51,267 nucleotides of DNA from a virus, in the IMG/VR virus record IMGVR_UViG_3300043436_005154, positions 1 through 51,267 of that record; one strand, given 5' to 3'. Positions 1-51,267 of this stretch are shown one piece after another. The notes under the pieces were generated by a model. It saw only the letters and a list, made by a program, of their open reading frames with translations, searched no databases and was not told where the DNA came from. A program made the position numbers and the translations under genes. Positions within the stretch are counted from its first letter, which is position 1, and each line of letters begins with the position of its first letter.

Positions 1-34
1 TAACAGTTCCATCAGCTAGGATAGTAGCCAACAT
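1..34 (-). CDS. 5' end of leftward gene, cut by window edge
   Basis: Read on the minus strand, an ATG at 32-34 opens a frame that runs off the left edge (MLATILADGTV...). Only 11 codons are visible, so no function can be given. It points the same way as the ssDNA-binding gene at 161-457 and lies downstream of that gene's terminator, so it probably has its own promoter. Three 17-bp direct repeats sit just upstream of its start (59-109). A different ATG at 39-41 is in another frame. Confidence 0.45.
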   Translation of the reverse strand, partial: MLATILADGTV

Positions 35-58
35 AATTCATTAAAGATTAATATATAT

Positions 59-109
59 ACAGAGAAACTATATGAACAGAGAAAAAATACGAACAGAGAA
101 ACTATACGC
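59..109. repeat. Three tandem 17-bp direct repeats
   Basis: The core ACAGAGAAA occurs at 59-67, 76-84 and 93-101, exactly 17 bp apart. The full units are ACAGAGAAACTATATGA, ACAGAGAAAAAATACGA and ACAGAGAAACTATACGC. The block lies between the start of the leftward partial gene and the terminator of the leftward ssDNA-binding gene. The fixed spacing suggests iteron or operator sites for a DNA-binding protein. Function is inferred. Confidence 0.6.
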
Positions 110-152
110 ACAAATAAAAAAAACACACACGTATCCCTACGTGTGTGTTTGT
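110..152 (-). terminator. Intrinsic terminator of leftward ssb-like gene
   Basis: A perfect 13-bp stem (121-133 with 138-150) closes a 4-nt loop. On the minus strand it is followed by a run of eight T residues. It lies immediately downstream of the gene at 161-457. Confidence 0.85.
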
Positions 153-160
153 GTGATGCA

Positions 161-457
161 TTACGCACCAAGCAACGCCATCAAGCTGTCTGCGTCGTCT
201 ACCACGCTGGTGGAGATTTCGAAGAATGGACGCTTCACGCCATCACGCTCTACGATCTCAAGGATAGCACGAACGTTTTGTCCAACGCTAATAGTAGCCT
301 TGTTCTCGCCCAGCGTGCGCTGTGCAAAGTAAGTTTTGCCCACGAGTGGACCGTCAGTGAACTGTACAGTAGCAGTTAAGTACTGTTTACCATTGGACTT
401 GGTTTTGATTTCATCAGCGATGCTAACGATTGTTGCTGCGAAGACTTGCGATTTCAT
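161..457 (-). CDS. Putative single-stranded DNA-binding protein (OB-fold)
   Basis: This 98-residue protein resembles the small OB-fold ssDNA-binding proteins of phages. An N-terminal strand (MKSQVFAATIVSI) leads into alternating strands (KQYLTATVQFTD, KTYFAQRTLG, VGQNVRAILEIVE, RPFFEIST), as in SSB-like beta barrels. The acidic C-terminal stretch DDADSLMALLGA could play the part of the acidic SSB tail that recruits partners, though it lacks the usual DDIPF ending. The likely role is coating ssDNA during replication or recombination. It is leftward, against all genes from 665 on, so it probably belongs to the replication block. It has a strong terminator downstream and a complex divergent control region upstream. 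Another small OB protein is possible. Confidence 0.6.
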   Translation of the reverse strand: MKSQVFAATIVSIADEIKTKSNGKQYLTATVQFTDGPLVGKTYFAQRTLGENKATISVGQNVRAILEIVERDGVKRPFFEISTSVVDDADSLMALLGA

Positions 458-664
458 AACTTTACGATTTAAGAATTAAGTGTGTATAACCTAGGGGTAT
501 ACACTATCCCCACAACGAAGTAGGGGTCAAGCCAGCAATACCCCATCACACAGTCTAATATACTAGTGGGGGGGGTTATAAACAGCATGTGGAAAAATTA
601 AAAATTTTAATTGAGGTATTCTAAATAAATTTGGAAAGTTTAAACATTTAAAGTATATTATATT
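458..664. promoter_or_regulatory. Divergent promoter/operator region
   Basis: This 207-bp intergenic region separates the leftward and rightward gene blocks. It holds a 7-bp hairpin (482-488 with 498-504), repeated GGGGT or ACCCC words (494-498, 523-527, 540-544) and a run of seven G at 568-574. A Bacteroidota-type -7 box TAAATTTG lies at 626-633. GTATATTA motifs face right at 653-660 and left at 556-563. Both blocks are probably initiated from here. No gene was seen in it. Confidence 0.6.
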
Positions 665-898
665 ATGAGTGAAGTAGAATTAAGACACATGACAACTGAC
701 ACAGGAGAAACTCTTTTGTCACATTACAGGGTAGTTAAGAATAGCTTTGATCAAGAGGTGGGGGTTCCAGTTATAGATGTAAGAGATGGGCTAGCTTATA
801 GAATGGCTGCCATGGAGATTGAGCGTTCTGGTAACAAGAGTAAGCACATCAACTATAATCGTTATCATGAGTCACCACGTAAAACCAAACATATATGA
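665..898 (+). CDS. Hypothetical protein, first gene of rightward block
   Basis: A 77-residue protein with no recognised family. It is mixed charge with a basic C-terminus (SKHINYNRYHESPRKTKHI), and the middle part reads like a short alpha/beta segment. It has no signal peptide or membrane segment. The ATG directly abuts a GTATATTAT motif, which may be a promoter element. Its stop overlaps the next start as ATGA, so the two are probably translationally coupled. A real gene is supported by its position at the head of a tightly packed operon. Confidence 0.65.
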   Translation: MSEVELRHMTTDTGETLLSHYRVVKNSFDQEVGVPVIDVRDGLAYRMAAMEIERSGNKSKHINYNRYHESPRKTKHI

Positions 899-1233
899 AA
901 AGTATGATTCACAGATGTAAGGTGCATTGTTATACAATGAGTCTTATGGAAAGAGAAGCTATGGGTATTAAAGATGATCCAGGTAAGTGGCTTCCATTTG
1001 CTATTGATATGGGAATGATTAATGCTATTAAAATGGCAACAGATGTTCCAAATGAAGACGCCTATAAAAGAGCTGTTATATTTACTACACAGGGGGAGAC
1101 GTTTATTTTAGACACTCCTTATGAAGAAATGGTAAGTAAGTGGACAGATTATGTAGACACTATGTTTAATCAATTCAATGACCAAGAGCCTCCATTTTTA
1201 CCAGGTGGGGGTGATGAGGATATAGATCTTTAA
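895..1233 (+). CDS. Hypothetical protein
   Basis: A 112-residue protein of unknown function, starting at the ATGA overlap with the preceding gene. It has a helical middle (WLPFAIDMGMINAIKMA) and a short beta/alpha segment (VIFTTQGETFILDTPYEEM). The C-terminus is proline-, glycine- and Asp-rich (PPFLPGGGDEDIDL) and probably disordered. A second ATG lies three codons in, so the start could be MIHRCK. It sits in a co-directional run of small conserved-looking phage genes. Confidence 0.65.
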   Translation: MKSMIHRCKVHCYTMSLMEREAMGIKDDPGKWLPFAIDMGMINAIKMATDVPNEDAYKRAVIFTTQGETFILDTPYEEMVSKWTDYVDTMFNQFNDQEPPFLPGGGDEDIDL

Positions 1234-1251
1234 TTATAAAAACCAACAATT

Positions 1252-1584
1252 ATGTTAGAAGAACAAAAAGTTCCAACGAAAGATGAGTTAATTACTTTTC
1301 TTAATGAGCAAATTGAAGTGAAAGAAGTACAACTTAAACTTCAGAATTTAAACACTGCGTTAGCAAAAGGTAGAGCTGAAGAGTTACAAGCTCTCAACTT
1401 TATTGGCAACATGACCAACCCAAGTTCAGATGTTCCACGTGGAACACCTCACAAGCTCACTGAAGAAGATTTGGCAAACAATCCTGATTTAGTAGAAGCT
1501 GGTTTAAAAGTGGGTGATGAGGTGTTAAAGTCTGAAGAACTAGTAGAAGAAAAGCAAACTAAAAGTAGAGGTTTGAAAAAGTAA
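1252..1584 (+). CDS. Hypothetical helical protein
   Basis: A 110-residue acidic protein. Residues 8-45 are strongly amphipathic and probably a coiled coil (LNEQIEVKEVQLKLQNLNTA). A Pro/Thr-rich turn follows, then an acidic segment and a basic tail ending SRGLKK. The ATG lies 18 bp after the preceding stop. The pattern suggests a small structural or scaffolding accessory, but no family was recognised. Confidence 0.6.
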   Translation: MLEEQKVPTKDELITFLNEQIEVKEVQLKLQNLNTALAKGRAEELQALNFIGNMTNPSSDVPRGTPHKLTEEDLANNPDLVEAGLKVGDEVLKSEELVEEKQTKSRGLKK

Positions 1585-1588
1585 AAGA

Positions 1589-2020
1589 ATGTCCCCACTC
1601 TATAAACTAAAAGATTACAAGGAAACTTTTAAGTTTGAGAAAGAACATCCAGAAGAATTAAGGTGGGATAACAAGTACAAAATGTACATGCTCACTGAAG
1701 ATAAAAAGATTCAGGGTATTTGGCTTAAAGATAAAAGTGAAATAGTAGGTGAAATATTGTTAACGTGGCAATCAACAAGTGTTGTTCATGTAGAAAGTTT
1801 TACAGTACTACCTTCTCATAGATCAATAGGACTTGGTCATGACCTTGTAAAATTAGCTATAGAGTGGGCGACAAATTCTGATTATAAACACTTAACTGGT
1901 GAGGCACGCAAAGGTGCTAGTTGGAAAGTGTTTGAAAACTTTGGTGCTGAAGAAATACTCATCTACCAAAACTGGGGTGGCACTAAAGAAGATTATATTA
2001 GTTTTAAAATAGATTTGTAA
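1589..2020 (+). CDS. GNAT-family N-acetyltransferase
   Basis: A 143-residue protein with the GNAT core. A strand and turn (residues 50-60, SEIVGEILLTW) are followed by VESFTVLPSHRSIGLGHDL (68-86). There, HRSIGLGHDL matches the acetyl-CoA pyrophosphate-binding motif (R/Q)xxGxG/A, and the next helix is VKLAIEWA. GNAT enzymes move an acetyl group from acetyl-CoA to an amine. The substrate here is unknown: a host protein, a phage protein or a small molecule. Its TAA overlaps the next ATG (TAATG), so it is coupled with the winged-helix gene. Confidence 0.8.
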   Translation: MSPLYKLKDYKETFKFEKEHPEELRWDNKYKMYMLTEDKKIQGIWLKDKSEIVGEILLTWQSTSVVHVESFTVLPSHRSIGLGHDLVKLAIEWATNSDYKHLTGEARKGASWKVFENFGAEEILIYQNWGGTKEDYISFKIDL

Positions 2021-2382
2021 TGGCTGTTGTAAACCAAGTAGATAAAAAAGTGGTGATTGATAAAAAAGAAATAGTAAAGTATCAAATAATCACTCATTGT
2101 TTTTTATCGTATGTACATTTAAGTGAAGCAGAGTTAGACTGCTTAACCTACCTTGCAATTAATGGTGAGCAGGAACTCACCTCATTATGTAATATTATAC
2201 ATGATAGAAAGATATTTTCATCAGCACAAAGTGCAAGAAATTGTCTTACAAAATTAGAACGAAAAGGTATGATTGTAAAAGAAGGTAAGAATAAAAAAAA
2301 GATTGCAATCAATCCTGTTTTAAATATTCACGCTAAAGGAAACATTCTTTTAAATTTTAAATTCTTAAGTGTTGAATCCTAA
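2020..2382 (+). CDS. Winged-helix DNA-binding protein (MarR-like)
   Basis: A 120-residue protein. Residues 36-90 look like a winged helix: LSEAELDCLTYLAI, then a recognition-helix-like SSAQSARNCLTKLERKGMI, then a basic wing KEGKNKKKIAI. The LTKLERKGMI stretch is typical of MarR-type readers of DNA. It probably acts as a phage transcription regulator or DNA-structuring protein. It overlaps the HU/IHF-like gene by 14 bp, which fits the conserved neighbourhood of these two genes in crAss-like phages. The target is unknown. Confidence 0.65.
   Translation: MAVVNQVDKKVVIDKKEIVKYQIITHCFLSYVHLSEAELDCLTYLAINGEQELTSLCNIIHDRKIFSSAQSARNCLTKLERKGMIVKEGKNKKKIAINPVLNIHAKGNILLNFKFLSVES
2350..2360 (+). promoter_or_regulatory. 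TTAAATTTTAA leader element before HU/IHF-like gene
   Basis: This 11-bp AT-rich word lies 8 nt upstream of the GTG start at 2369, inside the end of the preceding gene. The same word precedes the starts at 12479, 19276 and 34937. It may act as an AU-rich translation enhancer in a host that rarely uses Shine-Dalgarno sites. Confidence 0.4.
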
Positions 2383-2794
2383 AAAAGCTAAAGAACTAAT
2401 TAAACCCACAGCAGAAAAAACGCTGTTTAATGAGGACTTAGTAAATGCTGTTATTTCTTTTTATTGGACTGAGGTACGAAAAAGTTTATCTACTTTAAAA
2501 CATTCAAGAATACATATAACAAACTTAGGTAACTTTACGGTGAAGCATTGGAAAATTGATGACAAAATAAAATCATTAGAAGCTTGGGAAGAAACAAATA
2601 AGCAAAAAGGGTTGCAACAAATAACAGCTCGATTTAAAACAGCTGAAACTCTTTATGATTTAAAAAACTTAAATAAGATTATACTAGAAGAAAACCAGCG
2701 CAAAGATTTTATTAAACTACATAAAACTAAAAGCAATGTCAAATCTGGGAAAAAACATAATAAAGATATGGAAGAGCAAGGGTCAGATTCTTGA
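2369..2794 (+). CDS. HU/IHF-like DNA-binding protein
   Basis: A 141-residue protein resembling the IHF/HU-like subunits of crAss-like phages. Helices at residues 5-40 (KELIKPTAEKTLF, EDLVNAVISFYWTEVRKSL) precede a beta arm with IHITNLGNFTVKHWKID, which corresponds to the HU/IHF core 'i.l.gFGtF'. A long basic C-terminal extension rich in Lys and Asn follows. These proteins bend or compact DNA, possibly during replication or packaging. The start is GTG, chosen because it follows a TTAAATTTTAA leader and gives the full first helix. It overlaps the next gene by 59 bp. Confidence 0.7.
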   Translation: MLNPKKAKELIKPTAEKTLFNEDLVNAVISFYWTEVRKSLSTLKHSRIHITNLGNFTVKHWKIDDKIKSLEAWEETNKQKGLQQITARFKTAETLYDLKNLNKIILEENQRKDFIKLHKTKSNVKSGKKHNKDMEEQGSDS

Positions 2795-3068
2795 AGGAAT
2801 CACCAACTCTATATTCAAAAGAGAAGATGTAGAAGAGATTGCAGAACATAGAATGCAGATATGTAACAACTGTGATTTATTAGATGAAGAAGGTGATGGG
2901 TGTATGGTTCCAGGCACTGCACCATGTTGTAATGAAAAGAAAGGTGGGTGTGGCTGCAGCTTGTCATTAAAGACAAGAGCTCTATCTTCTGAGTGTCCTC
3001 TTGGTAAATGGGAAGCTGAACTTACAGAAGAAGAGGAAGACAAACTAAATCAAAAATTAGGACTATGA
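2736..3068 (+). CDS. Small zinc-binding (Cys-rich) protein
   Basis: A 110-residue protein with cysteines spaced for metal binding. CNNC at residues 43-46 is followed by GCMVPGTAPCC and GGCGCSLSLKTR, and a final CPLGKW. This layout (CxxC, a Cys-rich middle, K-T-R, CPxGKW) matches a small protein often encoded between the IHF-like and nuclease genes of crAss-like phages. Its biochemical role is unknown; binding nucleic acid or protein is plausible. The ATG lies inside the preceding gene. The C-terminus is very acidic (LTEEEEDKL). Confidence 0.7.
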   Translation: MSNLGKNIIKIWKSKGQILEGITNSIFKREDVEEIAEHRMQICNNCDLLDEEGDGCMVPGTAPCCNEKKGGCGCSLSLKTRALSSECPLGKWEAELTEEEEDKLNQKLGL

Positions 3069-3895
3069 GTATATTAAGATTTTTACCAGAAAAACATAAA
3101 TACACGAGCGAAGATGGCACAGATTGGTTAAGTGTTACTAGCTTTATATCTAATTTTAAACAACCATTTGACGCAGATAAAATAGCAGAGAAATCTTCAA
3201 GGAGTAAAAAGAGTAAGTGGTATGGAATGACACCTGCAGATATTAAAACTGCATGGAAAGCTGAAGCTAATAGAGCAACTACCCTTGGTACATGGTACCA
3301 CAACTGTAGAGAATCTGACATATGTTCTTTTGAAAATATGGAAAGACATGGTAGTACAATACAAGTGTTTAAACCAATTGAAATTGATGGGATTAAACAT
3401 TCACCTAAACAAAAACTTACAGAGGGTGTCTATCCAGAACACATGGTATATTTAAAATCTGCAGGTATTTGTGGTCAGTCTGATTTAGTAGAAGTAGTAA
3501 ATAACGTAGTACACATTACTGATTATAAAACTAATAAAGAGATAAAACTTGAAGGATATACTAATTGGGAAGGGATCACTCAAAAAATGTCTTCTCCTGT
3601 CAGCCATCTTGACGATTGTCATATTAATCACTATGCTCTTCAGCTTAGCATGTATATGTTTATTATTCTTAAGCATAACCCTAAGCTTACTGCAGGTAAT
3701 ATTACGATTCATCACATTTTATTTCAGGAAGCAGGAAGAGATCGTTTTGATAACCCTATATCTGCTCTTGATACTAATGGTAATCCTATTGTCACAGATG
3801 TAGTGCAATATGACCTACCGTATTTAAGAAATGAGGTTATATCTCTTATAACTTGGTTAGAGAATAATAGACATAAACTAAAACCGAAAGACTAA
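3065..3895 (+). CDS. PD-(D/E)XK superfamily nuclease
   Basis: A 276-residue protein with the PD-(D/E)XK core. Within GICGQSDLVEVV, D140 is the first catalytic acid, and HITDYKTNKE supplies D153 and K155 as the (D/E)xK pair. A preceding HNCRE/E helix region and a following helix (HINHYALQLSMYMFIIL) match the RecB/Cas4-like layout, in which Gln and Tyr residues line the site. Such enzymes cut or trim DNA in recombination, repair or packaging. The start overlaps the previous stop as ATGA, and the next gene starts within its stop. crAss-like phages carry a nuclease of this type in the same neighbourhood. Confidence 0.8.
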   Translation: MSILRFLPEKHKYTSEDGTDWLSVTSFISNFKQPFDADKIAEKSSRSKKSKWYGMTPADIKTAWKAEANRATTLGTWYHNCRESDICSFENMERHGSTIQVFKPIEIDGIKHSPKQKLTEGVYPEHMVYLKSAGICGQSDLVEVVNNVVHITDYKTNKEIKLEGYTNWEGITQKMSSPVSHLDDCHINHYALQLSMYMFIILKHNPKLTAGNITIHHILFQEAGRDRFDNPISALDTNGNPIVTDVVQYDLPYLRNEVISLITWLENNRHKLKPKD

Positions 3896-4266
3896 TGTGG
3901 TTTGATGTAATAAAAATGTTTGTGACAATAGCACAACATAAGAAAGAAACAGACACTGAACAAAGAGAAAGAGTTTCTAAACTATATCTTCAAATGTCTG
4001 AGTTGTTAGCAGATGCTGCAAAAGATTTGTCTAAAGATATTTATCCAGATGGGAAATGTGCTACTATGTGGGCACTTTCAGAAAATCTTTTAGACTATCT
4101 TAAAGAAAAAATAAATAGTGAAGACTTAAATATGATTGGTGGTTTATTAGAACAGTCATCAAGACTTGAACTTGAATATGCAAAACGCAAAGAGCCTGAA
4201 GCAATAAAATATTTATTTGATGCAGCAGGAAGACTCCACGCATTATCAATCTTATATTCTGTATAA
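3895..4266 (+). CDS. Hypothetical helical protein
   Basis: A 123-residue, almost entirely alpha-helical protein. A helix with DTEQRERVSKLYLQMSELL leads to a loop with DIYPDGKCATMWALSENL, then further amphipathic helices and a final LHALSILYSV. The 'IYPxGKC' loop looks conserved in style, but I cannot name the family. No membrane or signal segment is seen. The start overlaps the nuclease stop (TAATG), so the genes are probably co-translated. Confidence 0.65.
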   Translation: MWFDVIKMFVTIAQHKKETDTEQRERVSKLYLQMSELLADAAKDLSKDIYPDGKCATMWALSENLLDYLKEKINSEDLNMIGGLLEQSSRLELEYAKRKEPEAIKYLFDAAGRLHALSILYSV

Positions 4267-4267
4267 C

Positions 4268-4495
4268 ATGGAACAAGAAAAAATACCTACATTAACTGAA
4301 GTGTTAGATGAGTTTGATGCAGGAACATTGGACATGACACAACACGCTCGTAAGTATTATATAAACGAGCGTGATAAAGCTATGAATAAAGTTAGTTGGA
4401 TACACAATATTGATTTAAAGAATCAATCAATATTACGAGGTATGTCTAAACAATCAGCTAGAAGAGATCTATTAAGAAACACTAGTCTATTATGA
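4268..4495 (+). CDS. Hypothetical protein
   Basis: A 75-residue protein beginning MEQEKIPTLTEVLDEF. This ATG comes directly after the previous stop and removes an implausible 17-residue upstream extension. The protein is charged and helical, with a basic C-terminal half (SKQSARRDLLRNTSLL) that could contact nucleic acid. Function unknown. Its TGA overlaps the next ATG. Confidence 0.6.
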   Translation: MEQEKIPTLTEVLDEFDAGTLDMTQHARKYYINERDKAMNKVSWIHNIDLKNQSILRGMSKQSARRDLLRNTSLL

Positions 4496-4686
4496 TGTTA
4501 GAATTTAAAAGTCCCATACCTGTTATAGTGGAAAATGATAAACAAGGATATGCTATATATGTAACAAATGGTGGAACTTTTGAAAATGATATATGGTGTA
4601 TTGTATTATGTGATGGAGGGATTGTAAGACATTATCGCTCAGATCAAATTAAAATACATAGAAATGCAACATTAGATTTAAAATGA
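4492..4686 (+). CDS. Hypothetical small beta-barrel protein
   Basis: A 64-residue protein with alternating strands: PIPVIVEND, GYAIYVTNGG, DIWCIVLCDGG, IVRHYRSDQIKIHRN. The pattern resembles small SH3-like barrels seen in phage early/late junctions, where the 'DGGxxxxYxxxQIK' ending is common. The start is ATGATG at the ATGA overlap, so either Met may be used. Function unknown. Confidence 0.6.
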   Translation: MMLEFKSPIPVIVENDKQGYAIYVTNGGTFENDIWCIVLCDGGIVRHYRSDQIKIHRNATLDLK

Positions 4687-4880
4687 AAGAGCCTTTAAAA
4701 ATTGGTGATAAAATTTTAATAACATCTGATAAACTTGGAAGTAAATTATTAGCCACTGTAGAAAAAGGAGAAATTGTTATAGTTACAGGTTTTTCAGAAG
4801 ATGGTAAAATTATGTATCATCATGGTTCATTAGCTCTTTCTGTTAATAGTGATATTTATATAAAAATAAAAAATGATTAG
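4683..4880 (+). CDS. Hypothetical small beta-barrel protein
   Basis: A 65-residue protein with an SH3/KOW-like strand pattern (LKIGDKILITSD, LLATVEKGEIVIVTGF, KIMYHHGSLALSV, IYIKIKND). It is similar in style to the gene just upstream and may be an old duplicate, although direct identity is low. It overlaps both neighbours by a few bases. Function unknown. Confidence 0.6.
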   Translation: MKEPLKIGDKILITSDKLGSKLLATVEKGEIVIVTGFSEDGKIMYHHGSLALSVNSDIYIKIKND

Positions 4881-5385
4881 ATTATTTGATATACAAAATA
4901 ACAAGGTGGTTCCTACAGAACATTGTTATACGTTAAAGTTTTTAAAAGATATTATGGATGAGTTTCCAGAGGATCATTTAAAAATCTATGCCTACTTGTT
5001 TTATATGACATGTCCTAGTCCTGATGTAAATCCATTTTTTGATGTACCAGAACATGAAAAAGAAGAACTTATTCTTAAAGAAATTGACGTTGACTTTTCT
5101 ACTGATGAGGATCTTATTGTACAAGGTCTCAAAATGTGTAGGAAAATGTACGAAACACCAACGTATAGAGCTTACGCGGGCATCAAGAGTATGTTGGATC
5201 GTCTTGCGAAATACATGGAGACAACAGAAATTGAGCATGGCAGAGATGGGAATATTACTGCGTTGGTCAATGCAGCATCGAAATTTGAAGCTATACGTCA
5301 AAGTTTTAAAGGTACGCTCAGAGATTTGGAGGAAGAGCAACAATCAACAGTGCGAGGTGGGCAAAATTTAGCATATGATCAGTAA
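4873..5385 (+). CDS. Hypothetical protein, possible small terminase subunit
   Basis: A 170-residue helical protein. The C-terminal half (residues 95-160) has long helices and a motif GNITALVNAASKFEAIRQSF followed by RDLEEEQQSTVRG. The protein lies just before the RNA block and the large terminase. That position, the size and the helical makeup fit a small terminase subunit, which selects phage DNA for packaging. No helix-turn-helix is obvious, so this is inference from context. The last bases overlap a tiny basic frame at 5375. Confidence 0.5.
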   Translation: MIRLFDIQNNKVVPTEHCYTLKFLKDIMDEFPEDHLKIYAYLFYMTCPSPDVNPFFDVPEHEKEELILKEIDVDFSTDEDLIVQGLKMCRKMYETPTYRAYAGIKSMLDRLAKYMETTEIEHGRDGNITALVNAASKFEAIRQSFKGTLRDLEEEQQSTVRGGQNLAYDQ

Positions 5386-5485
5386 TAAAAGAAAAAGACT
5401 AAGAATTTGTTTTAAGCTTATGCTTAGAAACTATGGAAGACTTGGTAAAATTATTCCTGTTTCTCATTGGAACAGGTATATATAA
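5375..5485 (+). CDS. Possible 36-residue basic peptide
   Basis: An ATG inside the end of the preceding gene opens a 36-codon frame: MISNKRKRLRICFKLMLRN, then YGRLGKIIPVSHWNRYI. It is strongly basic, with a hydrophobic middle. It ends 3 bp before the first tRNA. The overlap with the upstream gene is like other starts here, but a frame this short could be chance. Confidence 0.35.
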   Translation: MISNKRKRLRICFKLMLRNYGRLGKIIPVSHWNRYI

Positions 5486-5488
5486 TAA

Positions 5489-5563
5489 CGCGAGGTAGAC
5501 TGGAGATGGTACCAGCTTGGTCTCATAAGCCAAACAACGTAGGTTCGAATCCTACCCTCGCAA
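5489..5563 (+). tRNA. tRNA-Met (CAU), initiator-like
   Basis: A cloverleaf can be folded by hand. The acceptor is 5489-5495 with 5556-5562. The D arm is CTGG/CCAG (5500-5503 with 5512-5515). The anticodon arm is 5517-5521 with 5529-5533, with loop CTCATAA and anticodon CAT at 5524-5526. The T arm is GTAGG/CCTAC with loop TTCGAAT. The first acceptor pair is C1-A72, unpaired, which is the hallmark of bacterial initiator tRNA-fMet. However, only two of the three G-C pairs typical of the initiator anticodon stem are present (the third is T-G). Four nucleotides rather than two separate acceptor and D stem. CCA is not encoded. Confidence 0.75.
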
Positions 5564-5693
5564 CAAAGCGCCAGCAGGCCACTGGATCGTAGTTCCTCTC
5601 ACGCTACCCATAAGAACAGCGCCCCAGGAGAGCTAGATCGTAAGCTAGATGGGTTTGGCAACTTCCCCACTGACGAGAGAATAAGTTGCACAT
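5564..5693 (+). other. GC-rich structured spacer between two tRNA genes
   Basis: About 130 bp at roughly 53% GC in an otherwise AT-rich genome, with no reading frame of note. Visible helices are CTCTC (5596-5600) with GAGAG (5628-5632), enclosing CGCT (5602-5605) with AGCG (5618-5621), and a 7-bp hairpin GCAACTT (5658-5664) with AAGTTGC (5683-5689). The word GATCGTA occurs twice. No T arm is seen, so it is not a plain tRNA. It is probably part of a polycistronic RNA block or an unrecognised small RNA. Confidence 0.5.
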
Positions 5694-5800
5694 TGTAGGG
5701 TGGTGAAACAGGCAAACACGCCATCTTGTCTCGATGGTTTATGTCGCTAATTTGGTAAATAATTGCGACATAAATGTAGGTTCGACTCCTACCCCTACAG
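5694..5800 (+). tRNA. Aberrant class II tRNA-like gene, anticodon GUC
   Basis: A 107-nt cloverleaf. The acceptor has 7 perfect pairs (5694-5700 with 5793-5799). The short D stem GTG/CAC surrounds a GGCAAA loop. The anticodon stem has 5 perfect pairs (5721-5725 with 5733-5737) around loop TTGTCTC, with anticodon GTC at 5728-5730. The T arm is GTAGG/CCTAC with loop TTCGACT. The 38-nt variable region (5738-5775) has a perfect 10-bp stem. The body looks like tRNA-Leu, yet the anticodon and G73 (5800) are those of tRNA-Asp. Position 37 is T, where a purine is expected, so normal decoding is doubtful. Confidence 0.65.
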
Positions 5801-5814
5801 CTAAATTAATAATT

Positions 5815-6063
5815 ATGGCACAAGAAGTTTATCAAGATTACGAACCTAGTTACACTGGTAATGCATTTATGTATAACTGGGTGTTTCATTACAATCCATT
5901 CACTGAACTATGGGCAGCAATACATAGAGATGATTATATGATGTATTGGGATAAAACTGATTGTATTAGATGTATTAAAAGCAAGAATATATCTGATTTG
6001 AAAGATCTTCTTTATAAATTAAAAGGAGATGTAAATGAGGTAGAAAAATTAATCAATGAGTAA
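5815..6063 (+). CDS. Hypothetical protein preceding terminase
   Basis: An 82-residue protein rich in aromatic residues (YQDYEPSY, FMYNWVFHYNPF, DDYMMYW), with a helical C-terminus (SDLKDLLYKLKGDVNEVEKL). The ATG at 5815 is chosen because the upstream part of the frame lies inside the tRNA-like gene. It overlaps the large terminase start by 8 bp, so it is probably coupled to it. No family was recognised; a terminase or portal accessory is a guess from position. Confidence 0.65.
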   Translation: MAQEVYQDYEPSYTGNAFMYNWVFHYNPFTELWAAIHRDDYMMYWDKTDCIRCIKSKNISDLKDLLYKLKGDVNEVEKLINE

Positions 6064-8254
6064 CTTTATAGAAGTATCTACATATAAAGATGGGGCATGG
6101 TCTATTACACCTTTTCAAACAAGAGAAGCGTTTAGAGATTTTTTAAAATCAATATTTAAAGAACCAGGTCAGTATGAATTTGACGAAGTCTCGCGTATAT
6201 TTAATGCTGAAGGTCGAAAGTTTCAAAAGCAAGGATATTACTGTGATGCTCCAAATAAAACAAAAGACTTTATAACCTATTGGAATGATCAAAAAAATAA
6301 ATGTCGTACTGGTATAATTGTACATTCAGATACCAAAACTTGGTATATTTCTAGAGACTATTATATGTGGTTAAACTTTCTCCCCATTTATGATAAGGAA
6401 GAAAAAAGGTTTGACTTTGCTAAAGTGAGGGATGCTCAATACCATATGGCTCTCTATGAACACTTAGCAGAGCTTAATTACAAGCACGCTATTATTTTAA
6501 AGAAACGTCAGATAGCTTCATCATATTTTCACATGGCTAAACTTCTTAATCAGTATTGGTTTGAGGATGGTGCTGTGTTAAAGATAGGAGCTAGTCTTAA
6601 AGATTATATCAATGAAAAAGGTTCTTGGAAGTTTCTTAATGAATATAAGAACTTTCTTAATGAACATACAGCATGGTATAGACCAGCTGAGCCAGACAAG
6701 GTGGGAGCTTGGCAACAACAGATTAAAGTGAGGATTAATGGCAGGGATACATACAAGGGTAATAAATCTACTATTAATCTTTATTCATTTGAGAAAGATC
6801 CTACACATGGTGTAGGAGGACCTGTAACTTATTTCTTTCATGAAGAAGCTGGTATTGCTCCTAAGATGGATGATACATATGGGTTTATGAAACCAGCTCT
6901 TAAATCAGGTCATATTATTACAGGACAGTTTATAGCTGCAGGATCTGTGGGTGATCTTGATCAGTGTGAACCTATGAAAGAATATATTCTTAATCCTGAT
7001 GAGAATGGCTTTTATGGTGTAGAGACAACTCTTTTAGATGGTGATGGTACAATAGGTATTACTGGTCTTTTTATTCCTGAGCAATGGAGTATGCCTCCAT
7101 ACATAGATGATTATGGTAACTCTAAAGTGGAAGAAGCTCTTCAAGCTTTAGATGCAGAGTTTGAACAAGCAAAAAAGAAACTTAACCCAGAAGCTTATCA
7201 GCTTACAATATCTCAGCATCCTCGTAACATCGAAGAAGCTTTTGCTACAAGAAAGGTGAGTGTATTCCCACCACATCTTGTATCTAAGCAAATGCAAAGA
7301 ATAAATGATAAACTTTATTCTGTAGAGTATTTAGAATTAAGTAGAAACGCAGAAGGTAAAATAGTTGATAAACAATCTAGAAAAACACCAATACTGGAAT
7401 TTCCTATTTCTAAAAAAACAGAAGATAAAGAAGGTGTAATATGCGTGTATGAAAGACCTGTTAAAGATCCCACATTTGGGATGTATTATGCTTCTATAGA
7501 TCCTGTAGGCGAAGGTAAAACAACAACATCAGAATCTTTATGTTCAATATATATTCTTAAGAATGCTGTAGAGATAATACAAGATAATGGTAATGGGGAT
7601 GTTAAAAACTCAATTGAAAGAGATAAGATTGTAGCATCATGGTGTGGTAGGTTTGATGATATTAATAAAACACATGAACGGTTAGAATTGATGATTGAAT
7701 GGTATAACGCCTGGACTATTGTAGAAAATAACGTAGCTCTGTTTATACAATACATGATTTCTAAAAAGAAACAAAGATATCTTGTACCAAAAGATATGAT
7801 ATTGTTTCTTAAAGATCTTGGTGCTAATAGAAATGTATTTCAACAGTATGGATGGAAAAACGTAGGTACATTATTTAAGGGTAATCTCTTATCTTATGGT
7901 ATAGAATTTCTCCAAGAAGAACTTGATCATGAAACCCTACCAGATGGTACAATTGTTAAAACAATATATGGCGTGGAACGTATTCCTGATCTTATGCTTC
8001 TTAAAGAAATGGCAGCATATAGAGAAGGGTTAAACGTGGATAGACTTGTAGCATTTTGTGCATTAGTTGCTTTTGCTAAGGTGCAGCAATCTAATAGAGG
8101 TCTTGCAAAACGTGTAGAGTATGGTAAGGAAAAATTGGCAAATCCCCAAAAAATTAGTAAATTAGATTGGGGGCCTTTTAGACATATAGGACAATCTAAA
8201 TTTAAATCTTCAGCATATGCCCAACCAAGAAGTCCCTTTAAAAATTTTAGATAG
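6056..8254 (+). CDS. terL: Large terminase subunit
   Basis: A 732-residue packaging motor that moves phage DNA into the prohead and cuts it. The ATPase domain has a degenerate Walker A (KKRQIASS, residues 149-156; canonical GxxxxGK[ST] is absent) and a Walker B with catalytic acids VTYFFHEE (257-264). The RNase H-like nuclease domain has D482 in YYASIDPVGEG and E557 in TIVENN, with a third acid probably in NVDRLVAF near 690. The degenerate Walker A and the length fit terminases of crAss-like and related phages. It lies directly before the portal gene. TAG is used as stop, showing that TAG is not recoded here. Confidence 0.92.
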   Translation: MSNFIEVSTYKDGAWSITPFQTREAFRDFLKSIFKEPGQYEFDEVSRIFNAEGRKFQKQGYYCDAPNKTKDFITYWNDQKNKCRTGIIVHSDTKTWYISRDYYMWLNFLPIYDKEEKRFDFAKVRDAQYHMALYEHLAELNYKHAIILKKRQIASSYFHMAKLLNQYWFEDGAVLKIGASLKDYINEKGSWKFLNEYKNFLNEHTAWYRPAEPDKVGAWQQQIKVRINGRDTYKGNKSTINLYSFEKDPTHGVGGPVTYFFHEEAGIAPKMDDTYGFMKPALKSGHIITGQFIAAGSVGDLDQCEPMKEYILNPDENGFYGVETTLLDGDGTIGITGLFIPEQWSMPPYIDDYGNSKVEEALQALDAEFEQAKKKLNPEAYQLTISQHPRNIEEAFATRKVSVFPPHLVSKQMQRINDKLYSVEYLELSRNAEGKIVDKQSRKTPILEFPISKKTEDKEGVICVYERPVKDPTFGMYYASIDPVGEGKTTTSESLCSIYILKNAVEIIQDNGNGDVKNSIERDKIVASWCGRFDDINKTHERLELMIEWYNAWTIVENNVALFIQYMISKKKQRYLVPKDMILFLKDLGANRNVFQQYGWKNVGTLFKGNLLSYGIEFLQEELDHETLPDGTIVKTIYGVERIPDLMLLKEMAAYREGLNVDRLVAFCALVAFAKVQQSNRGLAKRVEYGKEKLANPQKISKLDWGPFRHIGQSKFKSSAYAQPRSPFKNFR

Positions 8255-8283
8255 TTTTAAATTAAATATAACATTTTCAGATT

Positions 8284-8313
8284 GGTCAACTGTTGCATTT
8301 TTTGCAACAACCA
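8284..8313 (+). other. Hairpin in terminase-portal intergenic region
   Basis: GTTGCA (8292-8297) pairs with TGCAAC (8303-8308), and an outer TGGT/ACCA pairing is possible. No T-run follows, so it is more likely an mRNA structure upstream of the portal start than a strong terminator. Confidence 0.35.
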
Positions 8314-8349
8314 CTTACAATATTAGATATAATATAACAATTAAGAATC

Positions 8350-11097
8350 ATGCAGATATATAACGCCCTAGATCTCAAAGCTGGTAAAAAGGTAGAATAC
8401 AATAAAATGGGTGTTCTCACTCAACCCATTCAATTTCTTCCTGAAAAAGATAAAGACGAACAATGGCGAGCATGGAACTTAGATTGGCTTGAGTTTCAAG
8501 GTATGAAACAATTACGTAGAAACTCTCGTAGACTTTCTAAAAATTACAAGCTTGCTAGAGGTATTATAGATAGATCAGATTATATCATTGAAGAAAACAA
8601 TGAGATGGCTGATTTAATTGATGTATTAACAAAAGAAGATGCCTCAGCTTTAGAGCTTAAGTTCTATCCAATTATTCCAAACGTTATTAATGTTCTTTCA
8701 AATGAATTTTCTAAACGCTCAAGCAGAATTATGTTTAGAGCTGTTGATGAATATTCATATAATGAAATGTTGGAAAAGAAAAGAGAAATGCTTGAAAACA
8801 CTCTTCTTGAAGAAGCTCGAAATAAGATTTTAGAAAAAATGCAACAAGAGGGTATTGAGATGGACTCTGAAGAAGGTCAACAAGCAATGAATCCTGAGAA
8901 TTTAAAGTCACTTCCTGAAATAGAACAATTTTTTAAAAAGGATTATAGATCACTTATTGAGCAATGGGCTACTCATCAAATGCGTGTAGATGAAGAAAGA
9001 TTTCGAATAGATGAGTTAGAAGAAATGGCATTTCGCGATATGCTAATTACTGATAGAGAGTTTTGGCATCTTAAAATGATGGAAGATGATTATGACGTTG
9101 AGTTGTGGAATCCTCTTCTTACATTCTATCATAAGTCTCCAGATGTACGCTATGTATCACAGGGTAACTGGGTGGGCAAGATAGATATGATGAGTGTATC
9201 AGATGTAATAGATAAGTTTGGTTGGATGATGACACAGGATCAGCTTGAAGCTCTTGAGGTGATATATCCTGTACGTTCTGCAGGTTATGCTGTATCTGGC
9301 TACCAAAATGATGGTACATATTATGATCCTACCAGATCTCATGAGTGGAATACACAAATGCCATCATTGGCATATCGTCAGTTTACTTCTTTATATGACG
9401 CTAAATTTGGAACAGGAGATATAGCTGAATGGATACTTTCTGATTCAGAAGATTTACAAGATTTTGGTAAATCACACATGTTACGTGTAACACAAAGTTA
9501 TTGGAAATCACAGCGTAAGGTGGGGCATCTTACAAAAATTACAGAAGATGGTGAGATTATACAAGAGATTGTAAGTGAAGATTTTAAAATAACAGATAAA
9601 CCAATGTACAACACTTCTGTATACAAACAGAAGAGTAAAGATAATCTTGTATATGGTGAACATGTTGATTGGATTTGGATTAATGAAGTTTGGGGTGGTG
9701 TAAAAATTGGTCCAAATCGTCCTGCATTTTGGGGTGTTAATAATCCAGGTGGTATTAACCCAATTTATTTAGGACTAAGTGGTGGAAAACCAGGTAGAGT
9801 GCCTTTTCAATTTAAAGGTGACAGCAGTATATATGGGTGTAAACTTCCTGTAGAAGGTGCTGTATTTGGTGATCGTAATACACGATCAATAAGTCTTGTA
9901 GACTTAATGAAGCCTTATCAGATTGGGTACAACATTGTAAATAATCAAATAGCTGATATCCTTGTAGATGAACTTGGTACAGTGATTATGCTTGACCAAA
10001 ATGCTCTTCCTCGTCACTCATTGGGTGAAGATTGGGGTAAGAACAATTTGGCTAAAGCTTATGTAGCAATGAAGAATTTTCAAATGCTACCACTTGACAC
10101 CACTATTACAAATACAGAAAATCCATTAGCATTTCAGCATTATCAAGTGTTAAATCTTGAACAAACTCAGCGTTTGATGTCTAGGATTCAACTTGCTAAT
10201 TATTTTAAACAACAAGCTTTTGAGGTGATTGGTTTAAACCCACAACGTATGGGTCAACCTATCGCACAACAACAAACCGCCACTGGTATTGAACAAGCAC
10301 TAACAGCAAGCTATGCACAAACAGAACAATACTTTATACAGCATAGTGACAATTTAATGCCTCGTGTACATCAAATGCGTACAGATCTTGCACAGTATTA
10401 TCATTCTAAAAAACCATCTGTAAGATTACAATATGTAACTACAGCAGATGAAAAAATGAATTTTGAAATGAATGGTACTGATTTACTAATGCGTGAATTA
10501 AATATTTTCTGTACAACAAAAACAAATACACGAACTGTAATGGAACAGCTCAAACAACTTGCTGTTCAAAATAATACAACAGGTGCTTCTATTTTTGATT
10601 TAGGTAATATTATTAAAGCTGAGTCTATGGCAGAGCTTACAAATGTTCTTAAATCAACAGAAGAAAAAATGCAGAAACTTAAAGAACAAGAAAGACAGCA
10701 CGAAGAAAAAATGCAACAAGAACAACTTGCTTCTCAAGAGAAACAAATTCAAATGCAGATGCAATTTAAAGCTGATGAGTCTGAAAAAGACAGAGAAAAA
10801 GATATTACTGTTGCAGAAATTAGATCAGCAGGGTATGGTGCTCAAGTTGATATTAATCAAAATCAACAATCAGACTATTTGGATGCTCTTGCAAAAATTC
10901 AAGATCAACAACGTTATCGTGATGAGATGAACTTAAAAAGAGAAACTCATTTGACAGATAAATTGCAAAGTGATAGAAAACTTGAAATAGAAAGAGAAAA
11001 ACTTTCTGTTCAAAAAGAAGTGGCAAATAAACAACTTGAGATTGCAAAAGAAAATAAAAACAAATACGATAAAAAATCTAGCGATAAGAAAAAATAA
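8350..11097 (+). CDS. Portal protein
   Basis: A 915-residue protein following the terminase, as portals usually do. The portal forms the dodecameric ring at the head vertex through which DNA passes. The N-terminal part carries helices and a clip-like region (residues 60-300; RRLSKNYKLARGIIDRSDYI, EQWATHQMRVDEERFRIDEL). Middle segments LVDLMKPYQIGYNIVNNQI and the Gln-rich NPQRMGQPIAQQQTATGIEQA match the stem/wing helices of large portals in Bacteroidota phages. Residues 770-910 are a long, highly charged coiled coil rich in Gln, Lys and Glu, an unusually long tail that may reach into the capsid. A terminator-like hairpin follows. Confidence 0.88.
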   Translation: MQIYNALDLKAGKKVEYNKMGVLTQPIQFLPEKDKDEQWRAWNLDWLEFQGMKQLRRNSRRLSKNYKLARGIIDRSDYIIEENNEMADLIDVLTKEDASALELKFYPIIPNVINVLSNEFSKRSSRIMFRAVDEYSYNEMLEKKREMLENTLLEEARNKILEKMQQEGIEMDSEEGQQAMNPENLKSLPEIEQFFKKDYRSLIEQWATHQMRVDEERFRIDELEEMAFRDMLITDREFWHLKMMEDDYDVELWNPLLTFYHKSPDVRYVSQGNWVGKIDMMSVSDVIDKFGWMMTQDQLEALEVIYPVRSAGYAVSGYQNDGTYYDPTRSHEWNTQMPSLAYRQFTSLYDAKFGTGDIAEWILSDSEDLQDFGKSHMLRVTQSYWKSQRKVGHLTKITEDGEIIQEIVSEDFKITDKPMYNTSVYKQKSKDNLVYGEHVDWIWINEVWGGVKIGPNRPAFWGVNNPGGINPIYLGLSGGKPGRVPFQFKGDSSIYGCKLPVEGAVFGDRNTRSISLVDLMKPYQIGYNIVNNQIADILVDELGTVIMLDQNALPRHSLGEDWGKNNLAKAYVAMKNFQMLPLDTTITNTENPLAFQHYQVLNLEQTQRLMSRIQLANYFKQQAFEVIGLNPQRMGQPIAQQQTATGIEQALTASYAQTEQYFIQHSDNLMPRVHQMRTDLAQYYHSKKPSVRLQYVTTADEKMNFEMNGTDLLMRELNIFCTTKTNTRTVMEQLKQLAVQNNTTGASIFDLGNIIKAESMAELTNVLKSTEEKMQKLKEQERQHEEKMQQEQLASQEKQIQMQMQFKADESEKDREKDITVAEIRSAGYGAQVDINQNQQSDYLDALAKIQDQQRYRDEMNLKRETHLTDKLQSDRKLEIEREKLSVQKEVANKQLEIAKENKNKYDKKSSDKKK

Positions 11098-11135
11098 TTA
11101 TAGCTATATTATCCAATGCTTCGCTATAATTTTTG
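11096..11135 (+). terminator. Terminator-like hairpin after portal gene
   Basis: AATTATAGC (11096-11104) pairs with GCTATAATT (11123-11131), and a short T-run follows. The 18-nt loop is long, so efficiency may be modest. It overlaps the portal stop codon. Confidence 0.55.
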
Positions 11136-11165
11136 AATATTTTTTAAATTTTTAGAGTTTAAGTT

Positions 11166-11180
11166 GTATATTATTATTGT
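11166..11180 (+). promoter_or_regulatory. Candidate late promoter motif before scaffold gene
   Basis: GTATATTATTATTG lies 31 bp upstream of the scaffold start and just after a terminator-like hairpin. An identical word precedes the gene at 20622, and closely related words occur at 19222 and 653. TATTATTG within it is one mismatch from the Bacteroidota -7 box TAnnTTTG. Confidence 0.5.
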
Positions 11181-11210
11181 AAAGAGTCAAACAAAAAAAC
11201 CAAATATATT

Positions 11211-12446
11211 ATGGCTGAAAATCAATCAAATGTACAAACATCTGTACAACAAGTAGACTTAGATATTGATAGCTGGTTGGGTGCTCCTGGTGCTGAATCA
11301 ATTGTTACCCCAACACAGGAAGAAACGAAACCTACAGTATTTACTAAGAAAGATGTAGATCTTAGTTTTCTTGATGGAAAACAAGATGAAACAGCAACTG
11401 AGGTTACTAAAGAAAATGCTAAAGAAGTTCTTTCAAATATTCTTGATGGAGATATAAAAGATGATGTTGAGGAAGATTTAGTAAAAACAAAAGGTGGCAG
11501 ACCTCGCACTGATAAATCTGGGTTAGTAGAGTTTCTTAAGAAACGTATTGAATCAAAAGAAATGTTTGCTTTTGATGATTACGATGAATCAAAAGAATCT
11601 TTAGATGATTATCTAGCAAGTCTTTCTGAAAAAGATGTAGATGATCTTTGGCAAGCTAATATAAATAATCTTAAAGAAGAAGTAGCTTCTCAAACACCAC
11701 AAGAATTTTTTAAAGCTCTTCCACAAGAACTTCAATATGCTGCAAAATATGTAGCTGATGGTGGACAAGATTTAAAAGGCTTGTTTCAAGCTTTGGCTCA
11801 AAATGAAGAAATTAGATCTTTAGATCCTACAGATGAATATGATCAAGAATTAATTGTAAGAAACTATCTTCAAACACGAGGTGAAACACCTGAAGAAATT
11901 GAAGAAGAGGTTTTAACTCTTAAAGAACTTGGAACATTAGAAAGAAAAGCTCGTCAGTTTAAACCTAAGTTGGACCAAATGCAAGAACAAATGGTTCAAT
12001 CACGGTTGCAAGATCAAGAGCAAAAAAGAAAACAACAAGAGCAAGCAGCAAATGCATATATACAAAATGTATTTGAAGCTCTTAGACCTGGTGAAATTAA
12101 TGGTTTGAAACTAGATAAAAAAACTCAAGCCAGTCTTTATTCAGGTTTAGTTCAACCTCAATATCCTTCTGTAAGTGGTCGTCCTACAAATCTTTTAGGA
12201 CATCTTTTAGAGAAGTACCAATACGTAGAACCTAACTATTCTCTTATTGCTGAAGCTCTTTGGTTACTTTCTGATCCTGAAAGTTATCGTTCTGAACTTA
12301 AAAAACAAGGTAAAAATTCTGCTGTTGAACAAACAGTAAGACAATTAAAAACAGAACAAGCGCGTAAAAGCTCATATACTTATAGCGAAGAAGAAGACCA
12401 AAAACCTAGAAAAATCTCAAGACCTCAAAATATTTTTAAACGATAA
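11211..12446 (+). CDS. Scaffolding-like protein
   Basis: A 411-residue protein between the portal and major capsid genes, the usual place for the scaffold. It is acidic at the N-terminus (DLDIDSWLGAPGAES, DVDLSFLDGKQDE). Residues 235-285 hold a long Gln/Glu/Arg coiled coil (LDQMQEQMVQSRLQDQEQKRK), and the basic C-terminus ends RKISRPQNIFKR. This arrangement, a coiled-coil body with a basic tail that can bind the capsid inner surface, is typical of scaffolds. No protease motif was recognised. It probably directs prohead assembly and is then lost or processed. Confidence 0.7.
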   Translation: MAENQSNVQTSVQQVDLDIDSWLGAPGAESIVTPTQEETKPTVFTKKDVDLSFLDGKQDETATEVTKENAKEVLSNILDGDIKDDVEEDLVKTKGGRPRTDKSGLVEFLKKRIESKEMFAFDDYDESKESLDDYLASLSEKDVDDLWQANINNLKEEVASQTPQEFFKALPQELQYAAKYVADGGQDLKGLFQALAQNEEIRSLDPTDEYDQELIVRNYLQTRGETPEEIEEEVLTLKELGTLERKARQFKPKLDQMQEQMVQSRLQDQEQKRKQQEQAANAYIQNVFEALRPGEINGLKLDKKTQASLYSGLVQPQYPSVSGRPTNLLGHLLEKYQYVEPNYSLIAEALWLLSDPESYRSELKKQGKNSAVEQTVRQLKTEQARKSSYTYSEEEDQKPRKISRPQNIFKR

Positions 12447-12462
12447 ATTTTTTATTAACCCC

Positions 12463-12473
12463 TTAAATTTTAA
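12463..12473 (+). promoter_or_regulatory. TTAAATTTTAA leader element before capsid gene
   Basis: The 11-bp AT-rich word ends 5 nt before the ATG at 12479. It recurs before other structural genes (19276, 34937) and before the HU/IHF-like gene. No Shine-Dalgarno site is present, so this may be the translation signal. Confidence 0.45.
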
Positions 12474-12478
12474 GCCCA

Positions 12479-14098
12479 ATGGCAACTCCAGTTTTAAACA
12501 ATGGTATATTCCTACGTGACACTCAGTATCATACGAGTTCACATGTGGATTCATATCACTTGTCTAACCTCCTTAAGAGTGCAGAACCTACTGATTTAGG
12601 TCCTGTAGATTTGTGGGCAATGGTACAAAAGGTAGAAATGCCTCTTTACCAAATGTCCAGTTTTGGTGGTAAGAACGTGATCATGGTCGACAACGCACGT
12701 GGTGAATACAAATGGCAGATTCCTGTCGCACAAGATCTTCCTTACATCGTAGAAGATCTCGATCCTCAAAACCAATCAAAAGGTGTTGATGGTCAAACAT
12801 TTAAAATCAAATTGAACAAGCGCTCTTTTGGTCATGGTGATATCATCACTTATGATAAATACAATGGCGTTGAGATGTACATCACTGCAGATGATGTTAT
12901 TCCTGCAGGAGATGGTTTCATCTACACTGTTCAACTTGTAAACAACGATAACTTTAGGTTTATTGACAACAGATATCTTGCTGTTGGAACCAGAGTATTT
13001 CGTAAAGGTTCTGCTCGTGGTGAGTATGGCGAACGTTTCTCTGACATTGGTTCAGTGTCTGCAGGTTTTCGTGAGTTCTACAACTACGTAGGTGGTGCTG
13101 AAGCTCACGTACACTATTCTATCTCTAGTCGTGCTGACCTTATGATGAAAGGTGGTATGAAAGCTGATGGAACTGTACCTGTAATTGAACTTTGGAGAAA
13201 CTTTGAAAAGAATCCTGATCCTTCTATTACTAATCTTGAAGACATGGCGTCTAAGCTTGGTAAAGATTATGTAAAGAAAGCTTACCAATCAGGACAACTT
13301 ACTCGTTCTTTCTTGACTACACTTGAAGCTGCTCACCTGACTAAGATTGCTAATGACATCGAAACCTACTTGATGTGGGGACAAGGTGGACGTATTAAGC
13401 AAGATGGTCCAGATGATATTCGTCTTTCTGTGGGTCTTTGGAAGCAACTTGATAACTCTTACAAGCGTATCTACAACCGTGGAACTTTCAATCTTGATCT
13501 GTTTAAATCTGAAATCTTTAACTTCTTCAACGGTAAAGTTGAGTTTAAAGGACCAGATCCTCAGCGTCAATTGATTGTACAAACAGGTCTTGGTGGTATG
13601 AAGCTTGTTAACGAAGCTATTAAGCGTGAAGCTGTTAACTCTGGCTTGGTAATCAATGCACATGAAATTGGAGCAATCACTGGTAAAGGTATGGATCTGA
13701 ACTTTGGATTTGCATACACTCAGTACATTATTCCTTTCTTGGCTAACATCAAGTTTGTACTTAACCCTGCATTTGATAACGTACACACTAACGACATCGA
13801 AAATCCAATCATCGATGGTTTCCCTCTTAGCTCTTACAACTTTATTATCTTTGATATCACTGATAACACAAATGATAATATCTTCTTGTTGAAACTTAGC
13901 TGGGACAACCAACTAAAATGGTTCTATCAAAATGGTACCATGGATTATATGGGTCGTACACAAGGATTCCAATCTTCTGGTAATTTCAATGGATATCGCG
14001 TATTTATGACACAAACAATGCCTGCAATTTGGGTGAAAGATCCTACCAAGGTGTTGAAGATTGTTATGCGCAATCCTATTACTGGTGGTTCATTCTAA
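12479..14098 (+). CDS. Major capsid protein (HK97-type, crAss-like)
   Basis: A 539-residue protein after the scaffold gene and before a strong terminator, as expected for the major capsid protein. It opens MATPVLNNGIFLRDTQYHTS and contains VEMPLYQMSSFGGKNVIMVD, FNLDLFKSEIFNFFNGKVEF and LIVQTGLGGMKLVNEAI; the last resembles the spine-helix and P-domain segments of crAss-like capsids. Codon use differs from neighbours: more C-ending codons (TAC, AAC, GAC, ATC) and CGT for Arg, consistent with very high expression. HK97 fold is inferred from family context. Confidence 0.82.
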   Translation: MATPVLNNGIFLRDTQYHTSSHVDSYHLSNLLKSAEPTDLGPVDLWAMVQKVEMPLYQMSSFGGKNVIMVDNARGEYKWQIPVAQDLPYIVEDLDPQNQSKGVDGQTFKIKLNKRSFGHGDIITYDKYNGVEMYITADDVIPAGDGFIYTVQLVNNDNFRFIDNRYLAVGTRVFRKGSARGEYGERFSDIGSVSAGFREFYNYVGGAEAHVHYSISSRADLMMKGGMKADGTVPVIELWRNFEKNPDPSITNLEDMASKLGKDYVKKAYQSGQLTRSFLTTLEAAHLTKIANDIETYLMWGQGGRIKQDGPDDIRLSVGLWKQLDNSYKRIYNRGTFNLDLFKSEIFNFFNGKVEFKGPDPQRQLIVQTGLGGMKLVNEAIKREAVNSGLVINAHEIGAITGKGMDLNFGFAYTQYIIPFLANIKFVLNPAFDNVHTNDIENPIIDGFPLSSYNFIIFDITDNTNDNIFLLKLSWDNQLKWFYQNGTMDYMGRTQGFQSSGNFNGYRVFMTQTMPAIWVKDPTKVLKIVMRNPITGGSF

Positions 14099-14110
14099 TA
14101 ATATAACAGT

Positions 14111-14142
14111 ACCTGGGTGTTAACCATACACCCAGGTCTTTA
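14111..14142 (+). terminator. Strong intrinsic terminator after capsid gene
   Basis: A perfect 10-bp stem (ACCTGGGTGT 14111-14120 with ACACCCAGGT 14128-14137) has a 7-nt loop and is followed by a T-rich tract. It probably limits read-through from the highly expressed capsid gene. Confidence 0.85.
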
Positions 14143-14174
14143 TATATTTTAATAACAATTTAAAAACTACAACA

Positions 14175-14336
14175 ATGGCTGGAAGTCCTAAAACTCCAAA
14201 ATCTAAATCTGAACTCGGATCTGCTGCTGGGTATATTAGAAAACCTGCATCTACAAAAGGAGTTCGTACAAATGTAAATGATAAAAATGTTAAACTTAAC
14301 GTTGCATCATTAAATAGAAACTCAAAGAAAAAATAA
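14175..14336 (+). CDS. Small basic protein (53 aa)
   Basis: A 53-codon frame starting MAGSPKTPKSKSELG and ending SLNRNSKKK. It is rich in Lys, Ser and Pro at both ends, so probably disordered and able to bind DNA or the capsid. It lies between the capsid terminator and the next structural gene, with an A-rich leader before the ATG. No family was recognised. It is the first of a run of small basic genes up to 18051. Confidence 0.6.
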   Translation: MAGSPKTPKSKSELGSAAGYIRKPASTKGVRTNVNDKNVKLNVASLNRNSKKK

Positions 14337-14352
14337 TCTCCCCTTCAACCTA

Positions 14353-14871
14353 TTGTATGCCTACCGCTCTGATCAAGTGAAGGACTGGCAACCCTTGTTA
14401 GGTTCTATTAAACTTACTACTATGATATCTCTTAAGCGTCTTATAATGAATCCTAAGTCTCCAGATAGAGCTTTACAACAAGCTTATTCTGAAGCAGAAG
14501 GTGCTCTCGCACGTATAGCACACGTGAATAGATTGTCCAGAGATATTATGGATATTAAGTTTTATGAAGTAGATTTGCAAGGTGGATCAAGTACTACAGT
14601 GAGAATCTTCTCAAAAAAAGGTATTGTTGATCTTGTAAACTATGATTCAACTGCAGATACTTTATTCATATCTTTACAAAATCCTGAGATTATACCAGAT
14701 AGAGAAAAATTCTATATTCAGCTTTCTGCGTATACTACAGGTACAGCAACTCCAGTTGTATTTGGTATTGGTTTTTCTGGAGATCTTTTTAACATTAAAC
14801 TAAAAGATATTGACTCAACACAAGATTGGGGAGATATATATTTTTATTATGAACTTGTTAAAATTGATTAA
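14353..14871 (+). CDS. Putative structural protein; start uncertain
   Basis: A frame of 172 codons from TTG 14353. The helical N-terminus (LKRLIMNPKSPDRALQQA, EGALARIAHVNRLSRDI) is followed by a beta-rich domain (KFYEVDLQGGSSTTVRIF, TLFISLQNPEI, PVVFGIGFSGDLFNIKL). It looks like a virion component near the capsid. No ATG lies near the N-terminus in this frame: candidates are TTG 14353 and GTG 14377. A natural-looking ATG at 14357 (MPTALIK) is in another frame and stops after seven codons, so a frameshift, sequence error or rare start is possible. Confidence 0.6.
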   Translation: MYAYRSDQVKDWQPLLGSIKLTTMISLKRLIMNPKSPDRALQQAYSEAEGALARIAHVNRLSRDIMDIKFYEVDLQGGSSTTVRIFSKKGIVDLVNYDSTADTLFISLQNPEIIPDREKFYIQLSAYTTGTATPVVFGIGFSGDLFNIKLKDIDSTQDWGDIYFYYELVKID

Positions 14872-14872
14872 A

Positions 14873-15103
14873 ATGCCCTTTGAAACATTTACTAGAATTG
14901 GTAATCTTATTCGTATTAAGAATAGAAAAGCCACTAATTTTACAAATGAAAATGACACTTATATTACTGTTTTAGTAAAACAAAATGGTAAGGTTAAGTC
15001 ATTAATGTTTACAGATGTTGAACTTGCTAAAGCTGAAGCTAGAGCAGAAAAAAACAAAGAAGATCAAGTTAAACAAAGCTGGATCTCAAAAATATTAGAT
15101 TGA
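14873..15103 (+). CDS. Hypothetical small protein (76 aa)
   Basis: The ATG follows the previous stop by one base. The protein has a beta-rich first half (FTRIGNLIRIKNRK, DTYITVLVKQNGKVKSLMF) and a charged helical second half (DVELAKAEARAEKNKEDQVK). The shape suggests a small virion or assembly accessory. The family is unknown. The stop overlaps a TTG that could start the next gene. Confidence 0.65.
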   Translation: MPFETFTRIGNLIRIKNRKATNFTNENDTYITVLVKQNGKVKSLMFTDVELAKAEARAEKNKEDQVKQSWISKILD

Positions 15104-15147
15104 ACTGGTTACAAAATGTAACCACCTTAATAAATAAAAAACCAAAT

Positions 15148-16164
15148 ATGAGTAGCATTGCTATGGTGGAAATGTATCCACAAAACAAGAAATCAACTAT
15201 TGCTATTAAACCTTATTTTGATCCTGCGATTGATAACATGGGGTTACAGAAATATGGTTTAAGTCTTTTTGAAGGTGCCTTTCATGAAGAATCAATTGCA
15301 TGTTTAGAAGTTAATGGTCTTAAACGTTATGTTACAGGATTAAATGAGTTTGCTCCAGAAGTTTCTTCACTACCAATTGATGAACAAGAAGCAAAAATTA
15401 AAGAGATACGCAGAGTTGTTTCTCATTTAGAGAAAGTTCTTGCAGGTAATGTAATTGATCCAGAAGATAAAGAGTTCTGGAATAAAGTAAAACTGCTTAA
15501 ACAAGATAATACAGAATTTTGGGATAAGATCAAGATTCGTTGTGGTAATGAACCAGTTTATCTTGATGCTGATAAAGATCCATATGACTTAATTAAACTC
15601 TATACAATTGAGGCAGGTGGATTTTCAATGGTAGCAAAATCACTAGATGATGCACGCAGACGACCAACCCCAATTAAGTTTTATTTAGATAGATTAGAAG
15701 ATACAGCATCTACAAAAACAGAAGTTAAGAAACTGCGTAATAAAGCTCTGGCTGAACTTCAAAAGCTCTTTGATAAAAATCAAAATAAACTACTTTACGT
15801 TGCGAGACTTTTAGATCCAAATGGAGCTCAGTATAAAAAGTCTACACCAAATGATATCATCTATGATAATATGGATAGATATATAAATGGTGATCTTCTT
15901 GAAAAAGATAAGAATAAAACAGCTTCTCGTTTCTTAGAAACAGTTTCTCTTGATATGGAAACTTTAAAGATAAGAGCAATTGTTAAAGATAGTCACTACT
16001 ACAAATTTATTGCTACAAAAGCAGATGGTTTTATTTATCATATGGCTACCACAACTCTTCTTGGCCGTAACCAAGCAGATGTAGTGGAATACCTTAAGAA
16101 TCCTTTAAATGAAGAGATTCTTGTAGACCTCACTAAAAAAGTAGAACAATACTGGAATAAATAA
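15148..16164 (+). CDS. Putative virion protein of unknown fold
   Basis: A 338-residue protein from ATG 15148 (MSSIAMVEMYPQ). A TTG at 15100, overlapping the previous stop as TTGA, would add 16 residues. ATG is preferred because an A-rich leader precedes it. The protein is alpha/beta, with residues in DEQEAKIKEIRRVVSHLEKVLA forming a likely coiled helix, and a later charged helical region (EVKKLRNKALAELQKLFDK). It lies in the head-gene region, so a structural role is plausible. No catalytic motif was recognised. Confidence 0.65.
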   Translation: MSSIAMVEMYPQNKKSTIAIKPYFDPAIDNMGLQKYGLSLFEGAFHEESIACLEVNGLKRYVTGLNEFAPEVSSLPIDEQEAKIKEIRRVVSHLEKVLAGNVIDPEDKEFWNKVKLLKQDNTEFWDKIKIRCGNEPVYLDADKDPYDLIKLYTIEAGGFSMVAKSLDDARRRPTPIKFYLDRLEDTASTKTEVKKLRNKALAELQKLFDKNQNKLLYVARLLDPNGAQYKKSTPNDIIYDNMDRYINGDLLEKDKNKTASRFLETVSLDMETLKIRAIVKDSHYYKFIATKADGFIYHMATTTLLGRNQADVVEYLKNPLNEEILVDLTKKVEQYWNK

Positions 16165-16313
16165 TGGCAAAGAAAGAAATGATAAAACGCAAGGATGGGT
16201 CCTATAGTCAACGTGGACTATGGGACAATATTCGTGATGCCAAAGGATCAGGTAAAAAGCCTACAGCTCAAATGCTTAAACAAGAAAAAAAGATTAAAGC
16301 TAAAAAGAAATAA
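16164..16313 (+). CDS. Small Lys-rich protein (49 aa)
   Basis: Starts at the TAATG overlap with the previous gene: MAKKEMIKRKDGSYSQRGLW, then DNIRDAKGSG and a very basic tail (LKQEKKIKAKKK). The family is unknown. Small basic proteins in a cluster like this often enter the head with DNA. The coupling supports translation. Confidence 0.6.
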   Translation: MAKKEMIKRKDGSYSQRGLWDNIRDAKGSGKKPTAQMLKQEKKIKAKKK

Positions 16314-16314
16314 T

Positions 16315-16602
16315 ATGAAAAAGAAAATTGGCACATCTAAAGCAATGAAAAAATATGATGATGGTGGCACAGCGAAATTTGCTGAAACAAAAACTAAAAT
16401 TAAAGATTACAGTGACGATAAAAACTATCTAACAAAAAAAGTTTATAAAGATGGTAAGCTTGTTAAAGAAAAAACAAGACGAACTGTCAAAGGTTTTCTA
16501 ATGGGTGCCCCAAACATTGATAAAATGGAAACGTTTGCTAAAGATTACAAATCACTTGGTAAACTAAAGAAAGGTGGGTCTGTTAAGTCTAAAAAGAAAT
16601 AA
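16315..16602 (+). CDS. Small basic protein with GG patches (95 aa)
   Basis: The ATG at 16315 follows the previous stop by one base. The protein starts MKKKIGTSKAMKKYDDGG and ends LKKGGSVKSKKK. It has repeated Lys clusters and 'K-x-x-GG' patches shared with the products of 16932, 17428 and 49763. A segment RTVKGFLMGAPNIDKMETF may be folded. Function unknown; a packaged DNA-binding or virion maturation substrate is plausible. Confidence 0.6.
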   Translation: MKKKIGTSKAMKKYDDGGTAKFAETKTKIKDYSDDKNYLTKKVYKDGKLVKEKTRRTVKGFLMGAPNIDKMETFAKDYKSLGKLKKGGSVKSKKK

Positions 16603-16604
16603 TA

Positions 16605-16757
16605 ATGAAAGCTAAAAAAAGTAAACCTTCTACAGGTAATGGTGATAAAGGTATTGTCGCTTACATGAGTGGTAAGCCTGCTGCAAAAGCTGCTTTTATG
16701 AAACTTGGTAATACTAAATCTACTAAAATTACTAAAGGCGAAAAAGGTAAAAAGTAA
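16605..16757 (+). CDS. Small basic protein (50 aa)
   Basis: A 50-codon frame two bases after the previous stop. It starts MKAKKSKPSTGNGDKGIVAY, then MSGKPAAKAAFMKLG, and a Lys/Thr-rich tail. It is strongly basic and similar in style to its neighbours. The family is unknown. Confidence 0.55.
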   Translation: MKAKKSKPSTGNGDKGIVAYMSGKPAAKAAFMKLGNTKSTKITKGEKGKK

Positions 16758-16762
16758 TAACC

Positions 16763-16912
16763 ATGGCAGACAAGAAATGGATACAAAAAGCTACAGCATC
16801 TATCAAACGTAGAGGTACTGAAGGTAAATGTACTCCTATCACTAAACCTGGCTGTACTGGTAGAGCTAAAGCACTTGCGAAGACATTTAAAAAAATGGCT
16901 AAAAATAAATAA
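16763..16912 (+). CDS. Small basic protein, 'KKWIQKA' type (49 aa)
   Basis: A 49-residue protein starting MADKKWIQKATASIKRRGTEG, with a C-terminal CTGRAKALAKTFKKMAKNK. The opening KKWIQKA recurs in small basic proteins of many phages and giant viruses (I recall the label DUF5872). Two cysteines (CTPITKPGC) may bind metal or form a disulfide. The role is unknown; DNA condensation or presence in the head is plausible. Confidence 0.7.
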   Translation: MADKKWIQKATASIKRRGTEGKCTPITKPGCTGRAKALAKTFKKMAKNK

Positions 16913-16931
16913 ACAATTAAAATAAATAATA

Positions 16932-17426
16932 ATGCCTACTAAAAAAGCAACTCCAAAAGAGAAGTATTATAACTCTCAAGGTCAAGTAATTTCTCGTGAA
17001 CAGTGGTTAAAAAATGACAAAGATTTAGAAAAATCTATTACAGGTTATAAAGGTTATAAATCTGCTTATCAAATGCAAAAAGAACAAGATGCAGAAGAGG
17101 CTAGTCAAGAAGCTTCTAGAAAAAAAGCAGAAACAGACGCTTTTTTTCGTAAAACCACACCTATGGCCAAAGATAATACAAGAGCTGTAATAAATACAAA
17201 AGGTATAAAATTGAAGAGTGGTGGTGCTGTAGGGAAATCTAAAAAACCTAAAATGGCAATGGGTGGTACTGCATTAAAACCAGTTGATTCTAAAAAAAAT
17301 CCAGGACTATCTAAACTTCCCACACCTGTTAGAAATAAAATGGGTTATAAAAAAAGTGGAGGTCCTGTTAAAAAGAAAATGGGTGGAAGCTGTGGTACAC
17401 CTAAAAGTCTTCGCAAAGGTAAGTAA
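16932..17426 (+). CDS. Lys/Gly-rich protein with GG patches (164 aa)
   Basis: The N-terminal half is helical and charged (REQWLKNDKDLEKSI, AYQMQKEQDAEEASQEAS). The C-terminal half carries repeated K/M-GG patches: LKSGGAVGKSKK, MAMGGTALKP, YKKSGGPVKKKMGG. It also has LSKLPTPVRNKMGY. Similar 'MxxGG' proteins are common next to capsid genes in phages of aquatic bacteria. No enzyme motif is seen. The same patches occur in the cargo-like protein at 49763, hinting at a shared packaging or processing signal. Confidence 0.65.
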   Translation: MPTKKATPKEKYYNSQGQVISREQWLKNDKDLEKSITGYKGYKSAYQMQKEQDAEEASQEASRKKAETDAFFRKTTPMAKDNTRAVINTKGIKLKSGGAVGKSKKPKMAMGGTALKPVDSKKNPGLSKLPTPVRNKMGYKKSGGPVKKKMGGSCGTPKSLRKGK

Positions 17427-17427
17427 A

Positions 17428-17661
17428 ATGTCAAAAAAAGTTAAAGTTTCAGCAGGTGGTGAAAAGCATGTTGTCTATAAAAAGACAAATAAAATAGGTA
17501 AGGGTAAACCTGGTGATGTTATGGTGAATCATCCCACAATGGATAAAGGTGAATGGGACACTATAAATCTTACTAAAAAAGCTGGAGCTAAAACAGTGAA
17601 GCAAGGTGTAGCAGCTACAAAAAAATGGCATAAAGATAATCCTTATAAAAAGAAAAAATAA
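17428..17661 (+). CDS. Small basic protein (77 aa)
   Basis: Starts MSKKVKVSAGGEKHVVYKK, one base after the previous stop. Residues 20-60 contain a possible beta segment (GKPGDVMVNHPTMDKGEWDTINL), and the tail is basic (WHKDNPYKKKK). The family is unknown. Its TAA overlaps the ATG of a tiny lipoprotein gene. Confidence 0.6.
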   Translation: MSKKVKVSAGGEKHVVYKKTNKIGKGKPGDVMVNHPTMDKGEWDTINLTKKAGAKTVKQGVAATKKWHKDNPYKKKK

Positions 17662-17801
17662 TGAAAAAAGTAATTTTAGTATTGAGTATTGTAAGTGCAT
17701 TTATTGGATGCACATCTTCTGTATCTTCTGAAAAAGAAGTGGTAAGTGATTCTACAATTGTTGTAGATAGTGTTAAAATTGACACTGTTAAAGTAAAGTA
17801 A
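17661..17801 (+). CDS. Tiny predicted lipoprotein (46 aa)
   Basis: MKKVILVLSIVSAFIGC is a textbook type II signal peptide: basic start, hydrophobic core, and a lipobox ending F-I-G-C17. The mature part is only 30 residues, Ser/Val/Asp-rich (TSSVSSEKEVVSDSTIVV). It starts at a TAATG overlap, so it is clearly part of the small-gene run. Phage lipoproteins may be outer spanins for lysis or superinfection-exclusion factors that mask receptors. No partner inner spanin is seen here. Ser or Asp right after Cys would influence sorting; here Thr18 follows, suggesting outer membrane placement. Confidence 0.7.
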   Translation: MKKVILVLSIVSAFIGCTSSVSSEKEVVSDSTIVVDSVKIDTVKVK

Positions 17802-17802
17802 A

Positions 17803-18051
17803 ATGGCAAAGTCACCAGCTTGGCAACGTAAAGAAGGTAAAAATCCTGAAGGTGGTTTAAACGCTAAAGGTAGAGCTTCTTATAACAAAGCTACAGGTGG
17901 TAATCTTAAAGCACCTCAACCAGAAGGTGGTTCTAGAAAAAAGTCATTTTGTGCTAGGATGTCTGGGATGAAAAAGAAACTTACAAGTTCTAAAACAGCT
18001 AACGATCCTAATAGCAGAATAAATAAATCTCTGCGTAAATGGAAATGCTAA
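17803..18051 (+). CDS. Conserved phage protein, 'SPAWQRKEGKNPEGG' type
   Basis: An 82-residue protein starting MAKSPAWQRKEGKNPEGGLN, then AKGRASYNKATGGNL. This opening recurs in a family of small phage proteins (I recall DUF6321). The middle has KSFCARMSGMKKKL, and the end is RINKSLRKWKC. It is highly basic, with little hydrophobic core. It is found near capsid genes, so a head role is likely, but function is unknown. The next gene starts directly after its stop. Confidence 0.75.
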   Translation: MAKSPAWQRKEGKNPEGGLNAKGRASYNKATGGNLKAPQPEGGSRKKSFCARMSGMKKKLTSSKTANDPNSRINKSLRKWKC

Positions 18052-18750
18052 ATGAATAATAATCTACTTCAAATAAAGATTAAACAAAGGCTTAATAAAT
18101 TAGCTTCATTGGATTATGATAACTTTGAATGTTGGCAAATTCAGGAAGCAGTTAATAAAGCACAATTAGAGTGGACTAGACGCCAGCTTTATGGTATAAA
18201 TATACGTAAAGAAGGTTCAGAACAAAGTAGTGGATTGGTTGATGACTTACAAAGACTTTTAAAGTTTGAAAAGTTATCAATGGAAGATAAAAGAATTTAT
18301 TATGAAGATAATATCCCAGGAGATTATCTTCACTATGTAAGAACTGACGTATTTGCTAAAAAGCCTTGTTGTCCTGCTAGACGCATGTCAGTGTATCAAG
18401 TAGAAGAAGCAAACATATCTATTATACTTAATAATAAAGATAAGCAACCTGATTTTGATTGGGCTGAAACAGTTTCAACATTAGTAAATAATAGATTGCG
18501 TGTTTATACAAATGATGAGTTTGATATTGATGAAGCTTATTTATATTATTTTAGAAAGCCAGTTGAAGTTCAATTTAGAGGTTGTGTAGATATTGTAAAC
18601 AACACAACTTTTACAGCAGATCAAGAAATAGAGTTTAACGATGATGTTGCTGAAGTAATAGCTGACCAAGCAGCAACAATATTAGCAGGCGATATAGAAT
18701 CAATAATACAATATCAAAGAGAACAACAAGCTGTACAATCAAATAGTTAA
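18052..18750 (+). CDS. Putative head-tail connector or ring protein
   Basis: A 232-residue protein. The helical N-terminus (IKQRLNKLASLDYDNFECWQ, AVNKAQLEWTRRQLYGI) is followed by a beta-rich domain with EANISIILNNKDKQPDF, NRLRVYTNDEFDIDEAYLYY and FRKPVEVQF. A final helix region includes FNDDVAEVIADQAATILAGD. The pattern of N-terminal helices, beta core and 'D-V-A-E-V-I-A-D-Q-A' helix is frequent in neck proteins of podoviruses, including the ring proteins of crAss-like phages. The exact ring cannot be assigned. Confidence 0.6.
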   Translation: MNNNLLQIKIKQRLNKLASLDYDNFECWQIQEAVNKAQLEWTRRQLYGINIRKEGSEQSSGLVDDLQRLLKFEKLSMEDKRIYYEDNIPGDYLHYVRTDVFAKKPCCPARRMSVYQVEEANISIILNNKDKQPDFDWAETVSTLVNNRLRVYTNDEFDIDEAYLYYFRKPVEVQFRGCVDIVNNTTFTADQEIEFNDDVAEVIADQAATILAGDIESIIQYQREQQAVQSNS

Positions 18751-18752
18751 TT

Positions 18753-19217
18753 ATGCAAAAGTTATCAAGGCCTAGTATTTTTTCATCTAAACCAACTAGT
18801 GTAACAATGGTTGTTGTAGATAATGGTGGATCTGAATCATGTGCTCTATGTATGCAAACAGCAGCATTAGCACAAGATCTTTTAAATGCTGTTACAAGCC
18901 TTCATAAACTTCACCTTAAAGTGACAGGACTTGGATCATTTGCTGCTCACAAAGGTCTGGACTATGACGCTTTTGGAGATCATGCAGATGACTTAGTTGA
19001 AGGCTTTCAAGGCGCTGAAGAAAAAATTATAGAACTTCCAAACACAGCTCCTTCAGAAATAAATAGTGTAGAAGAAGGTTTAGAGTTTTTAAGAAAGTTA
19101 CGTAGTAAAATTGATTCTCTTCAATCTTCTATGCCTTACAGTGAAATTGTAAATGATTTAGACAATATCAAGTCTACAATTAATTCTATAAAATATAAGT
19201 TGTTATTTTTAAAATAA
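18753..19217 (+). CDS. Dps/ferritin-like protein
   Basis: A 154-residue protein. Residues 40-95 read as Dps-like helices: LHLKVTGLGSFAAHKGLD, then FGDHADDLVEGFQGAEEKI. H54 and H66 are 12 apart, as are the two ferroxidase His of Dps, and D79 and E83 match the D-x3-E of the second helix, with a two-residue shortening between. Dps proteins oxidise iron and shield DNA. The N-terminal 35 residues include C30-x2-C33. Similar proteins (I recall DUF5856) occur in phage structural regions. A protective or structural use is inferred. Confidence 0.65.
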   Translation: MQKLSRPSIFSSKPTSVTMVVVDNGGSESCALCMQTAALAQDLLNAVTSLHKLHLKVTGLGSFAAHKGLDYDAFGDHADDLVEGFQGAEEKIIELPNTAPSEINSVEEGLEFLRKLRSKIDSLQSSMPYSEIVNDLDNIKSTINSIKYKLLFLK

Positions 19218-19221
19218 TTTC

Positions 19222-19235
19222 GTATATTATATTAT
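19222..19235 (+). promoter_or_regulatory. Candidate late promoter motif
   Basis: GTATATTATATTAT occurs 41 bp before the start of the structural gene at 19276 and matches the words at 11166, 20571 and 653. The preceding gene stops 5 bp upstream. Confidence 0.45.
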
Positions 19236-19260
19236 ATATATGTTTTATTTATAAACCCTT

Positions 19261-19271
19261 TTAAATTTTAA
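19261..19271 (+). promoter_or_regulatory. TTAAATTTTAA leader element
   Basis: The same 11-bp word that precedes the capsid gene lies 4 nt before the ATG at 19276. This supports that start and suggests high translation. Confidence 0.45.
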
Positions 19272-19275
19272 AATT

Positions 19276-20499
19276 ATGTATTTTAATCACGCGTTTCGAA
19301 AAAGTTTCCTACCTGCAACTTCACAAGGTTCTTTTACGCTAAGAACTACAGGTAACACCTCCAACCTTACAGCTGGACAAGTTGGTTTCTTTGATTCTAA
19401 AACCTTTGCTGCACTAGCTGCCCCTTCTGCTGCACCTTTTCTTCTTGCTCAAGGTTCTTACTTTGCAAGTGACAAAATTGGTGGTAACAGATTTTTAGGA
19501 GGTTATCAAGAGTCAATTAAATCAAAAGTGATCAACCCTAAGTACATCACTCGTCTTATTAAAGTTGATTCTCAAAGTCCTTTGAATCAAATTAAAGATA
19601 TTTGTGTATGTAATCTTGAGTGTGGTCAAACATACCGTTTGCGTCTTGACCTTAAAGGTTCTCCTGCGCTTCGTTTGTTAAGTCACAATCTGTATCGCAC
19701 ATTTGATGCATTTACAGGATGTTGCACAGATGATTGTTCTGCTACTTGTACTGGAGCTCTTGTAGATCCTACAACTGTAGTTATTAACTGGGCTAAACAA
19801 ATTGTAGACAATCCTCAGTTTAATCAATTTATTAAACTTGAAGTTAGAGATTATCAAGGAAATACTGTAGCTACACAAGCTGGTACAACTGATGCTGAAA
19901 TTGTTGCATTTGTAGAAGCTCTTAATGAATATTCTCCAGAAGATCCTTGGGATCCTAATGCTGGAGGTGCTGCAGATTCTCAAGCTTGTTTGGAAGTTAC
20001 TGTAGCTTATGTTGATACTAAATTCCAAAACTGTACATTTACACCTACAGATTTCTATGAATTGATGCCTTTGTTTGTATTTCCATCTCTGACTGATGAA
20101 ACTGGAGATGCATGTAACGTACAATGTTTTGAAGTTACAGAAACACAAGCTCCTCAACAAGCATCTGGTGTTGGTGAAACAATTTTGCGTCAGTTAATTC
20201 TTGATGGTCGTTATCTTCAAAATGCTTATCCTGATAGCACTCGTGTAGATAGCTTAAGGATGCGTGAAATTGAAGCTGATCCTGCACTTTCAACTATCAA
20301 TCGTCAAGGTTTATATGATCAATTGTTGATCCTTCATAGTGTGCCTCGTTTTAATAACCCTACTGGTACATTTGACAATGATCAATATCTGCTGGTTGTT
20401 CATGTTCCTGCAGGTACTTCTACAACTGCTGTTTCAAACTTTATTTTAGGTGCAGCTACAGCAGCTGGAAATAATGATCTAGTTCTTGAATCTTATTAA
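19276..20499 (+). CDS. Abundant virion structural protein (unknown fold)
   Basis: A 407-residue protein with its own promoter-like motif, a capsid-like leader and a strong terminator, so it is probably made in quantity. It opens MYFNHAFRKSFLPATSQGSF, then has beta-rich segments (SKVINPKYITRLIKVDSQSP, CGQTYRLRLDLKGSPALRLL) and cysteine pairs (CVCNLECG, CCTDDCSATC). Later parts include TVAYVDTKFQNCTFTP and YDQLLILHSVPRFNN. It may be a capsid decoration, head-fibre base or tail hub component. No family could be named with confidence. Confidence 0.65.
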   Translation: MYFNHAFRKSFLPATSQGSFTLRTTGNTSNLTAGQVGFFDSKTFAALAAPSAAPFLLAQGSYFASDKIGGNRFLGGYQESIKSKVINPKYITRLIKVDSQSPLNQIKDICVCNLECGQTYRLRLDLKGSPALRLLSHNLYRTFDAFTGCCTDDCSATCTGALVDPTTVVINWAKQIVDNPQFNQFIKLEVRDYQGNTVATQAGTTDAEIVAFVEALNEYSPEDPWDPNAGGAADSQACLEVTVAYVDTKFQNCTFTPTDFYELMPLFVFPSLTDETGDACNVQCFEVTETQAPQQASGVGETILRQLILDGRYLQNAYPDSTRVDSLRMREIEADPALSTINRQGLYDQLLILHSVPRFNNPTGTFDNDQYLLVVHVPAGTSTTAVSNFILGAATAAGNNDLVLESY

Positions 20500-20520
20500 T
20501 ACAGCTTTGTATTTAATACT

Positions 20521-20546
20521 AAGGGGGATTTTTATCCCCCTTTTTT
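20521..20546 (+). terminator. Strong intrinsic terminator
   Basis: AAGGGGGAT (20521-20529) pairs perfectly with ATCCCCCTT (20534-20542) around a TTTT loop, continuing into a six-T run at 20541-20546. It ends the transcript of the abundant structural gene. Confidence 0.9.
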
Positions 20547-20570
20547 ATTTTGAAATATAACCAAAATGCT

Positions 20571-20585
20571 GTATATTATTATTGG
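20571..20585 (+). promoter_or_regulatory. Candidate late promoter motif before fibre cassette
   Basis: GTATATTATTATTGG, identical over 14 bases to the site at 11166, sits between a strong terminator and the first fibre-cassette gene at 20622. It probably drives the cassette. Confidence 0.55.
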
Positions 20586-20621
20586 AGGGTGTAGATAATT
20601 GTTTTCTAAAAGTTTATTAGA

Positions 20622-21203
20622 ATGGCTTACAAACATCAATTAAGTTTAGAAGTGCCAAATACGAATAATTGTACAATTTTTCGTGTGCAAGACACTAGTA
20701 TATATAGTGATAAAGTACCTATTACCTGTTATCAATTAGAAATTACATCTCCAGGGTTTAATGTACCAGCTGTAATTTTAATACCAAATCCTCCAGCAGT
20801 TGACGAACATTTTGATTTAGTTTTAAATGCATGTGATTTAAAAATTCAATCTGATGATTGCGATGAATTATCACAAGTATTACCAGATGGTGTATATTTT
20901 ATAAGATATTCTGTTAGTCCTAATGATCAAGTTTTTGTAGAATATAAACATTTAAGAGTTTGTCAAATTTTAAATAAATATTATAAAGAACTTTGTAAAT
21001 TAGAGCTTTCTGCATGTGAGCCTGAAGCTGATGTAAAAGAACAATTAAAAGAATTAAGATTTATTAAATCTTTTATAGACGCAGCAAAAGCAAAAGTAGA
21101 GTATTGTCATGATGTTAAAAAAGGCAACGAATTACTCGCATATGCAAATAAACGTTTGTCAAAATATATGAGTAATGACGGTTGTTGTCAAGATTGTCAT
21201 TAA
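20622..21203 (+). CDS. Fibre-cassette structural protein, N-terminal beta domain
   Basis: A 193-residue protein, first gene of the fibre cassette. Residues 1-115 are beta-rich (HQLSLEVPNTNNCTIFRVQD, PITCYQLEITSPGFNVPAVI, LPDGVYFIRYSVSPNDQVF). Residues 120-185 are helical and charged (NKYYKELCKLEL, VKEQLKELRFIKSFIDAAKA), ending Cys-rich (DGCCQDCH). It resembles small tail-associated proteins that precede fibre genes in phages of Bacteroidota. It could be an adaptor or a chaperone. The C-terminal Cys may pair or bind metal. Confidence 0.6.
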   Translation: MAYKHQLSLEVPNTNNCTIFRVQDTSIYSDKVPITCYQLEITSPGFNVPAVILIPNPPAVDEHFDLVLNACDLKIQSDDCDELSQVLPDGVYFIRYSVSPNDQVFVEYKHLRVCQILNKYYKELCKLELSACEPEADVKEQLKELRFIKSFIDAAKAKVEYCHDVKKGNELLAYANKRLSKYMSNDGCCQDCH

Positions 21204-21223
21204 TAAACCAAAAATAAACCAAT

Positions 21224-21403
21224 ATGAATTGCCAAAATTGTAACTCTCAAATTACATGTGGTTGCCAAATAAGATTTGCTTCTGATGGACAAAAAGTTTG
21301 TACAAATTGTATTAATTTTTACGAAAAAAGTTTATCAGAGTTAAAGAATGCTAATGATATAAACAATATTCAAGATACGCAAAATGACTTGCCAACAGAA
21401 TAA
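21224..21403 (+). CDS. Small zinc-ribbon-like protein (59 aa)
   Basis: A 59-codon frame starting MNCQNCNSQITCGCQIRFAS. Cysteines at residues 3, 6, 12, 14, 26 and 29 (CxxC, CGC, CTNC) could bind one or two zinc ions. The second half is acidic and Asn-rich. Its end overlaps the next gene by 20 bp. The family is unknown. Confidence 0.55.
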   Translation: MNCQNCNSQITCGCQIRFASDGQKVCTNCINFYEKSLSELKNANDINNIQDTQNDLPTE

Positions 21404-21581
21404 TAATGACTGTATAACAGATGATGAAAAGAAATATTTTGTAAAATTTGCTAATTCGTTTTATGATGAGTTTCGCAAATTAAAATATGGTATTAAATCA
21501 TGCCGTAAACAAAGCAAAATGTGGTTAGATGAAATGCGAAAAGATATAATTGAATACCAATTGAATAATGATAATAACTAA
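21384..21581 (+). CDS. Hypothetical helical protein (65 aa)
   Basis: A 65-residue protein starting MTCQQNNNDCITDDEKKYFV. It is followed by amphipathic helices (KFANSFYDEFRKLKYGI, CRKQSKMWLDEMRKDIIEY). A small accessory of the fibre genes is likely from position. No family was recognised. Confidence 0.55.
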   Translation: MTCQQNNNDCITDDEKKYFVKFANSFYDEFRKLKYGIKSCRKQSKMWLDEMRKDIIEYQLNNDNN

Positions 21582-21596
21582 TAAAATCATATTTTG

Positions 21597-23174
21597 ATGA
21601 AACCCTATAATTCAAATGAACATAAAGATAACTGTTCACCAATATCATCCAATTGTGTGATATGGCAAGGACCTAATTTAGAATGTATTAATCTTTGTAA
21701 AGGTGATAGTGTTTCTGATGTTGTTTATAAACTAGCTACAGAACTTTGCGATATAAAAGAAGCAATTAAATTAACAGATGTTGATTTTGATTGTCTTGTT
21801 AATGCATGTGACGATTTAATTATACCTGCTGACAAAAAACTTGAAAATGTTATACAGTTATTAACAAATGCTATATGTTGTGTTGGAGGCGTTGCGTACA
21901 GTACGTCAAGTAGTTTAGCTGAAGTGATTGATAGAGAATATACAGAACCTGTATTACCACTTCCACAATGTTTATGGTATATTGATCCTGCTACTGGAAT
22001 TTTAGTAACAAATTTGTTATTAAGTGATTATGTTGTTGTTGTTGCTAATAAGTTGTGTGCAATAAACGATCAAGTACAAATTCACCAAAGTCAAATCTTA
22101 GACTTGCAGGTAAGAGTAACTGATTTAGAAAATGAACCAGGTTATGTACCACCTCAAGTTACTCCTTTTTGTACATCAGGATTTGTAGTACAAGGTGTTC
22201 CTACTGAAATGGATGTTGTTTTAAGTAATTTAGATCAACAATTTTGTAATTTAGTAGGTATTCTTGGTGATACTACAAGTCTTGCATTGGCAGCTAGTTC
22301 TCAATGTAATTTATTAAATGCTCAAGATGCACTAAGTCAATCAGGTACAATGGCTTCAATTCCTGGTTGGAATATTTCAATATCGAATTTGGCACAGTCT
22401 ATGCAAAATCTGTGGCTTACTGTTTGCGATATAAGATCAGCTGTGTTTGATTTAAGAACATGTTGTTCTGTTGATTGTTCAGCTTTCTTTTTAGTTTATC
22501 AAGCAACAAGAAATGATCCTGGTAATTTAGTTACTTTAATCTTTAATTCAGGAACAGTTATACCAAGCGGTTTTACTAACTGTGCTACATTATCAACAGT
22601 ATCTATTACAGATGGTAATGGTCATACATATACAACTACTTTGGATTTAATTGTTGAATCTACAAATCCACTAGGCATTACATATGATGTAAGTAGTTCT
22701 TCTTTGAATCCAAATTTACCTTACACTGTAACTGTAAATGGATGTATTGAAAAAGATGGCAAAACCTGTAGTAAACAAGTTACACAAGTAATACAACCAT
22801 CTACAACCACTACTACTACTTCTACAACGAGCACAACTACTACAAGTAGTACAACTACATCATCAACATCAACTACTTCTACATCAACTACTACTACATG
22901 CGGACCGTGTTATAATTGGGGAGTTTCTCCAACAGCTAATGATTTAGCAGATGCAACAGGTAATAGTAATATTTTATTAAATGGTGTTGTTTTTGTAGAT
23001 ATTGTAAACTGTGGTGCTACATTACCTACAACAGTTCCTTTTAATACAGCTACATTAAATCAACCTGTTGGCTGTTCATGTAATATACCATTTGCATATT
23101 ATTTTAAAAATAATGTTCAAGTTCCTGCAGATTTAGGTTCATTGAGTATATTAAGTCTTTGCCCAACAACATAA
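21597..23174 (+). CDS. Fibre/appendage protein with docking module and Thr/Ser linker
   Basis: A 525-residue protein. Residues 12-55 hold a docking-type module (CVIWQGPNLECINLCKGD) that recurs in the products of 23186, 29777 and 30103. A long mixed helical and beta shaft follows, with several Cys and a coiled-coil-like segment (AINDQVQIHQSQILDLQVRV). Residues 300-398 form a beta-rich domain. A poly-Thr/Ser linker (nt 22798-22898) then leads to a C-terminal beta domain (nt 22900-23174) with Cys pairs. It is probably a tail appendage that anchors to the virion by its N-terminus and binds the host by the tip. ATG 21597 is preferred to the upstream TTG. Confidence 0.65.
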   Translation: MKPYNSNEHKDNCSPISSNCVIWQGPNLECINLCKGDSVSDVVYKLATELCDIKEAIKLTDVDFDCLVNACDDLIIPADKKLENVIQLLTNAICCVGGVAYSTSSSLAEVIDREYTEPVLPLPQCLWYIDPATGILVTNLLLSDYVVVVANKLCAINDQVQIHQSQILDLQVRVTDLENEPGYVPPQVTPFCTSGFVVQGVPTEMDVVLSNLDQQFCNLVGILGDTTSLALAASSQCNLLNAQDALSQSGTMASIPGWNISISNLAQSMQNLWLTVCDIRSAVFDLRTCCSVDCSAFFLVYQATRNDPGNLVTLIFNSGTVIPSGFTNCATLSTVSITDGNGHTYTTTLDLIVESTNPLGITYDVSSSSLNPNLPYTVTVNGCIEKDGKTCSKQVTQVIQPSTTTTTTSTTSTTTTSSTTTSSTSTTSTSTTTTCGPCYNWGVSPTANDLADATGNSNILLNGVVFVDIVNCGATLPTTVPFNTATLNQPVGCSCNIPFAYYFKNNVQVPADLGSLSILSLCPTT

Positions 23175-23185
23175 AATAAAAGACA

Positions 23186-23467
23186 ATGTCTTGTAATTGT
23201 AATCAAGCTGATCCAAATTGTGAACCTTGTTCACAATGCACCCCACCAGGTGTGCAATGTCTTCCTGATTGTAATCCAAAAGATCCATGTGAAGATGTTG
23301 TAGATTTGTGTTGTGTAAGATATTCTGGGGAAGATGAGAATTGTCATGATATTAAAAAGGGAGATTCTTTTTGTGACTTATTTTTTGATAAAATTTTTCC
23401 AAAAGCTTTTTCTAAACAAGATTGTTGTTTATTGCAAATATCAATTGATTTAGTATTTATTAATTAG
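23186..23467 (+). CDS. Small Cys-rich docking-module protein (93 aa)
   Basis: MSCNCNQADPNCEPCSQCTP opens a cysteine-rich N-terminus. It is followed by CCVRYSGEDENCHDIKKGDS, the same docking-type module seen in three neighbours, and a hydrophobic helix-like end. It has no Thr linker or tip domain, so it may be an adaptor connecting fibres to the virion, or a truncated fibre base. Confidence 0.6.
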   Translation: MSCNCNQADPNCEPCSQCTPPGVQCLPDCNPKDPCEDVVDLCCVRYSGEDENCHDIKKGDSFCDLFFDKIFPKAFSKQDCCLLQISIDLVFIN

Positions 23468-23473
23468 TAATTA

Positions 23474-24598
23474 ATGCCTAAAAATATAGTTTTAACACTA
23501 AATAACTCTGGACCTGATATAGGTCCTTATGGTATTATACTATATGATAGTTCTAATAATCCAACTGTATTACCTAATACAGTTACAAAAGCTCAATTAA
23601 CTGCTGGTTATTTTTTAACAGTTCCTGATCCAATTGTAAAAGTTACAGTTAAATCACAATCAAATAATGATTGTGATGAGGTTGAACTAACAATTCCTAC
23701 AACAAAATGTCCATGTAGAAACTTTACATTTACAAGTGGATCAACACCGTCTACCTTTACGTTTTATGAGTGTGGTAAGATTACACAATCATCTTTGTCA
23801 ATTCGTAATATTACTGTTACAAGATGTATAGATGCTACAAAACCTTTTTCAAAAGTAATAGGAACGGGTAGTTTTTTAGATACAAACAATTGTTGCGTCC
23901 CACCGTCAACAACAACTAGTAGTACAACAAGCACCACTAGCACCACTACATCTACCACAAGACTTCCAACTACGACTACCACAACAACAACATGTCAGCA
24001 ATGTTATAAAGTTAGAAATAATTCATCTAATTCACAAGCAATATCTTATGACAATTGCAGTGGTTTTACATTTACTGAAAATCTAAGCGGAAATACTACT
24101 TATTATTATTGTGCAAAAATAAATTCTATAGTTGTTAATACATTATTTGTATCAGTAACACCATTATCAACATCTTGCACTAGTAATGGATCATGTATAC
24201 CACCTACGACTACAACTACTACTACTACAATAAATCCATCACCATCTGCTAGAACAATAACTATACAGCCATTTAATGCTGACATGTCTATTGTAATAGA
24301 AGCTGGTAGAACAAGTGGTTCAACAAATCCTGATTTATTAACATTTACAGGTATTGTAAGAAGATATAGTGACACTAATTGTACTATTGTAAATAATCAG
24401 TATAATTTTAATTTAACACTTCCAGCAAATGCACTTTATAATTCTGCAAATCTCACAGCATGGAATCCTTCACCAAGAATGAAGATTGAAAGTTTAAGTG
24501 TTAATGGCAACGTAATTACACAAAATCCACAAAACATAACAGTTAATGGTAATGTATATACAATAGCAGGCTTTAATGTTTGTAAACAAATAAATTAA
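23474..24598 (+). CDS. Modular fibre protein, GP-type N-domain
   Basis: A 374-residue protein. The N-terminal 75 residues form a beta domain with the pattern GP-x-G-I-x-LYDSS ... LTAGYFLTVPDPIVKVTV, also found at the N-termini of the products of 24600, 25553 and 35556. Next come a CPCRNFTFTSGS module, a Thr/Ser linker (nt 23908-23990), a CQQCYKVRNNSS module, a second Thr linker (nt 24206-24232) and a C-terminal beta domain (SARTITIQPFNADMSIVIEA). It is probably a surface adhesin on the virion. Asn-Gly and Cys pairs are frequent. Receptor unknown. Confidence 0.65.
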   Translation: MPKNIVLTLNNSGPDIGPYGIILYDSSNNPTVLPNTVTKAQLTAGYFLTVPDPIVKVTVKSQSNNDCDEVELTIPTTKCPCRNFTFTSGSTPSTFTFYECGKITQSSLSIRNITVTRCIDATKPFSKVIGTGSFLDTNNCCVPPSTTTSSTTSTTSTTTSTTRLPTTTTTTTTCQQCYKVRNNSSNSQAISYDNCSGFTFTENLSGNTTYYYCAKINSIVVNTLFVSVTPLSTSCTSNGSCIPPTTTTTTTTINPSPSARTITIQPFNADMSIVIEAGRTSGSTNPDLLTFTGIVRRYSDTNCTIVNNQYNFNLTLPANALYNSANLTAWNPSPRMKIESLSVNGNVITQNPQNITVNGNVYTIAGFNVCKQIN

Positions 24599-24599
24599 A

Positions 24600-25544
24600 A
24601 TGATACAAATATTTGTAAAATTAAATACAGCAGATAGTGATACTGGTCCATTTATGGTTTATTCAAACGTAGATGGTTATATCACTGCTTATGGTATTAA
24701 TATTACAAAAGCAAATCTTACTAGTGGTGTTACGGTAACTGTTCCAGATTTTACAACAAGTGTAAAGATTAGATCAAATGGTAAATGTACAAATAGTATT
24801 ATTGTAAATATTGCTCCTGCAGGTTCAACTACCACAACTACTACTGTAAGACCATCTAGCACTACAACAAGTTCTACAACAACAAGTAGCACAACTACAA
24901 CAACTACAAGTGGTGGTGGGCAACCTGGGAGTACAACCACAAGTAGCACAACGACAAGTAGTACAACTACAACAACTACAAGCGGTGGTGGGCAACCTGG
25001 TAGCACAACGACAAGTTCTACAACAACAAGTAGTACCAGCACAAGTAGTACAACAACAAGTAGTACTAGCACAAGTTCTACAACTACAAGTACTACAATG
25101 CCTTCTGTTTTAGATTGCACTTGTCAAAAATCTGTATTTAATCCTCCTGATGGTCAATCTAGACAGGTAAGTTACTATCCTTGTGAAATAAATCCAAAAA
25201 CAGGTGTGTATTCTTTGGTAACTGAAACTATAGCGCCAGGTGCAGAAAGATGTATTAACATTAGTCCATCTGCGATAACTCTAGATGTATTTTTGTTTAC
25301 TCCAATATCAGGAAGTGGTTGTCCTACGTGTGGACCTACCCCAACATGTACTGATGTAAATGGTTGTAAAACATGGACTTTTTCAATTCCTATTGATAAT
25401 GTGGAAGGTATTACATATCGTAAATGCGATGGTACTTTAATAACAGTTTATTTGAGTGGTGTGTACTGTATTTGTGGAATACCTGTTAGTACATGTGTAG
25501 GTTGTATAGCTTTAAATGCACCAAATACAAATTGCAAATCTTAA
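24600..25544 (+). CDS. Modular fibre protein with duplicated Thr/Ser linker
   Basis: A 314-residue protein. The N-domain (residues 1-72; MIQIFVKLNTADSDTGPFMV, ending TVPDFTTSVKIRSNGKC) is paralogous to three neighbours. A long Thr/Ser linker follows (nt 24826-25098) and contains SGGGQPGS twice, in a 72-bp tandem unit. The C-terminal part has two Cys-rich beta modules (CTCQKSVFNPPDGQ, CKTWTFSIPIDNVEG) and a Cys-dense end. It is probably an adhesin arm with an extended, possibly glycosylated stalk. Confidence 0.65.
   Translation: MIQIFVKLNTADSDTGPFMVYSNVDGYITAYGINITKANLTSGVTVTVPDFTTSVKIRSNGKCTNSIIVNIAPAGSTTTTTTVRPSSTTTSSTTTSSTTTTTTSGGGQPGSTTTSSTTTSSTTTTTTSGGGQPGSTTTSSTTTSSTSTSSTTTSSTSTSSTTTSTTMPSVLDCTCQKSVFNPPDGQSRQVSYYPCEINPKTGVYSLVTETIAPGAERCINISPSAITLDVFLFTPISGSGCPTCGPTPTCTDVNGCKTWTFSIPIDNVEGITYRKCDGTLITVYLSGVYCICGIPVSTCVGCIALNAPNTNCKS
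24911..25002 (+). repeat. 72-bp tandem duplication in linker
   Basis: GGTGGTGGGCAACCTGG occurs at about 24912 and again 72 bp later, in nearly identical surroundings. The unit encodes 24 residues of Thr/Ser linker plus SGGGQPGS. It is a recent-looking DNA-level duplication, unlike most linkers here, which repeat at protein level only. Confidence 0.75.
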
Positions 25545-25552
25545 AATAAAAA

Positions 25553-28500
25553 ATGTCATTTTTAGTAAATATACAATTAAGCGTTTCTCCAGGTAGTGGA
25601 CCATTTGATATATATACAAATCAAGATGGTTTTGTTACACCTATTGCAACGAATATACCACTTAGTTCTTTTTTACCTTCTGGCTATAGTATTTTAGTAC
25701 CAGATGATACAACTATTGTTAAAATAGTACCTCAAGACACATGGAATGATATTTTATTTTTAGATGTAGTTTGTTCTTTACCTACAACCACTTCTACAAC
25801 ATCTACAACTACAACATCAACTAGTACATCAACAACTACGTCAACAACTACTTCGTCTACAACAACAACTTCGACAACTACTACAACAACAATTTGTCCT
25901 TTACCAAGTACTACCACTACATCTACCACTACATCAACAACAACAACAACGTCTACCACTACTACCACCACTGTTGATACATGTTTTGTTGTATTAAACT
26001 CAGGATCTCAAGTTTATCAATATAATGTTCTAACTAATACAAATCAATTATTAGATATAAACTTTGGTCCTAACTCACCTGATGTTGCTCACACAAGTAC
26101 GCGCCTGTGGTTAATAAATTTAGCAAGTCGTCAGTTTGTTGAATGGAGTATTACAATTAACCCATTTACTTCTTCTGGATCACCCACCACTTCTTATAAT
26201 TGGCCAGTTGGGTTTAACTCTTCTGATGGTTTATGGGCAATTGATAATAACACACTTCTTGTTGTAAATACAATAACATCTGTAGGTGGGTTTTCTAGTG
26301 TAGGTGAATATGATTTACCTACTAATACCTTTACATCATTATTTCAGTTAGATGTAAATGACCAAATATCTGGAGATTTTATACTTACATCAAATGGTAA
26401 GTTTATTGTAAGTGCTTTTGATATTGTCACAAATGATGTATTTGTATACCAATATGATTATGCGACAGGTACACTTGAAGAAACTATAAATGTAACATCT
26501 GCTTTAAGTTTTCCTTTTGCAATTTTTGAAGCAAACGCTAAGATTTATTTAGGTAATAAAGATGGTAAAGTTTATGAGTTTCAACATTTTCCACCTTATA
26601 GTGTAATTTTACCTGAAGTTGGCAATGTACCTTTTAGAATTGATGGAGGTTCTTCTCTTCCTGAGTGTACAAATACGTCATTAGGTACAACTACTACAAC
26701 CTCAACAACATCTACTACTACAACCAGTAGTACGACTACCACTACTACATTACCTCCTCCTTATTGTTATACAATAGATGCAGGTCCTAATGGTGGATAC
26801 TACACTTACACAGACAAAGATGGTAATGTATTTTATGGTGTATACATAGCTCCAAATAATCAACATGTTGTTTGTGCTATATCTGTTACAGCTATTGACG
26901 CATGCGGTCCAATAGTTATTACAGGACCTGGGGATTTGTGCGATGTAAATCCTTGTCCAACAACATCTACCACCACTACAACGTCAACTACATCTACATC
27001 TACCACTAGTTCCACTACAACATCAACTACAAGTACTAGTACATCTACTACAACAAGTACTAGTACAAGCACAACAAGTACAAGTAGCACTACGACCACT
27101 ACAACTAAACCTACTTTTACAACTACTACAAGTACGACAAGTACAACAACTAGTACAACATCTACGACTACTACATCTACAAGTACGTCAACAACATCTA
27201 CTACAAGCACTACGACAACGACTACTATTCCTTGTTATTGTTACACTGTAACAAGTGCAGGTCCTATTGGTTCTAGTACAGAAATATTCTGGGATGATTG
27301 CAATGGTGTTTCACAAAGTCAAACAATAAGTAGAACGTCTATTGCTCTTTGTGCTAAAAATGGTTTTATTGGTACACTAGATAATAATGGTGCCACATCT
27401 CAAATAATAGCGTCTCTTACAATTTGTGTAAATAATACATCTTGTAGTGTACCTACAACATCAACTACGTCTACGACTAGTACATCGACTACGACATCTA
27501 CATCGACTACATCAACTACAACAAGTAGTACTAGTACAACGAGTACAACAACAACTACTACTATTAATTTACCATGTAATTGTTTTACATTTACATCTTC
27601 TTCGCAATCTCCTCTTACTGTAACAGTAGTTGATTGTATTACATATTTAGACAAACAAGTATCTATTGTAAATGGATCTAGAGTTTGTGCTATATTATTT
27701 AGAACACCTCTTCCTGCAGGTGTAACTGCTGTTACAAATCAACTATGTGTAAATAGATTAGATTGTCCTCCTACTACTACAACAAGTACAACATCTACTA
27801 CATCCACAAGTACAACGACTACTACTACAATGAATCCTTTTGAAGAAGCATTGTGTTTTAATTTTGGACAAGAAGCTGTTGGTAGTGGTGGGGGCGGTAT
27901 ATTTGTAATTACATCTGTAAATGGAGCAGGTACATATTTAGGTAAACCCTATTATCAGTTTGCTAATGTTAGTAGTAATTATGCTGTTTTTTGGGATGGT
28001 GGTCAGTGGGTATTTACAAATGAATGGAATACAACTAAAATTGAAATTGCCATAAATATTTTAGATACTCCATATCCTGTCAGTGATATAACTGATTGGA
28101 GTCCTGCTTGTGATAGTAGTCCAGGTCAAGCTTCAAGTTTATACCTTTGTTCAGTTGATCTTGGGCCATGTGGCGACTATTGTACAACATGGGGAAGTGA
28201 AGCTTTTGGTAATGAATATTATACAGCTTTAGTTCAACCAACCCTTTATAATGGTAAACTTTGGTTTATTTTTGATGGACAAATACCTGGTCGCGGTTAT
28301 GTTATAATGTTCTATAATGGAACAAAATGGGTGGGTGTTAAATCCACAACACCATGGACAACAATACCACCTACATATAATTCTAGTGATTTGATATTTG
28401 AAACTGATCCAACTCCTTCAGGTGTTTTACCACCTCCAGATGGATCAACTTATACATATTTTACTGGTGGCTCAGCTTTTCGACTTGTTGAGTTTAATCT

Positions 28501-29758
28501 TATTCATGGAACATATTGTGACTCTTTGTGCATATTTAGTGAAGTTGAAAGTGTTGTTGGGGAGGTTCCATATAGATCATATGCAAGTAATCAATATGTT
28601 AATGGTACTGGTTTTATAAATGGTGAAAGATATTGGCAGTTTAATCTACCATGCGCAGTAACTACATCGGTTGATGTTACAATTGTTAAATCAGATACAG
28701 GAGGTTGGGAACTATATAGAGGTGATATTTTTAATCCCAGCCCTGCTCCTGTGTTAATAGCAACATCATCTTCTGCAACTCCAGATGGTCTTGCGTATAT
28801 TAATTGGATACCTGTTTCACCACCAGCAGGAGGTCAAATTGCCCTTTGCCTCAATGGTAATATTTTAATATCTGTTTCTCTTGGAAATTGCTGCAATTGT
28901 GTTATGTTAAATTTCCCAGCACCAGATACATATAGTGGAACATATTTAGATTGTGAAGGTGTTACAAGAAATTGGTCTATACCTCAATCTACTAATGATC
29001 TTTCACCATCTATATCTTTGTGCACAAGTAATCCTCAATCAATAACCACTCCTTTTCCTGAAACAGGTGGACCTTTTTATGCTTCTGGAGTTGGATGTTT
29101 TGCTGAAAGTATAGGTGATCCTCCACAAACAGCTTATTTCTGTACTCCAATATGTGTAACATTTGTATCTGCAGATAATGCACCAATGAGTGTTGAGGCA
29201 TATATTTTGGATGTTTATAATGGTCGTCCTGCTTACACGTTAACAACACCTATATCTTCACAAATAGCATATATTATATTTTCAACAACTAATCAATGGG
29301 TTATAACAACTAATATAGCTGATCCAGAAAACACGACTAATTGGTATTCAACACTTCAGACAGATGTTGATTTACAAATACCAATCGGGGCTTCTTGGTT
29401 ATGCTATGTTGGAAACAGCGCTTGTTGGAAACAAAGTGAGGGGCTTGTTATAACAAGACTATCTTGTGACGAAGAGTTTGAATTAGGTTTTTATTGTATA
29501 TGTAATACCCTTGCATCAAATGGTACAAGACAGCATCCTTTTACAGTTACTATTCAGTATAGTGATTGTGCTGGTAATTTTCAAACAGAATCTGTTACAT
29601 TTACAAGTATTGATACAAGAATAAGAAGATGTACTTTGTATGAGACCCTTGTTATAGTAGGTGGTACTCAACAAGGTGTAAGGCTTGAATATAATAGTTT
29701 TTGCGATTTAAATATAGCTCCAGAGTTATGTCAAGATTCTGAGTTTATACCTCTTTAA
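25553..29758 (+). CDS. Giant modular fibre/adhesin with beta-propeller-like domain
   Basis: A 1401-residue protein. It starts with the GP-type N-domain (1-75) and two Thr/Ser linkers (nt 25785-25975). Residues about 143-376 have repeated YxY/LWxI strand units (VYQYNVLTNTNQLLDI, RLWLINLASRQFVEWSI, GKVYEFQHF), like a beta-propeller. Then come Thr linkers at nt 26686-26752, 26957-27230, 27455-27563 and 27770-27830, alternating with CxCxxxT modules near residues 402, 560 and 673. From 762 to 1307 there are four or five related domains with 'YxGKPYYxF ... W' cores, and a last Cys module ends the protein. It is probably the longest receptor-binding arm. Sugar binding is a fair guess, not shown. Confidence 0.68.
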   Translation: MSFLVNIQLSVSPGSGPFDIYTNQDGFVTPIATNIPLSSFLPSGYSILVPDDTTIVKIVPQDTWNDILFLDVVCSLPTTTSTTSTTTTSTSTSTTTSTTTSSTTTTSTTTTTTICPLPSTTTTSTTTSTTTTTSTTTTTTVDTCFVVLNSGSQVYQYNVLTNTNQLLDINFGPNSPDVAHTSTRLWLINLASRQFVEWSITINPFTSSGSPTTSYNWPVGFNSSDGLWAIDNNTLLVVNTITSVGGFSSVGEYDLPTNTFTSLFQLDVNDQISGDFILTSNGKFIVSAFDIVTNDVFVYQYDYATGTLEETINVTSALSFPFAIFEANAKIYLGNKDGKVYEFQHFPPYSVILPEVGNVPFRIDGGSSLPECTNTSLGTTTTTSTTSTTTTSSTTTTTTLPPPYCYTIDAGPNGGYYTYTDKDGNVFYGVYIAPNNQHVVCAISVTAIDACGPIVITGPGDLCDVNPCPTTSTTTTTSTTSTSTTSSTTTSTTSTSTSTTTSTSTSTTSTSSTTTTTTKPTFTTTTSTTSTTTSTTSTTTTSTSTSTTSTTSTTTTTTIPCYCYTVTSAGPIGSSTEIFWDDCNGVSQSQTISRTSIALCAKNGFIGTLDNNGATSQIIASLTICVNNTSCSVPTTSTTSTTSTSTTTSTSTTSTTTSSTSTTSTTTTTTINLPCNCFTFTSSSQSPLTVTVVDCITYLDKQVSIVNGSRVCAILFRTPLPAGVTAVTNQLCVNRLDCPPTTTTSTTSTTSTSTTTTTTMNPFEEALCFNFGQEAVGSGGGGIFVITSVNGAGTYLGKPYYQFANVSSNYAVFWDGGQWVFTNEWNTTKIEIAINILDTPYPVSDITDWSPACDSSPGQASSLYLCSVDLGPCGDYCTTWGSEAFGNEYYTALVQPTLYNGKLWFIFDGQIPGRGYVIMFYNGTKWVGVKSTTPWTTIPPTYNSSDLIFETDPTPSGVLPPPDGSTYTYFTGGSAFRLVEFNLIHGTYCDSLCIFSEVESVVGEVPYRSYASNQYVNGTGFINGERYWQFNLPCAVTTSVDVTIVKSDTGGWELYRGDIFNPSPAPVLIATSSSATPDGLAYINWIPVSPPAGGQIALCLNGNILISVSLGNCCNCVMLNFPAPDTYSGTYLDCEGVTRNWSIPQSTNDLSPSISLCTSNPQSITTPFPETGGPFYASGVGCFAESIGDPPQTAYFCTPICVTFVSADNAPMSVEAYILDVYNGRPAYTLTTPISSQIAYIIFSTTNQWVITTNIADPENTTNWYSTLQTDVDLQIPIGASWLCYVGNSACWKQSEGLVITRLSCDEEFELGFYCICNTLASNGTRQHPFTVTIQYSDCAGNFQTESVTFTSIDTRIRRCTLYETLVIVGGTQQGVRLEYNSFCDLNIAPELCQDSEFIPL
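26957..27230 (+). repeat. Long poly-Thr/Ser-coding repeat tract
   Basis: About 270 bp code almost only Thr and Ser, with one short break (KPTF). All four Thr codons (ACA, ACT, ACC, ACG) and several Ser codons are mixed, so the DNA is not a simple microsatellite. The plus strand is nearly free of G. Confidence 0.85.
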
Positions 29759-29776
29759 TGATAAAAATAACAAAAA

Positions 29777-30094
29777 ATGAGTTGTTCTTGTAATTGTAGT
29801 TGTGGATGTAGTGCTTCATGCGGTTGCTATGAAACTGTATGTCCTAGCTGTGTACCTAAGTGTCCAACAACTACGACTACAACGACTACTCTAAATCCTA
29901 ATTGTGAAGCATGTGGTGAATTTTTTAACTGTGAATGTATTAAGTATAATGGTCCAAACGTAGAATGTTATTATTTAAAAGATGGTGATACTTTATGTAC
30001 TATTTTAGAAAATGTAATTAAAAATTTACCAGATTGTAAAACAACACAACCTCCACTTAATTGTAACTTTACAGCCACTGTAACTTATAAATAA
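29777..30094 (+). CDS. Small Cys-rich docking-module protein with Thr linker (105 aa)
   Basis: MSCSCNCSCGCSASCGCYET is a remarkable cysteine-dense opening. A short Thr run follows (nt 29867-29891), then the docking-type module CECIKYNGPNVECYYLKDGD and a short beta end. It resembles the product of 23186 plus a linker. It probably serves as an adaptor between virion and fibre. The Cys cluster could bind metal or cross-link. Confidence 0.6.
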   Translation: MSCSCNCSCGCSASCGCYETVCPSCVPKCPTTTTTTTTLNPNCEACGEFFNCECIKYNGPNVECYYLKDGDTLCTILENVIKNLPDCKTTQPPLNCNFTATVTYK

Positions 30095-30102
30095 TTAATC
30101 AA

Positions 30103-33100
30103 ATGTCTTGTAATTGTAGTTGCACATATCATAACTTACCTTGCTGCTGTCCACAAGATGGTGAAACATTCCCATGCCCAACCACAATATGCCCTAATGC
30201 TCAAGACTGTAATGTTGTTATTGAATCTGAATGTATTATATATAATGGTAACGATTATGATTGTGTAGGTATTGAAAAAGGTATGAGAGTTGATCAGGTT
30301 GTTGATATTATATTAGATAAATTAAATCTTAAGTGTACAACTACAACTACAAGTACGACTACTACATCTACAACAACGACTAGTTCTACTACAACAAGTA
30401 CATCAACATCTACAACTAGTACATCTAGTACAACTACCACTACGACTATACCTATTGGTACAGGTCCTTGTGCAGCAATACCTGTTCCTGTTGAATGTAA
30501 TTGTAACTATATTACATTTAGTACACTATCTCCTGGATCTTCATATTCTGCTCCTTCTTGTGGTAATTATTTAGGAAATGATATTTGGCTCAAGTTTATT
30601 GTACCAGCTAGTGGCGATGTTTTAGTAAGTACAAAAGCAAATCAAGTTACAGATGGTGCAATATCTATATATCAAGGACAAAACTGTAACTCACTTTCTG
30701 AAACAATATGTATTGACGATGTTCCAGGCTCATTGATGCCTTATGTACATTTAACAGGACAAACTCCTGGTGAAACTATTTATGTAAGATTTTGGGGATA
30801 TGGTGGTGCAGTTAGTGGACAAGTAGGATTGTTTGATATATGTGTTTATGAACCACCTTGTACTACGCCAGGAAGTGGTGATGCAAGCGCCTGTTCAACC
30901 ACTACGACATCTACTACAACTACATCTACTACGACAACTACTACCACTGAAGACCCTTGTAGTAATAATGGTGGTGAAGGTACGATTATAACTACTACAA
31001 CTACAAGTACCACCACATCAACATCAACATCAACAACAACTACCACAATTGCTCCACAAGAAATATGTTTTACATATGGTGCGGAAGGTTTTCCTATAGA
31101 ATCAAGTGTAATAACACCAGAACCAACTTTGTATAATAATAAACCATATTATAAGGTACCGTTATCATACGATCCAAATAATTGGTATATATGGTATAGT
31201 GTAGATGGAGATTTTCCAAATCAATGGGTAACTAGTCCATTGGGTCAATCGTCAACTTTAGATGTGGGTTCTTATTTGACATCAAGTTCTTCATCAAACT
31301 ATCCTATTGGTGTTTGGACTTTTGGTATTAATTTTAATAGTTTTTTTGTTGCAGAATCAAGTTTTTTAAGTACAACCCCTAATCCTTGTAACACTCCAAC
31401 TTTATGTTTAGGTTTAGCACTTGGTAGTGATGGTGGTGGACAAGGACCCACTAATGTATCTATATCAGGAAACACTTCATACCAAAACGGTAGACCAAAA
31501 TGGACATTTGATTCTGGTGAACCTGATTTTGTAAATTCATCACTTTACTACAATGGAACAAACTGGTTCTATGAACATGAAGATCCAGCTTATTCATTTA
31601 CTATCCCTGGTTCTGCAGGCTTACTATTTCCACCTGAATATGTAGCTCCAGGTAATCCAGTAGATTGTATCCTTAGTGTTCCAAATGCATTATGTTCTAT
31701 TTCCTATAATTCTTGTCCTACTACCACTACTACTAGCACTACTACCACAACTAGCTCTACAACATCTACAACTACAACAACTACAACTATTTGTCCTGAA
31801 TGTACAATAGGTGTATTTGATATAATTAATAATGATGGTGATCTAATTAATGCAATCACTATTGATGGTTCGCCATTGGTATTAGATGGTTCTGCAACAT
31901 ATCCTATTAATGGATCTATTCCTGTTACATCAACAAATCCTTCAGGTGTATATACAATTGCAATAACATTAACTAGTACAGGTACAGGTAATGTAATAGG
32001 AATTGCTACCCCTGATGAAGAGTGCATTCAGTATAACAAATGTTATTTAATTCAACCTGGTACAAATGTTTATACATTTACTAATGTAAATTTAGATTGT
32101 TTAACATTTATTAGTTCTGGTTTCACACCTGGTGCTATTTGTGATAATATTCCAACCACAACCACTAGCACGACTACTTCTACATCAACAACCACAACTA
32201 CAACTGAAGAACCAACTACTACAACTACTACTAGTTCAAGTACCACTACTACGTCTAGCACTACTACAACAACTACTGAGCAGCCTACTACCACTACGAC
32301 TAGTTCAACAACAACTACTACTACAGAAGATCCAAACAATATTTGTATCATCTGTACTGAGTTAGATGAACCTATTACAACAGAAAATGATGATGAACTT
32401 AGAGCTGAGCAATGTCCAATTGTAACCACTACAACAACTATATGTCCTATAGTGTGGGAAACAATAGGTTCATCTTATCAAAATAACTACATATCCACTG
32501 CAAGTACAGGTATTATTGATATAACAATGTCTACCACAGGACCTGCTGGTGCTGGTGATGGTTTTGATATTCTTAATCCTTCTGGCGTAGAACTTGTACA
32601 GTGTGGAGCTGGTGTAATTGCTAGTAATTATTCTGGTGTTACACCTACAGGAAATGTATATTATATTAAAGGTAGTCTGACAGGAATTGTCACAATGACC
32701 TTTGATTTCTCTTCACCAATTACAGATCCTATTCTTGGTATATGGTCTCTTGGTAATCCTACTACACAGCAGTTGTTCAAACCTGATGTACCATTTATTA
32801 AGCTTCCAGGATCTGGATTTGATGCTTCTGTAATTTGTGGATCAGCTAATGCTACAGATCTCACTATAGGAGATAGTGGTGTAACCTTTATTGGAAATAG
32901 TTACACAATATCTGGTAGAGAAGGATTTGGTATAGTGCAGTTCCCTGGAACACATGCACAAATTAGAATACAAGTCTATGCTTCTGAATATAGAACAAAC
33001 TTTGTATGGGGCTTGACATGTGCAACACCTGGACCTGTTCCAACAACTACTACCAGTACAACAACTACCAGCAGTACTACTACAACAACTACTGAGGAAC

Positions 33101-34902
33101 CTACAACAACAACAACTAGTACATCAACTACGACTACTACAGAAGAACCAACTACAACTACAACTTCTACTAGTACTTCTACAACTACATCTACTAGTAC
33201 AACCTCTACCACAACAGAAGAGCCAACAACTACAACTTCTACTACAACTGAGGAACCTACAACTACGACAACTAGTAGCACTACAACTACAACCACTGAA
33301 GAGCCTACAACAACTAGTACAACTACAAGCACCACTACAACAAGTACTACTACAACTACTACCACTATTGATCCAGCTCTTCTTTGTGTAATCTGTGCAG
33401 AAAATGACGATCCTATTACAACTGAAGCTGATGAGAACATCAATCCTGAAGAATGTTGTAATTGCTTTACATTCTCTGCAGGAGCTGTTGGAGGTGATGT
33501 AACATACACTAACTGTTTTGGTCAAACAAACACAGTGACAGTTGCTCCTCTTACAGAGTTCACTGATTGTGTGGCAGTTGGTTATAGCGTTACACTTACA
33601 GGTGACTTAACACAATTTGCTTGTAATCAAACTTGTGTAGCGAGTGATCCGTTTTTTAATACTATACAGATAGAAAATCAGACATGGTCTGCACAAAACT
33701 TTGATGGAACAACCTTTAGAAATGGTGATCCTATTCCTGAAGTGCAAGATTTGGTAACGTGGAACTCTTTAACAACGCCTGCATGGTGTTATTATGCTAA
33801 TGATTCTGCAAATGGTCCTGTATATGGTAAATTGTACAACTGGTATGCTGTAACAGATCCTCGTGGAATAGCTCCTGATGGATGGAGAGTTCCTACAATA
33901 AGTGATACATTTAATTTAATAAATTATATAGGAGGACAGTCTGTTGCTGGAGGAGTTTTAAAACAAACAGGTACAACCCTTTGGAATTCTCCAAATGCTG
34001 GTGCTACAGATGCTTATGGATTTACTGCCCTACCTGGTGGTTACAGAGATCCTTCTTTAAACTTTACACAAAAAGGGTCAGAAGCTTTCTTCTGGATTGA
34101 TAGTCCAAATAGAGATACATTTAGACTATTTGCTAGTACTTCTGTTATTCTAGTTCAAAATATTGCAATTACTACTCTAGGTTTCTCAGTTAGATTTGTA
34201 TCTACACAAGGTGCTGAAACATGCATTTCTTGCGGTCCAACCACTACTACTACAAGTAGTACTACTACAACTACTACTTTAGAGCCGACTACAACCACTA
34301 CCACAGAGGAACCTACAACCACTACTACTAGTACTTCTACAAGTACAACCACAAGTACTACAACGGAAGAGCCTACTACTACAACTACTACTGAAGAACC
34401 GACTACTACTACGACTAGTACAACCAGTACTACTAGCACAACGACTACAACAACATTACCTCCTGGAACTTTATTTGTAACTAATAGTACATCAGCTGGT
34501 TCTAGCTTAGATAATATAACACCATCTTGGTATCTTATAACAGTAGGAAGCTTACCAGTAACAAATGGTCAAACAGCTGAGGGTGTTCATGGTGGGTATA
34601 CAGGATCAATAACTGTTAATATTGGAACAGCTGCTGCAACTTCTAAAATTAACATTAAGATTAACAGTGTAATTGTTGAGTGTATAGATGTTACAGGTGC
34701 TGGAAATTATACGTCAGGATCTTTGACAATCTTAAGTACTGATGCTGTTGAAATTGAATATGTTGATGGAACATGTGTAACACCTACAACCACTACCAGC
34801 ACTACCACAACGACTACAGTAGATCCTAGTAACTTTATATCAACAGAGCTTAATGAAGAAATTCAAGCTGAAAACAATGACTTTTTAATAACTGAACAAT
34901 AA
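30103..34902 (+). CDS. Giant modular fibre/adhesin with FISUMP domain
   Basis: A 1599-residue protein. The Cys-rich start (MSCNCSCTYHNLPCCC) is followed by the docking module CIIYNGNDYDCVGIEKGM and a Thr/Ser linker. Residues 121-253 resemble a PPC-like (pre-peptidase C-terminal) beta domain (YLGNDIWLKFIVPASGDVLV). Two 'YNNKPYY/YQNGRPKW' domains lie at about 319-538. Beta domains at 567-683 and 782-976 alternate with Thr linkers that include TTTEEP repeats. Residues 1182-1372 form a FISUMP domain (QTWSAQNFDG, LYNWYAVTDPRGIAPDGWRVP, AYGFTALPGGYRD, GFSVRFV). A beta domain and a short acidic tail end it. It is probably a multi-ligand adhesin. Confidence 0.7.
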   Translation: MSCNCSCTYHNLPCCCPQDGETFPCPTTICPNAQDCNVVIESECIIYNGNDYDCVGIEKGMRVDQVVDIILDKLNLKCTTTTTSTTTTSTTTTSSTTTSTSTSTTSTSSTTTTTTIPIGTGPCAAIPVPVECNCNYITFSTLSPGSSYSAPSCGNYLGNDIWLKFIVPASGDVLVSTKANQVTDGAISIYQGQNCNSLSETICIDDVPGSLMPYVHLTGQTPGETIYVRFWGYGGAVSGQVGLFDICVYEPPCTTPGSGDASACSTTTTSTTTTSTTTTTTTEDPCSNNGGEGTIITTTTTSTTTSTSTSTTTTTIAPQEICFTYGAEGFPIESSVITPEPTLYNNKPYYKVPLSYDPNNWYIWYSVDGDFPNQWVTSPLGQSSTLDVGSYLTSSSSSNYPIGVWTFGINFNSFFVAESSFLSTTPNPCNTPTLCLGLALGSDGGGQGPTNVSISGNTSYQNGRPKWTFDSGEPDFVNSSLYYNGTNWFYEHEDPAYSFTIPGSAGLLFPPEYVAPGNPVDCILSVPNALCSISYNSCPTTTTTSTTTTTSSTTSTTTTTTTICPECTIGVFDIINNDGDLINAITIDGSPLVLDGSATYPINGSIPVTSTNPSGVYTIAITLTSTGTGNVIGIATPDEECIQYNKCYLIQPGTNVYTFTNVNLDCLTFISSGFTPGAICDNIPTTTTSTTTSTSTTTTTTEEPTTTTTTSSSTTTTSSTTTTTTEQPTTTTTSSTTTTTTEDPNNICIICTELDEPITTENDDELRAEQCPIVTTTTTICPIVWETIGSSYQNNYISTASTGIIDITMSTTGPAGAGDGFDILNPSGVELVQCGAGVIASNYSGVTPTGNVYYIKGSLTGIVTMTFDFSSPITDPILGIWSLGNPTTQQLFKPDVPFIKLPGSGFDASVICGSANATDLTIGDSGVTFIGNSYTISGREGFGIVQFPGTHAQIRIQVYASEYRTNFVWGLTCATPGPVPTTTTSTTTTSSTTTTTTEEPTTTTTSTSTTTTTEEPTTTTTSTSTSTTTSTSTTSTTTEEPTTTTSTTTEEPTTTTTSSTTTTTTEEPTTTSTTTSTTTTSTTTTTTTIDPALLCVICAENDDPITTEADENINPEECCNCFTFSAGAVGGDVTYTNCFGQTNTVTVAPLTEFTDCVAVGYSVTLTGDLTQFACNQTCVASDPFFNTIQIENQTWSAQNFDGTTFRNGDPIPEVQDLVTWNSLTTPAWCYYANDSANGPVYGKLYNWYAVTDPRGIAPDGWRVPTISDTFNLINYIGGQSVAGGVLKQTGTTLWNSPNAGATDAYGFTALPGGYRDPSLNFTQKGSEAFFWIDSPNRDTFRLFASTSVILVQNIAITTLGFSVRFVSTQGAETCISCGPTTTTTSSTTTTTTLEPTTTTTTEEPTTTTTSTSTSTTTSTTTEEPTTTTTTEEPTTTTTSTTSTTSTTTTTTLPPGTLFVTNSTSAGSSLDNITPSWYLITVGSLPVTNGQTAEGVHGGYTGSITVNIGTAAATSKINIKINSVIVECIDVTGAGNYTSGSLTILSTDAVEIEYVDGTCVTPTTTTSTTTTTTVDPSNFISTELNEEIQAENNDFLITEQ
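33040..33368 (+). repeat. Thr/Ser tract with periodic TEEP breaks
   Basis: About 330 bp code poly-Thr/Ser broken every 12-20 residues by EEP (TTTEEPTTTT pattern, at least six times). The acidic-proline spacing is like mucin-type stalks. A related pattern lies at 32153-32332 and 34238-34462. Confidence 0.85.
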
Positions 34903-34904
34903 AC

Positions 34905-34931
34905 TATATTTGTTAAACTTTTAAATTTTAA
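34905..34931 (+). promoter_or_regulatory. Bacteroidota-type -7 box and leader element
   Basis: TATATTTG at 34905-34912 matches TAnnTTTG exactly. It is followed by TTAAATTTTAA at 34921-34931, 5 nt before the ATG at 34937. No clear -33 TTG is seen at the right distance. Confidence 0.45.
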
Positions 34932-34936
34932 AAACT

Positions 34937-35545
34937 ATGCCAAACGTAAAAATTTCTGCTCTTCCTGAATTTACTGGGAATACGCAGGACGCCTATCTTG
35001 TAATGAACGATAGCACACAGACAACCACCTATAAGGTGAAAAAAGAAAATCTCACTACACCTTCTGCTGGGTTTTCTTGGGTGAATGGTTCACCTGCCTA
35101 TTTTAACTTTACAAATGGTGTTGACACCTACATTCCATGGAACACACAGATTTTCAATACAAATACAAACGTATTTGAGCTTGTAAACTCTGGTTCAACA
35201 GCTGGAACAAGGGGTAATGAAGGTGCTCGTATTCATTTTAAACAACCTGGTATTTATGAAATCAGTTGTCAAATACATTGGTTTGATCTCACAGGGAATG
35301 TTGACTTTCTTATAAGAGTTAGTTCAGCTGCCACATCTGGTGGAACTATGTCAAGCTTTACACTTATACATGATTATAAATCTGCAGAAGCTAGTGGTAC
35401 AGATCAGTTGATGAATGGTACACTTATGTTAAATGTGACAGCTGCAGGATTCTATACACTTTGTGTTCAGCCAAGTGCAAATACACCATTTCCTTCAGAT
35501 TCTAACAACACCCCTAGCAGAATCTTTGTTAAGAAAATTTCTTAA
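34937..35545 (+). CDS. Tail fibre-like protein with jelly-roll C-terminus
   Basis: A 202-residue protein. The start MPNVKISALPEFTGNTQDAY, leading to TTTYKVKKENL, is the classic N-terminal attachment segment of phage tail fibres. Residues 70-200 are a beta jelly-roll resembling C1q/TNF-like domains (FKQPGIYEISCQIHWFDLTG, LMLNVTAAGFYTLCVQPSA, RIFVKKIS). Such domains trimerise and bind receptors or cap fibres. It has no Thr linker, unlike its neighbours, and its own promoter-like box suggests separate dosage. Confidence 0.75.
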   Translation: MPNVKISALPEFTGNTQDAYLVMNDSTQTTTYKVKKENLTTPSAGFSWVNGSPAYFNFTNGVDTYIPWNTQIFNTNTNVFELVNSGSTAGTRGNEGARIHFKQPGIYEISCQIHWFDLTGNVDFLIRVSSAATSGGTMSSFTLIHDYKSAEASGTDQLMNGTLMLNVTAAGFYTLCVQPSANTPFPSDSNNTPSRIFVKKIS

Positions 35546-35555
35546 ATAATAATAG

Positions 35556-37196
35556 ATGTTGGTATTTATACAAATTAATGGTCCACTTGGCTCAGGATAT
35601 GGGCCAAGTTTTACACTGTCAACAATACCTGCTGGTGTTATTACACCATCTACAGTTAGTACTGTTGATTTGTTAAATGGTATTATAGTAGATGTTTCTG
35701 ATGGAACAGTAGCTATATTGGCTACATCTACAAGTGATACTAGTTGTACTATTTTAATTACAATATCAACAACGTCTACAACAACGTCTACAACAACCAC
35801 TTCAACTACAACCACTACAACTACAGTACCTCCTGTAATATGTTTTGCATTTGAAGCAGAAGCTGTAAGTGGAACAGGAAATCTTTATTACGAAATAGCA
35901 TCTTCAGGAAATATTCTTCCTGTAAATGGTAAACCAGCATATGATTTTAGTGGTTTGTTTGGATATCCTGCTAGTATTTATTATATTGGAACTGAATGGG
36001 TTTATTATAATAGTGATTTAGGTGGAATAGTGCAAGTACTATCTTCTACAAATAATTATCCTATATCTGATGCTGTAACACTTCCTATTTGGACACCAAA
36101 TTGTAATGGTTGTGCTTTTTCTAAAGCTATTAATAAAAGTACTTTTGGTACTTGTCCTACAACCACTACCACAAGCACCACTACTACAAGTACAACTACT
36201 AGCACCAGTACTACAAGCACTTCAACGACATCTTCTACAAGTACTAGTACTACAAGCAGTACCACTAGTACAAGTTCAACTACAACAACTACAACACAGC
36301 AATCTTGTTGTTCCCCTGTAATTAATAGCCTTGTTATAACAGGACCACCTACAGGTTCTAGTTATCCTGTTCAAGTTAACTACACTGTTCCAACTAGTGG
36401 TTGTAATACATGTTTTTCAATGGAGTTTCGTATTGATACAACTGGAACAGGTACAAACTGGAATTCTTGGAGTAGTCTACCTGCAAACGCCTGTACACAA
36501 ACTTCATGGCAAATACCTTTCCAAATACCTAATGGAACTCTTGTACAATTAAGAATTATTAGTATTGGTGGTATTTGTCCTCCATCTCTACCTGTTGCTT
36601 TTTTACTACCAACAACAACAACTACTACTACAACTTTAATTCCACCTTGTATACCTGGAACTAACACATGCTCAATAGTGGTTACAAGCAACTCATGTTC
36701 TCAGTATGGATATCCATATCCTGTTGCAGTTGTATTAGTACCACCTTTTGGTGGTCAACCAGGGTGTAATCAAACAATAAATTACAGTATTACTGGGAAT
36801 AATTGTAAATGTGTTTCTGCAGTATTTTTAGATCATAGATGTGTAGGTTGTACAAGTTGGACTCAAGGTTCTCCTGTTGCATTTACTTCTAGTGGTTTTA
36901 TAAATATATGCAATCTCTTAAGTCTTTATGGTACATTACCTGCAGTAAATGGATTTGAGATAAGACTTAGAGTTTTATATACTGATTCATCTATTGCAAC
37001 ATCACCGATATATTCTGTATTACCAAAAGTAAAATATAGAAACATATCTGGAGTTAGTCAAATTATAAGTTATTGGTCAAATTATTGTACTGACTATGTG
37101 GCGAACGCGGTTATTTTTCCAAATGGTGAAATATGTAGTCATGGTGTATTAACAAGTTTCAATCCTTTAACTTGGCAGGCTATAAGTTATTGTTAA
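35556..37196 (+). CDS. Modular fibre protein, GP-type N-domain
   Basis: A 546-residue protein. Residues 1-70 are a divergent GP-type N-domain (GYGPSFTLSTIPAGVI, DVSDGTVAILATSTSDTSC). Thr/Ser linkers lie at nt 35765-35827, 36158-36297 and 36608-36636. A 'VNGKPAYDFSGLFGYPASIY' domain (about 92-202) matches those in the two giant fibres. Two FN3-like beta domains follow (PVINSLVITGPPTGSSYPVQ and a later paralogue), then a C-terminal domain with GEICSHG. It is the last fibre gene before the glycosyltransferases, probably an adhesin. Confidence 0.65.
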   Translation: MLVFIQINGPLGSGYGPSFTLSTIPAGVITPSTVSTVDLLNGIIVDVSDGTVAILATSTSDTSCTILITISTTSTTTSTTTTSTTTTTTTVPPVICFAFEAEAVSGTGNLYYEIASSGNILPVNGKPAYDFSGLFGYPASIYYIGTEWVYYNSDLGGIVQVLSSTNNYPISDAVTLPIWTPNCNGCAFSKAINKSTFGTCPTTTTTSTTTTSTTTSTSTTSTSTTSSTSTSTTSSTTSTSSTTTTTTQQSCCSPVINSLVITGPPTGSSYPVQVNYTVPTSGCNTCFSMEFRIDTTGTGTNWNSWSSLPANACTQTSWQIPFQIPNGTLVQLRIISIGGICPPSLPVAFLLPTTTTTTTTLIPPCIPGTNTCSIVVTSNSCSQYGYPYPVAVVLVPPFGGQPGCNQTINYSITGNNCKCVSAVFLDHRCVGCTSWTQGSPVAFTSSGFINICNLLSLYGTLPAVNGFEIRLRVLYTDSSIATSPIYSVLPKVKYRNISGVSQIISYWSNYCTDYVANAVIFPNGEICSHGVLTSFNPLTWQAISYC

Positions 37197-37219
37197 TATT
37201 GTTATAGTTATTATATTTG
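37190..37219 (+). promoter_or_regulatory. Bacteroidota-type promoter for glycosyltransferase operon
   Basis: TTG at 37190-37192 and TATATTTG at 37212-37219 are 19 bp apart, matching the TTG/TAnnTTTG promoter of Bacteroidota. It lies 26 bp before the first glycosyltransferase start and suggests that host-type RNA polymerase can read this operon. Confidence 0.6.
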
Positions 37220-37244
37220 TATAAATTTAAAAAAACCAACATTT

Positions 37245-38174
37245 ATGAAATTTTTATGTGTACAACCTGCTATTGAATATTATACGTGGCAGGTAGAAGT
37301 AATGATTAATAATTTTATTAGAAATGGTGTTGATCCAAAAGATATTCAAATTGTCTGTGGTCATCATGGCACTGTATCTGAAAATTGGTTAAAACTTGCA
37401 GAAAAATATACTGATACAAGGTTTTATTTTTATCCAGACAACAGGCAAAAGCCCTGTTATATATCCAGTATACGTCCCCATATTTTGCACAAGCATTGGT
37501 TGCAGCATCCTGAATTAGAAAATGAAACAATTTTCTATCATGACTGTGATATTGTATTTGCTAAACCCATTGATTTTGAAGGACTTATAGATAATGATAA
37601 CTGTTATGTAAGTGATACAGTAAGTTACATAGGTGCTAACTATGTACGTTCAAAAGGTGAACATTATCTTACTTATATGGCTGATATTGTTAATGTAAAT
37701 AAACAATACATTATAGAGCAAGAAGCAAACAGTGGAGGCGCTCAATATATTCTTAAAAACATTCCTACAGAGTTTTGGAAAAAAGTATACTACGATTCTG
37801 AAAATCTATTTAGATTAATTAATCATCAAATAGATGAAGATAGAAAAACAAATCCTAATATGCACGAAATTCAAATATGGTGTGCAGATATGTGGGCAGT
37901 TCTTTGGAATCTTTGGTTTTGGGATAAACAAGTATTAGTTACAGACAAACTTTCTTTTTCTTGGGCAACTTCACCAATTAGTGAATGGGACAGACATCCT
38001 ATATTTCACAATGCTGGTGTGACATCAGATAGAACAGATTTGTTTTATAAAGGTAAATATCAATTAGTATTACCTTATGATATTAAAATTGAAGATATAA
38101 ATACAAATCATTGTTCTTATAAGTATGCTGAAGAAATCTTAAAAACAAAGGAGGTGTCATGTCTAATAAAATAG
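37245..38174 (+). CDS. Glycosyltransferase-like protein (GT-A fold)
   Basis: A 309-residue protein. The N-terminus (MKFLCVQPAIEYYTWQVEVM) and a DxD-type motif FYHDCDIVFAKP (D100, D102) fit a nucleotide-sugar-binding GT-A fold, where the acids hold a metal ion and the sugar diphosphate. Later segments GGAQYILKNIPTEFW, WCADMWAVLWNLWF and FHNAGV look like acceptor-site elements. It would transfer a sugar to an unknown acceptor. It overlaps the GT6-like gene by 16 bp. Placement just after the Thr/Ser fibre cassette suggests virion or host-glycan modification. Confidence 0.7.
   Translation: MKFLCVQPAIEYYTWQVEVMINNFIRNGVDPKDIQIVCGHHGTVSENWLKLAEKYTDTRFYFYPDNRQKPCYISSIRPHILHKHWLQHPELENETIFYHDCDIVFAKPIDFEGLIDNDNCYVSDTVSYIGANYVRSKGEHYLTYMADIVNVNKQYIIEQEANSGGAQYILKNIPTEFWKKVYYDSENLFRLINHQIDEDRKTNPNMHEIQIWCADMWAVLWNLWFWDKQVLVTDKLSFSWATSPISEWDRHPIFHNAGVTSDRTDLFYKGKYQLVLPYDIKIEDINTNHCSYKYAEEILKTKEVSCLIK
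38147..38156 (+). promoter_or_regulatory. Unusual strong Shine-Dalgarno site
   Basis: AAAGGAGGTG lies just before the ATG at 38159, with a 4-nt gap from GGAGG. Almost no other gene here has such a site, and Bacteroidota rarely rely on them, so this may mark transferred DNA or compensate for the internal overlap. Confidence 0.6.
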
Positions 38175-38935
38175 GAATAGTAATTCTTGCTACTAATGCA
38201 TATTTTGTACTAGGTGTAAGATTTATTAAAAAGTTTATGCACCACTATAAAGGTGAGTCTGAAATAAAGTTTTACTTTTTTTCAGATGATGACCCTCAAC
38301 CTTATTTAGAAAATAATATAAATGTTGAGCACCATTTTACAGAACACAAATCTTGGGTAGATGGCACAAATGCTAAATTTCTTAGCATTCTTTCTCTTGC
38401 TAATTGTGATAGTGATTATCTCTATTATTTTGATGCTGACACAAATGTAAGTAAAAATTTTACAGCAGATTGGTTTTTAGGAGATCTTGTAGGAGGTGAG
38501 CATTATGGTAATAGAGGGTGGTTAGCAAATGGTGCAGGTTTTGATAGGTTTGAAAAATCAAAAGCTTATGTACCTGTAGATACACCTTTACCATGTACAT
38601 ATTACTATGGTGCTTTCTTTGGAGGAAAAAAAGAAAATGTAATTGATTTTTGTAAAACACTTAGAGAGTGGCAGTTAGAAGATAGAAAAATTCCATATGA
38701 ACCAGGAGTTAATGATGAAAGCTATATTAATGCATATTTTCATTATAATCCACCAGTAACGGTTCCTCTTGAAAAATTTGCATTTGACATAAGTGATAAA
38801 GGTGGCATTGGTGAAACTCGTAACATGCAGTTGGATATCTCTGCCTTAAAACAAAAAATGTTAGATAATAAAAGTAAAATTTATGACATTAGACAGGGAG
38901 ATCTCTTTATACATGACAACACATCAAACAGCTGA
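38159..38935 (+). CDS. Glycosyltransferase family 6 (ABO/alpha-Gal-like)
   Basis: A 258-residue protein with the GT6 layout. It starts NKIGIVILATNAYFVLGVRF, then has IKFYFFSDD, a DxD motif FDADTNV (D92-A-D94), GFDRFEKSKAYVP, and YYYGAFFGGKKENVIDFC. The acceptor/catalytic segment is NDESYINAYF, equivalent to HDESHLNKYF in ABO enzymes. GT6 enzymes add alpha-linked Gal or GalNAc with retention. As I recall, most bacterial GT6 have NxN in place of DxD, while vertebrate and a cyanophage enzyme keep DxD, as here. A strong Shine-Dalgarno precedes it. The acceptor is unknown. Confidence 0.85.
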   Translation: MSNKIGIVILATNAYFVLGVRFIKKFMHHYKGESEIKFYFFSDDDPQPYLENNINVEHHFTEHKSWVDGTNAKFLSILSLANCDSDYLYYFDADTNVSKNFTADWFLGDLVGGEHYGNRGWLANGAGFDRFEKSKAYVPVDTPLPCTYYYGAFFGGKKENVIDFCKTLREWQLEDRKIPYEPGVNDESYINAYFHYNPPVTVPLEKFAFDISDKGGIGETRNMQLDISALKQKMLDNKSKIYDIRQGDLFIHDNTSNS

Positions 38936-40226
38936 TACAGAAGATAATTTAAGTGTTAAGTATGAGAATCTATTTTCTATAAATGGTCAATTAACATATT
39001 TAACTATTGACGAAAATGCCAATCCACCTTATGTAAACAAATGGACAAATACATATTCTTGGCGACCAGTTGTAAAAATATTTAGTACAGAAGAAGATCT
39101 TATTAAATATGTAAAATCATTTTCTGATGTAGAAGAAATTGACTTAGCATTATTAGGTGATAATATATGGTATGGTAATGTTGGTCATGCTTTATTTGAT
39201 GGTTTTTATCCTGCTTATTTAGCTGCAGTTAAGTTTGGTTTTGAAAAGGAACCTTTTGTTTATTTAACTGATGATTGGAGTAATTCTAAAGTTATAGCAA
39301 ATGAGGGTATTGTGTTGTTTTCTGGTAATGCTGTAAGAAGTTACCAAAGACTGGATACGAATAAACTTATACATTTTAAAACTTTAATATCTGGAACTGG
39401 TAGAACAGGTAACAGAGTGATTAATGAAGAGTACAAGTTATATGGTTCAAGTTATAATGCATTAGAAAAGTTTAAATATAGAATGCTTGAATCTTGTGGG
39501 GCTGTTCCAGATAAACCAATAAATAGTTTTTTAAAAATTGTTATAATAAACAATAAAAGATATTCTTCTTTAGAAAGAGCTGCTATAGATAGAGTTATTG
39601 AAGATTATAAAATGTTTTATGATGTTGACATTACTTTTTTAGATTGGTGGCATCATCAATCTTTTAAAGAACAAATGCAAATTATTCAAGATGTTGATAT
39701 TCATATTACAGGACCAGGCACAGGTATGATGTACATGCCCTTTTTAAAGAAAGGTGCAGTAAATATTAATTTAGGTTATATGGAGCACACCCAGACAAAT
39801 GGTGCTAGACCTAATATTAAAATTCAAAATAGTACACAATCTGATCATATATTTCCAGGATGGATGGAGCAATCTGTATGTGCAGCTACCTCTTATGTCT
39901 CCACCTTGTATTATGATAGGTTTAAATATAACACAATACAAACTGGAGCTCTTATTAAACTTATAGATGATGCAATAGATATTGTGAGACAAGGTAAAAT
40001 TCTAGAAAATAAGCATAATATAGATGCTAGAGTTTTTATAGAATATTGTAAAAGAGTGTCTAATGCTAGACACCTTTGTGACTACTTAACAGGAATAGCA
40101 TTTTTTATTGAGTTGTTTGTACATGAACATCCCACAACTATTCCTGCGAACTTAGTTAATATAGATTTATTAAGACAAATTAAAGATGAACTAGGTATGG
40201 ACAGACAATATGAAATTAAACTATAA
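38913..40226 (+). CDS. Glycosyltransferase-like, GT61/DUF563 type
   Basis: A 437-residue protein from ATG 38913 (MTTHQTADTEDNL); an in-frame ATG at 38883 lies deeper in the GT6-like gene. WYGNVGHALFDGFYPAYLA resembles the family's 'N..H...D..P' segment. SFKEQMQIIQDVDIHITGPG, followed by GMMYMPFLKKGAVNINL, matches the family's 'e.q......vdv..gphGagl' signature. Such enzymes transfer xylose, GlcNAc or related sugars in surface glycans. It overlaps the GT6 end by 23 bp and is followed 3 bp later by a methyltransferase gene. Confidence 0.7.
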   Translation: MTTHQTADTEDNLSVKYENLFSINGQLTYLTIDENANPPYVNKWTNTYSWRPVVKIFSTEEDLIKYVKSFSDVEEIDLALLGDNIWYGNVGHALFDGFYPAYLAAVKFGFEKEPFVYLTDDWSNSKVIANEGIVLFSGNAVRSYQRLDTNKLIHFKTLISGTGRTGNRVINEEYKLYGSSYNALEKFKYRMLESCGAVPDKPINSFLKIVIINNKRYSSLERAAIDRVIEDYKMFYDVDITFLDWWHHQSFKEQMQIIQDVDIHITGPGTGMMYMPFLKKGAVNINLGYMEHTQTNGARPNIKIQNSTQSDHIFPGWMEQSVCAATSYVSTLYYDRFKYNTIQTGALIKLIDDAIDIVRQGKILENKHNIDARVFIEYCKRVSNARHLCDYLTGIAFFIELFVHEHPTTIPANLVNIDLLRQIKDELGMDRQYEIKL

Positions 40227-40229
40227 CAT

Positions 40230-40877
40230 ATGGAAAAGATTGTAAGAACAGGTATTGTAAATGGAATTGAATTAAAATTTGTTGATTTAAAATCATCAGG
40301 CACTGTTGATTGTGTTTTTACTGAATTGCAAAGAGACGACTATGGTTTAGAGCAAATTAGTTTATCTCCAGAAGATGTTGTTATTGATATTGGAGCAAAC
40401 ATAGGAATGTTTTCAATTTATGTAAAGAAAAAGTTTAATTGTAAAGTTATAGCATTTGAACCTGTACCGTTAAACTTTGAACACTTTAAAGAAAATATTA
40501 AGTTGAATGGTTTAGAATTAAATGATTTTGAATTACATAACACAGCTATCACAGAAGAAGAAGATGGCGTTATAGAAATTGGTACTCCTGAATACAATAC
40601 AGGAGGATCTTCTATTTTTCACAAATGTGATATTATATCTAAATGCCCGACTGAAAGATTGCATAAGTATATTACTGAAAATGCAGCCTATTTAAAAATT
40701 GATACAGAAGGAGGAGAGTACAAGATTATACCTGATATATCAGATAGTCTTAATTATTTTTCGTATATTGGCATTGAGTACCACAGATTTAATTCTTCAC
40801 AAAGTCCTTTAGAATTACACAATCTATTAAAATCAAAATTTAAAGGAAAAATATTTTGTCAAGAACCCAAGATATAA
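40230..40877 (+). CDS. FkbM-family SAM-dependent methyltransferase
   Basis: A 215-residue protein. VIDIGANIGMFSIYVKKK (51-68) is the SAM-binding motif I, VIAFEPVPLNFEHFKENI is motif II, and YLKIDTEGGEYKII is the 'D-x-E-G-x-E' FkbM signature. FkbM enzymes O-methylate sugars and other hydroxyls. It closes a four-gene sugar-modification operon and probably caps or alters the glycan made by its neighbours. A strong terminator follows. Confidence 0.88.
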   Translation: MEKIVRTGIVNGIELKFVDLKSSGTVDCVFTELQRDDYGLEQISLSPEDVVIDIGANIGMFSIYVKKKFNCKVIAFEPVPLNFEHFKENIKLNGLELNDFELHNTAITEEEDGVIEIGTPEYNTGGSSIFHKCDIISKCPTERLHKYITENAAYLKIDTEGGEYKIIPDISDSLNYFSYIGIEYHRFNSSQSPLELHNLLKSKFKGKIFCQEPKI

Positions 40878-40880
40878 AAA

Positions 40881-40950
40881 GTCAGGTTTTGTTGGTTTCA
40901 TCCTGACAAAAAAGCCCTGGCGTTTCTACGTTGGGGCTATATTTTTTTAT
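40881..40950 (+). terminator. Double hairpin terminator of sugar-modification operon
   Basis: The first hairpin is GTCAGG (40881-40886) with CCTGAC (40902-40907). The second is an 11-bp stem with G-T wobbles, 40913-40923 with 40928-40938, with a TTCT loop, followed by a seven-T run at 40942-40948. The second is a good intrinsic terminator. Confidence 0.85.
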
Positions 40951-40994
40951 TTGAAAAACAAATGTTAACTTTATTAATACAAACCCATTAACAT

Positions 40995-42212
40995 ATGAAT
41001 CTTCACAATCAAGTTAAAAACTCACTCAGATGGAAAAAATCTGATTTTCATTGTGCAATAAAATTAGGAATTTCTCTTGATAAATACAAAGAAATTAAAA
41101 AAGAAGTTTTAAAAAAATCCTGGGTTGATTTTGATCTTCAACCTATAATGAAGGACAGAGTTATAGAAGTTAAAGAAAACTTAGAAAAAGGCGAGGCTGA
41201 AATAAAAGGTGTGTTTTCTGTAGAACCAAAGACAGCTGAAGAAATAATAAAGCTTCTTAAGATAGATACAACCAAGTGGAAGTTAAGTAACTACTGGAAT
41301 AAACAAAAACATGATGGTTGGCACATATCAGCTTTTGTTACTGCTATAAAGAAAGATGAAAAAGATGTATTAGCTGAAGTGATAGCTAACTTTCAGCCTG
41401 ATTATCAACCACTTAGTGGTGAAATATACATCAATAATAAATTTGAAAACGATAGTGTAGCAATACTATCAATACAAGATTTGCATTTTGGTAAAGAACA
41501 TAATGATGATATAGTAGATAACTTTAGGAGTGCTGTTAAAGATCTTGTACATCGCGCATACTTATCTCATAAACTAAACAAAATTGTTTACGTTATTGGA
41601 GGAGATCTTTTGAACATGGATACGTTTAGTGGGACTACTACATCAGGTACTCCTGTGCAAAATACCAAAATGGCTCACTTGGCTTACAAAGAAGCATTTG
41701 ATGCATTGTACTGGTCTGTCTGCTATCTTAAACAATTTTGTGAAAATCTTCATGTTGTTTATGTTCCAGGTAATCATGATAGATTGAGTTCGTACCATCT
41801 AGCACATGCTCTGTCTAAATGCTTTGATAAAGAAGATTATACAATCTATTTTGATGTAGAATATTCAGAAAGAAAAGTTGTGGTGTATGGTCACAACTTT
41901 TTTGCTTTTGAACATGGAGATGTAAATAAAAAGAACACCCCACTTATATATGCTACTGAGTTTCCAGAGTGGTGGGGCAAGACAAAATATCGCACATGTT
42001 ATACAGGGCACTTTCATTCTAAGAAAACAACAGAGTATGTTAGTGAAAACGAAACTAATGGTTTTGCAGTTAAGCATCTTCCTAGTCTTTGTTCAACTGA
42101 TTATTGGCATTACCACAATAAGTATACAGGTTCTAAACGACAGGCTGTACTGGAAGTGCATGATGTAGCAAAAGGAAAAATATCTGAATTTACATATAAT
42201 GTAAACTATTAA
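40995..42212 (+). CDS. Metallophosphoesterase (calcineurin-like)
   Basis: A 405-residue protein. Residues 1-150 include a segment TAEEIIKLLKIDTTKWKLSN that often precedes the catalytic domain in phage enzymes. The catalytic domain has all five metal-binding motifs: SIQDLHFGK (DxH), IGGDLLNM (GD), VPGNHDRLS (GNHD), FAFEHGD, and CYTGHFHSK (GHxH). Such enzymes hydrolyse phosphodiesters, some as DNA nucleases like SbcD/Mre11. It has its own leader after the terminator. Its role among structural genes is unclear; DNA processing is the likeliest. Confidence 0.85.
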   Translation: MNLHNQVKNSLRWKKSDFHCAIKLGISLDKYKEIKKEVLKKSWVDFDLQPIMKDRVIEVKENLEKGEAEIKGVFSVEPKTAEEIIKLLKIDTTKWKLSNYWNKQKHDGWHISAFVTAIKKDEKDVLAEVIANFQPDYQPLSGEIYINNKFENDSVAILSIQDLHFGKEHNDDIVDNFRSAVKDLVHRAYLSHKLNKIVYVIGGDLLNMDTFSGTTTSGTPVQNTKMAHLAYKEAFDALYWSVCYLKQFCENLHVVYVPGNHDRLSSYHLAHALSKCFDKEDYTIYFDVEYSERKVVVYGHNFFAFEHGDVNKKNTPLIYATEFPEWWGKTKYRTCYTGHFHSKKTTEYVSENETNGFAVKHLPSLCSTDYWHYHNKYTGSKRQAVLEVHDVAKGKISEFTYNVNY

Positions 42213-42232
42213 AGTTTACTTAGGAAACTTCA
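42201..42232 (+). terminator. Weak hairpin at end of phosphoesterase gene
   Basis: Two competing hairpins overlap: GTAAACT/AGTTTAC (42201-42207 with 42213-42219) and AAGTTT/AAACTT (42212-42217 with 42225-42230). Only short T-runs follow, so termination may be partial. Confidence 0.35.
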
Positions 42233-42263
42233 AAGATTTTTAGTAAATTAATAATGTAAGATT

Positions 42264-42848
42264 GTGGTAAAAAAATATAAGACCCCAGACTTAAATGCTC
42301 CTAGGTATAGACCAAAAAAATTAAACTTAACAAATAGTGAATTTTATAAAAGGTTTATAGAAGAAAATCCAAAACATGCTAATTTATCTGTTAAGGATTT
42401 TAAAAATATAATATCAACCTTTAATGGTCTTATTTGGGAAAGTGCAATTGATGATAGGGATGGTATCCAACTACCTGAACAACTGGGTTATATTTTTATT
42501 GGAACGTGTCCTAAAAAGAAAAGTAATGTTGATTTTAAAAAAAGTGAAGAGCATGGTGTAATTCTTCAAAATCAAAATTGGGAGTCAGACCAGCATTTAG
42601 CAAAGATATTTTATACAAATTATGAAACTAAATATAGATTTAAAAATCATGATTTGTGGGGCTTTAAAGGTGTAAGAGATTTTACAAGAGGTGTGGGTAA
42701 AGCTTACAGAGAAGATTGGAAGAAATATGTTTTAGTAGATAATATGGTTAGAGTGAGTAAAATATTTAGAAAAGAAAAAGCTTTTCAAGAAAGAAAAAAA
42801 GAAGTAGAAGATTTACTTCAAAACTATGATGAATTTAATTTAGATTAA
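42264..42848 (+). CDS. Hypothetical virion-region protein
   Basis: A 194-residue basic protein with a GTG start (MVKKYKTPDLNAPRYRPKKL). A helical segment (FYKRFIEENPKHANLSVKDF) precedes GYIFIGTCPKKKSNVDFKK, and a later part is aromatic and charged (YRFKNHDLWGFKGVRDFTRG). The end is a coiled helix (KIFRKEKAFQERKKEVEDLL). It sits directly before the ring-like genes. The family was not recognised; it recalls small conserved proteins next to neck genes in crAss-like phages. Confidence 0.6.
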   Translation: MVKKYKTPDLNAPRYRPKKLNLTNSEFYKRFIEENPKHANLSVKDFKNIISTFNGLIWESAIDDRDGIQLPEQLGYIFIGTCPKKKSNVDFKKSEEHGVILQNQNWESDQHLAKIFYTNYETKYRFKNHDLWGFKGVRDFTRGVGKAYREDWKKYVLVDNMVRVSKIFRKEKAFQERKKEVEDLLQNYDEFNLD

Positions 42849-42849
42849 A

Positions 42850-43527
42850 ATGGCTAGAGTTACAATTGGAGATGTATTATCACGATTACGCAATCAGTTA
42901 AAAGCTAACAAACAAGATGCTTTTATGACTGATCGTATGATTTATTCTTTTGTACTTAAGCACGCAAAATGGTTAATGAAACGTGAAGATGGAAAGAATA
43001 AACTAATGGTGTTTTCATCTGTAATGCAAACTCTTGATTTTGTGGAACTTGAAGAAGTTGATAAGGTGGAAGCATGCTGCACAGGAATTAGATCAGATTG
43101 TACAATTAAACGTACAAAAGACAAGCTTCCTATTTTTATGCAAGGTTACTTTGGTCCACTAATAAGAGCTGTGACATCTATAGATAATTCTGAAATCATG
43201 CAACCAACAACTTCTACAAACTATGTTAGGTTGTCTAATGGTTCTACTTTTAAATATAATAAAACTAAGTATTATTGGTTTTTAGATGATTACTTGTATT
43301 TTCCAAACTTAGAGTGGGATGCTATAAGAGTTGAAGGAATATTTGAAGATGACATTAGTCTTTGGACTTGTAAAGAAGATGATTGTATTGTAAGACAAGA
43401 TCAAACATTTAATGTTCCAGATTATTTATTTGGTGAGCTTGAAGCTCAGGTAATGAAAGATTTATTAATGACTTTTCAAATACCACCAGATACAGCTATT
43501 GATAAACAAAATACTGCAACAACATGA
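42850..43527 (+). CDS. Putative neck/ring protein
   Basis: A 225-residue protein. The helical start (MARVTIGDVLSRLRNQLKAN) is followed by FMTDRMIYSFVLKHAKWLMK and beta-rich parts (YVRLSNGSTFKYNKTKYYWF, DYLYFPNLEWDAIRVEGIF). A final helical segment contains VPDYLFGELEAQVMKDLLM. This order of helices, beta core and C-terminal helix, and its place two genes before the muzzle-like gene, match ring proteins of crAss-like phages, which line the portal-tail channel. Confidence 0.65.
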   Translation: MARVTIGDVLSRLRNQLKANKQDAFMTDRMIYSFVLKHAKWLMKREDGKNKLMVFSSVMQTLDFVELEEVDKVEACCTGIRSDCTIKRTKDKLPIFMQGYFGPLIRAVTSIDNSEIMQPTTSTNYVRLSNGSTFKYNKTKYYWFLDDYLYFPNLEWDAIRVEGIFEDDISLWTCKEDDCIVRQDQTFNVPDYLFGELEAQVMKDLLMTFQIPPDTAIDKQNTATT

Positions 43528-44450
43528 ACACCGAACTAAGATATAGAACACTTGACCAGTTGTTAAATGAAGTTGCAGCTGATTTTACCACATATAGTTT
43601 AGAAGGTTTTATAGAACCAAGCCAACTGATTAAAGTTGTGCAACGTGTAAACTACGATCTAGGTTTAAGAATTCATGGTACAAAAGAAGTTGTATTAGAT
43701 TTAAATCATGGGAAGGCTAGGCTACCTGATGATTTTTATGTATTAAACTATGCATATTTATGTAGTGATTCTACTGTTACAAGAGAAGTTCTTTCAGGAA
43801 GACAAACTGAAAATGTTATACTACCTAGATGTGGAAGATGTGGATCAGCAGATAGTGTTTGTGGTTGTGAGTATAGTTATACAGTTGAATGTAAAACAGG
43901 CGAAAGAGTATTTGTACAAGTTGTAGAAAAAAGAAAGTTTGAAACAAGAACATATAATCTAGTTGAAAGAATTGGTGTATCACCATCTTCTGGTAAAAAA
44001 GATGCAACAGATAATGTATATAAATCAGCTTATATTAAAAATGGTTTTATATACATTGATCTTGGTGAAAAATATATGGATGTTCCAAGATATCAAGATT
44101 ACCCTGATTATGGTGTTGTAAACTTAAGAACAGATCGTAAGGTGTTTATTTCTTATGAAGGTACGTTAGAAGATGATAATGGTAATTTACTGGTTGTTGA
44201 TCATCCAATGATTAATGAGTATTATGAGTATGCTATTAAACAACGCATTCTTGAAAATTTATTTATTAATGGTGAAGAGGTTTCTCAAAAAATTCAATTA
44301 ATTGAACCTCGTGTAAGAGCTGCACGTAATAATGCTCTTACAATAGTAAATACACCAAACTTTTCAGAAATGTACACGCTTTGGAAAACAAATAGAAAAG
44401 CAATGTATTCTAAGTATTACGATATGTTCAAATCAGTTGAACCGTTTTAA
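43524..44450 (+). CDS. Putative neck/ring protein
   Basis: A 308-residue protein. It starts with helical segments (RTLDQLLNEVAADFTTYSL, EPSQLIKVVQRVNYDLGLR), then KEVVLDLNHGKARLPDDFYV. A Cys cluster (RCGRCGSADSVCGC) could bind zinc. The C-terminal part has a beta domain and a helical end (INEYYEYAIKQRILENLF). It overlaps the previous gene by 4 bp. The N-terminal 'helices then D-L-N...K-A-x-L-P-x-D-F' pattern is common in podovirus neck proteins, fitting a crAss-like ring subunit. Confidence 0.68.
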   Translation: MNTELRYRTLDQLLNEVAADFTTYSLEGFIEPSQLIKVVQRVNYDLGLRIHGTKEVVLDLNHGKARLPDDFYVLNYAYLCSDSTVTREVLSGRQTENVILPRCGRCGSADSVCGCEYSYTVECKTGERVFVQVVEKRKFETRTYNLVERIGVSPSSGKKDATDNVYKSAYIKNGFIYIDLGEKYMDVPRYQDYPDYGVVNLRTDRKVFISYEGTLEDDNGNLLVVDHPMINEYYEYAIKQRILENLFINGEEVSQKIQLIEPRVRAARNNALTIVNTPNFSEMYTLWKTNRKAMYSKYYDMFKSVEPF

Positions 44451-44452
44451 TT

Positions 44453-44815
44453 ATGAAAACATCACACACTATTAAGTTGGAAACTTATAGTTGTACACTC
44501 ACTTTAATTGTAACAGATCAATTAAAGACTGAGACAAAAAAAGTATATAAAAAACACAGTTTAAGAGGTCCAAGAGATAGTGGTGAAAGTGAAGGAATGT
44601 TGTTAACAATTGATATAGATAAATATTATCTTTTGATTGACTTGAAATATTTAAGCTATAATACAATTGCTCACGAAGTTTATCACGCTGTTAAAGCTGT
44701 AACAAGAGATAGGCACATTAATGACGAAGAAGCTCAAGCTTGGTTGGCAGGACATATAACAGGTAGAATATATAAATTTCTTGATAAAAAGAAATTACAA
44801 GTAAAACATGGCTAA
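44453..44815 (+). CDS. Zincin-like small metallopeptidase
   Basis: A 120-residue protein. AHEVYHAVKAV contains HExxH (H74-E75-V-Y-H78), and NDEEAQAWLAGHITG gives E92/E93 as a likely third metal ligand, a gluzincin-like arrangement. Short proteins of this type occur in several phages of Bacteroidota. It may process virion proteins, or it may be a structural relic. It lies between the ring-like and muzzle-like genes and overlaps the latter by 8 bp, suggesting a role in tail assembly or infection. Confidence 0.7.
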   Translation: MKTSHTIKLETYSCTLTLIVTDQLKTETKKVYKKHSLRGPRDSGESEGMLLTIDIDKYYLLIDLKYLSYNTIAHEVYHAVKAVTRDRHINDEEAQAWLAGHITGRIYKFLDKKKLQVKHG

Positions 44816-47800
44816 AAGCAAAAGAAAAAAACGTAAAACTGATGACGATGATGAAAGTGTAGATAGTAGTAGCAGTACAAGCGATATTACTACTAACACT
44901 TTTAACAAAGGCATGCTCAAAGACTACAATGAATTATTTGTAGGAGATGGGTTGTACACGCATGCTCGTAATGCAGTTAATAATTCACATGATGGTCAGG
45001 TTGGTGTTATAGGTAATGAACCTTCTAATATTAAATGCGTTGACTTACCCTATACACTTATTGGAGCAACACATTTACGTGCTGATGAGTGGGTGCTGTT
45101 TACAACTAATAATACAAATTCTGAAATAGGTAAATTTACAGAATCATTATGTAAATATGAGAGAATTGTAAATGATGATTGTTTAAATTTTAAAACAACA
45201 CATTTAATTACAGCAGCTAATCGTGTTAGATATGATTGTGGTACAGTTGTTTATTGGGATGATGGTTTAAACCCAACACGAACAATAAACATTGACGATG
45301 TTCCTTGGAAGTATACTGATACTTTTCCTAATGGTTGTCGTGTTAGAACATTTACTACATCTCCAACAAGTTTAAATGATGGTAAAAAAGTTTTAGATTG
45401 CGAAGCTATTAGAATTGCACCATTGTTAACTCACCCTTGTATTAGAATATCAAAGGGTAAAATGGCTGGTACATTACCTAATGGTTCGTATCAAGCATGT
45501 ATAGCATACACCGTAAATCAAGTAAAATTTACAGATTATATTGGATTAACTCATGTTCAAGGATTGTTTGAACAACAGAATGTTTCATCTTCTTTACAGG
45601 TTGATATAACAAATATTGATAAAGATTTTGATGAGTTTGAATTAGTTATCGTAGCTAATATAAATCAACAAACTGTTGCTAAAAGAATTGGTTATTATTC
45701 AACATCCCAGGGTACTATTTATGTAGATAGATGGGATCCTGAATTTGTTACAGTTTCTATTTCACAAATAGTTTTAAGAAGCGAGCCTATAGAAAAAACA
45801 GATGCTTTATATAATGTAGGTGATTACATATTAAGAACTGGAGTTTATAGTAAATTTAAATTTAACTATCAACCGTTAGCAAATCAAATAAGGTCTAAAT
45901 GGGTGGCAATTGAGTATCCAGCTGATTATTACTTTAAAGGTAATAATAATACTGGTTATATGAGAGATGAGCAATATGCTTTTTTTATACGATTTGTTTA
46001 CAACACTGGTGAGTTTTCTGATTCGTATCACATACCAGGAAGAGCACCTTTACCTAATGATACACAAAATGTTTCATGTTTTGAAGGGTTATGTCCAAGA
46101 TGGCGTGTAGAAAACACTGCAATTGTAACAAGTACTGCTACGCAACCGCCACGACCAGATGGAGGTGTTGAGATAGCAAGAGGTGATATGGCTTACTGGG
46201 AATCAACAGAAACATATCCAGCAGATAAACCAAATATTTGGAATTCATTTCCAGGAACTACCAGTCCTTTAAATCTTTGTGGTCAACCTATACGTCATCA
46301 TAAAATGCCTGATGAAACAAGAGATCCAAAATTAAACATTCATAATACAAATGGATCTAAAATTGTTTTATTAGGTGTTGAGTTTGAAAATATTTCATGG
46401 CCTTTAGATGAAAATGGTCAACCTATACAATCTATTGTAGGATACCAAATATTACGTGGATCAAGAGAAGGTAATAAAACTATTTTAGCAAAAGGTCTTC
46501 TTAACAATATGAGGGAATATCCAATTCCAGGTAATTCAAATGTTAGGGGTCTTTTTCAAAACTATCCATATAATGATCTTAGACCTGATCCATATTTAAC
46601 AACAGTATTTGAAGATGCAGATGTATACGTTAATTTTGCAGGAACTATTACTGGGGCAAATCAATCACTTGGTAGAGTTAGAACAGCAAACACTCCTTTT
46701 TTAACAGGATACAAAAAAGATATTTTTTCATTTCATAGTCCTGATGTTAGTTTTAGTAATCCGTTTTTAGCTCTTTACGATTTAAAAATATACACTGAAA
46801 ATTACGGTAAAGCTTATGGAGAATTTAAAATACCATATAAGCATCCTAAGTTTAAATTTATTTCTGATTTTTTAAATGGCATTATTAATTTTCTAGCAAG
46901 CTTTGTAGCTGTATCACAGTTTATACAACTTACATCTGGTAAACATGGTCCTGATATTGATTGGAATTTTGTTTCTGATAGTGATGTAAATATTAATCAA
47001 AATATATTTTTAAAGAAAAGACCTGATATTGACTATGGTCATCAAAAAGAATTAGAGATTAAAGGAGATGCTGTAGGCGGTGGAAGTATGACGGGTACAT
47101 TTGCAGGACTTGCTGGTGCTGGTACTTGGACTGGACAACCTATAAATGGTGGAGCAATTAATACACCAAAAACAGGTGAAGGTTTTTGGAACACCGATGG
47201 TGTTGATAGTGCGTCTACAGCTGCCACTACAACAATTGCTAGAAATACAACAAATCAAACAATAAATGTTCTTAATGGCGTGTTGTATGCTATTTTGCTT
47301 GTTTATCAGCAGGTTACACTTCAAGAACAATTTTATAAATTAATACTAGGATTAATACCATATCGACAATATGGTTGTCAATATAATTCTTATGGTTTTT
47401 ATGATCAAATAAAAGCTAACTCTATACCTGGAAATCAAAGAAGAAAAATAAATTCAGCATTTTATGTTGGTAATGGTATACAACAATTTAATAGTCAGTA
47501 TCAAATTAATAACTTATTTAGAAGTAGATATGTAGTATTAGATGTTACAAATGGTAGTACTACAGCTGATATTGCTGATCCAACAGTATTAGATAATAGT
47601 AGAGTTATAAAATCAAACATAAATGGCGCAGGTTCAATTGGTTTAGAAAAACAGTTTCAAACCAATATATCTTCATGGTATGGGGCATTGAAATATGCTC
47701 TTCCAAGTCAATATGGTCAGTTAGAAACAATAAAACAAATGCCTGCTTCTAATTGCATTTTTAATTTAGATATAACACAAAATAATGCGACTACTATAAA

Positions 47801-49763
47801 ATATAGAACTCCTGTTAATCAAACAGTATTTGGTGGAGACATATATATAAACCCATTCTCTGAAAAGAATACTATGTTCTTTTTTAACACATGGTTAATG
47901 GGTGAATTAGAAGGTCCAGGTTCAGATATAGATTATACAAAATATGCCAATGTTCCTTGGCCTAGATACTGGGCTAATACAACAAATCTTAATGGACAAA
48001 TATGGAGATTTGCTTCAGCATATAGAAGGTTAGATGATTTAATTACAGGTAACTGGTATGTAGCACAAGGATATTTTTATTTGTTTAATTCAGGTATAAG
48101 ACTATTCTTTTGTGAATCAGAAGTAAATACAGCTTATAGAGATTGGGAGTTAGAAGTATCTAAGCGTCATTATGATCTTTATAGATTTACAGACTATAAT
48201 GGAATGTTTAGAAGTGATGTGATAAAAAATGGTAACTTTTATAAGTATGATTATTCATTAAGTATTTCTAAATTATTTAATAGTAATATATCCTGGGGTA
48301 ATATTTTACCACGAGATTATGATCCATTAGTTGCCGCGAATTGTTATAAGTATAGTCCTAATAGAGTAATATATTCATTACCTCAACAAGATGATAGTAA
48401 AAGAGATAATTGGAGAGCTTATTTAGTAAATAACTATAAAGAATTCATAGCGCGTGTAACTTCAATCAAACCTATTAATAAGACAGGTGCGTTGTTTATG
48501 ATGGAAACAGAAAGTCCATTATCATTTATGGGTGTTGAAGAATTACAGCTTGATGGATCAAACGCAAAGATTACTGTAGGAGATGGTAAGCTTTTTGAAA
48601 CAGGTCAAAATCAATTACAATCTATTGTAAATACAGACGGACCTTTTGAATATGGATCTAACCAAAGCAGATATGCTTCTGTTAATACAACCAAAGGTGT
48701 ATTTTGGGTGAGTCAAAATCAAGGTAAGGTTTTTCAATATACAGGTAGAATTAAAGAAATATCTGCTTCAGGTATGCGCTGGTGGTTTTCTAAATACCTA
48801 CCTTCACAATTGTTGTTACAGTTTCCAGATTATCCTCTATATGATAACATAGTGAGAGGTGTTGGTGTAACAATGGTGTATGATAATGTAACAGAAGTTT
48901 TATATGTTTGCAAAAGAGATTTTAAACCAAAAATAGCTTTAACCTATAAGCATCCTGATACAGATCAACCATACGATTTAGAGGGTAATTTTTATTTGAA
49001 TGCCAGCACACCAATTCAACTTACAGATACTACGTATTTTGATAATGCTAGTTGGACTGCTAGTTTTGATACAAAAGCTGAAGCTTGGATAAGTTTTCAC
49101 GATTGGATACCTACCTTTGTAATACCAACAAAGAATCATTTTTTAACTGCAAAGAATAATTCTCTTTGGTACCATAACACTACATGTAATAGCTATTGTA
49201 ATTTTTATGGTGTTTCTTATCCTTTTGAAGTTGAATTTATTTCATCTACTGGACAAGAAGTTAATACAGTGAGAAGTGTTGAATATTTATTAGAAGCTTA
49301 TAAGCATCACAATGATTGTAAAGATAAGTTTCATGTATTAGATGAGAACTTTGATCAAGCAATTGTATATAACTCAGAGCAAGTATCAGGGTTATTGCAA
49401 CTTGTTTTAAAAAGAAAGAATGATCCTTTAGCTATGCTTACTTATCCAAGGATTAATACGTCACCTGATTCCATATCTATACAGTATTCTAAAGAAGAAA
49501 ATAAATATAGATTTAATCAATTCTGGGATATAACAAATAATCGTGGGGAGTATAGTCCTGTAAATATTCCAATGTTTACAACATCAACTAATGGTTATAT
49601 ATATACAATAAACCCAAGTTATATTAATTATAATAAATCACCAACAGAACATAAAAAGTTTAGACATCATGTGAATAGAGTGTTTTTGAGGAAATTTAAT
49701 AGTGGAGATGTTAAGTATATTTTAAAACTTACAAATCAGAAACTTTTGAAATCGCCTAGATAA
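44808..49763 (+). CDS. Muzzle-like (tail 'stabilization') protein
   Basis: A 1651-residue protein. After a basic, acidic and Ser-rich lead (KSKRKKRKTDDDDESVDSSS) comes NTFNKGMLKDYNELFV, then HARNAVNNSHDGQVGVIGNE. This matches the opening of the large protein that follows the ring genes in crAss-like phages, called stabilization or muzzle protein, which forms the distal tail tube. The rest is beta-rich with many aromatic residues, and a Gly/Thr-rich stretch (residues 760-810; TGTFAGLAGAGTWTG) that may be flexible. It probably closes the tail and contacts the host. The next gene overlaps its stop. Confidence 0.8.
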   Translation: MAKSKRKKRKTDDDDESVDSSSSTSDITTNTFNKGMLKDYNELFVGDGLYTHARNAVNNSHDGQVGVIGNEPSNIKCVDLPYTLIGATHLRADEWVLFTTNNTNSEIGKFTESLCKYERIVNDDCLNFKTTHLITAANRVRYDCGTVVYWDDGLNPTRTINIDDVPWKYTDTFPNGCRVRTFTTSPTSLNDGKKVLDCEAIRIAPLLTHPCIRISKGKMAGTLPNGSYQACIAYTVNQVKFTDYIGLTHVQGLFEQQNVSSSLQVDITNIDKDFDEFELVIVANINQQTVAKRIGYYSTSQGTIYVDRWDPEFVTVSISQIVLRSEPIEKTDALYNVGDYILRTGVYSKFKFNYQPLANQIRSKWVAIEYPADYYFKGNNNTGYMRDEQYAFFIRFVYNTGEFSDSYHIPGRAPLPNDTQNVSCFEGLCPRWRVENTAIVTSTATQPPRPDGGVEIARGDMAYWESTETYPADKPNIWNSFPGTTSPLNLCGQPIRHHKMPDETRDPKLNIHNTNGSKIVLLGVEFENISWPLDENGQPIQSIVGYQILRGSREGNKTILAKGLLNNMREYPIPGNSNVRGLFQNYPYNDLRPDPYLTTVFEDADVYVNFAGTITGANQSLGRVRTANTPFLTGYKKDIFSFHSPDVSFSNPFLALYDLKIYTENYGKAYGEFKIPYKHPKFKFISDFLNGIINFLASFVAVSQFIQLTSGKHGPDIDWNFVSDSDVNINQNIFLKKRPDIDYGHQKELEIKGDAVGGGSMTGTFAGLAGAGTWTGQPINGGAINTPKTGEGFWNTDGVDSASTAATTTIARNTTNQTINVLNGVLYAILLVYQQVTLQEQFYKLILGLIPYRQYGCQYNSYGFYDQIKANSIPGNQRRKINSAFYVGNGIQQFNSQYQINNLFRSRYVVLDVTNGSTTADIADPTVLDNSRVIKSNINGAGSIGLEKQFQTNISSWYGALKYALPSQYGQLETIKQMPASNCIFNLDITQNNATTIKYRTPVNQTVFGGDIYINPFSEKNTMFFFNTWLMGELEGPGSDIDYTKYANVPWPRYWANTTNLNGQIWRFASAYRRLDDLITGNWYVAQGYFYLFNSGIRLFFCESEVNTAYRDWELEVSKRHYDLYRFTDYNGMFRSDVIKNGNFYKYDYSLSISKLFNSNISWGNILPRDYDPLVAANCYKYSPNRVIYSLPQQDDSKRDNWRAYLVNNYKEFIARVTSIKPINKTGALFMMETESPLSFMGVEELQLDGSNAKITVGDGKLFETGQNQLQSIVNTDGPFEYGSNQSRYASVNTTKGVFWVSQNQGKVFQYTGRIKEISASGMRWWFSKYLPSQLLLQFPDYPLYDNIVRGVGVTMVYDNVTEVLYVCKRDFKPKIALTYKHPDTDQPYDLEGNFYLNASTPIQLTDTTYFDNASWTASFDTKAEAWISFHDWIPTFVIPTKNHFLTAKNNSLWYHNTTCNSYCNFYGVSYPFEVEFISSTGQEVNTVRSVEYLLEAYKHHNDCKDKFHVLDENFDQAIVYNSEQVSGLLQLVLKRKNDPLAMLTYPRINTSPDSISIQYSKEENKYRFNQFWDITNNRGEYSPVNIPMFTTSTNGYIYTINPSYINYNKSPTEHKKFRHHVNRVFLRKFNSGDVKYILKLTNQKLLKSPR

Positions 49764-51267
49764 TGAAAAAAAGAGATACTATATTATCAGAATATTATAA
49801 TCAAAAGCTGTCAAAACAAAAAACAGTTGAAAGAAGTTTATTACCAAACTTAGAATTTGGTGGTAATAATGAGTATGCTTTTCGTAAAAGAAAATTTGAA
49901 AAAACTGAACCAGAAGTTCGTATAGATCCTAAACTTAAATTTTTTAATGGTGGTTTTTTAATGCCTGCTGAAAAAGGTGGTGAATCATTTGCAGGTGTGT
50001 ATGGTAAGAGAAATTATAATCAAGATGTATTAAGTAATTTTAAACCAGGGGGTTTTGCAACTACAAATACAACAACAATTCCTCAAAACAGTAATGCTAC
50101 TACTTTTGAAAACATACCAGGTATAGGTAGAGTTGGCATATTACCAGAAGTAAATGTTTCAGGACCAAAACGACAAGATAGAAATATATTTAGTTATATA
50201 AACCCATGGAACTGGGGCGTAGATGATTATTCTAAATACACTTTTTCTGGAGCTTATGAAAGAGCAAAAAAAGCAGGTGAAAAAGAATTTATGTGGGGTA
50301 ATAAAAGATTTACAACTGACTATGGAGGAACTGATGCTCAAGAAATGGATCAGTATGGTATAACGTCTGCTCAAAGAACTTACAACCCAAGTCAACTTCG
50401 ACTTAACTTAGGTAATTTAAATACTAGTGAAGGATATGGTACACCATTTAAAGATATTGTCAAAACCGCTGTAACTGGTAAAGAAATTGTTTCTGAAGAT
50501 ACTCCAAAATTTTTTCACGGTGGTAAAGATATTGAACAAGATGCATTTAGACTTTATTTAGGTTTACCACAAAATAATAAATCATTTACACCATCTAAAT
50601 ATAAAAAAGGTGCTTTTGACATTATCAATTATGATCAAGAATTTCCTGAAATAATAAGTGAAGAAGACTTTAATAATACTATAGCTAAAAGAGGACGACC
50701 TGAAAAAGAAAATAAATATGGTAAACATATTGAAGGACAGGGTAATGTTTTTAAACCTTGGGGTGATATGGTTATGGGTAAACATACTGTAACACAAGGT
50801 AGTGATGATCAAGGTCGATATGTTCAATATTATGACAAATGGGATTTAGACTCTTATAAAATAAATAGAGATAAAATATTAAAGAAAACTAATTTAGATA
50901 AAATAAGACTTGGGGAGTATGCTAAAAAATATATTCCAAGTAATATTCCACTTGGTGACTTACCAGATAAGTTTAATAAGCCTTTTGAAATAAGCGGAAG
51001 AGTTTACTACCAACCACTGCCTGGTACAAATATGTTGGTAAGAAAAGATGCTATGTCAAGGTATAAAAAAGATGGTGGGGATATTTCATTACCAAATGTA
51101 TATCCAAATCAAATGGTTCCTAAGATGGCTAATGGTGGTCAACCACAAAAGTTTGATTTAGGTGGTTTTAGATTGACAACAACCACAACATTACCGCCTG
51201 ATATGACGACTGGTCGAATAACTAATAAAGCAGGTGCAGTTGGGATGCAAAGATTTACTGTTGGTGA
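49763..51267 (+). CDS. Large virion (cargo-like) protein, cut by window edge
   Basis: An ATG overlapping the previous stop (TAATG) opens a frame still open at the window end, at least 501 codons. It starts MKKRDTILSEYYNQKLSKQK. GG patches recur: FFNGGFLMPAEKGG, FFHGGKDIEQDAF, KKDGGDISLP, MANGGQPQKFDLGGF. A segment VTQGSDDQGRYVQYYDKWDL resembles virion proteins of aquatic phages. In crAss-like phages the gene after the muzzle encodes a large cargo protein carried in the head, so that role is likely. The GG patches match those of the small proteins at 16315-17661. C-terminus unseen. Confidence 0.7.
   Translation, partial: MKKRDTILSEYYNQKLSKQKTVERSLLPNLEFGGNNEYAFRKRKFEKTEPEVRIDPKLKFFNGGFLMPAEKGGESFAGVYGKRNYNQDVLSNFKPGGFATTNTTTIPQNSNATTFENIPGIGRVGILPEVNVSGPKRQDRNIFSYINPWNWGVDDYSKYTFSGAYERAKKAGEKEFMWGNKRFTTDYGGTDAQEMDQYGITSAQRTYNPSQLRLNLGNLNTSEGYGTPFKDIVKTAVTGKEIVSEDTPKFFHGGKDIEQDAFRLYLGLPQNNKSFTPSKYKKGAFDIINYDQEFPEIISEEDFNNTIAKRGRPEKENKYGKHIEGQGNVFKPWGDMVMGKHTVTQGSDDQGRYVQYYDKWDLDSYKINRDKILKKTNLDKIRLGEYAKKYIPSNIPLGDLPDKFNKPFEISGRVYYQPLPGTNMLVRKDAMSRYKKDGGDISLPNVYPNQMVPKMANGGQPQKFDLGGFRLTTTTTLPPDMTTGRITNKAGAVGMQRFTVG

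Follow-up and report, generated by a model that had tools for sequence, protein, structure and literature searches.

Two papers (PMC12619734, PMC10955285) cite Freeman et al. 2023 for the glycosylation of mycobacteriophage virions by glycosyltransferases that the phages encode; the glycans are reported to sit at the C-terminal ends of the capsid and tail-tube subunits. The window, as we call the whole 51,267-nucleotide stretch of viral DNA that was analysed, carries fibre genes followed by a sugar operon, the first gene of which, GTA, belongs to the phrog_4417 family. These reported glycan sites match the positions of Thr tails in phages with phrog_4417, whereas the main substrates in the window phage would be internal tracts of the fibre stalks. 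Because a tblastn search for phrog_4417 relatives returned no mycobacteriophage among 72-74 records, the enzyme family differs from the mycobacteriophage one.

Two cellular systems invite comparison as well. Like eukaryotic mucins, the fibres of the window have dense Thr/Ser stalks between globular domains, with TTTEEP and TTTKPTTT spacing, and the stalks would work as mucin if glycosylated. The tracts are proline-poor, however, and the window holds no known mucin enzyme; the Mucin profile (PF01456) scored 16.7 bits on the window, below its gathering score of 34.7. The general O-glycosylation of Bacteroidota is periplasmic and uses a D-S/T motif, and it resembles the proposed modification in placing O-linked sugars on Ser/Thr. 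Since the motif D(S/T)(A/I/L/V/M/T) occurs in none of the window tracts and no signal peptide is evident, the host machinery is an unlikely source of the glycosylation.

Fibre genes and their Thr/Ser tracts

The window is probably a fragment of a crAss-like phage. It matches terminase, portal and capsid PHROGs, its tail protein has 26-28% matches in csAssE-Sib and Cellulophaga phi17:2, and the CrAss_Ring_1 profile scored 26.9 bits against a cut-off of 27. Defining a tract as a pure Thr/Ser run of at least eight residues, we counted 35 uninterrupted tracts in seven ORFs (21594-37196), 737 residues in total and 49 in the longest; no other reading frame of the window contains one. The count in translated ORFs bears out the seven fibre-like ORFs with poly-Thr/Ser stretches named in a preliminary description of this DNA, which had put the number of tracts at about twenty instead of about 35. 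The ORF named first there (20622-21203) has no tract.

All seven genes lie on the plus strand. The first encodes a fibre-like protein of 526 aa (21594..23174) with an N-terminal Cys module and one 33-residue tract (about 22800-22898). The next two encode fibre-like proteins of 374 aa (23474..24598) and 314 aa (24600..25544) with three tracts each, 69 residues in the latter, and the N-terminal domain of the 314-aa protein is related to those of the 374-aa protein and of the fibre-like protein of 1401 aa that follows (25553..29758; seven tracts, 219 residues). A short protein (29777..30094) combines a Cys module with an 8-Thr run. The largest fibre-like protein, of 1599 aa (30103..34902), has 17 tracts (300 residues) and a FISUMP domain at aa 1188-1366, and the TTTEEP spacing described earlier is indeed present in it. 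A fibre-like protein of 546 aa with three tracts (35556..37196) is encoded by the final gene ahead of the sugar operon. The tract codons are mixed (ACA 245, ACT 222, ACC 54, ACG 39, plus AGY and TCN), so that the amino acids, rather than a DNA microsatellite, look maintained; an origin of the tracts as a DNA-repeat artefact was rejected on the same mixture of synonymous codons.

The sugar operon

Behind the fibre genes stands a set of four genes encoding GTA, a GT6 enzyme, a weakly GT61-like protein and an FkbM methyltransferase, all on the plus strand. GTA (37245..38174) matches the phrog_4417 profile over its full length (259 bits, 292/293 positions), and ten diverse relatives match this family too; the annotation of phrog_4417 is function unknown. 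GTA matched no Pfam or NCBIfam family, a Pfam scan of 39 family members gave just weak, inconsistent matches such as Stealth_CR2, and sequence searches of the PDB with the single sequence and with a profile found no match. AlphaFold predicts a GT-A fold for it with a pLDDT of 97. Foldseek matched the model to GT-A enzymes with E down to 1.5e-7, the best PDB matches being UGGT, GT8 and GT6; with TM scores of about 0.4-0.5, the similarity goes no further than the superfamily. The model resembles the GT8/GT24 enzymes (glycogenin, LgtC, UGGT) in fold and in having a DxD motif, but GTA shows no sequence match to them. Both aspartates of the motif, D100 and D102, are invariant in 39 GTA sequences, and comparison with the nearest relative gave a dN of 0.098 and a dS of 0.726. 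We propose, from its genomic pairing, that GTA may be the enzyme that starts glycosylation of the Thr/Ser tracts.

The second gene (38159..38935) encodes a member of the GT6 family (PF03414, 48.2 bits versus a gathering score of 25), which includes the ABO transferase, BoGT6a and a homologue in phage P-SSM2. It belongs there by sequence and has phage relatives; its DAD motif (DxD), however, aligns with NAN in the bacterial BoGT6a. We propose it as the elongating enzyme. The product of the third gene (38883..40226) scored 15.6 bits with PF04577, below the gathering score of 27, and a relative reached 17.5 bits on the GT61 profile. It had no PDB or phage match, one viral scan found no relative, and its AlphaFold model, built from two input sequences, had a pLDDT of 30; it is proposed as a putative glycosyltransferase. 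Two of the three glycosyltransferase-like genes of the preliminary description, GTA by its modelled fold and GT6 by its score, are upheld; the third stays below the cut-off. The methyltransferase claimed there is well founded: the fourth gene (40230..40877) scored 89 bits with TIGR01444 against a cut-off of 37.7, and PF05050 was also above its cut-off. Its proposed role is O-methylation of sugar.

A good intrinsic terminator with an 11-bp stem and a T tail (40913..40948, also given as 40913-40938, plus strand) closes the operon, as the same description had it, but the promoter assigned to the operon there did not rise above chance. Sites resembling sigma-70-type promoters were no commoner than in shuffled sequences (30 versus 36). 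A candidate Bacteroidota-type promoter, TTG-N19-TATATTTG, lies at 37190..37219 on the plus strand; the pattern TTG-N19-TATATTTG occurs three times on that strand against about five expected, which is not significant. Hydropathy made neither membrane segments nor signal peptides evident.

Pairing of GTA with Thr-rich virion proteins

The survey of related phages that the preliminary description had called for upheld its idea and sharpened it: GTA was found almost only beside virion proteins with Thr/Ser tracts, and the rest of the operon was not tied to tracts. Tract proteins were present in 13/13 crAss-like records with GTA, and a run of at least eight residues in 1/36 without it, as a single 11-residue run (Fisher p 5e-11); any six-Thr match occurred in 6/37 records without GTA (1-4 each). 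Among proteins that share the fibre N-terminal module, 20/33 had tracts with GTA versus 1/86 without. Placing the GTA/tract label on the tree needs five changes, at least three of them forced by well-supported branches. A same-strand tract lay upstream of GTA in 51/56 non-redundant loci, at a median distance of 0.4 kb, and where 3 kb was present on both sides (n=40) a tract was upstream in 36 and downstream in 2. Run density per 100 kb was 150 upstream of GTA, 8 downstream and 0.4 in crAss-like loci without GTA. A few GTA loci (L011, L025, L034, L296) had no tract nearby, and a scan of genome contigs for phrog_4417 found five loci, with Thr-rich genes directly upstream in 2/5. GTA is constant among relatives, which swap the genes that follow it, and GT6 without an adjacent GTA is not accompanied by such tracts. 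These patterns mark GTA as the probable enzyme of the tracts, with its operon partners as probable accessories.

The family occurs in phages of Enterococcus, Lactobacillus, Lactococcus and Staphylococcus and in many environmental crAss-like viruses; in Lactococcus lactis the family gene is orf14 of phage 1706 and orf45 of bIL285, a prophage of strain IL1403. The pairing of GTA with tract-bearing virion genes is common to crAss-like phages and to siphophages and myophages unrelated to them. Among isolates, 21 phages with GTA (hosts Bacillota, Arcanobacterium, Chryseobacterium) have Thr-rich stretches on virion or neighbouring proteins, mostly as C-terminal tails of capsid or tail proteins; in six related phages without GTA the orthologues lack the Thr tails. 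In one same-genus pair, the capsid protein of R3.3 (GTA) ends in ...TTTTTTKAPTTTTTSSHA and that of Bassarid (no GTA) in ...IFTASPKA. In LP65, where the GTA relative orf49 was first detected by fold, both proteins directly upstream have Thr-rich tails, and one of the two carries an MS-based annotation as a structural protein.

These observations bear on the possibility that the operon alters host glycans, for instance to keep competing phages out, and that its place next to the fibre genes is a coincidence or reflects the late timing of both. Serotype-changing phage glycosyltransferases are well known (discussed in PMC10955285), and the partner enzymes, GT6 among them, are not consistently linked to tracts. 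Such remodelling of the host surface is nevertheless improbable, given that phages with hosts in several bacterial phyla have GTA behind virion genes with Thr tracts, that the orthologous proteins are without tails where GTA is absent, and that the operon has no membrane-anchored enzyme or flippase. It seems still less probable that the tracts are plain flexible linkers and that the enzymes act on DNA or some other molecule of the phage. Phage glycosyltransferases do modify DNA (PMC12619734), and poly-Thr tracts are also found without GTA: among loci chosen by a poly-Thr DNA pattern, GTA was present in just 11/119 within the stretch examined, so the tracts do not require GTA. Yet plain linkers would leave unexplained both the gain and loss of tracts following GTA and the Thr tails on capsid and tail proteins of one and the same phage (phiFL1A, R9.1, R3.3). 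The poly-Thr pattern was set aside as a reverse search tool, most of its matches being without GTA and apparently unrelated. Least probable of all is the spread of fibre and enzyme genes as a unit whose parts have no biochemical link. The genes do lie side by side, and crAss-like relatives have either the entire module or none of it, but Bacillota phages pair GTA with a changing partner (capsid, tail tube, small protein), and a short Thr tail is all that these partners share; joint movement of fibre and enzyme genes could still account for part of the pairing.

Proposed route of virion glycosylation

We consider it likely, from sequence and modelling, that the cassette is a virion self-glycosylation system of a crAss-like phage in which GTA acts on the Thr/Ser tracts. 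The fibre genes would supply globular domains linked by mucin-like tracts. Working in the cytoplasm, the site of virion protein synthesis, GTA would act as a soluble GT-A-fold transferase that takes a sugar from a nucleotide-sugar donor and attaches it as the first one to hydroxyl groups of Thr and Ser in the tracts. Extension of this sugar would fall to the GT6 enzyme, perhaps together with the GT61-like protein, and its methylation to the FkbM enzyme, so that the particle would bear stiff stalks covered in sugar. What we observed are the tracts, the predicted GT-A fold, the close pairing of GTA with Thr/Ser-rich virion proteins that recurs across unrelated phages, and the variability of the remaining enzymes; which reaction takes place, on what acceptor and in what succession, and whether it brings a benefit, is what we infer, and shielding or adhesion as that benefit is guesswork. 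The earlier idea of a self-glycosylated virion survived an attempt at refutation among relatives and is supported in a form narrowed to GTA.

The recurrence of the pairing suggests that phages with GTA beside Thr-rich virion proteins may sugar-coat their own particles. With somewhat less confidence, we favour the view that phrog_4417 is a widespread class of phage protein O-glycosyltransferase acting on low-complexity poly-Thr/Ser. Short Thr tails or tracts would then be a portable glycosylation tag, which unrelated phages gain and lose on their capsid, tail and fibre proteins along with the enzyme, and the surface sugar would be made specific to each phage by the exchangeable partner enzymes. 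No description of phrog_4417 or of poly-Thr phage tails was found in the literature searched, which covers few subscription journals. Virion glycosylation itself is already known from mycobacteriophages; the phrog_4417 enzyme family and its pairing with a substrate appear undescribed in that literature. The family gains a testable function, and a Thr-rich tail or tract together with phrog_4417 offers a rule for predicting sugar-bearing phage particles. Sugar coats could alter how hosts, receptors or the immune systems of animals recognise phages. Phages carrying phrog_4417 exist in culture.

Thr/Ser-tract fibre genes and the adjoining sugar genes

The 51-kb virus record is most likely a fragment of a crAss-like phage, because terminase, portal and capsid genes lie at 6-14 kb and the products of the tail genes at 42-50 kb weakly match crAss-like ring and tail proteins. 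A gene for tRNA-Met (anticodon CAT, 5489-5564) sits just ahead of the terminase gene, and the final ORF (49763-51265), which extends past the record end, encodes TTTTTLPP close to its end. Between the capsid-side and tail genes is a fibre-like block (20622-37196). Seven ORFs of the window together carry 35 uninterrupted Thr/Ser runs (tracts) that are 8 or more residues long and sum to 737 residues; no such run occurs in the other reading frames. The codons within the runs are mixed, indicating maintenance at the level of the protein. The inter-tract segments are mostly unrelated to each other, except for a few short matches and the related N-terminal domains of the ORFs starting at 23474, 24600 and 25553. 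Four ORFs (21594-23174, 23186-23467, 29777-30094 and 30103-34902) share a Cys-containing module of 40-65 aa in their N-terminal part (CIxYxGPxxxCxxLxxGD), possibly a fibre attachment domain. The largest tract protein (30103-34902) also has a Fib_succ_major (FISUMP) domain at aa 1188-1366.

Only 48 bp separate the last fibre gene from four overlapping or closely spaced sugar genes, which are closed by a terminator at 40913-40938. The first, GTA (37245-38174, plus strand), is followed by a GT6 gene (38159-38935), a weakly GT61-like gene (38883-40226) and an FkbM methyltransferase gene (40230-40877). A DNA-repair-exonuclease-like gene (phrog_704, 40995-42212), within the tail gene region, forms the far boundary of the sugar-gene slot in relatives. 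The GTA sequence is a member of phrog_4417 and had no match in Pfam, NCBIfam or PDB. The AlphaFold model of GTA, for which 39 relatives were used, has very high confidence (pLDDT 97) and adopts a GT-A fold, with UGGT, GT8 and GT6 enzymes as the nearest structures. The DxD motif is invariant. Comparison with the nearest relative (dN 0.098, dS 0.726) shows that GTA is under purifying selection.

Correlation of GTA with the tracts

Relatives were surveyed using a conserved 1651-aa tail protein, not GTA, as the anchor, supplemented by four GTA-found relatives with the same ring protein. The co-occurrence of tracts and glycosyltransferases that the preliminary description proposed to survey was found for GTA: tract proteins were present in all 13 records with GTA, whereas a Thr/Ser run of at least 8 was found in just 1 of 36 loci without it. 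Six-Thr DNA matches numbered 5 to 53 in each of 12 GTA records, on a single strand per record; the thirteenth had none, yet contained four Thr/Ser runs. Without GTA, 1 to 4 sporadic matches appeared in 6 of 37 whole records. Fibre proteins sharing the Cys module bore tracts in 20/33 cases where GTA was present and in 1/86 where it was absent; the module itself is also found in fibres of relatives without GTA. In close relatives lacking GTA, the exonuclease gene directly abuts the fibre genes with no intervening enzyme. Mapping GTA presence onto the ring-protein tree takes five changes, and well-supported branches force three or more of these. Together with the presence/absence counts, which are not fully independent, these changes show that GTA and tracts travel together more than once.

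The same relationship was seen in 80 loci collected solely by similarity to GTA (57 after near-copy removal). A same-strand upstream tract occurred in 51 of the 56 non-redundant loci having at least 500 bp upstream, with the nearest tract at a median of 383 bp from GTA. Where 3 kb was available on both sides (n = 40), 36 loci had an upstream tract and 2 a downstream tract. Run density per 100 kb was 150 upstream of GTA and 8 downstream, against 0.4 in crAss-like loci lacking GTA. Two loci that looked like exceptions do encode Thr-rich proteins missed by the strict count, one on the other strand (L010) and one with TTTTTVAP (L054).

The tie proposed between the sugar operon and the tracts held for GTA but not for GT6: no tract proteins were found at GT6 loci of the same setting without an adjacent GTA, so the pairing is not general to phage glycosyltransferases. 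At two GT6 loci (L162 and L172) a distant GTA relative (29-34%) lies several kb off on the opposite strand, and Thr/Ser runs are few or absent. In 13 relatives, the slot between GTA and the exonuclease holds varying sets of GT2, GT7C, GT11, GT34, Fringe-like and methyltransferase genes, the last of FkbM and other types; even the nearest relative (94% ring protein identity) has GT2 and a GT2-FkbM fusion in place of the window's GT6, GT61-like and FkbM genes. This turnover behind GTA looks like a single fixed first step with exchangeable later ones. The reverse direction, from tract to GTA, is weaker: among 119 loci with a nine-Thr DNA pattern, only 11 had GTA within the examined stretch, so poly-Thr does not by itself require the enzyme.

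Thr-rich tails in isolate phages

Phages of Enterococcus, Lactobacillus, Lactococcus, Staphylococcus, Arcanobacterium and Chryseobacterium encode GTA relatives (26-39% identity), and those tested belong to phrog_4417. We read 21 such loci. A capsid or tail gene usually adjoins the GTA relative, and Thr-rich stretches occur in virion proteins or in the products of neighbouring genes, mostly as C-terminal tails (e.g. TTTTTTKPTTTTTTTQA). In three of these 21 phages, R3.3, 9183 (ATTTDPVTTTSTTRQ) and ENFP1 (TTVAPTTVAP repeats), the stretch is short or interrupted, fell under the automatic threshold and was judged by eye. In the related GTA-less phages Javan47, Javan505, Javan249, phiJL-1, Bassarid and ATCC8014, the orthologous major tail or capsid protein lacks the tail, ATCC8014 having TKTTTP only. 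R3.3 and Bassarid, of one genus, differ by the addition of the Thr tail. Lactobacillus phage LP65 provided a check outside the sample; its orf49 (22% sequence identity) was first noticed via a fold search. Both proteins directly upstream of orf49 have Thr-rich tails, and one is annotated as a structural protein (2-D gel and MS). A second LP65 gene (L325, 9049-10062), near the phrog_4417 relative, is annotated with similarity to an EPS sugar transferase.

Proposed glycosylation and its mycobacteriophage counterpart

GTA would put the first sugar on Thr/Ser of the tracts in the cytoplasm, the site of capsid and tail protein assembly, and the remaining enzymes would then lengthen and methylate this sugar. 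Periplasmic O-glycosylation by the host is an unlikely source, since no signal peptide is evident in the proteins and the Bacteroidota motif D(S/T)(A/I/L/V/M/T) is absent from the tracts. The putative glycans may confer rigidity, shielding or adhesion.

Phage enzymes are reported to glycosylate mycobacteriophage virions, the sugars being located C-terminally on capsid and tail-tube subunits (Freeman et al. 2023, via PMC12619734 and PMC10955285). The system described here would work in a similar way through another enzyme family. The comparison covered open-access papers, and an earlier description is possible. No mycobacteriophage was among the phrog_4417 matches. The C-terminal glycan position reported there corresponds to that of the Thr tails in phrog_4417 phages; in crAss-like phages the mucin-like fibre stalks are likely the main substrate.
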